Positions 1 through 64,000 of a DNA stretch of 64,000 bases are shown piece by piece. Position numbers and translations under genes: made by a program. This stretch comes from Heterotrichella gracilis. Lineage: Eukaryota; Sar; Xanthophyceae; Tribonematales; Xanthonemataceae. Positions within the stretch are counted from its first letter, which is position 1. Every line of letters starts with the position of its first letter. The notes beneath the pieces are model-generated. The model had not been told where the DNA came from and made no database searches. It saw only the letters and a list, made by a program, of their open reading frames with translations. The stretch covers positions 32,825 to 96,824 of the forward strand of contig JAULBX010013983.1 of the NCBI GenBank assembly GCA_032358255.1, written 5' to 3'.

Positions 1-1748
1 TGGTATGATATAAGTGTCATGATAATTATTATGTAGGTAGATGGTAGATGTAGGGACGCAGAGGGTCAGTGCCAGTGGTTTTGGCATGGCCTGCCTGAAA
101 GCTGCGCACCAGAGATTTGAAATTATGCAACATGGAGCCAGTGCTGGGGGTGCAAGGTAAATATCTGTCTATGCAATGTAGAGCCCGTGGCTATCCAGAT
201 GATGTGGCATTGGATACTGTATGCTGGTCTTTTTCGGCACTCCAAGATTAAAATCTAGACAGGTGGTGGTTTTCTTGATACTTAGATATGTTGTGTGGTT
301 ATCATGGGTTGCTGTTGTAGTCATGGTGAGTCCCCTATGCGTGTGAGTCTTGTATGGCTTCACAGCCAGTGTAGTATCCTATGACAGTGCTTGTGTGCCG
401 TTATTTTTGCTGTTTTTTGAGAATGGCCACCTGGTTGACAAAATGCAGATCCAATAAGATTTTTGACAAAGAAAGTATGGTACATATCTGTGGCTAATTT
501 TCAGGCGTTTGAACAGATGAGGTAGATGATGATAACTATTTGATACAGCAGTAGCGGTTAATTGAGGTTTTGAGTTGGGTTTTCTTAGCAACTCCCCAGC
601 TGGCAATCCAACCATCACATGGAGTGCACTGTAATATGTGTGTTGAGCTGGTTTACCTCAACACCTACATTGGATGCAGCTCGCCCGCTGTAACCCTATA
701 GGGTGCAAGGGGTGAAACACCAATGTGATCACCAGGAAGCAAAAGCTTACATCAAGTCTCACTGATAGAGTATATGATATTGCAGTCGTTGGCGCACGAA
801 GCCCAACTTTTTTCGAACAAGCACATCAAAACAGGAGCGCAACGTAAAACCCAGCTCACCCCCCTTTCGCGCAATGGAAGCAGTGGACGACGCCTAGAGA
901 AACCCATGAGTTCTGAGCCTCGTTGCAACGCCAATTGGGTAGGTTGCAAGGTCAATGGCGTAGTATCGTATATGTATGCAGCCTTATTGAGCTGCTTTGC
1001 ACAAGGTTGCGGCCTGCATGTGTGCATGCATATTGACATGCGGGGGCTATCCGCTCAAGGACGCCGCCCACGCTCGTCCCGCGCTCCCGGTTGACGCCAC
1101 CCCTTTCAGTCATCTTTGCACTGTACCTTGAAAACTATTTTTCTTGGCATTTCCTACGGATGCCGTAGTCTACAAGAAAAATTTGCAAGGGTGCGTCCAA
1201 GAACAAGAAACACATCGAGCGTCACTTTACCCCCAAACAGAACGGCAAATGCCCCACCTTCTCGGAAGAACAAAAGCTTTTAGCCTTCAAAAGCGCATAT
1301 TCTCACCATCTCTCCACATCCAAGCATTCCTTTTCCTCCCGCTTCTAGCCATCTTCACACCAACATCTTGCTATATGGTCCAATGCAACAACGTTGATCC
1401 AACATGCTGTGCTAGGTAGACTCTGCTTGGTGATTCCCCTTTTCTTACACTTATCGTGTTCTGGCAGGGAAAGCAAGTGGTCCTTGTGACTCATCTCTGA
1501 AAGGTCTAGAGGACAGGTACCAGCGCCAATAACCCTCCTGGTACCCTCAACCACCATCCGGCCTCACTTGGACCCTCCCTATCTTTCCCGGTGACAACTC
1601 CTCGAAGGCTTTGCCAACATAACAGAAAGCTACAGTGACAGCCTACCAGTGAGGATACCAGGAGACTTCAGGTCACTTTGCAAGCCTGGCCGCACCAGTG
1701 TCGTGCAATGATGCAGCAGCTGTGTAGCCAACAGCGGAGGAGCAGAGG
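1..1748. other. intergenic / upstream region, no gene recognised
   Basis: No reading frame here resembles a protein family I know, and no tRNA- or rRNA-like structure was seen. Base composition is AT-richer than in the coding region to the right. The only open frames are short, unspliced and overlap on both strands (for example 774-1094 on + and 752-1039 on -). The last several hundred bases probably hold the promoter and 5' UTR of the polycystin-like gene that follows. No TATA box was identified with confidence. Confidence 0.5.
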
Positions 1749-4700
1749 ATGGATCAACAGGCCCAGAGTCTGAGCACTCCACAACCCGCAGCAGGCAAAT
1801 ATGGGTTGAACCAGAGGCCTTGCTGCTTCGGGAGATGCTCTCCTGGGGGTGGAGCCAGGGGGCCAATGGGCGGGCCAAAGACAAGCCCTCGGGCGCACAC
1901 ATGCTTCCTCCAAGCACTCCTTTCACTATTGCTCATCCCTGGGAGTGGTACCAGCTCGCCAGCTGGCGCACCCGTGGTACCTTCCAGGACCAAGTTGACT
2001 GTGACGTGCCTCCCTGGTGTGGCTGCTATGTTGGTGGTTTGGAGTGGAGTGGTGGGGCAGTGGGGGGTACTGGCCCAGCCACCAGACCCCCCACCACCCC
2101 CTACAGTCATACCCCAATCGTACCCCCGACCACCACCCAGGCCTCCATCCCCCCCTAGACCACCAAAACCACCACCATCACCACCAAAACCGCCGCCAGC
2201 CTTGCCACCACCACCAGACCCACCACCGCCGCCGCCCGACCCCCCCTCCCCACCCGCACCCCCACCCCCACCTGACCTGCCGCCACCATCACCACCACCA
2301 CCAGATCCACCGCCACCACCACCAGCACTGCCACCAGCATTGCCTCCACCACCATCACCACCACCACCATCACCACCACCACCATCACCACCACCACCAT
2401 CGCCCCCTCCTCCATCACCCCCTCCACCAGATCAACCGCCACCATTCCCACCCCCTCCCAATCCACCCCCACCATCCCCCGTACCGCCATCGCCACCACC
2501 ACCATCGCCACTACCGCCATCATCACCACCGCCAGCCGCATCCCCACCACCGCCTACACCACCCCTACCAGTGCCACCACCACCTCGCCCACCGCCACCA
2601 GCCCCATTACCACCACCGCCACCACCAATCTCCCTCCCCCCAGCGCCCCCACCACCACTCTCCCCGCCACCACCTCCCCCACCCCTCCCCCCGCCACCAT
2701 TCCCCCCGCCACCACCCACCCCCCTCCTCGACACCACTCCTCCCCTCCTCACCCTCCTTGGTGCCTCCCCCCTCACCATGTACCAGGGGAGGCGTTATAC
2801 TGACCCTGGGGCAGTAGCCATGGATGATGTGGATGGGCCGGTGGCAAACATTTCAGTGGCAGGAACAGCAGGCGTGGACACAATGAGGGTGGGTACAAAA
2901 CCCTAGGCTGTAACCCTAGCACATAAAAACCCTGATGAAACCCTTCAGGCCTAAAACATTGCAGTCGCTGGAGCAGCAGGCGTGGACACAATGGGGGTGG
3001 GTACAAACCCTAGGCTGTGAACCCTGCGATTTGAAAGTAACTGCAAGTGGGAGGACCCTTGTGAAACCTCTTCAGATGTGGTACTCTTTAGCTTTGGCAA
3101 TTCCAGCAAAAACGACTTGTTTTCAAACAACCCTTTGGGTGTGAAATTCCTTAGTCTTGGCATGGACACCATTACCTTCTTTTCACCCCCCACTTGCCTC
3201 TCCCCCCCCAGGTTGGCACCTACAACGTGACCTACACCGCCACAGATGCAGCAGGGAACAGAGCCACCGCACTGCGCCAGGTGGTGGTGGTTAGCCCATG
3301 TGCCCCACCTGAGGCCATGTGCCCCGCCACGTGCCGTTGCAGCACCTATGGGGTGTGCTTTGCAGCGGCGGTGGTGGGGGTGGTGTGCGAGGGAGGTGCA
3401 GGGGCAGGTATGCGTGGGGATTTGTGAAGGTTTCTCAAATGCAAATAATTGTCATTTATCCATTTTTACCTAAAAATATTGCTTTGATTCTATTCGTATG
3501 TGCATTTCTTTCAACTTTGATTGTTTCAAGTTATTCAGTTTCGCTTTGTACTTTTATATGTTTTCATTTATTACGATATTGTTTTTATATTATTAAATGG
3601 CATGCGCTGGTGCAGCGGTTGACTCTGGCATCGACACCACTCCACCTGTCATCATCCTATTCAATGTGACCCAAGGGGAGGACAGCACATGGACCACGCT
3701 GGCTAACGGGACAAGGGTACTGGACACAACAGTGACAGTAGGTAGGCGCACATTGTGTGAGGTGCATGCAATTTAGCAATTCCATGGTGCTGGACACTGC
3801 TGAACAGCGCCACACCCACCCCACCCACCTGCACCTCCTGCCTCTACCCTCACCCACCCCACACCCTCAGGCACCACCTGTATGGACTCCTACCTTGCAC
3901 TGGATGACACTATCGGCAGCATAGCCTCCCTCTGTTTCCTTCCCCTCCACGCACCCCCTATCGCCTCCCCCGTCCCACCTCATCCGTCCTGTTTCCCCCT
4001 CAGCACCCCTCCTCATTCCCCACCCACTCTGCAAACCTGTAAATGAAGTCTCCCCATTTCAGGCACCACTTTTATCGATTCCTTCCTTGCCCTGGATGAC
4101 ACTTACGGAAACATAACCTCCTCTGTTTCCTCCTTTGGTGGCGCCTCCCTTGACCCCAGCCAGCCCACGCCCCCCCAGCAGCCCCACCTCATCACCTATG
4201 ATGTGGTGGATGGGGCGGGGAATAAGGCAGCCACGCAGCGCAGGAGGGTCAACGTGCTGTGCCCACAGGTGCGGGGTGGGTTAGTAGGGGGGAAAGGGGT
4301 GCTGAGTTGTGGGTGGATGGGTGTGGGGAGGGGGAAGGTGAATGCATGGGCTGTTAATGGTGTGGGTAACATGGCGGCAAGACAGGAGGGTTTATGTGCT
4401 GTGCCCACAGGTGGGGGGTGGGGTGGTGGGGGGAAGGGTGCATGTGCTGTGGCTGTACGTGGGGAGGGGGTGGGCGGTGGTGGGTGCACATGCTGTGCGT
4501 ACATGTGGTGGTACAAATGGCTACAGACAGAGGTGGGGTGTTGAGTGGCGTGTGGGTGACAGCAGCAGACAATGCATGGAGTGCATGCGTGAGGATTTGT
4601 AGGCCTTCTATCTTCAATTCTAAAACGATATCTATGCTTGCAGGGCCAGTTCATTTGCACCCCCCTAGATGGTGGGCCCCTATTTTGCAGCAAATCAGCA

Positions 4701-7700
4701 GCCTGCCCCCCTCCCCTGGATTTGGGCACCAGCACATTTGCGCGCCCCTTGCCGGTCATCCAGCTCATAGGACCCTCGATTGTGACCACTTCCGAGGGGG
4801 CGGCGTACCAGAAATGTGCCCCAAATGCGCCGCCCAGCAGCATTTGTGACAGGTGATGGCCAAACCTCCCGCCATTATCGTGTCATAAAGCTACCATACC
4901 ATCAATGCAAGAACCAGGAATTGCTTGATATGCACATTTCGAAATCGGCCTCCTCCTAATCATAATGAACATGCCACAGCTTGCGCAACCCCAAACTCCC
5001 ACAATGGGGCCCTCTCACGTTCGACTTTTCGGTTGGCACCCCCTGGCGGCGCCGTAATCATGATCATGAGGTTGTTTCCAAAATTGCCGTAATCATGGCG
5101 ATTTTGGAACCAACCTCCTCCTTCTACACCCACCTGCTACAGCTGTGCAACTCCAAACTCAAGTTGCGTGCATGTCCACTTTTCCTCCCCCTCTTCACGC
5201 GTGGCCTTTTGGTTCCTGCAGGGGTGCCACTGCCTTCCAGGCGGAGGACAACAATCTCACGCCCCGGGTGGAAGCCTGCTCTACCCCCAGGACTAGGTGG
5301 GTCATCATCTTGGGGATGAGAAAATTCCCGCCTTGACACCCTGCCGTCCTTTCTCCTGCCAGACTTGGACCCCAAAATGAAATCGGCGTGCATTTCCCAT
5401 ACCGTACTTGCTTATTTATTGAAACATTTATTCATTTATTCATTGCGCAGGTACCTGTGGGGCGATGTTGGCCTCAGGGGGTGCGCACTCAACACCAACC
5501 AGGCGGGGAGGTACCCCATCACGTACAGCGTGGCGGACAGCATGGGCAGGGTGGTGGCTGTGAACCGCACCCTGATGGTGGCCAAGGTCTGCCCGCAAGG
5601 GGAGCTAACATGCCCCGACCAGGTACGCGTGGTAGTAATCTTAATTATATTCAATTATACGCCAATCTCAGCAATCCATCTCGCCGAGTTGAACCGCCAC
5701 CTCAGCAATGTGCCTCTTGGGTTATTAACTGATGGCATGCATGCATAGCTGCCCACCAGCACCAGCAGCGCTGTCAAGCTGACTGTCAATGTCAACACCA
5801 AACCTGCTGTCACCACCCTCTTGCCAGCACTGGAGGCCATCCCCTGTATGGCGACTGTCCTTATCCTCCCCTGCCGGTGACTCAAGCCAGCCCCCATCCC
5901 CCTTCACCCCTCCCCAGGTGTCATGCAGCAGTGGCGGTGTGTGCTTGGCTGCGCTGGGTGGTGGTCAGCTGGCGGCCGCCCCAGCACCCACCGCACCCCC
6001 CACCATCCGGCTGAACACCGGGCCAGGCGTAGGGGAGGCGGTGTCAGTCAAGGAGGTAAGGGGAGGGGAAGTAGCAGAATGCACTGCACTTCATTGCAGT
6101 GATTCCATGTAATACGTGCCTTTGCTCAATAAAAGATTTTTATTGATGTCAAATAATATGCAGCCTCTGCCGCCCACCAATAACCTGCCCATGAAAACCC
6201 TTCTCCAGGGTTCCACATACGCCGCCTGCGCGCCCGGCACCGCCCCCTCCGCGGACGCCCCATGTGATCCCGGCGCGACCGCAATGGACGCCACGGGCCG
6301 CAACATCACCGCCGCCATCCTCGCATGCCCCTCCGCTGCCTGTCGCGCCGCGGGCTGCGCATCCGCAACATGCACGCCCTTCCTCTTCCAGACCCGCGGC
6401 CTCGCGCCGTGCGCCCTCGACACCTCGCAGCAAATAGGCACCCTGATAAATGTCACATTTGTGGTGTGGGATTCCGGGACGCCCCAGCGGATGGCGGCGG
6501 TGGTGCGCAAGGTGGTTATCACACGGCGATGTGCGGTGGGGGAGAATGAGTGCGCAGTGGCGGGGGTGGGGGGCGTGGCGGTGCAGTGCACCTCCCTGCC
6601 CTGCGAGCTGTGGTGAGTAAAATATTACCCCTTGGATTTTCACCATGCTGTCATTGTCCTGAGTTGTGCATTTGATATTGAACCCTGGCCGGGTAGACCA
6701 AAAATGGTTTAAAACTGTGATTTTGGCATGGAGATCATTGAACTGAAATATATATAAAAAAATCACCTTGCATCATTACAAATGGAACCACCAACCACCG
6801 TGCTGTCCTTCTGCTCATGAATTTCCTGCATTTTGTATTTCTCCAATATCTGTCTGGAGGCATGCATGTGTTAAATCCTCTCCATGCCAAATGCAACAGG
6901 GTAGACCAGAATGAATTATACGCTGGTTTTAGAAATTGATGAGCACGTTTTCATCTGATGTGGAAGTGGACAGTAAAACTGGAATAGTAGGAACAGTAGC
7001 GGCATGCGCGTAGATGATTGCCACACCATTTTCTCCCCCCTCTGACGTATGGCACTCACCTTGCAGGAACCTCTATGGTGGTGCCATCACCTCAGCCCTG
7101 CCCCCACACCTGACAGTATTAAACCACACACACCTCACTCCCTGGGTCATCCCCTACGGCATGCGCCCCACCTCCCCGCCCCTCCTCCCCTGCACCACCA
7201 CCCCCCTGGCACCCACCGCCCCCCAGCAATGCGCCGCATTTGCCACCACGGCAGGGGGGCGGGAAACCTCCCCCAACATCCGGGTGGTGGACGCCACCCC
7301 CTGCGGCCCAAATTCGACCTGTGCGGTGTGCGACATTTGGGGGGCAAATGTGGGGGCCTGCCCCCCCGGCCAGTACCTGCTACGGTACGAGGTGTGGGAT
7401 TACGACAGCTGGCAGTACGCGGCGCAGCACCAGCCATTGACGGTGGTGCAGCTGTTCCAATTCAGCCTGGTAAGCCACCAGTATTCTACTGTAGGGCAAA
7501 TGGTAGGGTCTTTGATAGGGACGATGCATAGTTGCTACTCCAGAGACATGTCGCGCTCCCCACCCCCCATTTTTGCTTTATCTACATTGCCCTCTGCTGC
7601 CAACTTCAGGCCTTTCCCCCCTCATCTGATTGCACCCTCTCAATCTTACCAGTAATCAAACCCAATTACACCACCGTCTGGCAGGACCTGTCCATTGATG

Positions 7701-10700
7701 TAATTGCATCCGATTACTCCACAGCCAGCGGGTATGCGGGTGCCCTGTCAGCCAATCGCACTGCACTTGAGGCCCTGCTGCGTTCCAACCTGAGCGCTGC
7801 TCTCTCCCCTGCAAACCTCATCCTCACCTCCCTGGCCCTAGGGGACATAAAGGTGCGTGGGTACCCTACACTGAGTATATTACATGCACTCCGACAAAAA
7901 AATCCCATCAGCAAAAACACCCTACTGTACTGAGTAAGCTATTGTAAAGTCAACTGCAAGCGTGCACGCGCTGTTTTGGTCTCTGCATGCATATGAGCAG
8001 ATAATATGCCTGCATTTTCCTGTTGATGTTTTGTGGGAAGGTCCCAAGCATTAAGAAATTTGCACCACGGCGCGCTTGCTTGTTTAAACCAGCATAATAA
8101 TAGCATATTCGGGAAAATTTTGTGCAATGGTGCAGGTAGCGGCCACTTCCCTCCCCACCACTTTCACCGTGATCATCCCCTTGGCCGCATCCCTGGGTGC
8201 CCCAGGAGGTGTGGGGGGCGCGGGGGGGAGCAGGCGACGTCTGCTGGGGTTTCATGAAAACCCCAGGGGCAATGGCATGCGATCCAGGATACTTCTTGGT
8301 GCAGGTAGGTTGACGCACCCTGGTTTATGTGGTGCATGGAAGCACTGAAATTTATGTTTGTTAAATATGTTATCCATGTTTCACCCCTTTAAACTGTATG
8401 TACTTTAAGTTTCACCCTTTTAAACTGTATGTACTCTAATAGAATTTTTGTAGTCCGTCGTTTGCCAAAAACAACAAGAGTACCTGCCTCCTTTCCTCCT
8501 ACTGACAGCTTTGAGATGCCCATGCTGGTACTAACCCGCTCCCCTTGACCCCCACAGATCCCCTCCCCCCCATCCAAGCCACCCTCCTCAACGCCCTCCC
8601 CCCCGCCCTCACCAACCTCTCCTCCTACCTCACCACCACCCTCTCCACCCCCCTTGCACCCCCCTCCCTCACCACCCCCACCGCCAGCCTGACAGCCGCC
8701 GCCCAGGTTTCACCTCCTGTCAGTGGGGAGGTGGCGGGGTATGGGAGTGTGCTGGGGAATGTGACCCGGATGGCTTCCAGGCTGGATTTCCTGCTGAATG
8801 CCACCCAAATGGCATTCAATGTGGAGGTGAGGAATGCGCTCCTTTGAGAATTGGCACCCTCTGTGTGTGCATGTGTCTTGGCGTATTAAACCTTGGCGTA
8901 TAAAACCGCGACACATGCGAAGCCACGTATTCAATCCACAAGCAAAAATCCTTGCACAATGAAACAAAAGAAACAGGTATCAGCAACAAATTCATTGCTC
9001 CATTTTCAGCTGACATCTGCTCCCCTCGCCCCAGGTTGAGACCGTTGAGGCCATTGCTGCTGCTTGGAGCCAGCTGGGGAGGGAGGTGCGCACCAGCCAG
9101 GTGGGTGGGATATGGAACTGTGTTTGTCAGGGGAGGAGGAGGCCAAGGGTGAACAGTAACTGCTCCAAAAAATATAATACAAAATTGATCGAAGCACTCA
9201 GCAACGTGTGTGAATTGCTTGTCGGTTACCGTATCCCCATGGCTCCTCGATTACAACACGCATCTTCAAGACAATTTCTATGCTATTATCATTTTCTTCT
9301 TTATGTGTATTAATTTGATACCCACTTCTTTTACCCCTTTGTTTATCATTTCATCACTTTTCTTGCCCCCAGGCCACCTTGGCTACCCTGGCCTCCCAGC
9401 TGGCAGCCAAGGTCAAGGGGGGGAAAGCAAATCAAGACCTGGCAGACACCTACGCCAGCCTGTCAGCCATGCAAGCAGCTGCCAACCAGCTGCTGGCAGC
9501 ACAGTACTCCAGCGTCCAGCTGGCACTGCGGAACATGTTTGACCTGGGGATGCTGGACGGGGATGGGGGAAACGTGGGGGGATACTGCGGGGAGGTCGGG
9601 GAGAGGGGGGGGTACGCGCGGGTGTACTTCAATGTGAGCAATTTTGGGGAGGGGCAAGGGGGCAATAGCAGCGGGAACGCCACCAAAGGGGGGGTCAGCA
9701 GCAGTGTGGGAAACGGGGGTGGGATGCGCAAAGACCCCAAATGGGGATTCGTGTTCCAGTCTCCCAGTCCCAGCCAAAGTGAGGTATCATCCCAGCGAAA
9801 GCGCTACATCGGCAATAACGCAAATGTGGTGATTGGGGGCCTATTAGTGCACCAGGTCCGGTCCACGACCCCCCCACATTGCGCCACCAGATTCCACCCC
9901 CTGGTGTTCAAATGCGACCCCAACCGCATTGCGGTGGCCCAGGCGTGGCGCAACGCCACAAACCCCAGCAGCAAAACCCTAGGATCCTCTAGTGCCACCC
10001 CCAGCAGCCCCTTTGGGGTGGACCCTGTGTTCCTGGAGACCTCGGAGATGTTCAATGCGGAGGTGGCGGGGCAAGTGGGTGCGTCACATTTGGACCCCTT
10101 CCATGTGTACACCTGCACACACTAGCAGGGGTATACTAATAATACTAACCCTAAACACCAAACCCTAAACAGTTAGTATTATTAGTATACCCCTGACACT
10201 AGCATTTGCCCTTGGAGAGAGAGTAGTCATGTTGACCATGCTTTAAACCCTAGAATGTGCATGCTTGCCACCACACACCTGCAGGAGATTGCCAATTGTT
10301 GCTCTCTAGTTGCTAGTTTTTGGTGAGAATGCACTTGCCGATGTCTACCCATGTGTACAGTTGTGTGCATGTTCGAGATTGTTCATCGGGAGTCAAAATG
10401 TACCATGCAAGTGAAGAACGCTCTTCGTGTGCGTAACCCAAATTTTAACATGAAAACCATCTCTTGCAGGTGTCTACTACAACTCCTCCCCTGGATCGCC
10501 AGATCTCAACACGTATGGAAAACCCTACGGCTTCCACAGCCTAGGGTTTACCGGCCTGCCCTTAGGGTTTCCAATCCTGGTGGATGGCCAGATGTCCAGC
10601 GCCTCAGCAGGTGAGCTGTTTTTAAAGGTGCCTTTAAGTATTTAAATTATATTATTTAAGCTTCAAAGATGTTACCAACAGCGCTGTAGCACTACATGTA

Positions 10701-13700
10701 CAGCCAGACCTACAGAATGCCCTACATGAGCACTTGGCACCAGGACAGCACTGCTGCTTTTGCGCAAATCATGTGCTCTGCCCCAGTACATGCATATATG
10801 CCACAATCACTGAGTTCAGGAAAAAAATAAATTTGAATTCTGAGGTATGATTGTTATTTGCAGGTGCTCTGCTCCAGTACCTTAAGGATGGCGCCTTCCT
10901 CGATGCCTACACGCGCCAGCTCAGCATCAGGCTGCTCACGTACAACTCAAAGCTGCAAGTGTTTGGGTAAGGGTTCAACCAACTGAATCCGTGCAAGGGT
11001 TTGCAAGGCTGGCCAAGGGTTTTGCGAAGTTCTGTGTGTTGGGCATTTGTTGTTGTACTTTCAGCTAAGCTACAACATATTGAATCCTTAACAACACGGC
11101 GTTGTCCTCCCAGCCCACTCCCTCTCACCCCCGCAACCCTATCCCATACCCACACCCATCCTCCCCCTCCCCAGCTACGCCAACCTCCTCCTCACCTGGC
11201 TACCCTCCGGCTCCATTACCCTGCGCACATGGGTCAGCACCATGCCGCTCCTGCAGTACTCAGCCACGTCCGCAGCCACAGCCGACCACTCCTCCAGCCT
11301 GCGCGCCGCCACGGATGTGCTTCTGCTGGTGCTGGTGGCTGCACAGGCAGGGTTCTGGGCGCACGTGATGTGGCAGCGGGTGCAGGCAAGGGTCACGCAC
11401 AAGGTGGGTGGAGGACGGGAGACATGTAGGGGGAGAGAAGGGGAAATTTGAGGTTTGGAGATATATATGATCCGATTTTTTATTGGTGGGGGAGGGACGC
11501 ATGATGTGGCAGTGGATGCAGGCACGGGTCACGCACAAGGTGGGTGGATGGGGAGGAAGGGAGGGGACGGTTAGAGCACTTAAGGAGGGAACGGGGAGAG
11601 TATGGACATTCCAACTTTGTAGGTTGCTGGCTATATGGCAACCCCATTGAGTGAAAATTTGCCGTGTTTGTGTTGCATTAACCCCCATCCCCATGCGTGC
11701 AGATCAACATCAACATCAGCATGCGGTGGATGGCAGTCGACGCAATGGACCTGGTCATGGAATGCATGTCCCACCTCAGAAATTCACATATTAGAATTAC
11801 CCAGAATTTCACCCTGAAACTCGTGCTCCACCTTTCCCCACCACCCTCCGCAGACCAACATCAGCATGCGGTGGATGGCATTTGACGCAATTGACCTCGC
11901 CATGAAGATGGGCATCCTGGCAATTTTCGGGACCTACGCGCTTGGCGTCACCCGCCGGTTTGATGCCGATCCCCACTACATGGTGTATGATTCTATTGAT
12001 ACCCCCCCTGCTCACATGCTGCTGACCAATCGGGTGGGGGATGGGGAGGGGGGCCCAGGGGGTGCGGGCAGGTGGATGCTGCAGGAGAATGCAAAGGGTA
12101 GGTCACCTTGAGGACTGTGTGGTATGGTTCTTTCGAACTGCGGCGGGCTTTTCAGTATTATATCTGCACATGTATTGTGTTTTGGTTCGTGAGGTCTGTG
12201 TTGGCCTCATAGCCTGATTGCTGTGTCTTCATGATTAACCGTTAAATGAATAACAGTACGAGTCACGTTTAATAACATGAATCATGAAGCAAATGCACCT
12301 CGTTGCCACCAACGCAGAGTTCAATATAGAATATTTTAATACTTGATATAGTCATTTATAATACACAACCCTTGCAGGCATCGACTCCCTCGCCCACCTG
12401 CTCACCTACCAGCAGCGCCTGGCCACCCTAGCCACCGCCTACACCGCCCTGCAAGGCATATCCATTCTCCTCATGGTGGTGCGCCTCCTGTGGTTGCTAT
12501 CTGCCCAAAGGAGGCTGCGGGTGGTGACCGCAGCCCTGTTTGTGGCGCTTCCCAAGCTGGCGTACGTGGGGGTGGTGGTGGTGGTGCTGATGGTGGGCAT
12601 GGCGGGGGTGGGGGTGGTGGGTTTTGGGGACTGGATGGCGGAGGTGTGCAGCGTTGCGGAGGCGGTGTCAGGTGGGTTGGTGGGACGTCAGGCCGGCGCA
12701 ATGCAAGGAAAGCATTAAAAGATAACAGGGGTACGCGTTTTGATGTAGTTTGCCATGCAAGTGTGAACAAAATGAAAGATGGGATCTATTTTCTGCTATT
12801 TTGATCGTGAAGATCCACGTATGTGATTGTAGGCCATTCCCCTCCCCTTCTTGACACCTCAACCACCACCTGCAGGCGTGTTTGTCGAGATGTTCAGCGG
12901 CCAGATGCAGCCCTTTGTGTCCAACGTGCGCTCATCGCCCTACGCGCAAGCGGCTGTCACCAACGCCGCGCAGCAGGTGCTAGCGGGGCTGTGGTACTTT
13001 CTGGTGCCCCTCGTCACATTCATTGTCATCTGGAGGTGCGCATGTTTGAAAGACGAGCATGCTATAAAAGTACTAGATAATTCTCATTATTTAAGACTAT
13101 TAGTAGTAGTACTGTAATTATTTTTATTATGCGTTTATCATTATCTACTGTCAATAAGATTGATATTCATTTAAATAATTGTATGATGCCAGGGAATGCC
13201 TGGGTAGTTACGTTTGGTCCATTTATTGCCTTGTGCTTATCAAAAATGTTTTGTTTGCTTGTCATTTTTTGTCTCATATTCCTGCATTACTCTTAATTTC
13301 TGCATTTACAACTTCTTTTCTGTATCTGCTTTTCCGCGCTGAACCCACCCCCTCCACACCCCATCACAGATCCGTACTGGGTGTGCTGGTGGGTGAGTTC
13401 CGCGCCCAAGCCGCAGCCGCCAAGGGCGCCCCCTCCATAGCCACCGAGCTCAAGCACCTGCTTGAGGAGAGGTGCCAGGTGGCGATGGGTGGCGCGCCCT
13501 CGAACCCTAGCCTGCTAAGGGTGCTGACCCTGGCGGCGTTCAGGAGGTAGGTGCGGCGGTGGGGGTGTGGAGGAGGGGACATTTTTGTGAAGCTTCTCTG
13601 TTACTTTTAATATCTCCACCCTGGACCCTGGCCTCCTGCCACCACACTTTATTCTCTACCCTGTAATCAACCCCGCTCCTGCCCCCTCTAGGACCGCACA

Positions 13701-16700
13701 CGCCTCCGTGGACCTTGAAGCCCTCGCCTCCCGTCCCGACATCCTCAACAAGCTGCACTAATTAACACAGTCCTGTATCATCCATTCAATTGTCCACTCT
13801 TCGTATATTCATATTACATTAGACACTTAATATAGTTGTTCATCCCCATCTCCCCAGGACCGCGCGCGCATCCGTGGACCTTGAAGCCCTTGCCTCCCGC
13901 CCCGACATCCTCATCAAGCTGCAGCGCAGGCGACGCCTCTCCCACCTCATCACACAGAGACCCGCCCGCCGCATTGGTGGGGAGGGGGGTGGCGGCGGGG
14001 GCGGGGCGGTGGTGGGTGTGGCTGGTGGTGTGGTGGGTGGTGCTGAGCTGCGGGGGCTTCTTGCTGAGGTGGCGTGGGACCGGGGGATGCCCATAGGGGA
14101 GGTGGGGGTGCTGGCGCAGGCGCTGGTGGACAGGTGAGGGATTGGAGGGAGGGTGTGCGTAGGGTTCACTGGGAGCAGGATTCCTGTTCAAAACTATGTC
14201 TTGTGATCCAATGTTGGTTCTTGGTGACTTGCCCCAACCCAAACCAGCCATCTGTAAGCATTTTTATTCTTCCTTCCTTTGGGGTTTATGCATCTGCCTG
14301 AAAAGTACCGTGCCCATTCTGCTGGCGCAGCCTTGGTGTAGGGTTTTTCCTTAGAGTTCTGTAAGGGTCTCTGATTATACTTGAGACCTTACGTATTTGC
14401 TTTGCTTGCACAGATTTGGGACACTGCCTGAAGGCTCCAAACGCGCACACCGCCAATGGCGCTGGTGGTGGCCATTTTCCTCCCCAGATGGACACGATTA
14501 CACCTCCCTTGATGGCGATAGCACAGATGGCCACCCGCCCGCACCTGGCAGCGGACCATGGGGGCTGAAAAATGCGCTGCATTCATGGCAGGGGCACAAC
14601 TCCCAGCCCCCTTCGCAGCGTCACCGGCCCACCATGTTCAACGCAATTGACGATGCCCCCCTTGGGGGCCAAAAGAAGGGGCCCCTGCGGGGCAGCATTG
14701 CGCCCGGGGTGTCCGCATTTGCGGGCAAATTCACCATTTTCCGGAGGAGGAGGAGTAACAGCAACATCATGGTTTCCCGCCACAGTAACTTCATGTTCAA
14801 CCGCATGTCGACAGCTGGCAGCGTGCTAGTGCAGCGCGTCAGCCACTTTTTCGGAAACCCAGCTGGGATGGAACGGATCCCTATGGATGGGGATGGGTCA
14901 GAAATGGCGGGGGAGTCAGATGTGGAAACCGGGGGTGGGAGCGACACCCCCGGCACGCCACTTTCACAGCCAGGGTCGCCGATCAAAGCGTTTGGATCAG
15001 CCCCAATTGGGTTTGCATCGGCTCCTGCATCAGCTTTCGGGGGGGATTTGCAAAGGGGCGAGGCAGCACTATGCACAGAGGAGGGAAGCGCCTCAGGCAC
15101 TGCAAATATCCACAGCCACCAGGGGGGAGATGGTAGCATCAGCCCCGTTAGGAAGCACACCGTCCATTTTGCGATTTCAGAAAGCATGAAATCGGATGGT
15201 GACAGCGACTACAGCAGCGCAGTTAGCTCTCCCAGGCGGGGGTCAAAAGGCACCCTCCTGGGGTCCACAAATGCGGGCCAAATGGGGGGTAATTTGGAGC
15301 AGGGGGGCAACCCGCTGTACAGCAGGGGATCAATCAGGGCATCGGTGACCATGCGCAGGTTCAGCGATCACATCCGCCTATCCAACCTGATCAAAGATGA
15401 TCAAAGCTCATCAGAGGCGACAGAGCCCACATCAGATACAGATGAACCGTGCAGATCATCAGAGCAAGGGGTGCACATTCAGGGGGGTCAACAAGGGGAG
15501 GGCAGCGCTGGTTCAGAGGAGTTTTCAATCCCAATGCATGCCCTTGCAGCATCCCAGGCTGCGGACGATACGGTTGATGGTGCAGAAGATGCTGAGACAG
15601 GGCTTGCAAATGACCTCCCCTCCTTGCTTGATGAAATTGAGGCTGTAACCACCTGGGACGACCTCTATGCTGCCACAAATCAGGTACAAGCACTGCCAGG
15701 GGTGTAAAATGCTATGAACCAGGGTTCCTGATACTACCTGTTGCAAATGTGGTTGCGATTCATTTTCACGTTACTTTGTGTGAAGCATTTTGGGAGAACA
15801 AGGGCTGTTGACATGCACATTGTATGCGCGCCCACTTGATGCACACACCCTTGATGGCATGTGCACCCCCAATTTGTTGACTTGCAACATGACAAAAGCA
15901 CTTGTACTCAATCCTCGTTTGTGCATGTGCACCCTCCGCTTTGCAACATAACCTCGTATGAATACTTCCCCTTGGCTGACTGACCAATGTGCCTATGGTG
16001 TGTGGTGCAGGTGGTCCAGGTCATGGCTGGGCAGGCTGAGGATTTCATTAGGGTATACAGGGAGGTGCTGGCCAGCATGAGGGGGATGCAGTCAGGTGCG
16101 CTGGAGGGGAGAAGTGGGGAGGTTGAGTATCAATACTGTTGATTTAGGTTGAGTGTAATTATTTTGTTGCCCACCCATTGTGCCGTTGGCAAAGTCACGC
16201 AAAAATGGGACAGTGTTCCAGGCCGCTTGTTCAGAGTTTAGGGGATAGGGTTACACTTCTACACCCTGCCCAAGGGTTGATGACCGACAGCCAATCACGT
16301 GCAGCTGCTTGCAGGGGCATGGGGCGCGCACGCCCAAGGGAGGGGGGAGATGGCAATCCCTAGGGTTGGCATCACCGCCAGTGCAAACCCTACCCAGGAG
16401 GCGCACCAGGGGGAGCAAATCAGCCACGGTGCAACGGGACGAACATCACGCGGGTGGAGGATCTTCAGGAAATTCATGCCCCTAAATAGGGTCATGGATG
16501 ACCCTGGGATGGCACAGCGGGAGATGGAGCAGCGCGCGCATTTTGGTCAGGACCGGAATTCCTCCAACCCTCCCACGGCCCCCGGACAATGGGCCCTTTG
16601 GCGTGCACGGCACGATGACCTCCCCTCTGCAAAAGTCTCCCCACTCTCCCCTGGCGCCCATCCCCCACATAGTCATGTGCGCGCACCCCCTGCTGAGTCA

Positions 16701-17813
16701 GATGATGACGTCAGCATGGGGGGTGATGATGTCAGCGATAGCGACAGCACCATTGCGGATGTGTACAGCCAGCGGGTGACCCCCAGCCCCTCCATTTGGT
16801 CCCCTGCAAACCACAGGCTGACAGGTGGCATGCACGCCACCACCCGCCAGCAGCAGCCAATCACCGGGGAGGGCATTCGAGATGCCATGTGGCGCTCCCG
16901 GAGGCAAACCCAGGGGGCTCACAGGCTCAGCGTGAGCACAGGACCTGGGGATGGGCCGGGTCCACCACCATCATCAGCCGCCGATCACATTCAATCATCG
17001 AGCGTGCTCAGCCCATCAACATCATCAGCCACCGATCACTCGCCAGGCAGCGATGCTTTACTCGGTTCTGATGATGATGCGCCGGGCTTTCAAGTTGGGG
17101 GATCAGATGGCGACAGCACCATCCCCGACACCTTCAGCCACCGCATGACCCCCAACCCCTCGGTCTTCGCCCCCAGGCAGCGCGCCACCCCCCTCTCTTC
17201 CTTCATTCTTGGTAGACCCCCTGGGGGGATCGCCACTGGCCGATCAGGCAGCCTGGCCAACACCCGGGAGATCTCCGAACAGGCCCTCCATGCGGCACTG
17301 GCAGCAAAGTTTGGGCGCAGGTCCAGGCTGGGCAGCGGCGCGGATGGCGCATTGGGGTTGGGGAGGGAGAGGGATGTTGCTTGGGGGTCAGGCAGCTCGC
17401 ATGATCAGCCAGACCCTAGTGTAGGGTTTGGGGGCAGGGAGGGGCGTGCGCGTGGGGGTGCCCAGGGAGGTGACGGTACACTGGGGGGTGGGGCAACGGG
17501 GAGGAAATCCATTCTTGGCAGGGCGGTGCGACATGTGGACCATGATGCAGCAGGGGGTGCGATACCTCCCAAAGCAGAAATGCGTGGCCCTAGGGCAAAT
17601 GTGGAGGAGTCGCATGGAGCGGGTGGAGGGGGCGGCTCGCCATCACATGATGCCATGCAGGGCCTTGCAGGGAATGATCATGGGGGTGATGACTTCAGCA
17701 CAGGCCCAGTGGGGGATGATCATGTGGGTGATGACATCAGCAGCAAGGACAGCACCCTGGCTGATGTGTACAGCCGCCATGGCAGCGTGATGACCTGGCA
17801 CCAGGGGGAGTAA
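1749..17813 (+). CDS. giant polycystin (PKD/TRP-type) channel with proline-rich and Ig-like ectodomain
   Basis: Multi-exon gene, about 3,000 aa. Exons read in frame: 1749-2888, 3212-3407, 3616-3741, 4063-4268, 4644-4852, 5222-5296, 5451-5622, 5749-~5845, 5918-6055, 6209-6612, 7067-7469, 7610-7852, 8136-8304, 8558-8826, 9035-9100, 9373-10078, 10470-10610, 10864-10966, 11175-11403, 11854-12097, 12378-12671, 12876-13035, 13370-13546, 13858-14133, 14414-15683, 16011-16095, 16315-17813. Order: signal-like leader (an inner ATG at 2028 gives MLVVWSGVVGQWGVLAQ); a long PPSPPPP tract; Ig-like repeats of the DUF5011/HYR type (VGTYNVTYTATDAAGNRA, YDVVDGAGNKAATQRRRVNV, YPITYSVADSMGRVVAVNRT); a Cys- and N-glycosite-rich region; a polycystin extracellular domain (FLDAYTRQLSIRLLTYNSKL); helices in 11.3-13.0 kb; a pore-like segment (FGDW...FVEMFSGQMQPF); a long Ser-rich cytoplasmic tail. 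Family membership is inferred from motif order. The exon 8/9 junction did not resolve. Likely a surface or ciliary mechanosensory cation channel. Confidence 0.75.
2086..2735 (+). repeat. proline-rich (pherophorin/HRGP-like) coding tract
   Basis: About 215 codons that are almost only Pro with Ser, Ala, Leu and Asp, mainly PPPPSP and PPPPDP units, inside exon 1 of the polycystin-like gene. Such tracts in green algae are usually hydroxylated and O-glycosylated stalks of cell-wall or extracellular-matrix glycoproteins (family knowledge). Here the tract would hold the Ig-like region away from the signal peptide. The CCACCACCAT codon repetition also opens long false frames (His-rich on +, Gly- and Val-rich on -). 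Confidence 0.85.
3850..4062 (+). repeat. acceptor-side copy of exon 4 inside the intron
   Basis: Positions 3,869-3,950 repeat the start of the real exon at 4,063 (GCACCAC..., then codons for a DSxLALDDT stretch), including the preceding CAG. The upstream copy degenerates after about 60 bases and loses the frame, so the exon at 4,063-4,268 is taken as the one used. The two copies lie about 190 bases apart. Confidence 0.75.
4269..4643 (+). repeat. intron carrying donor-side copies of exon 4
   Basis: The end of exon 4 (about 4,215-4,285, ending TGTGCCCACAG|GTG) recurs at about 4,350-4,425 with the same GTGCCCACAGGTGGGG junction, and a third weaker copy follows at about 4,435-4,470. The intron therefore consists largely of diverged repeats of its own 5' splice junction. 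Confidence 0.7.
10119..10202. mobile_element. MITE-like palindrome with telomere-like loop and 7-bp target duplication
   Basis: Positions 10,126-10,149 and 10,172-10,195 are a perfect 24-nt inverted repeat (outer end CAGGGGTATACTAATAA). The 22-nt loop between them carries CCTAAAC and AAACCCTAAAC, which are plant-type telomeric motifs. The element is flanked on both sides by ACACTAG (10,119-10,125 and 10,196-10,202), as expected for a 7-bp target-site duplication. It lies in the intron after exon 16 of the polycystin-like gene. It has no coding capacity and resembles a miniature terminal-inverted-repeat element. Confidence 0.75.
11404..11853 (+). repeat. intron with both a donor-side and an acceptor-side exon copy
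   Basis: The end of exon 19 (about 11,355-11,420: GATGTGGCAGCGGGTGCAGG, then CACGCACAAG|GTGGGTGGA) is repeated at 11,500-11,550. The start of exon 20 (11,852-11,905: CAACATCAGCATGCGGTGGA) is repeated at 11,699-11,755. Neither intronic copy continues with usable splice signals: the 11,701 copy runs into GGAATGC where a donor would be needed. Splicing 11,403 to 11,854 is in phase. Confidence 0.75.
13547..13857 (+). repeat. acceptor-side copy of exon 24
   Basis: Positions 13,690-13,758 copy the start of exon 24 (13,856-13,925: AGGACCGC, then GTGGACCTTGAAGCCCT and GACATCCTC). The upstream copy ends in a TAA shortly after and is followed by AT-rich sequence, so it is read as a dead copy. Spacing is 167 bases. 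Confidence 0.75.
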
Positions 17814-18647
17814 GGGGGGCGACGGGCGGGGGGGTGGTACCGCCGTGTTGAGGGGGTTTGCACTGCGGGATGTGATTGTGGTTGTGCCACCTGGGAGCTT
17901 AGACATGCGCCAACCTTTGGGCCCCACAGGGCAACCAACCATCCCACTTTCTTGCTCATGGAATGTGGTTTGCATCAGGCGGTGACATGGTGGCCCACTA
18001 GTGATCCGCCTTTATGATAATTTGGGATGCAGCAACTGCTGCTGAATCCTATGGGACTACACTACTGTTGGGTGGGAGCGTGTAGTGCAGTCACTGATGC
18101 CACAATGCTAGGATTCTTTTGATAACACCCATTTTGCTCTTTGTCTACTTGGCAGGTGTGCCTTTGCGCTTTCCATTCACTGCCAGGGATTGCAAGGTGT
18201 TACTAACCTCTAGGGTGCGTTACTGCACAGGTTGCTGCCATGCCTGGCTGTATTTTCAACATGGGTTGTGGCGTGCCGCCATTTGTGGGGGTTGTTTTGT
18301 ATCTACCTTTTTAGAGGACCAAAAATATCAGCACAAATTTATATCAAATGCATTTTCCGTGAAAATACATGGAATTACCCAAACATATCTGATTCGTATC
18401 CCAAACCTTCTGGGACCGTGTAACCCCTTTCCATTTAACCAGGAGCATCGCCTGCGCGATACCTATTTTGCTTGGAACGCACCAGTGTGTTGCTCCTCTA
18501 AACCCTGGCAACCTTTTCACCAGGTGCACGTTGGGTGGTGCATGCATGCATATGTGTGTGGACCGTGCCATGGTCAGCATATCTCCGCATCAGCCCTCGC
18601 AACGTCCAACCCACAGTACTAGCAGCTGAACACTCATCCACAGCGAC
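17814..18647. other. intergenic region between the polycystin-like and SDH genes
   Basis: A 167-codon frame (18,119-18,622, +) is open but has no recognisable domain and no codon pattern like its neighbours, so it is not called. The interval should hold the 3' UTR of the giant channel gene and the promoter of the dehydrogenase. No hairpin or repeat stands out. Confidence 0.5.
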
Positions 18648-21600
18648 ATGCTGAGAACCGCTGCACGGTCCACAGCGGCCACCGTTTCCCGCCACCTGTG
18701 GCATGGCTCACCATCCATCGCACTGGCGGGGTTTGCATCCCAGCCGGACCCCTGGACCGAGAAAGGCAGGGACGCTGGCGCGGGGCCGCAGCGGTGGCAC
18801 AACCCGGCGGCGGTGCTGTATGGCGTTGACGACCTGCGCTTTGAGAATTTCCCCCTGCCAGCTGAACCTCCCTCGGGCTGTGTGCGGGTTGAGATGCGAG
18901 CAGTGGGGATCTGTGGCTCCGATATCCACTACTTGAAAAAGGTGTGCCTGCTTATAACTGTTTACTGCCGCTATTGTGGTATGCATTTTGCGTTCCAGGT
19001 GTTTTGGGTCAGTTTGTAGTCTGGGGTCCAAAGTGTGGGCCGTGTATGGCGGTGGCATGGTGGGGGGTGGTGCAGGGCTGCAGTCAGCAAGGACACTAAC
19101 AAAAAATGCAGAAGTTGATGTATGGTACTGTAATTCTTTATGAAACCCCATTATTGCATGCTGCTCACCATGGTGGCACCATGGTGGAGGCAGTCCCAGG
19201 TTGGAGGGTTCTGGGCGTGCAGAAAACCCTCTCACACCCTACCACATCCCGTCCAACCCCTTACAACCGCCACCCAAAGCCTGCCATTGGGCCCTAAACA
19301 CTAAGCCCTACTGATTTCGTTGGCGCCCATGCAGGGCAACATCCGCCGTGCCTCAACGCCACCCCAAAACCTACCGACACCCTACCCAAAACCCTACTAA
19401 CCCGCCTGCACAGGGCCGCATCGCCGATTTCGTGATCAAGGAGCCGATTGTGACTGGCCACGAGTCATCGGGCATTGTGAGTCACGTCGGCCAGGGGGTG
19501 AAAACACTCAAGCCAGGGGATAGGGTGGCGCTTGAGCCGGGGGTGCCATGCTGGGCGCACCACCACTGCAGGTGTGCAGCCGTAAACCCTAGAAGGAAAC
19601 CCTGGAAGGGTCTGAGGAGTGTACGGCTGCGCGTGGTTCCCTGGTGCTGTGCTATGTGGCGGCATAGTAGGGTGATGGAGGAAAACCCTGAAACCCTGCC
19701 ACTTCCCTCGGCGCCCCATTGGGAGCGGGTGGTGCTGGAGCCAGGGGTACCATGCTGGGGCACCACGACTGCAGGTTGCACAATGCAACTCTTGCAATGC
19801 CATGACAAATAATCCTATAACCAAACGTTCCCGGAAGAAATGCGGTTCTTCTGCCCTTTGGTCTTCCTTTTTCCCATTCCTTGCCAGAAAGGTCATTGTT
19901 TTGGTCGTTTAAAACAACTGCAAGCCAATCAATTGATTGCGCTTGTTCCACGCCATGCAAATCTTCCCACGGTATGGCTCTGCACTCTATGCTGCAGCCC
20001 TCTAAACCCTGTATGACTTCCTTTCCTGCAGAGAGGGCCGCTACAACCTTGACCCCGACATAAAATACTTTGCAACGCCACCCCATCATGGCTCACTGGC
20101 TGAGGTGGGTCACTAAAACCCTAGCCAAACCCTTGAGCTGCGTCCACCAATGCCCTACCCAAAACCGAGCAGTGTGTGCTCATGTGGTCACCAAGCAGCA
20201 ACTTAATTTTTTAAGTACAATGCGCAGCCTGTACGAAGTAGGGCCACCACACTGCTGGACAATTGCAGTCCCATTAGCATCCTCAAGTTTTGTGCTGATC
20301 AATCAATCCGCTCTGGTTGGAGGGACTTGGTGCCATGCTGTGTAGAGAACCTACCCGTTGACAACATTCCCTTGCATTTCCCTTGCCCCTCCCGCCACCT
20401 TCCCCTTACCCCGCAGTATGTTGACCACCCTGCGGAATTCTGCTACATTTTGCCCCCCGAGGTGACTTTTGAGGAAGGGGCCTTATGTGAGCCCCTGAGC
20501 GTGGGGATCCATGCGGTGCGAAGGGCAGGGGTGGCGCCGGGCACAAATGTGGCAATCATGGGGGCGGGACCCATCGGTGAGTTGAAGCATTACAGCGCAT
20601 TGGGCGTTATTCTTGTGGGGGTTCACTAGGTCCCCTGAGGGCCACAAGCAGTACATCTAGAGAATGGACATGTCTGGATTGAATACGGTGTTTGCTATGG
20701 CTGGACCAGTGCTGTATCAGTGCAAGCCATGGGTAATGAGACAATAATAGGTCCTATTATTATCTTATTACCCTTGGGGCAAGCTATGGGTCTCGGTGGC
20801 TCCACGTTCTCCTCTATAGATCTGTGGTCACATGAGCTGGCACTGACCCCCTATGCCTCATTTTCACCACATTAAAGACCACATCTTGCCTCAATCCCAG
20901 AGCCTTGAACAGTGGTTTTGACCCCCACACGCAGGCCTAGTCACCCTGCTGGCCGCGCGAGCCTTTGGCGCCGACAGAATCGCCATCACCGACCTCAAGG
21001 ATGACAACCTGGATCTTGCCTGCCAGCTGGGCGCTGACGTCACCTTGTCCGCTGCCAGGTGAACCCTAAACCCAACACCCCAACCTTGAACCCCAATCAG
21101 TATTATCATAACTGACCTCAAGGATTGACAACCCGACTTTGGCATGCCAGCTGGGCGTTGATTGCATCTTGCTGACGTCGCTTTATCTGCTGCCAGGTGT
21201 TGCCCCGCTGAGCTGGCGCACCACGTGGCCAAGATGCTGCCGCCGCACGGGCCCCAGGTGGTCATTGACTGCGCAGGGTTCCAGGACACAATGGAGGTGA
21301 GATGAAAATATGAACACTTTTTGAGGATATCGTCGATTTGAATCAAATCTCAGATTTGTTCAAGGATGCACGTGTGATTCTGTCATCAGTTTCTCATTAT
21401 TGCAGATAGGAATTTTTCTCATTGTATATTTCAATCAAATCGTTGGTTTGGGGTCTATATTTGCAGCAAGATCTTACCTCTGGTATCCCTATTCGAGAGG
21501 TTTTTTACAGAGGCGATAACAAATTTAATTGTAATGTAATTGGGACATAAAACCCCGGTCAACGGCACACTTACCGGTATTGGATTGTAGTTGTGCTTGT

Positions 21601-22641
21601 CCCTTGTGCAGCAAGACTGAGTGAATAAGTTTTTGACAGGGCCCTTTGTACAGGTAAAACATACATGTTGCAGGGATGTGTTGGGAGTTTCCTACAATGT
21701 GCGTTGTAGAGGGCGTGCCATCATTGCATCACATCATATGGTCATAGCAAGGGTAATAAGATAATAATAGTCCTATTATTATCTTATTACCCGTGGTCAT
21801 AGCCAACCCCTGCTCTCCTTTTACCCACCTTATGACCCCAAATTGTTCATCCCCACTCTCTTAGACCGCCCTCGCAGCCTGCCACTCTGGAGGCCGCGTG
21901 GTTTTGGTGGGGATGGGTCAGGATGGCAACCTGTCCCTGCCGCTGGCTGGCGCATCCATTCGAGAGGTGGACATACTCGGCAGCTTCAGATTTGCAAACA
22001 CGGTAGGGTCCATGTGTGGCCTTGTGGGGCAATGCATATGGGTGGGAATGTCTGCAATTGCATAGAATGTACGCACATGGTTTCATTAGGTGCATCATGC
22101 AAAAATATGGTAATATGTTTCATGTATTTATCCTCCAATTCAATTTCACTTCTGGTTGATGCGCAACAGTCACTGGCGCAGTGGCACTGTCTAAGACCTG
22201 CCTGGAACCGCAGCCTCAGCGGGCGCGTGTGGGGGTTGACTGCTAACTTTGCTGTGAGCGGAAATGCTTGTAATTAATTTAAATCAACTCATTAGCCCCA
22301 AGTCTTTCCACCAGTCAGCCTGGCCTGCATGCTGTCAATGTCTGCAGCATGGCGGTATCACCTCCCTTTGACCATCCCATCATGCGGCACGCTCTTTGCC
22401 TGCTCCTCCCAGCAGCGTTCAACGGTCCAAATTGGACTCATTTACTCATTCCCGTTTGTTTTCTTTCTTTTCCCTGCAGTACCCCCTCTGCCTTCACCTC
22501 CTACAATCAAAAAAAGTTGACGTGCTCCCCCTCATCACCCACCGATTTGGATTCTCGGCATCTGAGGTGGCAGCTGGCTTTGACACCGCCTACAGGGCAG
22601 CAGACACGGGGGCAATCAAGGTCATGTTCAACATTGACTGA
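18648..22641 (+). CDS. sorbitol / L-iditol 2-dehydrogenase (zinc MDR family)
   Basis: Eight exons join in phase to 402 aa: 18648-18941, 19414-19571, 20032-20104, 20417-20576, 20935-21058, 21197-21296, 21865-22002, 22480-22641. The enzyme oxidises polyols such as sorbitol or xylitol to ketoses with NAD+. Seen: catalytic-zinc motif [35 protein letters not shown], the Rossmann motif [18 protein letters not shown], and the C-terminal IKVMFNID. The first 35 or so residues are Arg-, Ser- and Ala-rich ([18 protein letters not shown]), compatible with mitochondrial or plastid targeting. Two of the four structural-zinc cysteines are replaced (CxxC becomes CxxH, and NLCPD becomes NLDPD), so the structural zinc is probably absent, as in animal SDH. 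Xylitol dehydrogenase is an equally possible substrate assignment. Confidence 0.92.
19735..19775 (+). repeat. donor-side copy of SDH exon 2 inside the intron
   Basis: GAGCCAGGGGTACCATGCTGG and the following GACTGCAGGTT copy the end of exon 2 (19,531-19,575) about 204 bases downstream in the following intron, including the CAG|GT junction. AAACCCT heptamer fragments lie between the two copies. Confidence 0.7.
20722..20784. mobile_element. short palindromic MITE-like element in an SDH intron
   Basis: Arms 20,727-20,751 and 20,753-20,777 are 25-nt inverted repeats with three mismatches, with GGGTAAT at the outer side and CCTATTATTATC inside. GCAAG flanks both sides (20,722-20,726 and 20,779-20,783, one base offset). 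Its arms closely match those of the element at 21,748-21,793 in another intron of the same gene, so the two are members of one family. Confidence 0.65.
21059..21196 (+). repeat. SDH intron 5: tandem copy of the preceding exon end
   Basis: Positions 21,103-21,196 of this 138-nt intron are a diverged copy of the last 76 nt of exon 5 (20,983-21,058): ACTGACCTCAAGGAT, then GACAACC, GCCAGCTGGGCG and finally CTGCTGCCAG. The same CTGCCAG|GT serves as donor in the first copy and as acceptor in the second. The remaining 40 or so bases contain CCCTAAACCC. Confidence 0.85.
21739..21802. mobile_element. short palindromic MITE-like element with 9-bp target duplication
   Basis: Element 21,748-21,793: 20-nt perfect arms (21,751-21,770 and its complement ending 21,792) beginning GGGTAATAAG, with almost no loop. 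It is flanked by the 9-bp direct repeat TGGTCATAG (21,739-21,747 and 21,794-21,802). It lies in the intron before SDH exon 7. No coding capacity. Confidence 0.75.
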
Positions 22642-23729
22642 AGTGGTTTGGTTGGCAGCCTAACTCATAAGACACCTAATTAGAGCGCTGCCCTGCCAGG
22701 TGTCTTGGCCACCGCCGTGGCAACGCATGTTCCTGGCGGGGCAAATCAAGGTGTTCAGATTTTGCGCCACCATGGGGTTGGGTTGGATGTCGTCGCCCTT
22801 GGTCATACTACACTTTCTTATCGCGGCTCAAGCTCTGTAGCTGTTGATCATTGGACTTCATGGCATCTGCGGTTAACAATCATTGGACATGAATGTGGAG
22901 AGTGTGTGTGACACATGTTATGCTATTGTTGCGTCAGCTCGGCTGACAACCTAATAATTATGACAAGCTAATTTTATCATAATAATAGTAATAGTAAAAA
23001 ATTGTCGAGTTTCTGAGAGACAAAAAATCTGTATGCGGCGCCGCGCTATGCAGTGGCTGTGGATGCCAATTGGGAATGACTCCACCTTTGTGCCATTTCT
23101 TTCTTTCTTTCTACATGCACGATGTGGGCCTGTACACAATGTCACCAGCATTTGCTCCTAAGAAGATGCTGCTCCAGTTGCAGCTTTGAACAGAATTGCC
23201 TAAACTCTGCTAAGAATGCAGTGTCTGGCTTTGTCTGGGAATGCATTTAAATCCATCCGGAGGGCCTCTAATTATGGTACATGCACTGGTGCTGGACTAA
23301 ATCATGGTAGGTTATCGGAAAGGTAGCAGACTACTAGTAGTGACTACTGTGTAGTGGCTGCGTACGCCGCATGTGAAACTGTTGTCACCACGAGGTGCAG
23401 TGACAATTCTGTTCAATACATGCGTGGCAAATTACAAACCGTGGGTTTGGAGAAACAGAGGGGACACACTTTTGGTCAATAGACATCACCTACAGTGTCC
23501 TTGGTCTAGTAGGGTTGGTTCGAAACTACCATGCTGAGCGTGCTGGGCACCAATCTGGTTTGAGGCTAAAATATCATCCCTCGGTGTTGAGGCTCAATAC
23601 TGTTGTTGATATCAAAGCGTGTTTAAGGATCAGCTTTGAAAGTTGACCTTTCTTTGAGGATACTTCACCTTTAAAAGGTAAACATTTGCAGTCGTGCAAG
23701 GTGCACCCCTCTAAGAGTTACTCACCTTC
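22642..23729. other. intergenic region downstream of SDH
   Basis: AT-richer sequence without a recognisable gene, RNA or long repeat. It should include the 3' UTR of SDH. No frame above about 70 codons shows any family resemblance. Confidence 0.5.
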
Positions 23730-24245
23730 CTTTGGCAGTTACTCACCTTCCTTTGGGAGGGAACTGGAGGCCGTTCGATAGGTCTCGCTACCACTTCGGC
23801 ACCTTCTTGTCAAGCAGACGATGGCTACTTTGTTTCAAGCAATTTGACTTCGGAGTCTGGTCACCCGTGTTGAGATCAGGTGTGTTGGACTTGGGCACCC
23901 ACGTATGCATGCATGCATCTGTGTTTGGGCTGCCTTTCCTTCCACCCATAGCTGTGGCATAGCTCAGAACACTTACCCAAAATATAGTTTCGTTCTCAAA
24001 CGATTGAATCAAAGCTGCATTTGCGCCTTTTGAGGATGCAAGTGCATGGCCGCCCACGTAATGCATGCATTGGCTTTGATGTGTGAAGTAACCCCTGTTA
24101 GTGCATGCCTAGGCCCTAAACGTAGTACCCCTCCCTCGCAGGTGCATACAAAAGCGATAACACTTTGCATATTAGTTTTGACAGGCATACGCACTTGCAC
24201 TCCATGGCGCCCCGCTGGCCTGCAGGTGTCACCCAACAGCTACAC

Positions 24246-25528
24246 ATGGACCAGTCTGCAGTAGCAACGACCAGAACCAGCAGCCCTGCAGTGCAGTGTG
24301 AGGGGTGCCCCATAAACTCCCTCCCCGACCACCTGCTGCAGCGCATCTTTGGGTTACCGCCAGGGGACCAAACCAACCAGTGTATGTGGATCGGTATCAA
24401 GCACCAAATGCGGCTGCAGCTGGTTTGCAAGCGCTGGAAGCAGGCCCTTGCAGGCCCAAGCTCGGCATGGGAGTATGTGTACTTTTTGCCTCACAACCAG
24501 CCTTTTCTCGACTGGATATGCCCCAGGCTTGGAGCGACCAGGTCCCTCACCTGCTGCGCGTTCTCAACAGCCTCAACCCAGCTTGTCTCACCTCCCTGCC
24601 CTTGACCAAGATCATATGCAGCAGGCAGAGTGCCAGGCAGTTGCTTGAGGCCACATTGCGCCTCACCTCCTTGTCTTCCTTAGACCTGGGCCTGTTGTGC
24701 ACTCGGGAGCAGGTGGAGCCTTGCCTGCCTGCCATGGCAGCACTGGTCAACCTGGAGGAGCTCAGCCTTGATGTCTTGAGCCCTTCCCTTAGCAAGCAGA
24801 ACTGGTGGCCACAGCTCCCATGTCTTCCCAAGCTGGGAGTGGCATGGGTGCAAGTGAACGAGGTGGACTTTGTCCCAATGCTCGCCCACCAGCCAGCACT
24901 CACCAGCCTGAAGATTTTTTATGGCTGTGCAGACGGCTTTACAATCGGCACCTCCTTGCGGCAGCTCACCCAGCTGAGGAGCTTGCAATTGGCGGTTAGA
25001 AACATGGACATAGCGCCTCACAGCTTCCCAACATTGCTACAACACGTTGACATGTACTGTAGTTCTCGTGCTATGGCGCTCCTCCCAGAGCTTGTCCACC
25101 TCACATACCTCCGCCTCAGCTCCAGAAGCATACAGCGCTTGACCCCTGCGCTGGCCAGTCTCAACAATCTCAAGGAGCTAAACGTCTCCCGCCTGGAGGA
25201 GCCACTCATGCCGCCGGTCATGCCTCATCTCACACTGCTGGAGATATGCGATGGGCGTGGCGTGCAGCTGGAGGTGCCAATCAACCCCACCCTGCGCATC
25301 CTGCCATGGGGCGGGTGGCACAGAGCGACGCATGGCGAGGGGTTGAGCCTCAAGGGGCAATATGGGGAGTACAGCATGGCCGTGGATGTGGATGGCTGCA
25401 TGGTGGTGCAGACCTTGCAGCGCCCGCCCCCTGATGCTAACCCCGTCGCTGACTGGGTGCATGGGGCGAGGAAAGAGCAGGAGCAGTGCTGTGCATTTCT
25501 GGATGCAGCTGCAGAGTGGAGGTCCTAG
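24246..25528 (+). pseudogene. F-box / leucine-rich-repeat protein, copy 1 (frame-disrupted)
   Basis: Substrate-recognition subunit type for SCF ubiquitin ligases. The ATG at 24,246 matches the start of copy 2. Residues 20-75 form an F-box (CPINSLPDHLLQRIFG...LQLVCKRWKQALAGPSSAW). LRRs follow (LTSLSSLDLGLL, LVNLEELSLDVL, LTQLRSLQLAV, LVHLTYLRLSSRSIQRLTP) to a stop at 25,528. The F-box and the LRRs are in different frames; the change falls at about 24,545-24,552. Copy 2 has about 25 extra bases at exactly this point that keep the frame, so copy 1 looks like a deletion. Alternatively a 29-nt segment (GTCCCT...CAACAG) would restore the frame if spliced, but that is very short for an intron and would remove conserved residues. 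No other stop is present, so it may still be partly expressed. Confidence 0.6.
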
Positions 25529-26691
25529 GACTTTGCTAATAATTTTGCCAGTTGCGCCAACAATTTGCCATTTTACTCGTCAAGTACAGCACCTATCACA
25601 ACGTACAGCAAGTTTTTGACCCCCTCAGGTGGTCAAATTGGGATAGATCATATTTCCACCACGGGGAGCTTTTTCACCGCCACAGCTCGCTAGAGAGCTT
25701 AATCAGGCATGGGGTTATATCGACCTCGATACAGCACCGGACGTTACCCTATTTAGCTCAGGACGAAGCTTGAGGTACTTGTTAGAGATTGTATGTCGCA
25801 GATTTTGCAATGGTGGTTGCATTACATTGTTCTAGACCATGATACCATGGCTGATGGTGGGCCATCAAGGTTGCCATGCAGACTTCATCTATTTTAGCAT
25901 GCTGATGCGTGCTGTGTCTGCTGAGCTAATGCCATGTTTGAGCATGACTAATACTAAATATCGGTGTTCAAGGCCCCCTCACGGCTTGTAGTATTACAAT
26001 TGTCGATATCACTGCGTTTTTGGGTTTGCAGAACGAGGACACTCCAGCAAAAAAATAGTTGAAGACTCCTTTGAAGTCGTGCACCCACCTTCCTTTGGGA
26101 GGGATCTGGAGGCAGTTCAAAAGGTCTCGCTACCGTTTAGACACTTCTTGTGAAGTAGACGAAGGTTACTTGTATCAAGCAACTTCACCTCGTAGAGACT
26201 GGTCACCCGTGTTGAGATCAGGTGTGTTGGAGCCGGACCCACCGATGCATGCATGCGTGTGTCACACAACAGGACAGGTTTGGACAGCCTTCCTTACCAC
26301 CCATAGCTATGGCGAAATTCAGGGCACGTACCAATGTATGGTGTCGCTGTAAAACGAGTATAGCAAGTTCTCTGTGCGCCGCTTGAGGATGCAAGTGCAT
26401 GGTCGCCCACGTTATGCATGCATTAACTTTGATGTGCGTCCCTGTTTATGCAAGCCTAGTCCTTAATTGTAGTCACCCTCTCTCCCAAGGTGCATACAAA
26501 AGTCATGTCACTTTGCATACCAGTCTTGACTGGGTGGCCTCTCCGGAGGTACGCATCTGCATGCTGGCTCCTCTACAGAGAGCTACCTTTGTCAATTGCA
26601 GCCCACCTTGGCCATATTATTTTCTGTGACTGGTTCCACCCACGGCCTTTGCCTCTCCCGCTGACCTGCAGGTGTCGCCCAACAGCTAAGC

Positions 26692-28038
26692 TTGGACCAC
26701 TCAGCAGTAGCAACGACCAGCACCAGCAGCCCTGCAATGCCAGCCCACCTGTGTAAGGGGTGCCCTATACACACCCTCCCAGACTATATACTGCAGCGCA
26801 TAGTTGGGAGACTGTCACTGAAACTGTCAGGCAAGGTTGAACAACTGGAGCTCCCGTATGTGACCAAGCACCGACTGCGGCTGCAGCTGGTGTGCAAGCG
26901 CTGGAAGCAGGCGCTCGCAGGCCCAAGTGCGGCATGGGAGGATATCTACTGTCCGCCCCACAGAGAGCCAGTTCTGGACTAGCTCTGCCCCAGGCTGGGA
27001 GCGACCAGGTCCCTCAACAATCTGAAAGGAGCGCCACACGACGTGCTGCGCGTTCTCAACAGCCTCAACCCAGCTTGTCTCACCTCCCTGCCCTTGCTTC
27101 AAAACATATATGCAGCGGGCACAGTGTCGGTCAGCTGCTGCAAGCCACCTTCCGCCTCACCTCCCTGACTTCCTTGACAGTGTGCCTAGACCAGTGCTGC
27201 AACCTGGAGCAGGTGGAGCCGTGCTTGCCTGTCATGTCAGCACTTGTCAGCCTGGAGAAGCTTGGCGTTGAGATCAGGAGCCCTTCCCCTGGCCCAGGCA
27301 GGCGGCACTGGTGGATAGAGCTTCCTCCCCTTCCCAAACTGGGGATGGCATGGGTGCAAGTGAACGGGGTGGACTTTGTCCCAATGCTCGCCCACCAGCC
27401 TGCACTCACCAGCCTGACAATAGTTGGCTGCGCCCCAACATTCGGCACCCCCTTGCGGCAGCTCACCCAGCTGAAGAGCTTGCAATTGAGGGTCAACTCC
27501 ATGGACATCGCGTCTCACAGCCTCCCAACATCGCTACAAAGCCTGGACATTCACCCTTCTCGGCCTGTGGCCTGGACGCCATGGCGCTCCTCCCAGAGCT
27601 TGTCCACCTCACATACCTCCGCCTGCGCTCCAGAAGCATACAGCGCGTGACCCCTGCCCTGGCCAGCCTCACCAACCTCCAGCAGCTGGAAGTGGTCAGT
27701 GGCCTGGAGGAGCCACTCATGCTGCCGGTCATGCCTCATCTCACACTGCTGGAAATACGCGATGCGCGGGGCGTGCAGCTGGAGCTGCCAATCAACCCCA
27801 ACCTGCGCATCCTGTAGCGGGGCAGGTGGCACAGAGCGACGCATGGCGAGGGGTTGAGCCTCAAGGGGAAATATGGGGAGTACAGCATGGCCGTGGGTTT
27901 GAGTGGCTGCATTGTGGTGCAGACAGTGCAGCGCCGGGCCCCCGATGCTCTTCCAGGTGCTGACCGGGTGCATGAGGCGAGGACAGAGAAGGAGTGGTGC
28001 TGTGCATTTCTGGATGCAGCTGCAGAGTGGAGGTTCTA
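26692..28038 (+). pseudogene. F-box / leucine-rich-repeat protein, copy 2 (multiply disrupted)
   Basis: Tandem paralogue of the 24,246 gene. It starts at the ATG at 26,692 (MDHSAVATTSTSSP) with an intact F-box (GCPIHTLPDYILQRIVG...LQLVCKRWKQALAGPSAAW). Lesions seen against copy 1: in-frame TAG at 26,980; a 2-nt insertion at about 27,105 shifting the frame; about 11 nt extra at about 27,560 shifting it again; in-frame TAG at 27,815, where copy 1 has a Pro codon after LRIL. The rest is colinear to the shared end (CCAFLDAAAEWRF). Four independent lesions mean it is very probably a pseudogene. It keeps the 25 nt that copy 1 lost. Confidence 0.75.
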
Positions 28039-28110
28039 GGACTGTGGTAATATTTTTGCCAGTTTTTGACACCAATTTGCCATTTTACTCATCAAGTACA
28101 GTACCTATCA

Positions 28111-28797
28111 CAACTCTGCAACGTCCCTAAACGTGTGTGGGGTTGGTTCTGGTGGTGGGGGTGACGGGGAGTCTGTGTGAAGGGGTGTGAGGGTGAGGGT
28201 TTTAAAGAATGGAATGGGGATGACCGTGGCAAGAATTAATGGACATGTTTCCTGAATACTTTTTCCTGACTCCTTGCGTGTTTGCCAAGCCGTGTTGCCT
28301 TTAAGTTTGCCTTTGAGTTTGCCTTTGAGTTTGCCGTTGAGTTTGCCTTTGTCCATCCAACTTGTTTGTGGCACTTGTACTAGCTGACTTAAGTACGGGA
28401 AGGGCCACATGGGCTGGCCTTATCCAGCAGGACCTCAAGTCGGGTAGGATCAATAGGTGGTATAAACAGTGCCATGAATGCTTGTGTTGGTTCAACACTG
28501 CTTGGCGCCGCAATGCGCATGGTTGATTGCTTATCTGGCTGTATTGCTGGACTGCTTGTGTTGGTTCAACACTCAAAGTTGCATCTGCACAACCACATAT
28601 GGTAATATACAGCTATTGCCGCTTCTACTTATGGGCGTTCATCTTCTTTTCTTTTCTTACAGCCTGGGTAAAAGTGGGAGTCCCCCTTTCGAAACCCTCC
28701 TGTAAAACCCTGCTGGCAGGGTTAGTGGTGGATGACTTCCGTTAAAAACAAAACAAGAAGCGGCAGGTGTTATAGCATTACTCTAACAATACCAGTG
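28111..28797. other. intergenic region upstream of the PNGase gene
   Basis: Contains a 12-bp tandem repeat (TTTGAGTTTGCC, about four units, 28,304-28,350) and a direct repeat of GCTTGTGTTGGTTCAACACT at about 28,481 and 28,553. No gene is recognised. The right end should hold the PNGase promoter. Confidence 0.5.
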
Positions 28798-31700
28798 ATG
28801 CAACTGTCATTTCCTGCCATACACAAGCTCGGCGTGCCATTTGCTTGCAACAAACGGTGTGCTCCTCGCCCTACCAGCTGTAGCCACAGGGGCCGACACA
28901 ACTCCGGCACCACACGACGCACTCCACGCCTTATATCGGTCGCTGCACGAGCGGAAAACATGAGCGACCTGGATGAGTCGCTGGCGAGGCAGCTGCAGGT
29001 GCAGTTCACTTGGGTACTGTAGTGTACATGCACATATGCATGGGATTCAATCATCTAAAAACAACGATTGGACGGGGGCAGTAAAACGGGGTTTGGGAAG
29101 GGGAGATTGGAGCAGGATGGGCACACGCTTTGTTGAACCCCGTTGAGGTGTAGCGTCCACAGTGGCATCCAAGGGCATTGCCATATGCACAGGCAATACA
29201 CTTCCACCCTCCCTGCTCCTTGACAACACCTTGCACTGGACAATGCACCGCAAACATTTGCCCGCATCTCATTCCATATGTTTTTTATTTGGTGCGCCCG
29301 AAACATGTGGCTTTGATCACCCACGCACCCTCTCACCCTCACCCTTGCCTTCTGCCAGCTGGAGGAGCAGGCGGGTGCTGCCATGCTGCGAGGGGTGAGC
29401 CGCCCGGAGCAGGAGTTTGCAGGCAGGCTGCAGGCGCACGCACTGGGGGTGCTCCAGGTGGGTGAGGTGGGGGTTGGGGAGGGGGGAGTCATCAGGTGGG
29501 GGTTGGGGGCGCATTGCCTGGGTGGCGTGTATGCCTCATCCACAAAGAAGGGTTGCTCGTACAGTAGGGTTCAGGCAACAGTTTGATCCTCCCACGGCGC
29601 AGATACATGCATATGCGGGGCCCGCCATGCCATGGCGTTCCGATGGGGAAGCGCAGGGCTGCTGGTCGGCAAGCTTCCGTGCGGGTTACACAGGGTTATG
29701 GGGTTTAGGGTTTATGCGCATGTCCAGGTCTGCCCAGCGAATGCCACGTGGCTGTGACCAGATCAGGATGAGTTGACTAACGCCAATGCCAAGGACCAGG
29801 ATGCCAAGGGCATACGCATGCCTTGCCAAGGGCCCCCTCGCCGCATTCCTTTCAGATGGAGTACAATAGGGCTAGAAAAAATAATAAAATAGAATAAGGC
29901 TCTTTGTTTGCGTCAGATCCAACCAACTCCAATCTCTTGTTTTCCCGCAGTATGATGACCCCTTGAAGCAAGCCCTTGCCCTCAGCGTGCTCCCACTGGA
30001 CAGGCTGGAGGCACAGGCGGAACAGGCTGTGGAGGTGAGCGGCACCATAGGAGAGGTTCAACCTGCCGCCATTAAACATTGTCCCACCTGTGATCGACAA
30101 GGTTCCGCCTGTGGCGACTAAAAATACCACTTGTGGTCGCTCCGGTGCCGCCTGTGGCTATTGAAATACCACCTGAGGTTAATGCGCTTATGCCTGGAGC
30201 CATTGGAAATTCCACCTGTGGTTGCTGAGGTTTCGCCTGTGGGGCGCTGAGGTTCCGCCTGTGGCCCGCAGGTGAGCTGCGCCATGGGGGAGGTTCCGCC
30301 TGTGGCCAGAGAGGATGGCCTGGCTCGGGCGCTGCTGGCGTGGTTCAAGGCAGACTTCTTCAAATGGGTGCGTGTGCATGCCTGGGGAACCCAAAACCCT
30401 ACTAATCTGGGGAAAACCCTGGTGAATGCTACATGGCACCGGGCGGCACAGGGAGGGTTGCATGGGGATAAAGTCATCAAAAAAGAAGGGGGAGTGGAAG
30501 GCTACATTACTGGTTTAAAGCACATCTGTGTACCAATTCTCCCCGCATTTTTTATGCTTGTCATTGCTACCGGCTTTCCTCCCCATGCACCCCCCGTGTA
30601 TGTCCCCCCCTTGTGTCCCCCCCATGTGAACCCTTGTCTCCCCTTACTTTCCTCCCCTTTTTTCCCCACCAGGTTGACCAGCCCCCCTGTGACTATTGCG
30701 GCCATGGGGCCACCCAAGGGGGGGCCGGTGCGGCGCCCAGCGGGGAGGAGAGGGAGCATGGGGCTAGCAGGGTGGAGCTGTACAGATGCGGGCAGTGCGG
30801 GAACACCACGCGGTAAGTGTGTGGGTTGGGTGGTGGAGGGGTGCAGAGCGGGGACACAACGCGGTGGGTGGTGTGTGGGTGGTGGTGGGAGAGGGAGGGG
30901 GGGTGCGGGGACACAACTCGGTGGGTGGTGGTGGGGGTGGTGGGGAAGAGGGGGAGGAAGGATGGTGGTGTACAGATGCGGCCAGTGCGGGAACACCACG
31001 TGGTGGGGTGGTGCGGTGTGGAAGACGAAGGAAGATGATGACAATATTTATCAGTTTATATGAAATGATATGGAATCATGTGAAATAACATGAAAATAGT
31101 TCATTTTTTCTAAATAAAAACTGCGTTTCTCCCCACAGGTTTCCGCGCTACAACGACCCCGCCAAGCTGCTCGAAACGCGGCGGGGGCGCTGCGGGGAGT
31201 GGGCAAATTGCTTCACCCTGTGCTGCCGGGCCCTAGGGTTGGATGTGCGCCACGTGGTGGACTGGACCGACCACGTGTGGACAGAGTACTGGTCGCCCTC
31301 CAAGAGGCGCTGGGTGCACCTGGATTCAGGGGAGGCGGCGTATGATCGGCCGCTGATGTATGAGGTGTGCCAGGGGCGGTGTGGAGGGGTGGTGAGAGGG
31401 GGGGAAGGGGAGGTGTGTGGTGTTGAGGCCACCTAATTGAGCATGCGCATTGGACCATTTACCATAATGTACCGGTCAATGAGTAGTGTAAGCATGCACT
31501 CTGCATATGCGGACTGAGGGGCGTTTGGATTGGTCCACGGCATGAGACAGCCCAACCCCCCACACACATTTGACATTGGGATGACATGGTTCGACATTAT
31601 CAGCTCGACATTGCTTGGACTATCGTGGATTGCATGCAACCACAGGAGACCAGCTCCACCTTTCCTTCCCCATCATGCTTCTCCCATCCTCCCCATCTCC

Positions 31701-33464
31701 CATCCTCCCCCACAGGTTGGATGGGGCAAGCAGCTGTCCTACGTGATTGCCTTTTCAAGCCACGGGCCCCAAGACGTCACGCGCCGCTACACCCGCGCCT
31801 GGCCGAAAACCCTAGCCCGCAGAACCCTAGTGGGGGAGGGGTGGCTGGAGGCGCGCCTGGTGCGCATGCGGCGGGATGCGAGGGAGGGTCTGGGGGAGGA
31901 GGAAAGTGGGGAGGTGGCGGCGCGGGAGGAGGGGGAAGCGCGAGAGCTTGGCGGGGAGAGGGAGGCGCTGAGCGCGGAGGATCTGGCCATGCCAGGTGAG
32001 CCAGTTAGCAAAAACCTAATGAAATGATACTGAATCCTGAACAAACCCTGACCAAACCCTGAGGATTTGGCAATGCCAGGTGGGTGGTGGGGACCATTTC
32101 GGCACTTTGGCTGTCAGCAACGCACTTTGAGCACAACGGCAGATGGGTGCGGTACTGTCATGTCGGGGCAAGCATACGTTGGAGGCTCGCAGAAGCATGG
32201 TGGCATCTTGTGATCCAGCATGCTGCCATTGGACTGGGGGTCTTTGAATGCTTTCGCGTGCCCCTACTCGATCCTGGCTTTCTGTCTCCAAACCATCGAC
32301 ATGTGTTGCTGCACCCATGTGCGCCTCAACTAGGCTTGCAAAGGCTCGAGTTGAACCCCCTGTCGAAACTCTACCAAAACCCTACTGAAACCCTTATCAA
32401 CCCCGTTTGCACCCTCCCCAAGGGCACACCACAGGGTGCAGCTGACTTGGGCATTGTGCAACCCAAAACCCTATACTAACCCTAACCAAACCCTTTCCAC
32501 CTCCCCAGGGCGCATCACAGGATCAGCTGAGTGGCGGTCAGCCAGGGGGGAAACAGGGGGTGCTGGTGGCGCCCCCTCCGCACCCCCCACCCATTACCGC
32601 TCAGCCGGTGACAGCCACCTGTCAGCTTCAAGCAGCACTGTGGGGGTGCCACCTGGCGTCACCGCCACAAGGTGATTATAATATGGGATGTAGAACTGGA
32701 GGAGTATTGTGGCTATTTTTCCGCTGCTGCCCTGTGAAACTACTTCAACACTTTGGCTCTGGGTCCTGACCTGTGTCACTGGCCCCTGTAGGGTGTGTGG
32801 AGGGTTTGTTCGAGCATCTGGAGAGAACGCCCCCTCTGAGACTGTGGATAAGGCAAGTTGCTGTGCACTTGCGCCCAGCCACACCAAAACACTGGCCATG
32901 GCTGCTGTACAAACACAACTCCTTTCAGGCTTGTTATGGCCAGACCAGTACCAATTGACTGCACAACTCGCCCCCTTTTGTGTGCGATTTGCACATCAAC
33001 AACATATCCTCTCCCCTCCCTTTTTGCAGGCTTTCGATGGCCAGACCACCACCAAATGGCTGGATTTCAGCGCAGGGCCCTCGGGGGGCAAGGCGTGGCT
33101 GGAGTACCGCCTGCCCAATGACGCGCCACCACTTGTCGCCACCTCCTTCGCCCTCAGGTCAGCCAATGACTTCCCCGATCGGGACCCACTGGAGATTACC
33201 CTCGAGGGTAAATTGGACCCTGCGGATGCCACGTGGCGCGTGCTGGTGGAGCGCAAGGGAGGCAATGGAGTATTTTTCCCGGGCAGGTTTTGTAGGGTTG
33301 AGTACCCGGTGGGGGTGGGGGTGGGGTGCAGAGTGTGGCGGCTGAGGGTGGAGTCCCTAAAGGGGAGGGCGGATTGCGTGCAATTAGCGGGGTTTGAGTT
33401 TTTCGGGTACCAGCTGGGGGAGGGTGGGCTGGAGGGGGAGGCAGCGGCTGGCGAGGGGGAGTAA
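28798..33464 (+). CDS. PNG1: peptide:N-glycanase (PNGase), plant type
   Basis: Ten exons in phase, 594 aa from the ATG at 28,798: 28798-28998, 29359-29457, 29951-30034, 30272-30367, 30673-30812, 31139-31364, 31716-31995, 32509-32671, 32792-32852, 33030-33464. Removes N-glycans from misfolded glycoproteins exported from the ER for degradation. Seen: zinc ligands CDYCGH and CGQCG; transglutaminase-like core with Cys ([12 protein letters not shown]), His (DFxDHVWTE type: [13 protein letters not shown]) and Asp (RWVHLDSGE); then YVIAFS and a C-terminal galactose-binding-like domain ([23 protein letters not shown]) as in plant PNG1. It lacks the plant N-terminal ubiquitin-like part and a mid-region. 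Intron 9 uses a GC donor (AAG|GCAAGT). A second in-frame ATG (28,961, [13 protein letters not shown]) may be the true start; the leader before it is basic. Confidence 0.9.
30035..30271 (+). repeat. PNGase intron 3: array of copies of the next exon start
   Basis: The intron opens GTGAGCGGCACCATAGGAG, then AGGTTCAACCTGCCGCC. Exon 4 opens GTGAGCTGCGCCATGGGGG, then AGGTTCCGCCTGTGGCC. The donor GTGAGC is thus a copy of the first two codons of the downstream exon. The rest of the intron is several diverged units of GGTTCCGCCTGTGGC (about 30,100, 30,150, 30,210, 30,230, 30,252), ending in GCAG directly before the exon copy. Confidence 0.85.
30813..31138 (+). repeat. PNGase intron 5: three donor-side copies of exon 5
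   Basis: The end of exon 5 (TACAGATGCGGGCAGTGCGG then GAACACCACGCGGTAAG, 30,781-30,817) recurs at 30,971-31,008 almost unchanged. Weaker copies lie at about 30,842-30,870 and 30,902-30,925 (GGGGACACAACGCGGTGGGT type). All sit in the intron that the first copy's GTAAGT opens. Confidence 0.8.
32053..32085 (+). repeat. donor-side copy of PNGase exon 7
   Basis: GAGGATTTGGCAATGCCAGG followed by TGGG repeats the exon 7 junction at 31,977-31,999 (GAGGATCTGGCCATGCCAGG followed by TGAG). Between the two lies CCCTGACCAAACCCTGA, related to the telomeric heptamer. Confidence 0.7.
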
Positions 33465-34768
33465 GGAATGCGGGTTGAGATGCTCTATGGCTTGTGCTTG
33501 TGCCCCCAACTTTGCGCCGTGCGCTCTTTTCCAATGAAGGAAATGATTTTTTTCTACCTGTACTAGCCATGCAGATAATGGGTGTTGGCGCATGGCAGTT
33601 GTCGTGCGGTATGCTGTGTGGGTGCGCCAGTACCTGTTGGATGTAACGCAAATGCGCATCTACAGGGCTCATGCGGGAGCAAATTGCAAGTAACCAATGC
33701 AATATCCCATATTGCCCCATTATTGCAATTCAATTGCATCCCAGAACCTGACCTGGGCAGCGGGGGCAACAGCGGCAGTGCCGAGGCACCACTGGGCGCT
33801 GCCACCGGCCTGTTTCAGCAGCAAAGTTATTGCAGCCCATTCTGGAATTGCAAAATTGCTGTGAGTTTACACCTGCTTGGGCGGCATCCCCATGACTGCA
33901 TAATATATTATAAACTCATTGAATTATCAGATGCCATAATATTATTGCAGATACGAAAATCGAGGTGAAATCATTTTTTTTGTACCTAAAGAAACCGCAA
34001 CTGCATACACAGTGGCATATGTGCACAATGCAGATCCAGGGTACCAGCGGCCCAGGGCCTGCAGGATAGCCCTGGGGGATCCGGTGGCAAATTGAATTTG
34101 TGCGAACATGCGCATTTACAAACCCCTCAGTACTAAGAACAGTCTGAGCATCGAAAGCAGGCCTAAATTTTAATTAGGGCTTTCTAATACATTGAAGGCT
34201 AGAGGCCTCTAGTTGAAAAGACTATGACATAGTATCACGTGCGCATTGTCAGCCTGACGCGGCGCAGTTTGGGATTTCAGATCCAGCTCTAGAGCTCCTA
34301 ATTATCACATGCCTTGCCGGTATTGGTACCCATTAGAACTGTACAATGCATGTGGAAATCCAAATTAACAAGGAGCAATTTGCAACAAAAACGTAAAGCC
34401 TGGTAATCGTCTAGTAGTAGGATAGTGAGGATCATTGATTATGATAATGAAAGTTCTATGAATAGCAGCTTGCTTTGTCCTACCATTGCAAATTTTGTTC
34501 TACCATTGCAAAGCTTCAAGGCTATGCAAAGCAGCTAGTACTAAGTTTGCACCGAGTCTTGACAAGATCGCGGATGTGATGTTGCAAGCATTATTCCACC
34601 TTGTGGCCACCTAGCCAAACCCTAGAAAAATCTCTGTATACAAAGTGTGTGTCTTGGTTTTGATGCAGCCCTAGCCATATGCCTGACCTTGTGAGGGGTT
34701 ATGTACCCAACAGGTAGAAGGATGGCGCCCCTACAGAAACGGGGAGCGCACCAAGCCCTTGGAAAACC
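33465..34768. other. intergenic region between convergent genes
   Basis: Lies between the 3' ends of PNGase (+) and the membrane-protein gene (-). AT-rich, with no gene or structured RNA recognised. A short direct repeat (TCCTACCATTGCAAA / TTCTACCATTGCAAA) lies at 34,478-34,513. Scattered single CCCTA motifs occur. Confidence 0.5.
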
Positions 34769-35974
34769 CTACGGTGAAAAACACAGGAAAATATGCCGTC
34801 CCTCCACTAAAGTCCCCCCTGGGTTTTCCTGGCAACCCAAGGGACATACCCTGCTCCAGCTCAGGGGAGGGGAGCCCTTGGGGAAAGCCTCTCCCTTTCT
34901 GTAACCCACACCCAAGCCGATCTGGTAGGCCGCCACCCAGAGCCCCATATGGGCCACCAACCAGGGCCGCTGGTCAAAAATCTCGAAAACATGGAAAACC
35001 TGCCACTTCCATGCCATGAAAAAGTACAGTGATAACACAAACAGGTAACCGAGTGAGGAGAGGAGCAAGGGGATGGCGGTGTTGGGCAACCCGGAACCCC
35101 TGGGATACAGGTCTGCCCAAAACGCCACTCTTGTCAACATGGGTTGGAAAATGTGCACCCCCACGCCCATGACCTGCCACAGGAACACTGGCTGGGCACC
35201 GTCATACCCGCCATACCTCAGTTTGAGAAAGGAGAAACCCCAACGACTGCGACGATCCAAGGGACCGCCAACTTGCGCAGGAATTTGAACCTGCAAAACA
35301 GGACCCTGTCCGACTCAAATGCCAGGAGCAGCACGATCCCTATCAGCGACCCGCTTGCACCCATGTAGGAGGGAACAATATCCGCCTGGACATTGAATGC
35401 CTCGCCAAAAAACCTCTTCATGGTTAGAGCAGGGGCACTCAGCATCAGCCCACCTGCTGAGGCGGCAAAGAAGTTGAGATACACTCTCATCGTGTCTCGG
35501 ATGTCGCTGTGATGGGGGATGGTGGTGTCTGAAGGGCCTGCAGGGGGTGGCAACAACATCAGTGATCAGGATATACATCACAATTATTATTAAATTTATA
35601 TATCTTGAAATAGTGAGCAGGTCTGAGACTCAGGATTTGCTGTGCTTGAGAATGGTGGTGTCTGAAGGGCCTGCAAAAGGTAACAACATGCCATCAGTGT
35701 GATCTGTTCAGGGTCTGCTTTAGGGTTCAGGGTTTGGGGTTTAGGGTTTGGCCTACCTGTCGGGGCCCATATGCCCCCTGGCCCTGACCTCCGCTGTGGT
35801 GCAGGCAATGGGGACTGCAGCCGTGGCCCCAAAAATCAGCAATCCCAGGGGCAATCCCCACCAGGCGGTGACGTTCAGCAGGAGCAGCAGGAACACTGTG
35901 AGACCAAACTCCACCAGGGCATCGTGCAGGTGGTTCATCTGCAGGGGTGGAAACCTGGCGGCTGCGCTGAATTT
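34769..35974 (-). CDS. multi-pass membrane protein, unidentified (model incomplete)
   Basis: Not recognised. The minus strand carries three hydrophobic blocks: 35,974-35,757 (VEFGLTVFLLLLLNVTAWWG, ending at a GTAGGC donor), 35,537 to about 35,223 (YLNFFAASAGGLMLSAPAL, then GSLIGIVLLLAFES), and about 35,222-34,769 (AIPLLLSSLGYLFVLSLYFF, LVAHMGLWVAAYQIGLGVG). Together they give about seven helices. Blocks 2 and 3 are in different frames: the shift lies in the short A-run at about 35,223-35,230, where one extra base would read through (PFSxLRYGG). This is either a sequencing error or a real lesion. The phase between blocks 1 and 2 also did not resolve, so an exon may be missing. A copy of the block-2 exon start (GGGCCTGCA with TGGTGGTGTCTGAA) lies at 35,650-35,672 inside the intron. 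Confidence 0.55.
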
Positions 35975-36788
35975 CTGCACACAGGGTGCGTTGACCTGCT
36001 TGCCACAGCCATCACAGGCAGGAGGACAACCTATCTCAGGGGGATTGGCCAGGCAACAGTCGGCTACCCCGCGGGTTGCTCAAGCAAATGCTCACCCTCT
36101 GCTAGCTCACCTGCTCACTTTCAGCTGCGGTTACAACAAGCGTAATATTTGTTGCACAACTGAACACATCCCATGGTACTGTCAAGACGCAAACTTTGGC
36201 AGCATAAAAAGCCTAATAGGGTATCACTATACACAACGGGTCCTGCACTGTCTCCAATACTGTAGTCGATGAAACAAAGTTTAATCCCAAATGGCAAGTG
36301 CATCATAATTGATCCGTTTATTGATGAGCTTCCTATCCATTCAAACAGGCCAAGAGCAGTCAAGTGCTGCGCCAGAAAAAAATAAATCAATTTAAAAGGT
36401 GCTGATGAAGCCGCCAGGCTGCACAGAAACGGGGGCACATGCACGGTGTATTGGGGGAAAAAAACCAACTCCATAATGCACTGCCGGAAGTAGACGAATA
36501 CATCAATTGCACAGCACAGCAGTGTGAGGTGCCACAGACACCTGTGGCATGTTATCACGCGGGCTGCACAGTATTTGCAGTATCAGCAGAAAGGAAATTT
36601 TATTTTACTGCAAAAGCAATCCAATTGCAGATATCAATATGGAAGTAGAACAATTCGAATCAATCAACTGCAAGTGGTGCCTACCACCCATTAGTATACT
36701 CACGTGCCTTGCAAACTTGTTAGCCATCCGTTACTAACCAAGCTCATTCAGTCTTCAGATCGCCATCATCTAGAGAGTGATTCTGTCA

Positions 36789-37381
36789 TTATTCAGCAAC
36801 CTCTGGGCTTGCCTTGCTTCCAGCCTGTCCTGTGTGCTGCGCAGCAAAGAAGCCACGCAGAGGCGCAACAACGGCAGCCACCTCAGATATCATCTCCTGC
36901 ACATGCAGCAGCAGAGAAGGTGGGTACACAGTCGTGAACAATGGTTGTCTGTACAGCCCTCAATAGCAATTAACGTTCTGCTAGGGTTTAGGGTTGTTTC
37001 CAAAGGGTCTTCTTCCAATATCACTCACCGGACCAACCTTGAGCTGCACAAGGGTGTCCACAAAGTGGCCGATGACGGCGTCAAAGTGCTTCTCGTTCAG
37101 CCCAACCATCGTCTTCAGCCTCTCGTGCGCAGATTTGATGTCCCGGCCAGTGTACTCCTTCGCGCCCCCAAATGCATACGTCAAAAACAGGGCCTGCTTG
37201 CGCTTCAGCCTGCCTACAGGAATGTTGACAAAAAAGGGGGCCAGGTGGTCGTCTGCTAGGACGCGTCGGTAGAAGATGTCGACCGCTGCGGTGATGGCCA
37301 CGCTGCCCCCCAGGCGCGAGTACAGGCTGGGGGCCTGCTGCTTGAAGGCCTCGTTGGCCACCGCCAGGGATGCGTCTGCGT
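36789..37381 (-). CDS. truncated (2/2) haemoglobin, group 1 type (5' end unresolved)
   Basis: Small globin binding O2 or NO at haem; algal members are tied to nitrogen assimilation and NO dioxygenation (family knowledge). Two exons are clear: 37,381-37,029 and 36,789-36,896, joined in phase (LKVGP|EMISEVAAVVAPLRG), stop TAA at 36,789. Seen: SLYSRLGGSVAITAAVDIFY with the B10 Tyr, VLADDHLAPFF with CD1 Phe, LFLTYAFGGAKEYTG, the F8 proximal His in SAHERL, and HFDAVIGHFVDTLVQL. The first visible residues follow a splice acceptor (CCCCAG at 37,387-37,382), so an upstream exon with the start codon should lie between 37,390 and 37,810; I could not place it. The C-terminal tail (GQAGSKASPEVAE) is unremarkable. 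Confidence 0.85.
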
Positions 37382-37810
37382 CTGGGGAGCCAGGTAGGAA
37401 ATTTTATAGAGCTGCCAACTGGCATGTGATGAGCTGCCAAGTGGGCATGCACTGTGCAAAATGCATCATGAACTGCCTAGCACAAGCTGTCGCCGGAAAG
37501 GCACAACATTCGTGGTAGTGCATACAAAGCTCATGAAAATGTTGCAATGCAAGTCATGGCGTGAAATCAAGCAGTGTGACTGTGCATCTGGCATTGAGAT
37601 GCTATGCCTGTGATGTTTTGCCACAAATGCAGTATTGGAACATTAGTTGAGAAACATAGATTTCCAGGGAGACATCAGCACCAGCCCCAAAGACAGTTCA
37701 AGACCACCTTGCAAATCTGCATACCTCCAATGACAGCAGCAATATGGCAACATGATATGTACGCCCAAAGCAGTAAATTATATAAAAAAAACTGCTCAGT
37801 GCATTGTGCC

Positions 37811-40800
37811 CTAACCCACCGCAACTGGATCCGCACCTGCTGAATTCCTCCGCTGTTTTACTTTGCTGCTCAAGAGCATTTCGATACTTGCCACTGGCGT
37901 GAAGTCCTGTTGGGTGGTGACCACTACAAACGCGTGCACTGACGTGGTGGACAGCGTCTGGACATGCTTGTCTGCAGGGTTGAGCGTGAAAGCCTGCACA
38001 ACGCAAACACATGTACTGATAGCTCAAATACTGAACATCTTGAAATGGAACATCTCTCTCTTTGTAAGAATGACTAAATGTGTTCATCTCCCTCATTCGT
38101 ATTGCAAGGTTAGTAGCAAAAGGCCCCATTTAATTAATTTCTGTGGAATGCAAACAGAAATGGTCAGTGGGGCAAAAGCTCTACAGGCGCACGATCAATT
38201 ATGTAATTACACCAAAGAAGCCTTGCATAGCATGAATGTCCCAGGTCTGACAACCCTTGCACAGTGTCAATCGGAGTGGTGCAAACCGCCCAGATACGTG
38301 CTCTCCTAGCCTCTGGAACCCTAGAAACAGCTGGCTCCTCTCCCGGGCTCAAGCCTCCACCTCCCATACCTCAAACCCTAAACCTTATACCCAAATACCT
38401 GCTCTCCCAGCCTCTGAAACCCCAGGACCAGCTGGCTCCTCTCCCGGGCTCGAGCCGCCACCTCCCAGAAGCTGAGCTTCTCCAGCGGGTGCAGCAGGCT
38501 GCCAGCTGGCGAGATTCGCAGCCTGTGCTGCCCCAGCAGGTCTAGAATGACTGGCAGGATGAAGGGCGAGTGGGCCACCATGGCCAGCGTGGCAGTCAGC
38601 AGCTCGTTGGAGTAGAGCAGGTCAGCTAGCTTCCAGTCCTGCCAGGTAATGAGTTACAGCAGTTGAGTCACCGCCAATGGCTTTTTCATGACTTTGGGAC
38701 ATATCTGGAGGTCCCCCCTAACACACGTCATCACTGAACGGGAGGAAAAAGCGTCGTGGTCAGCAGTCCGCTGGAGTAGAGCAAGTCAGCCAGCTTCCAG
38801 TCCTGCGAGGTAATGAGCCACAGCAGTTGAGGGCAGGCAGCACCACAAATGTAGGTACAGCGTTCACAACAGGTACCCGCAATGGGCTGTTCGAACACAC
38901 CTTTTGCTTAGTGTGCATGCATGGCCGGAAGGAGGTTCCGCAATGCCAGTCGTGCCAGCATTTGTACATGGCATGTTTACCACCTCAGCGCCAACAAAGA
39001 TGTAATCAAGCTTCAGAAACATAGGTTCTGAGTTTAGGGTTTCCTTACCGGTAGGCACACAGAGTTTGCTGAGTCATCCGTGAGCTGGGCCACCACGTGA
39101 CAGGACCTGATGGCATTGCCCAGCTTGTCAAGCCAGGTGATGCCGGTGTCCCCTTGCTTCAGCTTCTGGTTGTTTGCGAGGAGCTTGTGTTGCTGCAGAT
39201 CTCTGCGGTGCAAACATGATGTGTTGCTCAATTACAAAATCAACCCTTTTGTGTTGTTGACATCAGATGCTTGGCGAGGGGTGTCAGCTTTGCAGTAAGT
39301 AACTTTTTGGGTCTTTGTGCTGATCATATTTACACGAGTGACATCAAAGGACATCGGATTACCAGTTGGGCAGGCACTTCACTAACTGACTCTTAACAAC
39401 ATTGCATTGTGGATGTTTGTGTGCTATGTGACACAAGCAATTGCAACAACATTGCTCACCCTTATGGCTGCCATTAAATGGCATAAGGGTCTCAACAACA
39501 TACTCATGTCCTTGTGTGTGATTGTGCAAACAGCCGTTTGCTCGTCTCACCTGATTGCTAACAACCTGGTAATGGTGGCAAGGTCTGCAGACCTGCTGTT
39601 GTCGTCCTCACCATGCAGCAACAAAACAGCTGTGAATCTGTCCAGGCGCAGTTTTTCCAGCTGCTTGCGCATATCTGCCATCGAAATGACTCATCAGGTT
39701 TTGAAGATGGATACTGTGGATGTGAGGATCCACAGGGTATTTACCATTGTTGGTTCTAGACACAGCTCTCTACCCGGGTGGCCAACCCTATATTGCGCTG
39801 AGCAAGTGCGCATGAATACCCTACCAATATGCCCTTGGTGATGACGCAATGTGACATGTCGATGCATGTTTATCAAGCAGATCAGCCATTACTGCATAAG
39901 CAACTTGTGCTTAGATGCGCACTCGGAAGCACTCCCTATCCTTGCTGTATCAACCAGCACTTCAGTGCCTTAGAAAGCATTGTTTTATGGTGACAATTTG
40001 TACTACACTGGTGCAGGATGTGTTAACATTGTAATTGCATACCTGGGCTTCCCACCAGCTCCTCTTGATCCCAGAAGATTGTCAGATTGTGCAGATCCGA
40101 CTGTTGCAGATCCAGATCAGCTCTCAACAAGGCTTCTCGCCGCTCCTCAGGAGCCAGCTGCAGCAGAATTTCGACAAGTCAATACAACTCCAAGCAGCAT
40201 TAAACATTGAATATGGTCTCACACAAGGGTCTCAAACGAGGGTCTACATATATGCATTGCTATGCCATCAATATCTAGACTGGAATTGCACAGCATTGCA
40301 CCATACAGTCAAGTTGACCCTGGCTGCATTGTCTATTTCTGGCTGACATCTGTAGAGATAATCAAGTTGACCCTGGCTGCATTGGCTATTTCCACCTGGC
40401 GTCTGTCGGCCAGGCACATTCAAAATGGTACAAACAAATGCCAGGACACGACTGAGTGGCGCATGCTAAGCTAAGCCTTGTGCAAGGTTGATTGCTGATC
40501 TGGCCTTTGTGGCTGGTATGCGTGTAATAATAACAATAATAATAATAACAATAACAATAACAATAACAATAACAATAACAATAACAATAATAATAATAAT
40601 CTGTCGACCCATGGCAGGTTACCTGGTTGAATAGGTACACCTCTGATATCCAGGCACAACCATTGTGTTGAGCAGCTGCAGCATGGTTGCCGTCGCAGGG
40701 CTCCAGCCAATGATGAGGATGCTTGCATGATCAATTACACTGGATTTGCAAGCATGGCACCGTACAAGTAGTTTACCCATGTTACAATAGTTGCTGTATT

Positions 40801-43800
40801 CCGCCTGGCATCTGTCGTCCACAGCAGGTTTATTCAGGTAACCTACCTGGTTGAAGAGGTGCACCTCCGATCCAGGCACCACCATTGTGTTGAGCAGCTG
40901 CAGCATGGTTGCCATTGCAGGGCTCCAGCCAATGATGAGGATGCGCCCGGGCGGTTCAGGCTCCTCTGGCGGAGGGTCGTCAGAGATGACATGCATTGCA
41001 GTCGTGTCACTTGGTTTCACCTGGTCTGATGGGCTGGCCAGCACAATGACTTCATCACCTGCAACAAACAACTGCTTCAGATTACACGCAACTATGGTCC
41101 AGAAGCACGTGCTCATGCTGCAGTGTACAAATAGCTGCAACTGCTCAGTGATGGGGCAAAACTATGATTTAATACAGCTCCCGACTCGTTTTCTGGTGAG
41201 TCACCACTATACGGATAGATAGCAAGCCGAACACAGAGGCCCTCATAGCATGCCTGGTATGACTCCTGGCCCAGGTGGCATGGTGAGCACAAAAGCAAAC
41301 AGTATACACCATGTAGCTGGACATGATATACACGATGCATTTCCCATATGCAGCATATCCGTGTACCAACCTGGTGCTAGCAGCATGTCATCAGCGGGGT
41401 TGATGAGCACCTTCCCGGTGTCATGCTGCATGACGCCCAGTGGCACTGCACTCTGGAACAGCCCTGGCAGCTCCATGAACCTCCTGCCAGCCAGCTGCGG
41501 CCAAGTCCTGCGCACATCGAGGTATGCATGGTTACGTTCTACGCATATCGAGGAATGCAGTGGTTGGTGGAGTGGGGCAAGAAACGTAAGCAAGGTTGTA
41601 TGTGGCTGCAATACTCCCCCCTGGCCCATGGTTTTTGCAAGTCAAGTTGTGGCAATGGCAGTTCACACATACTGTGGCAATGGCAGTTCACACATACTGT
41701 GGCAATGGCAGTTCACACATACTGTGCTCGCTATGCTGCCGTGCAGCCACTGACAAAGATAATCAACCTTGCTGTTGCACCAACCTGCAGGTGATTTGCG
41801 CGTTGTCCTCCCCTAGAAGCTGAGTCCACAGGTCTGCAACTGCTGCTTCCCTCACAGCGTGCACCAGGAAGTGTGCCATGAGGACCCGCATGGGCACCAC
41901 CTGCATGTTTGCCCAGGGTTCATATTTACCCTAAATCCTAAGACCTGGACCCTAAACTATAAACAGTGCACCAGGAAGTGCGCCAGGAGGACCCGCATGG
42001 GCACCACCTGCACCTAGTAAATTTATTGATTTATATATCGTGCTCCACCCCTTGGTGACTAGATCATTGATGAAATGATATACAATAAATGTGCACATTG
42101 GCACACCACCACAGCAGTTTAAAGCCATCACAGCTACCTGTTAGTTGCCCACCTGTACATCCAGCGCGCTGGCTGCCATCATAGACACCAAGGTGCCCAG
42201 GTATTTGGGCTTAGGGTTCTAGGGTTTAGGGTTTAGGGTTGCCCACCTGTACATCCAGCGCACTGGCTGCCATCATAGACACCAGCTGCGCAGCCGAAGT
42301 CTCCTGGGCAGATACTACAACGCGCGCCTGCAGCAGACAGATAGCACTCAGTGTCACTCCAGGGGTACGCACCAACCATACATGTGCTGTTGAAGCACCA
42401 CCTGGATACTGTTGTACGTTATCACCATCCGTAATGTATTTATTTATTTCTCTACCCACAAGTACAGTTACACAAGTACCTTTTGAAATTAAAAACAGAG
42501 ATAAACGTCACAATTAACCAAAACACTGAAATTACATGTGGCAATGCGACACACGCCGCCCCAGCTGTACTTCTTCCCCCTGTCCGCCTCACCCTTAGCG
42601 CGCTCCCCTTGATCTTCAGGTCCTCGTGCACCTGCAGCAGCACCAGCAGCATGCGCAGCACCTGGCTGTCCCCCGCGCTGCCTGGCGCAGGACCCCCCAG
42701 CAGGATGATTCGGCTAGCCTTGCCCACGGACACGCGGGCCAGGCTGGCGCGCGACCAGGGCTGCCCGCACCTGCATGAGCGATGCAGCTCAGAACCCTTG
42801 CATCAGGGTCCATGCACCCTCATAGGCTGGGTACCAGCTCCAAAAATTGGAACTTTTTGTAAATGCATACCAAGTGTCCAAATATTACATCAGGGGTGTT
42901 GTTTATAGTGCTTTTCCTCTCAGTATTCTAATTTTACACTGCGACGACTTTGACGCAAACCACAGCAGACCTGAACAGGCGAATGTAGCAGTGATCAGAT
43001 CACATAAAATAAAGACCAATTCAATCCCATCTGATCCAGATCAAGTCACACCTGAACACCAGGCGGATGCTGCAGTGGAAATATAAAATAAAATAAAAAC
43101 AAATTAATTCAAGCCGCACCTGAATACCAGGCGGATGCTGCTGTGAAAAAAAGAAAATAAAATCAAATTAATTCAAATCGCACCTGAACACCAGGCGGAT
43201 CCTTCTGTGGTCAATGTCCCACGATGCAGCTGCTTCCTCCATGGAGGCTTTGTCCATGACATCAGACAGCACCACCACCGTGTGGGGCTCATGCGACTTC
43301 TCCGGACCCCCTTCCCCCCCCTTCATGCGCTCCAGCAGGAAATTCAGCTGGTTGGACCACCCCTACGTGGCAGGCGGCACACCCAGATTCAGTGACAAGG
43401 TTGCAGATTAATATGCAACCTGTTCATGGTTCACGCCCGTGCCATGCATGCAAGTCAGAACCTGCCGTTAGAGTTTGACACAATGCTTCTGCCCAGATTT
43501 TGAGTTGAACCACATTGCGCAGTCACCTCCGCCCGAGGGATCCATCAAAACCGTCGTATGCCCAATGGGGTTGTGGCATGCACAGGCCGCAATCCAACGC
43601 TGCCCAGGCCCAATGTCAACCATCAACATGCACCAGCTTGCAAGCAGCCAAACCACATTGCTCCACGCCAACACCCCAACACCCCAACACCCAAAACCAG
43701 CCTCCAGCCACCAGCATCCCTGCCTCCCCTCCACCCACCCACCACCACTTCCCACCACCCCCCACTCACCAGCACCAGCGTGTGCCCGCTGGCCACCACA

Positions 43801-44839
43801 TCCCCCTTGCCCTGCCGCAGGTCCTCAAGCGCGCTGGACACCCTGTCCGTGACTATGCCCACCAGCAGCGCACCCAGCACCATGCCGCTGCAGCTGAGAG
43901 CAAGCGCCACCAGGCGGTACATGATGTGGAGTGCGTGGTCGTCATCGTCCTCGCCACTGCAGTTGGGGGAATATTTCATGTACAAAGAGATTGTAACCCT
44001 TTGCATATAAGTGCATATATTTTTCTTGATGAAAATCTCTGAATTTTCCCCAATACAGACGTCTTTTAATATAAAATCATATCATCAAGAGAAAAGTCAG
44101 CGCCAGCGCCACCAGGTGGTACACGATGTGGAGCGCGTGGTCGTCGTCGTCCTCGCCGCTGCAGGGCGGCAAAGTACTTGTAGGAAGATAGTATATACTC
44201 TCATCATGAAGTACTAAATCTATGATAAATATTTAGTACTAAAGTAATAAATACATTTATTTACTTATACTTACATTCTCTTCTAACTGTATCGCTGGAG
44301 CGCATGTAAGTGAGTAATACATACCATGCTACGTTCAATATAAAACCTTCCATCCATTACTTGAAGGGCCATTGCTGCGGGACCATGCAATGACTGCAGT
44401 GGCACTCACAGCCCTGCCCATGCCTAGCCCAGCTGCTAGGGTTTTCCCGCACCTCTCAAACCCCAACAGGTCCAGCGTCTTCCACAGCGCTGCCTGCACA
44501 TGCGGCTCCCCAGTAACAAGCAGCGCCACGGTCCCCACACCCATCACAGCCAGGTTGAGCACCAGCAGCAGCATGGCTGTGCCGCTGCTGTTGGACGAAA
44601 ACCACACCGCGGCGGCATGCTGGAGCCTTTGGATGCCCACCCTCGCGCGCAAACCTACCCAGAACAGGAGCACGATGGCTGCGCACGTGCTTGGCAGCTG
44701 CAGCGATGGGAGCCAAGCTTCGTGGTTGGCGTCAGCTGACCCCGCTGGTTGGCTGGTGTCGAGTGTGTTGGGGCATGCTTGGCTGCCAGAGGTGAGGAGC
44801 TCCACCTGGTGCTGGAGCTTGGCCAGCTGCTCAGCCACG
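37811..44839 (-). CDS. CASTOR/POLLUX-like ion channel (5' end unresolved)
   Basis: Green-lineage cation channel of nuclear or plastid envelopes (plant CASTOR/POLLUX/DMI1). Thirteen exons chain in phase: 44839-44453, 43956-43770, 43362-43184, 42770-42593, 42327-42247, 41900-41785, 41507-41371, 41058-40847, 40157-40043, 39674-39551, 39202-39049, 38638-38399, 37993-37811; about 764 aa. Seen: N-terminal helices (CAAIVLLFWVGL, MLLLVLNLAVMGVGTVALLV); HALHIMYRLVALALSCSGMV, then LGALLVGIVTDRVSSALEDL; GHTLVLGWSNQLNFLLERM; RASLARVSVGKASRIILLGG; GRILIIGWSPAMATMLQLL; LLYSNELLTATLAMVAHSP; SVHAFVVVTTQQDF at the end. These align by eye, in order, with the channel pore and RCK-like (Castor_Poll_mid) regions. 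The first exon follows a TTTTGCAG acceptor, so a further 5' exon is missing. Many introns carry copies of exon edges. Confidence 0.85.
38294..38398 (-). repeat. donor-side copy of CASTOR-like exon 12
   Basis: The end of exon 12 (plus-strand about 38,396-38,470: TACCTGCTCTCCCAGCCTCT ... CAGCTGGCTCCTCTCCCGGG) is copied at about 38,297-38,372 with the same order and the same junction. AAACCCTAAACC sits between the copies. Confidence 0.75.
38639..38820 (-). repeat. acceptor-side copy of CASTOR-like exon 12
   Basis: The start of exon 12 (plus-strand about 38,600-38,655: GAGTAGAGCAGGTCAGCTAG, then TTCCAGTCCTGCCAGGTAAT) is repeated at about 38,770-38,818 with the same TTCCAGTCCTGC and GGTAATGAG. 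The same exon therefore has a copy at each of its two ends. Confidence 0.75.
40527..40601. repeat. AATAAC/AAT microsatellite
   Basis: About 75 bases of AATAAT and AACAAT hexamer units in the intron between exons 8 and 9 of the CASTOR-like gene. It opens false Tyr/Cys- and Leu-rich frames on the minus strand. Confidence 0.9.
40619..40735 (-). repeat. copy of CASTOR-like exon 8 end inside the intron
   Basis: Plus-strand 40,620-40,730 repeats 40,840-40,950 (ACCTGGTTGAA, CCAGGCAC, CACCATTGTGTTGAGCAGCT, GCATGGTTGCC, AGGGCTCCAGCCAATGATGA). On the minus strand it still encodes ILIIGWSPATATMLQLLNTM, one residue different from the real exon. About 220 bases separate the copies, and CGCCTGGC(A/G)TCTGTC lies near both. 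Confidence 0.85.
41652..41726. repeat. 25-bp tandem repeat, three exact units
   Basis: GGCAATGGCAGTTCACACAT followed by ACTGT, three exact head-to-tail units in the intron between exons 6 and 7 of the CASTOR-like gene. The identity of the units points to a recent duplication. Confidence 0.9.
41964..42013 (-). repeat. acceptor-side copy of CASTOR-like exon 6
   Basis: Plus-strand GTGCACCAGGAAGTGCGCCA, then GGAGGACCCGCATGGGCACC, copies 41,860-41,903 (the start of exon 6 on the minus strand), including the CACCTGCA acceptor. Spacing is about 105 bases, with CCCTAAATCCTAAGACC between. Confidence 0.8.
42148..42246 (-). repeat. donor-side copy of CASTOR-like exon 5 with telomeric spacer
   Basis: Plus-strand 42,147-42,196 (TTGCCCACCTGTACATCCAG, CGCGCTGGCTGCCATCATAG) copies 42,239-42,290. 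The gap at about 42,208-42,238 is nearly pure telomeric repeat (TAGGGTTTAGGGTTTAGGGT). Confidence 0.85.
43045..43183 (-). repeat. two extra donor-side copies of CASTOR-like exon 3
   Basis: CACCTGAACACCAGGCGGAT is present at about 43,049, 43,117 (one mismatch) and 43,181. The last is the true exon end. AATAAAATAAA-type spacers and AAATTAATTCAA follow each unit, so the duplicated unit is about 66 bp including intron sequence. Confidence 0.85.
44093..44165 (-). repeat. acceptor-side copy of CASTOR-like exon 2
   Basis: Plus-strand AGCGCCACCAGGTGGTACAC, GATGTGGAGCGCGTGGTCGT, CCTCGCCGCTGCAG copies 43,904-43,963 (the start of exon 2), including its CTGCAG acceptor, about 204 bases away. Splicing from exon 1 into this copy would also be in frame at first, so it could act as a cryptic acceptor. 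Confidence 0.8.
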
Positions 44840-46243
44840 CTGCAAAATTAACATAGGTGTTAAAGCAGCAACATAGTGTGGCATAAGCTGACCTCGCTGC
44901 AAGAGGGCCGAATGAGCTAGCAGTTGGACGTTCCACTGGAGTTGTCCATGACCATGCATGCAGTGAGATCTCAGCCACCATGCAATTGGTCCACAGCTTT
45001 TAAAAGCATACCTTTTACAATACCGTCATTCTCACTATTACAGTATACTGAGCCCCTAATCAGTTGCGTGCACACTGACCTTGTGGGTATTGTGTGCTGG
45101 CCTAATTGGGTTAACAGTGCGCCACGGGGTCCTAACCGCGTGTGTATTGGCACCACAAAAGCTGGCATACATTATAAGCAACGTACACTGTTATTGGTGG
45201 CAGTTAAGAGGGTGTACGTGTGTTTAAATTGAGCACCTAGCCACAACGCAGCATATGCATGCATGCATGCATCGTGCCTCTCAGCTATCACAGGGCAGTA
45301 GGTCCTGTATAGAGGTCAAAAGACCTTGCGAACCAGTTCACTTAGCCACTGAAACAGTCTTCAAAGTGTTTGCAGTGGTCCGTGCAGAGGTTCTAGCTAA
45401 CTGGGCAAGTGTGGAGCCATATGTACATTCGTGGGTAGCAATACAACACGCCGAGGATTACGCCACCATAGCGGTTCTTATATCACGACAGCCAGGAACT
45501 AACCTTAACAGCGCGTTGCTGCAGTTCATCGTAACGCAGTGGCCGTCCATTGGTGTCTGGTTACACGTAGTAGCAAAGGCAAGTGTCCATACTAGTCGGC
45601 AGTTTGCTGGTCGCCAATTTGAGCTGAGCCCAGCTCTTCGAACAAACACTGCAAGTATTCTCGAGTACGTTATTCAGGTCCCTCATTGCAGTGGTTGTTT
45701 AGGTTGTCGGCTGTAACGAGGACATGTCCTCAAATATTGTCGACTTGTCACAGGTGGCTGAGGTGAAACCCTAAACCCTAAACCACCAATGCGCCCATTG
45801 GTGATGTCCAGTTGCTTGCAGAAATGTTGACCCTAAGCTTCTCCTTTCGGAATTCCCTGGACAGAGCTTCGTGCCACATGAAGTAGTGTGCGTTACACGC
45901 TGTGGGCCAAGTTACCGACACAGACGCGGGGATCACAAGGCGCACTTGCTCTGCCAGCGCAAGTACAGCTATGGTGTGTCTAGATCTGAGGTGAAAAGTG
46001 GAGCTCGTTGAAGGGCGTTGCTTGTACGTGATGATGCCCCATCAACGCGCACACATATTCACAACACGCACAGTGTGTCACCCCTGCTGTGCAGCCATCC
46101 CTAACGCAAGTTGCGCAAATGCCCGTCTCCCAATCCGAAAACCCTCCCCTAAGCTTTTCCCCTATCCTGGTGGAGCAACGAGAAACCCTTGCCACAATTT
46201 CACCCCTTGTAGCTAACACAAACAGAAACCCTCGTCAGGGTTT
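44840..46243. other. intergenic interval with a possible missing 5' exon
   Basis: Lies between the visible 5' side of the CASTOR-like gene and the stop of the VARICOSE-like gene, both on the minus strand. It should contain the first exon and promoter of the channel. A 153-codon + frame (45,255-45,716) has ordinary composition but no recognisable domain, so it is noted without being called. ACCCTAAACCCTAAACC lies at 45,767-45,784. Confidence 0.45.
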
Positions 46244-49200
46244 TCACCCCTCCAGCTGGAACAGCAGCGAGTTGAGCACGTGGATGAGCATCCGCGCCAT
46301 GGAGGCCTCGCTCCCCTTGGCCCCCTGCGCCACCGCCTTCACCCCTTGGGCCACCCCTTGAAGCACCGCCTTGGCGTGGGGAGCCACCACAGGATCCTGG
46401 GGATTCAAAACCATGGCTGCCTCCCGGAGCCAGGTGAGCTTGGTGACTGGCTCCTTGGTGAGGTCAAAGCCCAGCTGCTGGATGAGGGAGAGTAGTACCA
46501 TCTGGCTCAAGGGGAGGGGGTCGGTGGCGAAGAGGGGGGGCGCGTCCAGCTGCGGGCACAGGGCAGGGGGCGGAGTCAGGAACATTGAAAAGTGAATGAG
46601 CTGTGCTGAAAACCCATATGAAGTACAATCCAATCAGGTACACAGGAGTGAAGGCACATCCAATGTAATGCAGCCTGTGGAGATGATTTCGCCAGGAACC
46701 AAATATACACCTACTAGATAGTATATACCGCCTTTCAAAGAGAGCAGCAGCGCAACAAACTAATACCACACAGTACAACACATACAAGTTTTCACGCTCA
46801 CCTGCGTGCACAGCCACGTGACCACGTCCACGTTGCTCAGTGACAGGGCGGTGTTGAACGCATCCTCAAACCTGCGCTCAGCCAAAAGGGCGGAAATCTC
46901 GGTCGTGGGGTCCCTGCGCGCCTCGATTTCCGCCACCGAGCGGGGGGCGGATTTGGCCCCCTGGGCCCCCGCCCCCCCTGCGATGCGCTCTAACAACCTG
47001 CGCTGCTCGGCCAGCTCCTTTTGGAGGGTCTCCAAGTGGGCGGATTGGGTGGAGGCGCTGTCCCGCACTGCCTGTGTGGCTGCTGCCAGGGCCGCGTAGT
47101 GCTCGGCGACACCCACTGAGAGGGCGGATTGCACCTGCGGGGGGTGGGGGGTGGAGGGTGAGGTGGGGATGGGGGTGGGCAGCGGGGTCAGGGTGTCATG
47201 TGTCAGGCGGCATGGGGAAGACCCTGCACAGGGTCTTGCAAAAGGGCAACAGCAGCTTCTGAGGCCTTACCCATGTCCCACAGCAGTCCACCACCACCAC
47301 CCCACGACCCCACCTGCACACATGAGAACATGGCTGCACACCTGAACCCTAAACCCTAATCAACCACCTGAGAGAACATTACCGCGCACCTAAACCCTAT
47401 ACCCAGTACACACCTGAACCCTGAACCCAGAGTCCTAGACCCCAAATCCTAAACACCCACCTGAGAGAACATTGCCGCACACCCCGCCTCAAATGCAGGC
47501 AGCAGCTGCGCCTGGAACGAAGATTGGAATGCCTCCTTCAGGGGCTGCGCCAGTGCTGACTGGAGCTGGGTGGCCAGCACCTTTTGGAGCGAGGCGCTTA
47601 CTGCGGCCTGCAGCGGCGAGGGGTACGGGGGTGGAGTGGAGGTGGGGGTGGAGGGTGGACATGAGGGGGCTGTATAGTTTTCAGTAGGAAAGTGCAATGG
47701 GGGACCGGTGCCGGTGAACAAGTAGAGGGGGAGCGAAGCATTTGGGGCAGGAGGGGGTCCCAGAAGGTGCCAAAATGTGCGAAGGTGGCGACCATAGGTG
47801 TAAAACCAGCTGCGTCACTCCCCCACCCCCACCACCCCCAACCCCTATACCACCACCACCACCACCTCCTCCCCACCCACCTCCAGCGCGCCCCCCTCCA
47901 GCCGCCCAGCCACCCCCTCCGCCACCCTCCCCGCCAGCCCAGGCGCCTCCGCCCGTATCACAGCCTCCACCCGCTTGGGCACGTCACGCGCCATGGCACC
48001 AGACACAGCAGCCAGCAGCTTCTCAAAGCCCTGGCGCTCCTCCGCTAGGTGCGCGGCACGCTCCTCGGTGATCTGGACAGGGGGATGGGGCGTGGGTGGT
48101 AGGGTGGCGGGGTGGGGGAAGAGTGGGTTTGGGCAAGGTGTGGCGCAGGTGTGTGCTACAGGGGAGAAGGACTATATTTTGGTGGGGGTGCGCAAGCACA
48201 GGGGCCAGCGGCTCCTCAGAGCCTGGCGCTCCTCGGCTAGGTGGGCGGCACACTCCTCGGTGATCTGCGAGAGGAGAAAAGAATGTCAGGGTTTAGGGTT
48301 TCACCGTTACAGGCAAGAGCCTACACACAGCAGCCAGCAGCTTCTCAAAGCCCTGCGCTCCTCGGCTAGGTGCGCGGCGCGCTCTTCGGTGAAATGGAAA
48401 CGAAACAATCATTCTTTGGTATGCAGATAAAGATGTATGAAGTCTTCCTGACGAAAGAGATCATTCCACGCTCCCGTCACGCATGTTGATCCCAAAACAT
48501 ACACGACGAGCAAGGAAACAGGCCCCGCACCCTTCACAAGGGTTTCTACTTAGCCTCTCCCCATCCCCTACCCACCTGCGCGGCCTGCTGCTTCATCGCC
48601 TTGGCCACCACGCCCCCCACCGCCGCCTCCACCCTCCTCCCCTCCTTCTGCACATCCCCCCGCACCACCTTGGACACCTCCCGACCACCCACTGAGATGG
48701 CTGCTGCCAGCTGCTTGTGGGTATCCCCCACCCGCTCCAGCAGGAGGGAGAGGGAGGTGGAGTCGGTGGGGGGTGGAGGGGGGCCTATGAGAGGGGGAGG
48801 GGGGGAGGTGAGAGGAAGGCCCAAGTTGACCTCCCCACCCTCCTTGTGGATGGAAGTGGGGGGAGGGGAGGAAGAGGATAATACAGCAGCAGCAAGCACA
48901 GGGCACCTGCAAATAGTGCTGCAACAAGATGTTGGGAGGATGCGGATGTACAGCCATGGCGCGACCCTCCACCCTCCACACCCATGCAGGGAGGTAAGAT
49001 ACACAACTTGTGTGTGGCTGTGTGGCTGCGACCATTAACATAACAGTGCCATTATTGACCCATGGCCTACCCACGCCCCACAAACCATGCATGCCTTATT
49101 GCACGTGACCAATGGCAATCCAACGAACAATATATGGCATGGGTGTGCCAGAGTTGGGGCCAAGTGTTATCTGTGATCTATTGCCACCGGTTTCAGGGTT

Positions 49201-52200
49201 TAGGCTAGGAGGCTTAACCCACCAGATGATGCCGGGGTGGGCTCCTGCATGGGCATGGGCGATGACGCCTCCTGTGACACAACCCTAGACAAGGGTCTTG
49301 TCGCGATGGTGGGCGCTGGGGAGGGCGCCTGCTCTGTTTGGCTCTCGGAACCCTGGGGTAGGGTTTGGAGGGTTTCCTCGCTGGCAGGGGGGGCGGTGTG
49401 CTCAAATGGAGGGGAGGCCATGGTGTCTGTGGCTGCAGGGAAGGGGATGAATATGAGCGCCAATCAGGGTTTTTGTTAGGGTGTATGAGACCATGGTCTC
49501 GGCTGCTGCAGGTGATGGGTAAGGGGTGAGCGATTGGCAGGGGTTTCTGTTGAACTTTTCAGGGTGCTGCGGCGCAGTCCTGTGCGTGATGCGTCAGAGT
49601 TGAAGGTAGAAGCAGCTTCAAATAATGGTGCAATATACACTCGTTCTACTGGACGCTTGGTTCCACAACCCTCTGTTTCCTCCCACATACCCACCCCCTG
49701 CCACCCGCTGTATTGTAGCGAGTAATGTGCAACATGGCATGCACAGCAAAGTCAACACACCACCTATCAGCATAGCTACATCTATGCACATCCAACTTCC
49801 CGCGCCCTGCAAACCCCCGTGTTTGACCCACTGCATTTACCTTGGCTCTCCCCCCCTGCCACCCCCGCACCCACCACCGTGAAGGTGGGGGCTGGTGCCG
49901 CCACCGGTGGCTGCGCAGGGACAAGGTGGATGGTGGGCGCTGGTGTGGGTGCCGAGGCGGGCACTGGGGAGGGAACCACCGGAATGGGTTGCGACCCCAT
50001 GTTTTGAGACCCTAGAGCGGGGTTTTGAGACCCTAGGCCGAGGTTTTGCGAGCCCTGGGGCGACAGCCTGGACGCGCTGAGGAAGGTGGGCGATGGTACG
50101 ATTGAGGGGAGGGTGGCGTCGTGTGCAAGCTGCTGGGGGGTGAGCAGGCGGGGGACCGGGACGGTGAGGGTGGGCGGGGTGGGCATGGGCAGCATGTCGT
50201 CCTGGGGAAGGGGGGGGAGGGGTATGGTGAGGGTGGGGGAGGTTTGAGGGATGAGTGTATATAAGGGCGTGAGCCTCCTTGGTTGTTTGCCAGTGGGCCC
50301 AAAACTCCGCCTCTGTGCGTTCCTTCCGTTCTTTCTACATTCCAGAATCAGGCTTTGCATGCGCAGCACCACAGCATTTCTGCCTGGCAATTTACCCGCT
50401 TTGTTGCTGCTGAAAGGATTCGTGGCAGGGTGAAGAAATATAATCAGGGGTGCAAGCACAAAGAAGTCCCTACTAGGATTAGGATACCCGCCCCCATTTG
50501 GCCAAAATACCCTACTAGGGTTAGGGTACCTACCGCAAGCTTTGGAGGCTCAGGCTGCGATGCAACCGGTGTGGGTAGTGAGGCTGGTTCAGTGGCTGGT
50601 GGTGGTGGTGGTGGTGGGGTGGGTGCTGGTGGTGGGGATGGTGGTGCGGCCTCTGGTGGCGGGGCGGTGGCTAGTGGGGCGGGGTGTGGGGCCTCCACTG
50701 GAGTAGGTGGTGGTGGTGCTGGGGTTTCTTGGGGCTCCTCTGTGCAGGACAGGGGAAAGGGGTGTCGACACAAATGAATATTACTAATTGTCTTTCGTGG
50801 ATTAGTACTGGACTCCTGATGATTACATCAAGGTTCAGACTCTGCAGAGTCGCCAGTCGCTGGAATTGACTTGCCTCTACAATTGTGCATCTTTATTCAG
50901 AAATCCCACCAGTTTGACGTACCTACAGGCAAAGCCACGCACATCCCGTAGTCGATGTTCAGGTGCTGGATTGCGGTGGTCTGCACAGCGAAGATGGCCA
51001 GGGGTTCCTCCCCTTCCTCCCCTTGGGAGGGGGCAGCCGAGTCCAGGGTGGTGAAGCTGAGCACAGGCTTGGCCACAGCAAACCTGGTGACGTAGTCGTA
51101 TCGCGCGCCCCCTTCGGTGGCTGCGGAGGGGGCAGTGAGAGGGGGTTTAGGGGTTAGGGTCCACGCGGCAGGATGCTCATGCAGAACAGCGCACATAGGC
51201 GTAGTTGGTTTATGGCCAGATGCATTCTCGCACACCCGTACTGGTGGTGGCAGTCGAACTGGCAGTTGTCCATGTACAAGCCGGTGCCCGCCCCGCTTGT
51301 CCTGGCACTGCGTGAGCTAGTGCACATATTGTGCCACAATACCCCTTCAAGCACCATTGAATTGGCATGCGCAACATGCACAACATAAAAGCCACACACA
51401 TGCGCCTATCTGAAAGGTATGCCCCCGTCCCCAAATCCACACACACTCTCTTGATCACATGTACCAACAATCCTGCCCCACCCGCACCTTCAAAATGCAC
51501 GGTGTACACCTCGCTCCGATTAGTGTTGGCCACCACCATCAACTGGTACAGGGGGAGTACATGCCCATGGCAGAAAAAGGCCCCTTCTCCGCCCCCCTCA
51601 AATTCCAGCGTCTGCTGCACATCCCCATCGTCCGCCAGGGACCGGATCTCAAATTTGCGCCCCGCCGCATCCCCAACCACGATGAGCTTGGTGTTTCCTG
51701 GGATTGGGACCCAGCCCACGAATCCCAGGGGCCCGCCGGTGGGGATTGCGGTGTAGGTCGAGCCGGAGTCTGATAGAGCAGCGTCACCGCCAAACCACCA
51801 GATGTGCACCTGAGGAATGGACACACATTTATTTTGCTTTCCTTGATACATGGCTTACAAGGAGTGCTGTTTCCTAACAGATTGGCCTTTCTTGTGCGTG
51901 TACACAGAATGATTACCAATGACATTGTCTTCATCGATGACTTTGTGACTCGCCTGTTCCCACCACCAGCTGGCAAAATATGTACATGCATCCCCAGCCC
52001 TATCCCTCACACCATCCACCCCTCACCCCGACCCTTCAACCCCCGCTTCCCCACCGCCTCGCACCTTCCCGTCACCCCCCGCCCCCGCCAGCCACTCCCC
52101 CCCCGGCCCAAACGCCAGGCTGGCAAAGGGGGCCCCCGCCCCAGGCTGCAGGGCAACCACATCCGCACCCCCCACCGCCGCATCCACTTGCACCAGGGGT

Positions 52201-55200
52201 GGGGTGTCGGTGACGGTGGTGGGTATGGCGGTGAGGAGGACATGTGAGTCTGCTGTGAAGGCCAGTACGTTGGGGATGGTGGGGTGCCAGGCAAGGTGGA
52301 TCTCAGAGGCAGGGGCTGCATGGGGGGGGCAGGTGGGTTGTTTACTTTGGTACGTGCAATTACTTAGGAGTTTTATTATGGTAAAAGCACGTCAGGAGTG
52401 CAAGCACGTCCATTGCGTGAGAGCGGCCACTGTTTAAATCACTGATAGAGCAAAAGACCATGCTTGCAAGTGTATTTGGTTTATGAAAGTGCAGATTGTG
52501 CAAACCTACTGCAAATCACACCACACACGCCCAGATTACCAAGACGAGGACGCCCGTATCCCATAGCATGACACATCCTCAGCCACTGCAGCCTTACCCC
52601 ATTCACCTAGCTCCACTTCTGCCACGCACACACCCATCTTCCCACACCCCACGCCCCCACCCACCCCCACCACCCACCCCCATTGACCGCCACTTTGACT
52701 TGCATGAGCAGCTGGCATGCCCCCCCCACCCACTTCCCCCACACACAAACCACCCACAACCCCGCACACCACACCTCCATTGATCGTCACATTGACTTGC
52801 ATGAGCAGCTGCGGAGCAATCTCCCCCTCCTCCTCCACCAGCAGCCACACAAACACACGCCCATCAGAGCCTCCCGTGGCCAGCACCATAGAGGCGTCAG
52901 ACTGGAACCTGAAACGGGAAGGGAAGAAAGTGTTTTATTTTTGGGGTAGGGGAGCATTAGGGGTATGGGAGCATTAGGCATTAGGGTTTAGAATTTTTGC
53001 AACCTCCCATGGCCAGTACCATGGAGGCGTCGGACTGGAACCTGAAACGGGGAGGGAAGATGTGTTTTCTTGGCATTAGGGGTAAGGGTTTAGGGTTTTC
53101 AGGACCTCCAGTGGCTAGCACCAACGAAGTTGCAGGTCGGTAAATTTGCAGCGCGTGAGGTAAACTTGCTGTACCAAGGTGCGGTTCCCCTTTGCGCCTG
53201 GCTGGGTACAGTAAAGTTTGCCTGAATGGGGAGTCAACTTGATGTCTGCAACACTCCGCTGCTTGCTCTGAAAGGTGCAGGTCGGTAAGTTAGCAGGGGA
53301 TGAGGCGAATCAGTTGTACCAGGGTGCGTCTCCCCATTGACCCTGGGTACAGTAAAGTTTGCCTGAATGGGGAGTCAACTTGATGTCTGCAATACTCCGC
53401 TGCTTGCTCTGAAAGGTGCAGGTCGGCAAGTTAGCAGGGGATGAGGCGAATCAATTGTACCAGGGTGCGGCGTCCCATTGCGCCTGGCTGGGTACAGTAA
53501 AGTTTGGCTGAATGGGGAGTCAACTTGATGTCTGCAATACTCCGCTGTCTGCAATACTCCGCTGCTTGCTCTGAAAGGTGCAGGTCGGTAATTTAGCAGG
53601 GGATGAGGCGAATCAGTTGTACCAGGGTGCGGCTCCGCACTGCTCCTGGGTACAGTAGAGTTGGCTGAATAGAGGGTCAACTTGATGTCTGCAATACGCC
53701 GCTGCTTGCGCTGGAAGTTGCGGGTCGGTAAGTTTGTAGGGGATGAGGCGAATCACTTGTACCAGGGTAAGGCTTCTCATTGCGCCGGGCTGGGTACAGT
53801 AAAGTTTGCCTGAATGGGGAGTCAACTTGATGTCTGCAACACTCCGCTGTCTGCACAACTCCGCTGCTTGCTCTGAAAGGTGCAGGTCGGTAAGTTTGCT
53901 GGGAATGAGGCGAATCAGTTGTACCAGGGTGCGGCTCCCCAATGACCCTGTAGAGTTGGCTGAATAGGAGGGGGTCAACTTGATGTCTGCAATACTCCGC
54001 TGCTTGCTCTGAAAGGTGCAGGTCGGCAAGTTTGTAGGGGATGAGGCGAATCACTTGTACCAGGGTAAGGCGTCCCATTGCGCCTGGCTGGGTACAGTAA
54101 AGTTTGGCTGAATGGGGGGTCAACTTGATGTCTGCAATACTCCGCTGTCTGCACTACTCCCCTGCTTGCGCTGAAAGGTGCAGGTCGGTAAGTTTGCTGG
54201 GGATGAGGCGAATCAGTTGTACCAGGGTGCGGCTCCCTATTGACCCTGGGTACAGTAAAGTTGGCCGAATGGTGGCCCAACTTGATGTCTGCAATACTCC
54301 GCTGTCTGCAACACTCCGCTGCTTGCGCTGAAAATTGCAGGTCGGTAACTTTGCTGGGGATGAGGCGAATCAGTTGTACCAGGGTGCGGCTCCCCATTGA
54401 CCCTGGGTACAGTAAAGTTTGGCTGAATGGTGGCCCAACTTGATGTCTGCAATACTCCGCTGCTTGCGCTGAAAGGTGCAGGTCGGTAACTTTGCTGGGG
54501 ATGAGGCGAATCAGTTGTACCAGGGTGCGGCGTCCCATTGCGCCTGGGTACAGTAAAGTTGGCGGAATGGTGGCTTAACTTGATGTCTGCAACACTCCGC
54601 TGTCTGCACTACTCCACTGCTTGCGCTGAAAGGTGCAGGTCGGCGCCGTGCGCCAAACTTATTGTACAAGGTGCGGTTCCCTATAGCGCCTGGTTGGGTA
54701 CAGTAAAGTTGGTCGCCAAACTTGAAGTCTGCAATACTCAAAACCCACCTCCTGACGATGGGCATAGGGTCCCATACCACCCACACCCAACCCCCTGTGT
54801 TCTGTGAGAGGCACCTCCTCCTCTCCCCCCCCCAATCCCATCACCCACCACCCACACCACCCACCTTAGGTCGGTGTCGGGGGCCATGTGCCCCACCCCA
54901 CTCCCCACCCACCCATTCCCACCACCGACCGCCGCCGCTAGCCCTTGCACACAGGCGGCGACCATCACCCACCACCCATCTAAGGTCAGTGACAGGCCCC
55001 TCCTCCCCCTCCCCCCAAACCCCACCACCACCTCCCCCACCACCCACCTTAGGTCTGTGACGGGTGCCGCGTGGCCCTTGACCAGCGCCCTTGCCGCTGT
55101 CAGTTTGTTGAGGCAGCGTATGTGTCCCTGCTTGAGCCCGTAGCATATGTAGCTGCCGTTGACCGCCACCTGGCGCCAGTGCCGGGTGCACAGCTCGGAG

Positions 55201-56101
55201 GCGTACATGGTGATGGGGGACACCTGCGATGGGGGGTGGGAAGGGGGGGGGGATGAGGGGGTGTGGAAGGGGGTGGGAGGTGGGTATGGTTTGTATGGGC
55301 GTCCACGGGCATTTACCATCAGGATAAGGACTGCCCTATCATCCATCTGGTAGGGTTCAGGGACTAGGTTTTAGGGACAGGGTTTGGGGTGTACGTGGTG
55401 CCTAACTCCAGCTGGGAAGCTTCCCCCTGCGTGTTGTCATCCACCTGATAGGGTTTTAGGACTAGGTTTGATGGTCTAGGGTTTAGGGTGTACATGGTGC
55501 CCACCTCCAGCTGGGAGCTTCCCCCAGCATGTTGTCACCCATCTGGTAGGGTTTAGGTTTTAAGGCCTAGGGTTAGGGTAGACATGGGGCTTACCTCCAA
55601 TTGGGGAGCCTCCCCCTGCGTGTTGTCATCCACCTGGTAGGTGACGGTGGGTGTGGGGGGCAGGGCGCGACCCGTGGGACACTCCTTGTGCCGGATGCTG
55701 GGGGGTGCACCTATGGGGGGAGGGGGGCAGGAGTTGGTGTGTGGGGGAGGTCAGGGGTTCGATATAAGACTTTTGGGGCGGGGACTCCTGCCCTTGGCAA
55801 GCCGCAGCCATGTGCGATGACATTGGCTAGTTACCAACTTGCAAGCAAGCACATGCTGGTGAGAAGTCACCCTTGCAATACTCCCAGCTCTGCATGGGCA
55901 AGCCTTCCAAGTGGAAACTATAATAAGGGGTTGTGGGTTGTGGGCTATGAGCTGTGCAAGGATGGGCAACATGACCCGATTCCACCAAGATGCATCGTGA
56001 TGGCTCGTACCCATGACAGCCGCTGCCAAGGCGTTGCCCGCGCTGCTGTGCGCTGCGGCGTACATCTGCTGCTCGATGGCAGGGATGGTGACGTTGTTCA
56101 T
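46244..56101 (-). CDS. VCS: VARICOSE / EDC4 mRNA-decapping scaffold
   Basis: Fifteen exons chain in phase to 1,083 aa: 56101-56011, 55710-55595, 55223-55048, 52908-52775, 52315-52065, 51809-51488, 51120-50923, 50739-50534, 50201-49841, 49432-49223, 48784-48576, 48072-47881, 47607-47461, 47134-46802, 46549-46244. Scaffold that brings DCP1/DCP2 together in P-bodies for 5'-3' mRNA decay. Seen: N-terminal WD40 region (TPITKYxS-type start ITMYASELCTRHWRQVAVNG, YICYGLKQGHIRCLN, MVLATGGSDGRVFVWLL, EIHLAWHPTIPNVLAFTADS, VHIWWFGGD, FAVQTTAIQHLNIDYGMCVA); a Pro/Ser-rich linker with RLLTPQQLAHD; a coiled-coil part (FQSSFQAQLLPAFEAGCAAM, FSQVQSALSVGV); and the EDC4 C-terminal helical domain (EISALLAERRFEDAFNTALS, VVTWLCTQ, LPLSQMVLLSLIQQLGFDL). 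Likely an essential housekeeping gene, read divergently from trpD. Confidence 0.9.
48085..48400 (-). repeat. two acceptor-side copies of VARICOSE exon 12
   Basis: The exon start (plus-strand about 48,010-48,075: AGCAGCTTCTCAAAGCCCTG, GCGCTCCTCCGCTAGGTGCG, CTCCTCGGTGATCT) recurs at about 48,200-48,270 and 48,330-48,395. The 48,330 copy is almost identical apart from a single-base loss (CCCTGCGCTCC), which breaks its frame. Confidence 0.85.
52990..53125 (-). repeat. acceptor-side copies of VARICOSE exon 4
   Basis: Plus-strand CCTCCCATGGCCAGTACCAT, GGAGGCGTCGGACTGGAACC, TGAAACGGGGAGGGAAG (53,003-53,060) copies 52,874-52,926. A third, weaker copy (CCTCCAGTGGCTAGCACCAA) at 53,105 leads directly into the minisatellite. 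TAGGGTTTAG lies between the copies. Confidence 0.8.
53100..54725. repeat. intronic minisatellite, 11 units of 136-162 bp
   Basis: About 1.6 kb of head-to-tail units in the intron between VARICOSE exons 3 and 4. The landmark GCAGGTCGGTAA (with variants) starts at about 53,132, 53,277, 53,418, 53,580, 53,720, 53,882, 54,018, 54,180, 54,337, 54,478 and 54,635. Spacings are 145, 141, 162, 140, 162, 136, 162, 157, 141 and 157. Long units carry an extra CTGTCTGCAATACTCCG-type segment. Each unit contains GGGTACAGTAAAGTTTG and CAACTTGATGTCTGCAA. Several minus-strand frames run through it (up to 187 codons), but unit lengths do not keep one frame, so no protein is called. Confidence 0.9.
54840..55047 (-). 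repeat. donor-side copies of VARICOSE exon 3
   Basis: Plus-strand CACCTTAGGTCGGTGTCGGG (about 54,861) and CATCTAAGGTCAGTGACAGG (about 54,977) copy the exon 3 junction CACCTTAGGTCTGTGACGGG (about 55,046). The three share the splice junction and about 30 bases of exon. Confidence 0.75.
55385..55594 (-). repeat. two donor-side copies of VARICOSE exon 2
   Basis: The exon 2 end (plus-strand 55,590-55,642: TTACCTCCAATTGGGGAGCC, TCCCCCTGCGTGTTGTCATC, CACCTGGTAGG) is repeated at about 55,401-55,452 and 55,501-55,553, spaced about 100 bases. TAGGGTTTAGG-type sequence lies in every spacer. Confidence 0.85.
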
Positions 56102-56807
56102 GGCTGAAAACAACACCAGCTGCGTCCTAGTTAGTTTGCTTCTTAAATCTCAGTCGGTGGGATGAGAGTTAAGAAGATGGGTGGGGGTGGGTGGTTGGAC
56201 GAGCAGCGAGATCGTTGAATTTAGGACAGTGTGCAAATTTCAAGAGGTAGGTAGGTCAGTCAGTATGGACAAGTCGCGACTCGGGCAGCTATGGTACCAT
56301 CAAGAAATGGCATCAGCAAGGGAGTATGACCAATCGCATATGCATGCACTGCCACCCAGGTTAGGTTGACACCGAGGTTGCCGTCAACGTGGTTGCAGTT
56401 GTTGTTATGCCATGGATTCCAACGCATGTGATACAGTCTGGGACGCATGCAATTCCGTGATTGACCGGCGGGCCACCTCCCGCCGACCGTGGCTCAGCCC
56501 GCCTAACCTTATCAAGAACGAGAAATCGCATATTTCTACAAGCCAACGCCAATCCTTTTCAGTCACGTATTGACCAATAGATACATTGGGTACTATACCG
56601 TTGCAAGCAAAGCCTCGTATCAGTATAGTCGAACCAGCACGCTTGATCCTGCTGTATGCATGCGTTACAAACCCTCCGACACCCCCTCCCTACCATCCCA
56701 GCCAGCTGTTGTCACCCACTCCCCAGAAACCACCTCCACTTCTTATTCTTACCTTACCATTTCCACACTCCAAAGGCTGCTGTAGCCTGATACCAAAACA
56801 CACCAAG
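56102..56807. promoter_or_regulatory. shared divergent promoter region, VARICOSE (-) and trpD (+)
   Basis: About 706 bases separate the two start codons, which face away from each other. The sequence includes CCAAT-like motifs (GACCAATCGCA at about 56,328; TTGACCAATAG at about 56,570) and no recognised gene. A bidirectional promoter is an inference from geometry; a non-coding 5' exon of either gene could also lie here. Confidence 0.4.
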
Positions 56808-59800
56808 ATGCACACCCGTACTGCCATGCCAAGCTCTGGCACGCACCTCCAGGCTTTCAGACAACAGCCAGTCGCTTCTCGCCCCCCCACCAGGCGGCCA
56901 TGCAGTGCCCAGAGGCGGCGGTCTGTCGTGCCACGGGCGGTGGCTGCATCCCCACCCACAGAGCAGCTCCTGGCAGTGAACCAGGTACCCCCACCACCCA
57001 CCCCACCACCCACCCACCTCCCACCCACCAACTCAGGTCACCTACCATCTGCACGCACCACCCATTCCAGTTTCCCTCCTGCAATCCATACCCTCTGCCC
57101 TCCTCCACACCCAGCTGCCCACTCCATCCCTTCACACCCTCTCTCACCCATGCGCCTCGGCCGCCCTCCGTCGCGCAGTTTCCCCTCGCCCTCCCCTCAT
57201 TTTCTGCCAATTTTCTCCCTTGCAGGTTCTTGAAGAGCTTGTGCTTGCACGGGACCTGTCCATACACCAGACACGCGCAACGCTGGAGGTAGGGGCCGGG
57301 GAGTACCCTATAAACCCTAAACCCTAACTGTAAATCCCAAACCCTAAAAGGAAGCTTGTGCTGGTGCGCAACCTGTCCAGTGCAACACTGGAGGTAGGGG
57401 CGGGAGTACCCTATTTACTCTAAACCCTAACTATAAATCCCAAACCCTAAAGAGGAGTTTGTGCTGGTCCAGTGCAACACTGGAGGTAGGGGCTTGGTAG
57501 GACTACATAAATCCCAGTGCCTAAGCAGGTCATGCTTACTACTGAATTTCTCAAATCTAGGGTTTGCCAAGCGTTCTTTGTGGCTGGCTAGGGAGTGCGG
57601 TCATGTCGTAGACATGTGATTTGAATCTGCAGATGGCGAGCACATTGCGTGAAGAAATGCAGGTGCGGATGCCGCAGTAGCATTTACACTCACCATGCAC
57701 TGGTGATCACTGCAATGCATCTGAATATCTTCACGCAATGTGCTCGCCATCTGACTGACAATTGCATCCCAACTGCAACATGATAGCCATTTTAGTCTGG
57801 CTGTGATGCCTGATTGCATGCGACTGACCTAAACCCTACCCTAAACTACCTCCCCCCCCACCCACCCAGGGAGCTTCTGGATGCTGACAATAAGATGCAG
57901 ATAAAATTGACTCAACCCTAGACCATGAACCCTAAACAACACGAACACCCTAGACCCTTGACAGACCTCGTTTACTTGTGCCTTAGGAGCTTCTGGATGC
58001 CGACAACCAGGTGCAGATGGCGGCATTCCTCGTGCTGCTAAGGGCAAAGGTGGGCGGGACCAAAACCCTAATGCGCTAGGATGTGAAACCCTGCACAGTG
58101 GCCAGTGTCCAAAGCAGTGCCAGGCGCATTAGTAGTATGAATACTAAATAAATTGTTTACGTTAGCGAATGTGATTATGCTGTAGGGTTGAGGGTGTGCG
58201 CGGTCTGACTAACAAGCGAAGTGAGGACCAGTTACGGAGCTACACCAGTGATTGCTTCGCTGCAGGGTGATATCAACCCAAGACCCTTCTCCAAAACCCT
58301 ACCCATCCCCATCCCGCAGGGTGAGACTGCCCAGGAGATTGCTGGGCTGGCGCAGGCGATGCAGTCCAAGGGGGTGCATGTGGATGCAGGAGGGGATGGT
58401 AGGTGGAAGGAGGGTTGGGGGGCAAAAGTGCCCTTGCAGTGCTTTGCTTGCATGCTTAGTGGGCGCGCAGTAGCAATGGCTACTGTTTGCACGCTCTGCC
58501 TATGCTGGAATCTTGCCATCCACCGATGTCTCAAAAGGATTGGTGAACAACTTCAAACAAATATGTCCTATTATTGCAAAAGAAAACAAGTGAAAAGGTG
58601 GGCATAGTGGGCTCCTGCGTCTCCCACCCACACACCCACTCACCCCTCCTGCAGTTGTGGACATAGTGGGTACCGGGGGGGATGGCATCGGCTCAGTCAA
58701 CATCTCAACAGGGGCCAGCGTTATTGCGGCTGCAGCGGGGGCGAAAGTGGCCAAGCATGGGAACCGGTCTGTGTCGAGTCTGTGTGGGAGTGCGGATGTG
58801 CTGGAGGTGGGTGGGGGTGGGGGTGGAGTGGGAACGGAGGAGGGGGGATGCGCTGGAGATGGGGTGGGTGTGGGGTAGGGGTGGGAAATTGCTGACAGGC
58901 CAGTGGTGCTCTGCATGAAATGGGGTAGTGCATGATGAACGCATCTGGGAATGTGGAGTTTTGACGTAAGATTACGATGATTGAATGAATTACCACAATC
59001 GCCGCAGTCATGTTCGGTCCAAGATTGCTGCTGCTGAATCCCTCCCCATTCTGATCATAACCATTTCCCCCCGTATCCATAGGCTCTGGGCGTTGTCATT
59101 GACCTGGGCCCCAAGGGGGTTGAGGCATGTTTGAAGGAGGCGGGGGTGGCGTTCATGTTTGCGCCCCGATACCACCCAGCCATGAAGGCGGTGGTGCCGG
59201 TCAGGAAAGCGCTCAAGGTACGGGTTTAGGATTTTAGGTGTTTAGGGTTTGGTGTTTGCGTCCCAATACCACCCAGCCATGAAGGCGGTGGTGCCGGTCA
59301 GGAAAGCGCTCAAGGTACGGGTTTAGGGTTTTGGGTGTTTAGGGTTTGGTGTTTGCGCCCCGATACCACCCAGCCATGAAGGCGGTGGTGCCGGTCAGGA
59401 AAGCACTCAAGGTACGGGTTTAGGGTTTTGGGTGTTTAGGGTTTGGTGTTTGCGCCCCAATACCACCCAGCCATGAAGGCGGTGGTGCCGGTCAGGAAAG
59501 CACTCAAGGTAAAGGTTTTGGCCTCAAAAGGTGTAATGTAAGTATTCTGGGTGTTGTGGGTGTGTGCATGCCCCAGGGTTTACATGTCAATGGTTTGGAA
59601 TTTAGAGTTTCCGTAGCAACCCTTGGCCAAATCCGGCACCACAGCACCTCCCTTAGAATTTAAAGACCACCGCCCAGGTACCGATCCATGAAGTAGTGGG
59701 CTTCTAACCATTTCAAATGACACTCTAGGCATGTCTTTCAACACAGGAGGCTGCTTCCGGGGAAGGCATTTGAACGCAAAGCGCACCGCCCTTCAGATCA

Positions 59801-60991
59801 AAGAACACACACAACCCACACATAAACACACCCTGTCATGACCTCCCAAATGCCCCCTTTTCCAGGTGCGCACCGCCTTCAACATCCTTGGCCCCATGAC
59901 CAACCCCGCGGGCGCCAAGTACGGCGTGATTGGCGTGTATTCACCTTCCATATCACACCTCATGGCGGACGCACTCATGGTGAGGACACCAGATCATGGT
60001 GGTTCAAATTCGACATTGATGTTCTTTTGCATCACGAGTGGAGGAGAACCTGTTGCTTTTAAATCGCGAATGGAGTAGAATCTGCTATTTTTGTTGGCTC
60101 TCACTTATCAATTGCAAGGATGTGAAAGTTATGCTGGGAAGGTGCCAGGTATTCACCCCCGTCCCCCGTCCCCGTCATATGTGCGCAGGTCCTGGGCATG
60201 AAAAAGGCCCTTGTGGTGCATTCCATGGGGCTGGATGAGCTGACCCCCATGGGGCCTGCAAATGCCGTGGAAATTTCCTGCATTTCTCACCCTCTGCCCC
60301 TTGTTTTGCGCAGGTCCTGGGCATGAAAAAGGCCCTTGTGGTGCATTCCATGGGGCTGGATGAGCTGACCCCCATGGGGCCCGCAGATGTGGTTGAGGTG
60401 ACCCCCGAGGGAAATGTGGCGTATTGCTTGGACCCCCTCCGGCTGGGGATCCCCAGGTGCACCGTCGAGGATTTGAAGGGGGGCGACCCCACCGTCAACG
60501 CGCAAATGCTGAGGGTGCGTGGCGACACTAACTCAACCTTTGAACAAACCCTAGAACATTGAATCTTTAATTCTGAAACCACAGGCAGGATACAGCAGAA
60601 GTGGTGTGGCAGGCTTGTGTGAAGTGGTGCCAAGGAAAAGAAAACGTGCCCTGACAACTAATACCAGCATTGATGATACCGTGCCCTGTTACCCTCAACC
60701 TCCAATTGGCCCCAGTCCTGAACCTGTACCCACACCCTTCTCCACCACAAAACCCTCACCGGCCCCCTCCCACCCCTCCAGGATGTGTTTGGCGGCGCTC
60801 GAGGCCCAGTGGCGGACGCCCTCAACCTGAACGCAGGCTTTGCGCTCGCTGCCTGCCAGGTGGCTCCCACACCCCAGGAGGGTATTCTAATGGCGCAGGA
60901 GGCGCAGAGGAGTGGGAAGGCGGGGGACACCCTTGCTGCGTGGGTGCGGGTCAGCCAAGAGCAGGCGGCGCTTGAGGGGAGAGGGGGGTGA
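56808..60991 (+). CDS. PAT1: anthranilate phosphoribosyltransferase, plastid-type (TrpD)
   Basis: Second committed step of tryptophan synthesis: anthranilate + PRPP to phosphoribosyl-anthranilate. Nine exons in phase, 397 aa: 56808-56984, 57226-57288, 57987-58049, 58320-58398, 58655-58806, 59083-59217, 59866-59979, 60314-60514, 60782-60991. The first 45 or so residues ([20 protein letters not shown]..., ending [12 protein letters not shown]) look like a chloroplast transit peptide. Seen: PRPP/substrate motif [105 protein letters not shown]. All catalytic-loop residues of the family appear present. Four of its eight introns hold copies of exon edges. Confidence 0.95.
57289..57510 (+). repeat. 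two extra donor-side copies of trpD exon 2
   Basis: The exon 2 end (AGCTTGTGCTTGC, ACCTGTCCA, GCAACGCTGGAGGTAGGGGC, 57,236-57,297) recurs at about 57,353-57,400 and 57,452-57,493, each ending CTGGAGGTAGGGGC. Between copies is AAACCCTAAACCCTAACTGT and its variant. The third copy has lost about 15 bases. Confidence 0.85.
57630..57756. repeat. 127-bp hairpin in a trpD intron
   Basis: CAGATGGCGAGCACATTGCG with TGAAGA (57,630-57,655) is repeated inverted and exactly at about 57,728-57,753. The inner flanks (GAAATGCAGGTGC and GCATCTGAATATC) remain partly complementary. The loop is about 70 bases. No convincing target duplication was seen. On both arms the sense reading resembles nothing known. Confidence 0.8.
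57868..57912 (+). repeat. acceptor-side copy of trpD exon 3
   Basis: GGGAGCTTCTGGATGCTGAC, AATAAGATGCAGAT copies the start of exon 3 (57,985-58,020: AGGAGCTTCTGGATGCCGAC, AACCAGGTGCAGAT) 116 bases upstream. AACCCTAAAC lies between. Confidence 0.8.
59157..59517 (+). repeat. 97-bp perfect-period repeat: exon 6 end plus intron start, four units
   Basis: Units start at 59,157, 59,254, 59,351 and 59,448 (GTTTGCGCCCCGATACCACC), each including the last 61 bases of exon 6, the AAG|GTA donor and a telomere-like intron start (TTTAGGGTTTTGGGTGTTTA). Divergence between units is only a few substitutions. Any of the four AAG|GTACGG or GTAAAGG donors could in principle be used; the first keeps the protein at family length. 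Confidence 0.95.
60184..60262 (+). repeat. acceptor-side copy of trpD exon 8
   Basis: GCGCAGGTCCTGGGCATGAA, AAAGGCCCTTGTGGTGCATT, CCATGGGGCTGGATGAGCTG, ACCCCCATGGGGCC is present at 60,184-60,258 and again, without a mismatch, at 60,309-60,382. The second copy continues in frame to the next donor; the first diverges into GCAAATGCCG. Spacing is about 126 bases. The perfect identity suggests the youngest duplication in the window. Confidence 0.9.
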
Positions 60992-62112
60992 TCACTGGGA
61001 TGTGGCTGTGGTGGGGTGTTTTGGTGGGGGTGGGGCCAGCCTTCAGCGCACAAGTCACAAGGGGTGGTGAGGAGATTTTAGGGTTTAGGGTATCCCAAAG
61101 GCGGGAAGGGGGTAGGAGGAGGACTGTTGTATCTATGTTTTTTTGTATCCTATTCCAACATTTATGCGGCATAGTGGAGGGGGTGCAATCAGGAGCTTAG
61201 GTAACTTGGGCCGGACTGGGTTGCTACCCTGAGGTAGGGTTTTTCTGCATATGTGCTCCCTCGATTTGGACTGGACCCTGCCCTACCCTAGGCGGGGACG
61301 TGTCATGCTATTGGAATAATTACAATCCATTGTAACTATGATTGATGCAGTGGTTTTGAAGGGGCAAGCTGGCCCTTGGGGACAGCACAATGCAATCACT
61401 GCACTCTAAAGAAAAGAAAAGAAAAGAAAAGAAAAACAAGGAGGAAACACGAGGCACCCAGTGGATGTTGCAGTCTGGCATGCTCGTAGCGCCACAAGTT
61501 GCATCGTGAATTGATGCTTAGCCAGATGCGTACCAATTATGCGTGGCCACAAGGCTGGATGCTCCAAGCTGCCAATTCTGGTTTTCAAAACTGGCAGGTG
61601 CCGCGCCTTTGTTGGGGCAATTTCTTACTTCTTCCTTCGAGATTAATGAAGCTGCATGGGCCGGGCCCTGGCGTTGGTCCCCACTGGCCTGACTTGGATA
61701 AACAAAAACCAAACACTATCGGAAAACTCAAACCTTTTCCAGCACTCCCTACCAGTCGAACTTGAAAAACTTGTCAAAAGGGGTATTCTGGCAGAATAAT
61801 ACCCATAATTAATCGTCTTTTAGGGTTTTCGGTGAACTCTAGGGTTGATAAACGTCAGCCCAAACCTTCCAGCGTGTTTTTGCCTTTATCTTGAAAGGAC
61901 CAGTCCCCAACGCAGCAAAGCAAGCCCGTTCCCTTTCAACGGCCACCATTCCATTCCCTTTCCGAAAGGCCTTTGGCTATCCACGTACCCTGCTCCATTC
62001 CCCACGCTGCGCACCACGCCACTGTATATGCATGCCATTATTGCTCTGCAGCATGACAAGGTCCGAACCACCGCCCGCCCAGTCTAGGCCGCAGCGCTAG
62101 CGGGGGGGAACG
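60992..62112. other. intergenic region with AAAAG microsatellite
   Basis: Holds the 3' UTR of trpD and the promoter of the ubiquitin protease. An (AAAAG)n tract lies at 61,408-61,437. No gene or RNA was recognised. TTTAGGGTTTAGGG-like sequence at 61,077-61,090 is a further interstitial telomeric motif. Confidence 0.55.
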
Positions 62113-63938
62113 ATGTGGGCGTTACGGGCGAAGAACGGGAACCACCCTTCCCAGTACTGCCCCCACATCAACCCGGACCAGGTCGTTCTCTCCCAGCCCC
62201 TGCAGCGCTTCGCAGTTCGCAGTGGGTTGGGCGCCAATGCAACCCCGCAGGTAATGCCGGAATCCCACGACTTTCCGCCCCAATCCACCCGCCTATTTGA
62301 AACTTGGTACCGCTTGTATTGGTGGGGATTGGAGGGGGGTGTGGGGGCGTGAACCGGGGTGGTGTGGGTGTTGCAGGATGGCTGTGGTTCGACCCAGGGC
62401 TGCCCGCCTGGCACCCACTTTGTGTGCATGAAGCGGGGCTGTGGAGCCTGTTTCGGAGACGGCGTTTCTCAGCTTGAGAAACACAGAGGCCTGAAGGGAA
62501 AAGGTGAGGTTTTGCACCTGCAGCGGGCGATCGCCTGCTCACCCCCCACTATACACTGGTTAATCTATACAATTGGGAGGCAACCAGGCTTTCAGGTGGA
62601 CGTGACTGTGACAGTGTCCCTCACAACCGGTGATCATGAACACGTAGGGAGGTTTGCATGCAACCTACGGGTGTGCATGGGGCAGGGTTGGATGCCCTAG
62701 AGGGTTTTGTTCAAGTGGTGGCGCCCACGCCTTATGCATGCGTTAACCCCACCCCTCGCAAGCTGCAACATACCTTCAGATAGGACAGGATCCTCTCTAC
62801 ATACACAGCAGTGACTGGTATCCATTACCTCTGCACCCGCCTACCATTGACACATGTGCAGGTTTCAAACCCTAGGCGATTTGCGGCTTCCATACAACCT
62901 TGTCCCCACACGATACCCTACACGAGCACCTCCCATACCCCCTACCTCATTCTCCACCCAAGAATCTGCACTGCGCAACCCCACCCCACACCTACACCCA
63001 AACCCTGTCGCCACAATACCCCACTGCCGAAAGCATCAAACCCTAGTCTGTGCTTCCCTCCCCTCCAGGCCACTCGCTCTTCCTCCACCCCTTGAGCCTG
63101 GATCTGTTTTGCCTGGACTGCAAGGACTTTGTGTACCACCCAGCACTCAAACAGGTGGGCACCAGAGTTTGGGCTAGGGTTTGTGGCTAGGGTGTAGCTG
63201 TGCCACCTAAGCGGAAGGGTTTGGCCCAGGGTTTGTGGAGGTGCACGCCGTACAACGCACCAGGTATGCACAGGGTCTGCTCCGCGCATCGCAAAGCGGT
63301 GTCCCCAAGCAGTAGGTACCCAAAACCTGTGGCCGTGTATCGACACCACATATCCGCAGAAGGAGTCTGAATTGCATGCATGTGAGTAACTAACATATCT
63401 TTAGAAGTGCAGCACACACACGCTTTCATTCATCACTCCCTGCTAAACCTTCCACCCTACCATGGCAGCAGAACGGCTTGCCAGGGGGGCGCAAGCGTGC
63501 GCGTGAAGAGGGGGGGAATGACACCAAGGGGGGGTGCGACAGCAAGCTGATGTGCATAGACAGGTAAGGGGGGGAAGGGGTTGCAAGGGGGACACAGAAA
63601 CCATAGTGTAACCCTCCACAGGGCGGCACGCAAAACCCTAAGGGTTCGAGATAAAAATTGGGCATTTATGCAAGGGGAAATGCATGGTGCAGAAAGCGAG
63701 AATGAAAATTTTAAGGTATTTGACCGAGTGTACACGTAAATGAGTCGCCCAGAAATCATGTCCGTTCTGGCGTGTCCTGGCATGCCGCACGCGTTCATTT
63801 CTTTCAAATGCCAAATCCCTCCCCGTTTTCTTTCCCTACAGGCCGCTCACCCTGATCGATCGCAGCGGCCCCGTCCCCTGCGGCCTGCGCGGCATTAACA
63901 ACCTGGGGAACACATGCTTCATGGGCACAGTGCTGCAG
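62113..63938 (+). CDS. UBP22: SAGA-type ubiquitin-specific protease (USP22/Ubp8-like), 5' part
   Basis: Deubiquitinase that, in the SAGA co-activator, removes ubiquitin from histone H2B (family knowledge). Five exons in phase before the window ends: 62113-62250, 62377-62503, 63069-63154, 63472-63563, 63842-63938; 180 aa so far. Seen: a ZnF-UBP domain with Cys/His ligands spread over exons 1-3 (YCPHINPDQ, CMKRGCGACF, SLDLFCLDCKDFVYHP); a Lys/Arg-rich spacer (GGRKRAREEGG); and the start of the USP catalytic domain with its Cys box CGLRGINNLGNTCFMGTVLQ, where the active-site Cys is that of NTCF. The last visible donor (CAG|GTGGGG) is followed by poly-G. The gene continues beyond the window, so the His box is not visible. 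Confidence 0.88.
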
Positions 63939-64000
63939 GTGGGGGGTGGGGGTGGTTGTTGTTGTTGGGGTTGTGGGGGGGGTGGGGGGGGGGGGGGGGG

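Follow-up and report, generated by a model that had tools for sequence, protein, structure and literature searches.

Copies of exon edges, often around telomere-like filler, in introns of Heterotrichella gracilis

Where new intron sequence comes from is described as mostly unknown, even for recent introns (PMC4974935). A 64,000-nucleotide stretch of a Heterotrichella gracilis contig, termed here the window, gives this question a concrete form: an earlier note, made from the letters alone, reported its introns to be filled with tandem copies of their own splice junctions, citing 18 coordinate sets. What process would place a copy of an exon's edge inside the adjoining intron, and what would it do to the intron?

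The observation holds up: local direct repeats are present at all 18 sets. Self-BLAST of the window returns direct pairs at 17, with starts displaced by as much as some tens of bases, and at the remaining one (31,977/32,053) 20 of 22 bases match between 31,977-31,998 and 32,061-32,082, AG/GTG included (slashes mark splice junctions). The copies hold the splice site, occur on both strands and are found outside the window too, and their identities to the edge (∼70 to 100%) agree with the wide divergence that had been claimed.

Gene models are predictions from a self-trained, two-strand version, two earlier versions with degenerate or merged genes having been dropped; two genes are still merged at 2,028-22,641, and some intronic copies are drawn as micro-exons. 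On these models 28 exon edges in the window have an intronic copy: 16 donors (including one birth-like case) and 12 acceptors, distributed over both strands and seven predicted genes. For two of these edges (41,859 and 35,506) the assignment comes from reading the sequence, the gene model having drawn both otherwise. Predicted genes and copy-bearing edges are listed with strand and, for edges, the identity of the copy.

2,028-17,809, + strand: predicted gene for an HYR/Ig-like and polycystin-like channel protein (Pfam HYR, Bact_surface_Ig-like, PKD_channel)
18,644-22,641, + strand: predicted sorbitol-dehydrogenase-like gene (Pfam ADH_N, ADH_zinc_N), merged with the preceding gene by the gene finder (2,028..22,641)
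56177..60991, + strand: predicted anthranilate phosphoribosyltransferase (TrpD) gene (Pfam Glycos_transf_3, 1.6e-88; PDB match, residues 10-331)
2846..3025, + strand: donor edge, exon end 2,888; copy 2,954-3,025; 90%
3867..4131, + strand: acceptor edge 4,059-4,131; copy 3,867-3,940; 84%; polypyrimidine precedes both
4241..4470, + strand: donor edge, exon end 4,268; copy 4,383-4,470; 80%
11366..11566, + strand: donor edge, exon end 11,403; copy 11,502-11,566; 85%
11711..11904, + strand: acceptor edge 11,856-11,904; copy 11,711-11,759; 90%
13690..13923, + strand: acceptor edge 13,856-13,923; copy 13,690-13,757; 91%; match begins at AG, and the polypyrimidine tracts before the copies differ
19517..19780, + strand: donor edge, exon end 19,571; copy 19,721-19,780; 85%; AAACCCT motifs in filler
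20984..21199, + strand: birth-like intron 21,059-21,196; 71%; AGGTG in both copies
30769..31004, + strand: donor edge, exon end 30,812; copy 30,959-31,004; 89%; a weaker copy between, by eye
31977..32082, + strand: donor edge, exon end 31,995; the short copy 32,061-32,082 described above
32374..32530, + strand: acceptor edge 32,463-32,530; copy 32,374-32,445; 79%
35506..35699, - strand: acceptor edge 35,506-35,564; copy 35,639-35,699; 80%; TGCAG/GCCCTTCAGAC in both; assigned by eye and not covered by the scored gene models
38289..38467, - strand: donor edge 38,390-38,467; copy 38,289-38,366; 88%; filler G-rich, telomere-like
38586..38831, - strand: acceptor edge 38,586-38,667; copy 38,750-38,831; 87%
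40620..40944, - strand: donor edge 40,844-40,944; copy 40,620-40,722; 92%; intron part of the match is GTA only, with weaker similarity beyond, by eye
41859..42012, - strand: acceptor edge 41,859-41,905; copy 41,966-42,012; 96%; TGCAG/GTGGTGCCC in both; assigned by reading, the gene finder having taken the other copy
42144..42293, - strand: donor edge 42,238-42,293; copy 42,144-42,200; 93%; filler CCTAAACCCTAAACCCTAGAACCC
42966..43210, - strand: donor edge 43,173-43,210; tandem copies at lower coordinates; 64-bp array, 85%
43897..44164, - strand: acceptor edge 43,897-43,962; copy 44,099-44,164; 89%; some similarity left in the flanks before both copies
47346..47483, - strand: donor edge 47,439-47,483; copy 47,346-47,390; 87%; telomere-like filler
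48003..48398, - strand: acceptor edge 48,003-48,077; two copies, 48,197-48,267 and 48,325-48,398; 88% and 92%
52631..52811, - strand: donor edge 52,727-52,811; copy 52,631-52,714; 79%
52870..53088, - strand: acceptor edge 52,870-52,952; copy 53,003-53,088; 84%; telomere-like filler
55339..55641, - strand: donor edge 55,535-55,641; about two tandem copies; 98-bp array, 80%; telomere-like filler
57226..57493, + strand: TrpD donor edge, exon end 57,288; two further copies; 103-bp array, 88%; CCCTAAA-type filler with each
57870..58018, + strand: acceptor edge 57,986-58,018; copy 57,870-57,902; 88%
59156..59521, + strand: TrpD donor edge, exon end 59,217; three additional copies of 97 bp, with GTACGGGTTTAGGG; 3.7 copies, 96%
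60182..60389, + strand: TrpD acceptor edge 60,307-60,389; copy 60,182-60,264; 98%; match begins 7 bases before the exon

Across the window and 20 other 10-kb stretches of the genome, comparison of introns with their flanking exons finds an exon-edge copy in 45 of 322 predicted introns, against 2 in the reverse-complement control and 0 with unrelated introns. The word 'filled' was too strong: at a score of at least 44 a copy is found in 22 of the 86 window introns (some of them bounded by doubtful micro-exons) and in 23 of 236 elsewhere. A stricter test gives 31 clusters of near direct repeats in the window versus 1 inverted, and 44 versus 2 in the 20 stretches; no clusters appear in three resampled sequences for each set, nor in 7 of the 20 stretches themselves. 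Copy density is uneven between loci, the window being richer (window plus 19 stretches, chi2 46, 19 df, p=0.0005). Few copies fall where no gene was modelled, and copies are in direct orientation and exon-bearing almost throughout. The 74 pairs classed comprise 26 donor, 19 acceptor, 11 other, 7 exon-exon, 6 intron-intron, 4 exon-only and 1 birth-like; overlapping arrays, matches longer than 160 nt and pairs that no gene model covers stood outside this classification.

The usual layout is X-F-X, an exon edge (X), unrelated filler (F) and the exon edge again. Plain tandem copies are a minority, so 'tandem' is apt for a few arrays (59,156; 43,041; 55,339; 57,277) and not for most pairs, which are duplications around unrelated, often telomere-like filler. 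The match of the sequence between the copies to the flank stays at z<3 in 40 of the 47 edge pairs tested. Telomere-like repeats make up 9.0% of the bases between copies, 0.8% of intron outside pairs, 0.3% of intergenic DNA and 0.1% of exon, an approximately eleven-fold enrichment over other intron DNA. The telomere-like share in filler versus far flank is 25% versus 4% for donors and 12% versus 6% for acceptors, the flank upstream of acceptor copies being itself somewhat telomere-rich (6%, 6/19). Such a stretch occurs in no more than 15 of the 26 fillers at donors and 6 of the 19 at acceptors; since at least 24 of the 45 fillers examined have none, telomerase cannot explain everything. Acceptor fillers carry the C-rich strand in 6/19 and the G-rich in 0/19. 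Genome-wide, within 30 nt, GCAGG follows CCCTAAACCCTAA 983 times and TTTAGGGTTTAGG 566 times, and in introns bearing telomere-like repeats but no detected copy, the repeat lies within 45 nt of an edge in 26 of 37 (11.9 expected). For CAGGT before telomere repeats the far-distance control is just 1.5-fold lower (641 versus 415), a count that tandem copies can inflate. The filler looks like newly added DNA.

We also considered whether longer intron homology is masked by fast divergence, and rejected it: past the end of the match, similarity is close to the level between mismatched partners, exceeding the.95 percentile in 2/26 donors and 1/18 acceptors, and the freshest pairs are also the sharpest. 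The intron side is nevertheless slightly above the exon-side control (mean percentile.55 versus.45 for donors and.48 versus.16 for acceptors, with many zero ties), so a degree of intron homology may go unseen, with 40,620 and 43,897 as examples.

Placement is biased towards exon edges. The 72 clusters divide into 51 on an edge, 5 with both copies noncoding and 16 others, where random placement predicts 25.9 on an edge; leaving aside those 16 (11 touching exon on both sides, 5 inside exons), 51 of 56 comparable events are on edges, where random placement predicts 36%. Intron-interior duplications would mostly have been detected, as the detection rate for simulated ones below 10% divergence was 0.91-0.98 (simulation of 1,189 of 1,400 cases). 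In the 12 freshest pairs (at least 92% identity, one added by hand) the intron part has a median of 6 nt and is at most 9 nt in 10, against 2.2 expected; donor copies lie within 9 nt of the junction in 11 of 26, against 4.2. No such anchoring is seen in the 14 pairs below 85% identity. The intronic copies decay like unconstrained DNA: differences from the edge by codon position are.088/.092/.161, and the exon part is gapped in 23 of 58 pairs.

At ten sharp acceptor pairs the pyrimidine fraction before the two copies is.72 and.72 (normal acceptors.68, random AG.50). The functional donor is stronger than its intronic copy in 20 of 25 cases, the functional acceptor in only 7 of 16; acceptor copies are equally strong, which counts against reading the pairs as scars in which the upstream acceptor is ignored. 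GT is kept in 25 of 26 donor copies, which could act as stwintron-type nested splice elements. Telomere-like filler, junction anchoring, neutral decay and paired acceptors go beyond the earlier note.

We put at about even the chance that X-F-X structures are scars of duplicative insertion, in which staggered breaks at exon borders were repaired with filler. Opposite strands would be cut, one a few bases from the splice junction and the other ∼20-100 bases into the exon; the overhangs would be filled in, and added filler (often telomeric repeats) would link them, leaving X on both sides of F, as the structure suggests. Of the two copies, the one continuous with the uninterrupted exon would serve as the exon edge and the other, now intronic, would decay neutrally; copies, filler and decay are observed, and we infer the relative age of the two sites. 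At acceptors the filler would end up before the exon and supply the polypyrimidine tract, often as CCCTAAA; at donors it would become the start of the intron. The old edge would thus be swallowed by the intron, and the exon would gain a new splice context. The intron would lengthen, and some sites appear to have repeated the event or expanded into tandem arrays. If AG/GT lies in the duplicated exon piece at a distance from any older intron, a new intron could arise from filler and copy together, as one case suggests. The preference for exon edges might, as a guess, reflect an exon-bounded agent: spliced RNA forming an R-loop on the gene that it came from, for instance, or an exon nucleosome. 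More tentatively, and at somewhat less than even, we suggest that a repair process aimed at exon borders (with breaks possibly where the spliced RNA or nucleosome ends) continuously renews splice sites with telomeric or other filler, swallows old edges, and generates intron length and occasional new introns.

Ordinary local tandem duplication could be occurring everywhere, with selection cleaning the exons and survivors left in introns and across edges. The few real arrays (59,156; 43,041; 55,339) speak for it, as does flank homology at z>=3 in 7 of 47 edge pairs; yet random placement in tolerable places yields about half of the edge cases observed, interior duplications would mostly be detectable, and the freshest pairs end near the splice junction. 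It is disfavoured, and we consider it rather improbable. Unlikely, if somewhat less so, is selection at insertion, by which X-F-X hits exons at random and survives only where filler beside a duplicated AG or GT outcompetes the earlier splice site; selection, and not mutation, would then account for the anchoring and for what the filler contains. The pyrimidine-rich fillers of sharp acceptors and the telomere-like ones being C-rich only fit this, as do the functional donors that outscore their copies. It still requires an exon-only process because tolerated intron-interior insertions are missing, and donor duplications should survive with any length of intron, yet they too lean towards the junction.

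Pieces of mRNA or pre-mRNA copied into intron breaks by RNA-templated repair would account for copies that are almost always exon-bearing and direct, with few outside gene models. We hold this improbable: in 25 pairs the sequence beyond the copy is not the neighbouring exon (mean 7.4/25 identical, versus 10.6 to the intron edge), on which ground copying from spliced mRNA was rejected, and some fresh pairs share 7-13 intron bases including the splice dinucleotide (42,144; 60,182; 8,019 in sampled stretch L011). That the copies function as alternative starts or ends of exons is very doubtful; both acceptors of a pair do look functional, but the copies decay as unconstrained DNA with frequent exon-part gaps, and protein comparison, with no extra piece, shows no gap at the junction of TrpD donor edge 59,217 or at the sorbitol dehydrogenase junctions of introns beginning 19,572 and 21,059. 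An assembly artefact is scarcely credible: the assembly has 100-N gaps (sampled stretches L016 and L021), but no N occurs in the window, divergence between copies is mostly 2-30%, fillers differ, and many genes and contigs are involved. In the only stretch tried for a second haplotype, 40,500-41,700, no second copy was found in the assembly.

What such insertions, read as scars of break repair, would do to introns may be seen in length. Introns overlapping a pair have a median of 411 nt (n=54), versus 298 nt in others (n=243), which fits growth; growth through edge duplication is supported, as had been proposed. The accompanying proposal of intron birth is clear once only, at 20,984/21,107. 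There the predicted intron 21,059-21,196 appears to be made of GTG, telomere-like filler and a copy, with AG at its end, of the 75 exon bases that precede the intron, with AG/GTG at both ends, so that the intron is filler plus copy. In a scan of predicted introns for AGGT register this case alone was clear (by reading) and the other pairs did not fit; 4,268/4,410 is in register, but the 'exon' after it is doubtful.

Exon-edge duplication can be read as a variant of known intron gain by break repair or tandem duplication. Tandem genomic duplication (the AGGT model) likewise places duplicated gene segments beside splice sites; in the potato RdRp gene such a duplication crosses an intron-exon boundary (PMC4974935; review PMC3443670). 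The model fits 20,984/21,107, whereas most classed events here have filler, create no intron and leave one decaying intronic copy, in a genome where 45/322 introns are touched; adjacency without foreign filler is seen in the arrays and not in most pairs. Closer is intron gain by staggered double-strand-break repair as described in Daphnia (PMC4202315), where direct repeats of the end of the neighbouring exon flank the insert and repeated events lengthen introns. Inserts here are also flanked by direct repeats of the target (X-F-X; direct to inverted 31:1 and 44:2), but the Daphnia repeats are given as 4-12 bp (exon-shared) and 4-17 bp (internal), while here ∼20-100 bp of exon is involved, at existing splice junctions and often with telomere-like filler. 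Direct repeats of 4-30 bp (mean 11.4) are reported near splice sites at both borders of introns (PMC11782384); those described here are similarly near intron borders, but occupy one border and the intron interior.

In mammals telomerase inserts telomeric repeats at double-strand breaks (PMC2246262; PMC8537989), with target duplication at 6/130 rodent and 4/25 primate loci (PMC2246262). The likeness is telomere-like DNA at breaks, here putative ones; the parts of PMC2246262 drawn on here make no tie to exon edges or splicing. Introners also mass-produce intron sequence, including in green algae, some families having 3-9 bp target duplications (PMC9860276), but no family of near-identical introns at unrelated sites was found among our 322. 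A shared mobile intron family was accordingly rejected: all-against-all, with telomere repeats masked, sequence is shared by 20 of 51,681 intron pairs, of which 14 belong to a single locus, 3 have a palindrome in common and 3 show short matches between loci.

On the break-repair reading, many introns here keep the raw scar, in that the edge that was copied, the DNA that was inserted and the extent of the copy's decay can all be read. A break-repair origin of intron sequence would become directly testable, and telomere-like filler would be tied to the creation of splice sites. It would also pose the problem of how exon ends come to be recognised by a mutational process.

Of the 18 sets of coordinates at which the earlier note had read copies of exon edges inside adjoining introns, all 18 proved real, one as a 22-base match only. 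Comparison of the window with itself gave 46 near direct pairs and 6 inverted ones, the latter being palindromes or one palindrome pair. Under a stricter test the window has 31 clusters of direct repeats and one of inverted repeats, and 20 other 10-kb stretches of the same genome together have 44 and 2, seven of these stretches having none; resampled sequence gave no clusters under this test. To determine the frequency of copies, every intron was scored for similarity to the exon ends on either side of it. A threshold of 44 was reached by 45 of 322 introns, 22 of them among the 86 of the window and 23 among the 236 from elsewhere. Controls gave 2 hits with reverse-complemented exon ends and 0 with unrelated introns. 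Copy density differs among loci, and median intron length is greater for introns overlapping a pair (411) than otherwise (298).

The window comes from contig C141 of a genome of 68.5 Mb and 903 contigs. Genes were modelled with a gene finder self-trained on the window and a 200-kb sample, without RNA or annotation, yielding 51 genes and 341 introns (median 300) in these sequences, with donor consensus CAG/GTGNGT and acceptor consensus TGCAG/G. Window genes with Pfam support encode TrpD, a sorbitol-dehydrogenase-like protein, a transglutaminase-like protein (presumably a peptide-N-glycanase), a HYR/polycystin-like protein and a Castor/Pollux-like channel with a bacterial-type globin; support for a Ge1/EDC4-like WD40 protein is barely over the cut-off. 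Among the best 120 of 7999 scored hits, TrpD has 69–73% identity to green-algal TrpD (e.g. Chlorella vulgaris, Coccomyxa viridis, Bryopsis and Tetraselmis chuii), which makes a green alga the most likely source. Neither TrpD nor the sorbitol-dehydrogenase-like protein has a gap relative to solved structures at its copy-bearing junctions, in support of the edges taken as functional in these two genes. Other features of the window are as follows:

20,727–20,777 and 21,748–21,796: near-perfect ∼50-bp palindrome occurring twice, in separate introns of the sorbitol-dehydrogenase-like gene, with the look of a tiny inverted-repeat element (at least 77 genome matches, both palindrome strands often counted)
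23,741–28,114: tandemly duplicated gene region, which we take to be LRR-type (24,211–25,602 versus 26,657–28,114, 79% identity)
35,218–35,938 and 62,428–64,000: two short predictions with no Pfam match
36,392–45,172: the channel gene, a single model with the globin domain C-terminal, which could be a fusion or two genes merged
40,526–40,600: AATAAC microsatellite adjoining the donor-edge copy at 40,620, with similar repeats on other contigs
53,127–54,739: array of about ten 141–157 bp units within a single intron of the EDC4-like gene; weaker relatives occur on five further contigs, and by eye the array has a stretch in common with an intron array elsewhere in the genome (sampled stretch L010, 5363–5679)

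Classification of 74 simple pairs gave 26 donor edges and 19 acceptor edges, the second copy being intronic in both classes. The sequence between copies matched the flank at z < 3 in 40 of 47 tested edge pairs, so the usual structure is an exon edge, unrelated filler and the exon edge again; true arrays occur at a few sites. One array outside the window (L027:8128–8942), in a presumably rhodanese-like gene, repeats an exon end (AEPNTKLIILDTQ) several times with telomere-like filler and parallels the site at 59,156 in the window. Across 46 edge pairs, one of them included manually, the match spans at the median 42 bases of exon and 12 of intron. In the 12 pairs at least 92% identical, the match extends into the intron by a median of 6 bases, and by 9 or fewer in 10 of them (2.2 expected); such junction anchoring is absent in the 14 pairs below 85% identity. 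That the fresh pairs are the sharpest counts against decay as the cause, although slight similarity may continue into some introns past the match.

Plain duplication followed by selection would leave survivors randomly placed among tolerable sites. Random placement of the 72 clusters at such sites, however, gave an expectation of 26 edge cases and a maximum of 39 in 400 trials, against 51 observed; of the remaining clusters, 5 are wholly noncoding and 16 fall in two other classes. One intron-interior case is a satellite-like array (L010, 5363) and another an old repeat (L025, 2877). Over the full simulated range (1189 cases), interior duplications are detected less readily than edges (0.59 versus 0.81), but their detection is 0.98 at per-lineage divergence below 0.05 and 0.91 at 0.05–0.10. 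Because simulated interior cases are mostly detected, the shortage of real ones is not a matter of detection. The duplications are specific to exon edges.

The intronic copies decay neutrally. Differences between functional and intronic copies at codon positions 1, 2 and 3 are.088,.092 and.161, as expected for one free and one constrained copy, and 23 of 58 pairs have gaps inside the exon part. The functional donor is the stronger in 20 of 25 pairs, whereas intronic acceptors are not weaker (functional stronger in just 7 of 16). In ten sharp acceptor pairs (intron part ≤12) the pyrimidine fraction of the tract is.72 ahead of both copies, compared with.68 for normal acceptors and.50 for random intronic AG (P = 2e-5); the two tracts have no clear mutual relation, except at 43,897. 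The intronic copy thus follows an apparently working acceptor, and the filler provides a second.

Filler is telomere-like in about half of cases, at least 24 of 45 fillers having no such stretch. Telomere-like sequence accounts for 9.0% of the intron DNA between copies, as against 0.8% of introns outside pairs, 0.3% of intergenic DNA and 0.1% of exon, and clusters in the first 45 bases past donors and 15–44 bases ahead of acceptors. In the G-rich orientation it occurs neither in the 120 bases upstream of acceptors nor in any of the 19 acceptor fillers. Its share in filler exceeds that in the far flank at donors (25% versus 4%) and less so at acceptors (only 12% versus 6%). Telomere-bearing introns without a detected copy, perhaps older events, also prefer edges (26 of 37, 11.9 expected). 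Genome-wide, where a 22-base TTTAGGG-type telomere pattern has 666 matches (overlapping ones counted), GCAGG follows C-rich repeats 983 times and G-rich repeats 566 times, and CAGGT precedes C-rich repeats 641 times within 30 bases and 415 times at 100–130 bases, both agreeing in direction with the filler pattern. Among 16 telomere-bearing loci chosen by pattern, a looser cut-off places 11 between local direct repeats or next to them (two being one site and two already sampled), and 9 of these touch a modelled exon edge.

Intron gain by tandem duplication is already known, with a potato example spanning an intron–exon boundary (PMC4974935), and other papers describe short repeats (4–17 bp) at Daphnia introns attributed to staggered breaks (PMC4202315), short direct repeats close to splice sites in a 2025 survey (PMC11782384) and, in mammals, telomerase-made insertions at breaks with target duplication in a minority (PMC2246262). 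The pattern seen here was not found in the open-licence literature on telomeric repeats in intron gain, on algal introns containing telomeric DNA or on green-algal intron gain, as represented mostly by titles and abstracts. The best fit is staggered breaks at exon borders repaired with filler, possibly with a role for telomerase and for some property of exon borders. Such repair would duplicate the border, so that the exon gains a different splice context while its old edge is buried in the intron, if the intronic site is indeed the older. One intron, 21,059–21,196 on the forward strand, in which GTG and telomere-like filler precede a copy of the preceding exon bases ending in AG, has the form of textbook intron birth by duplication of an AG/GT piece.
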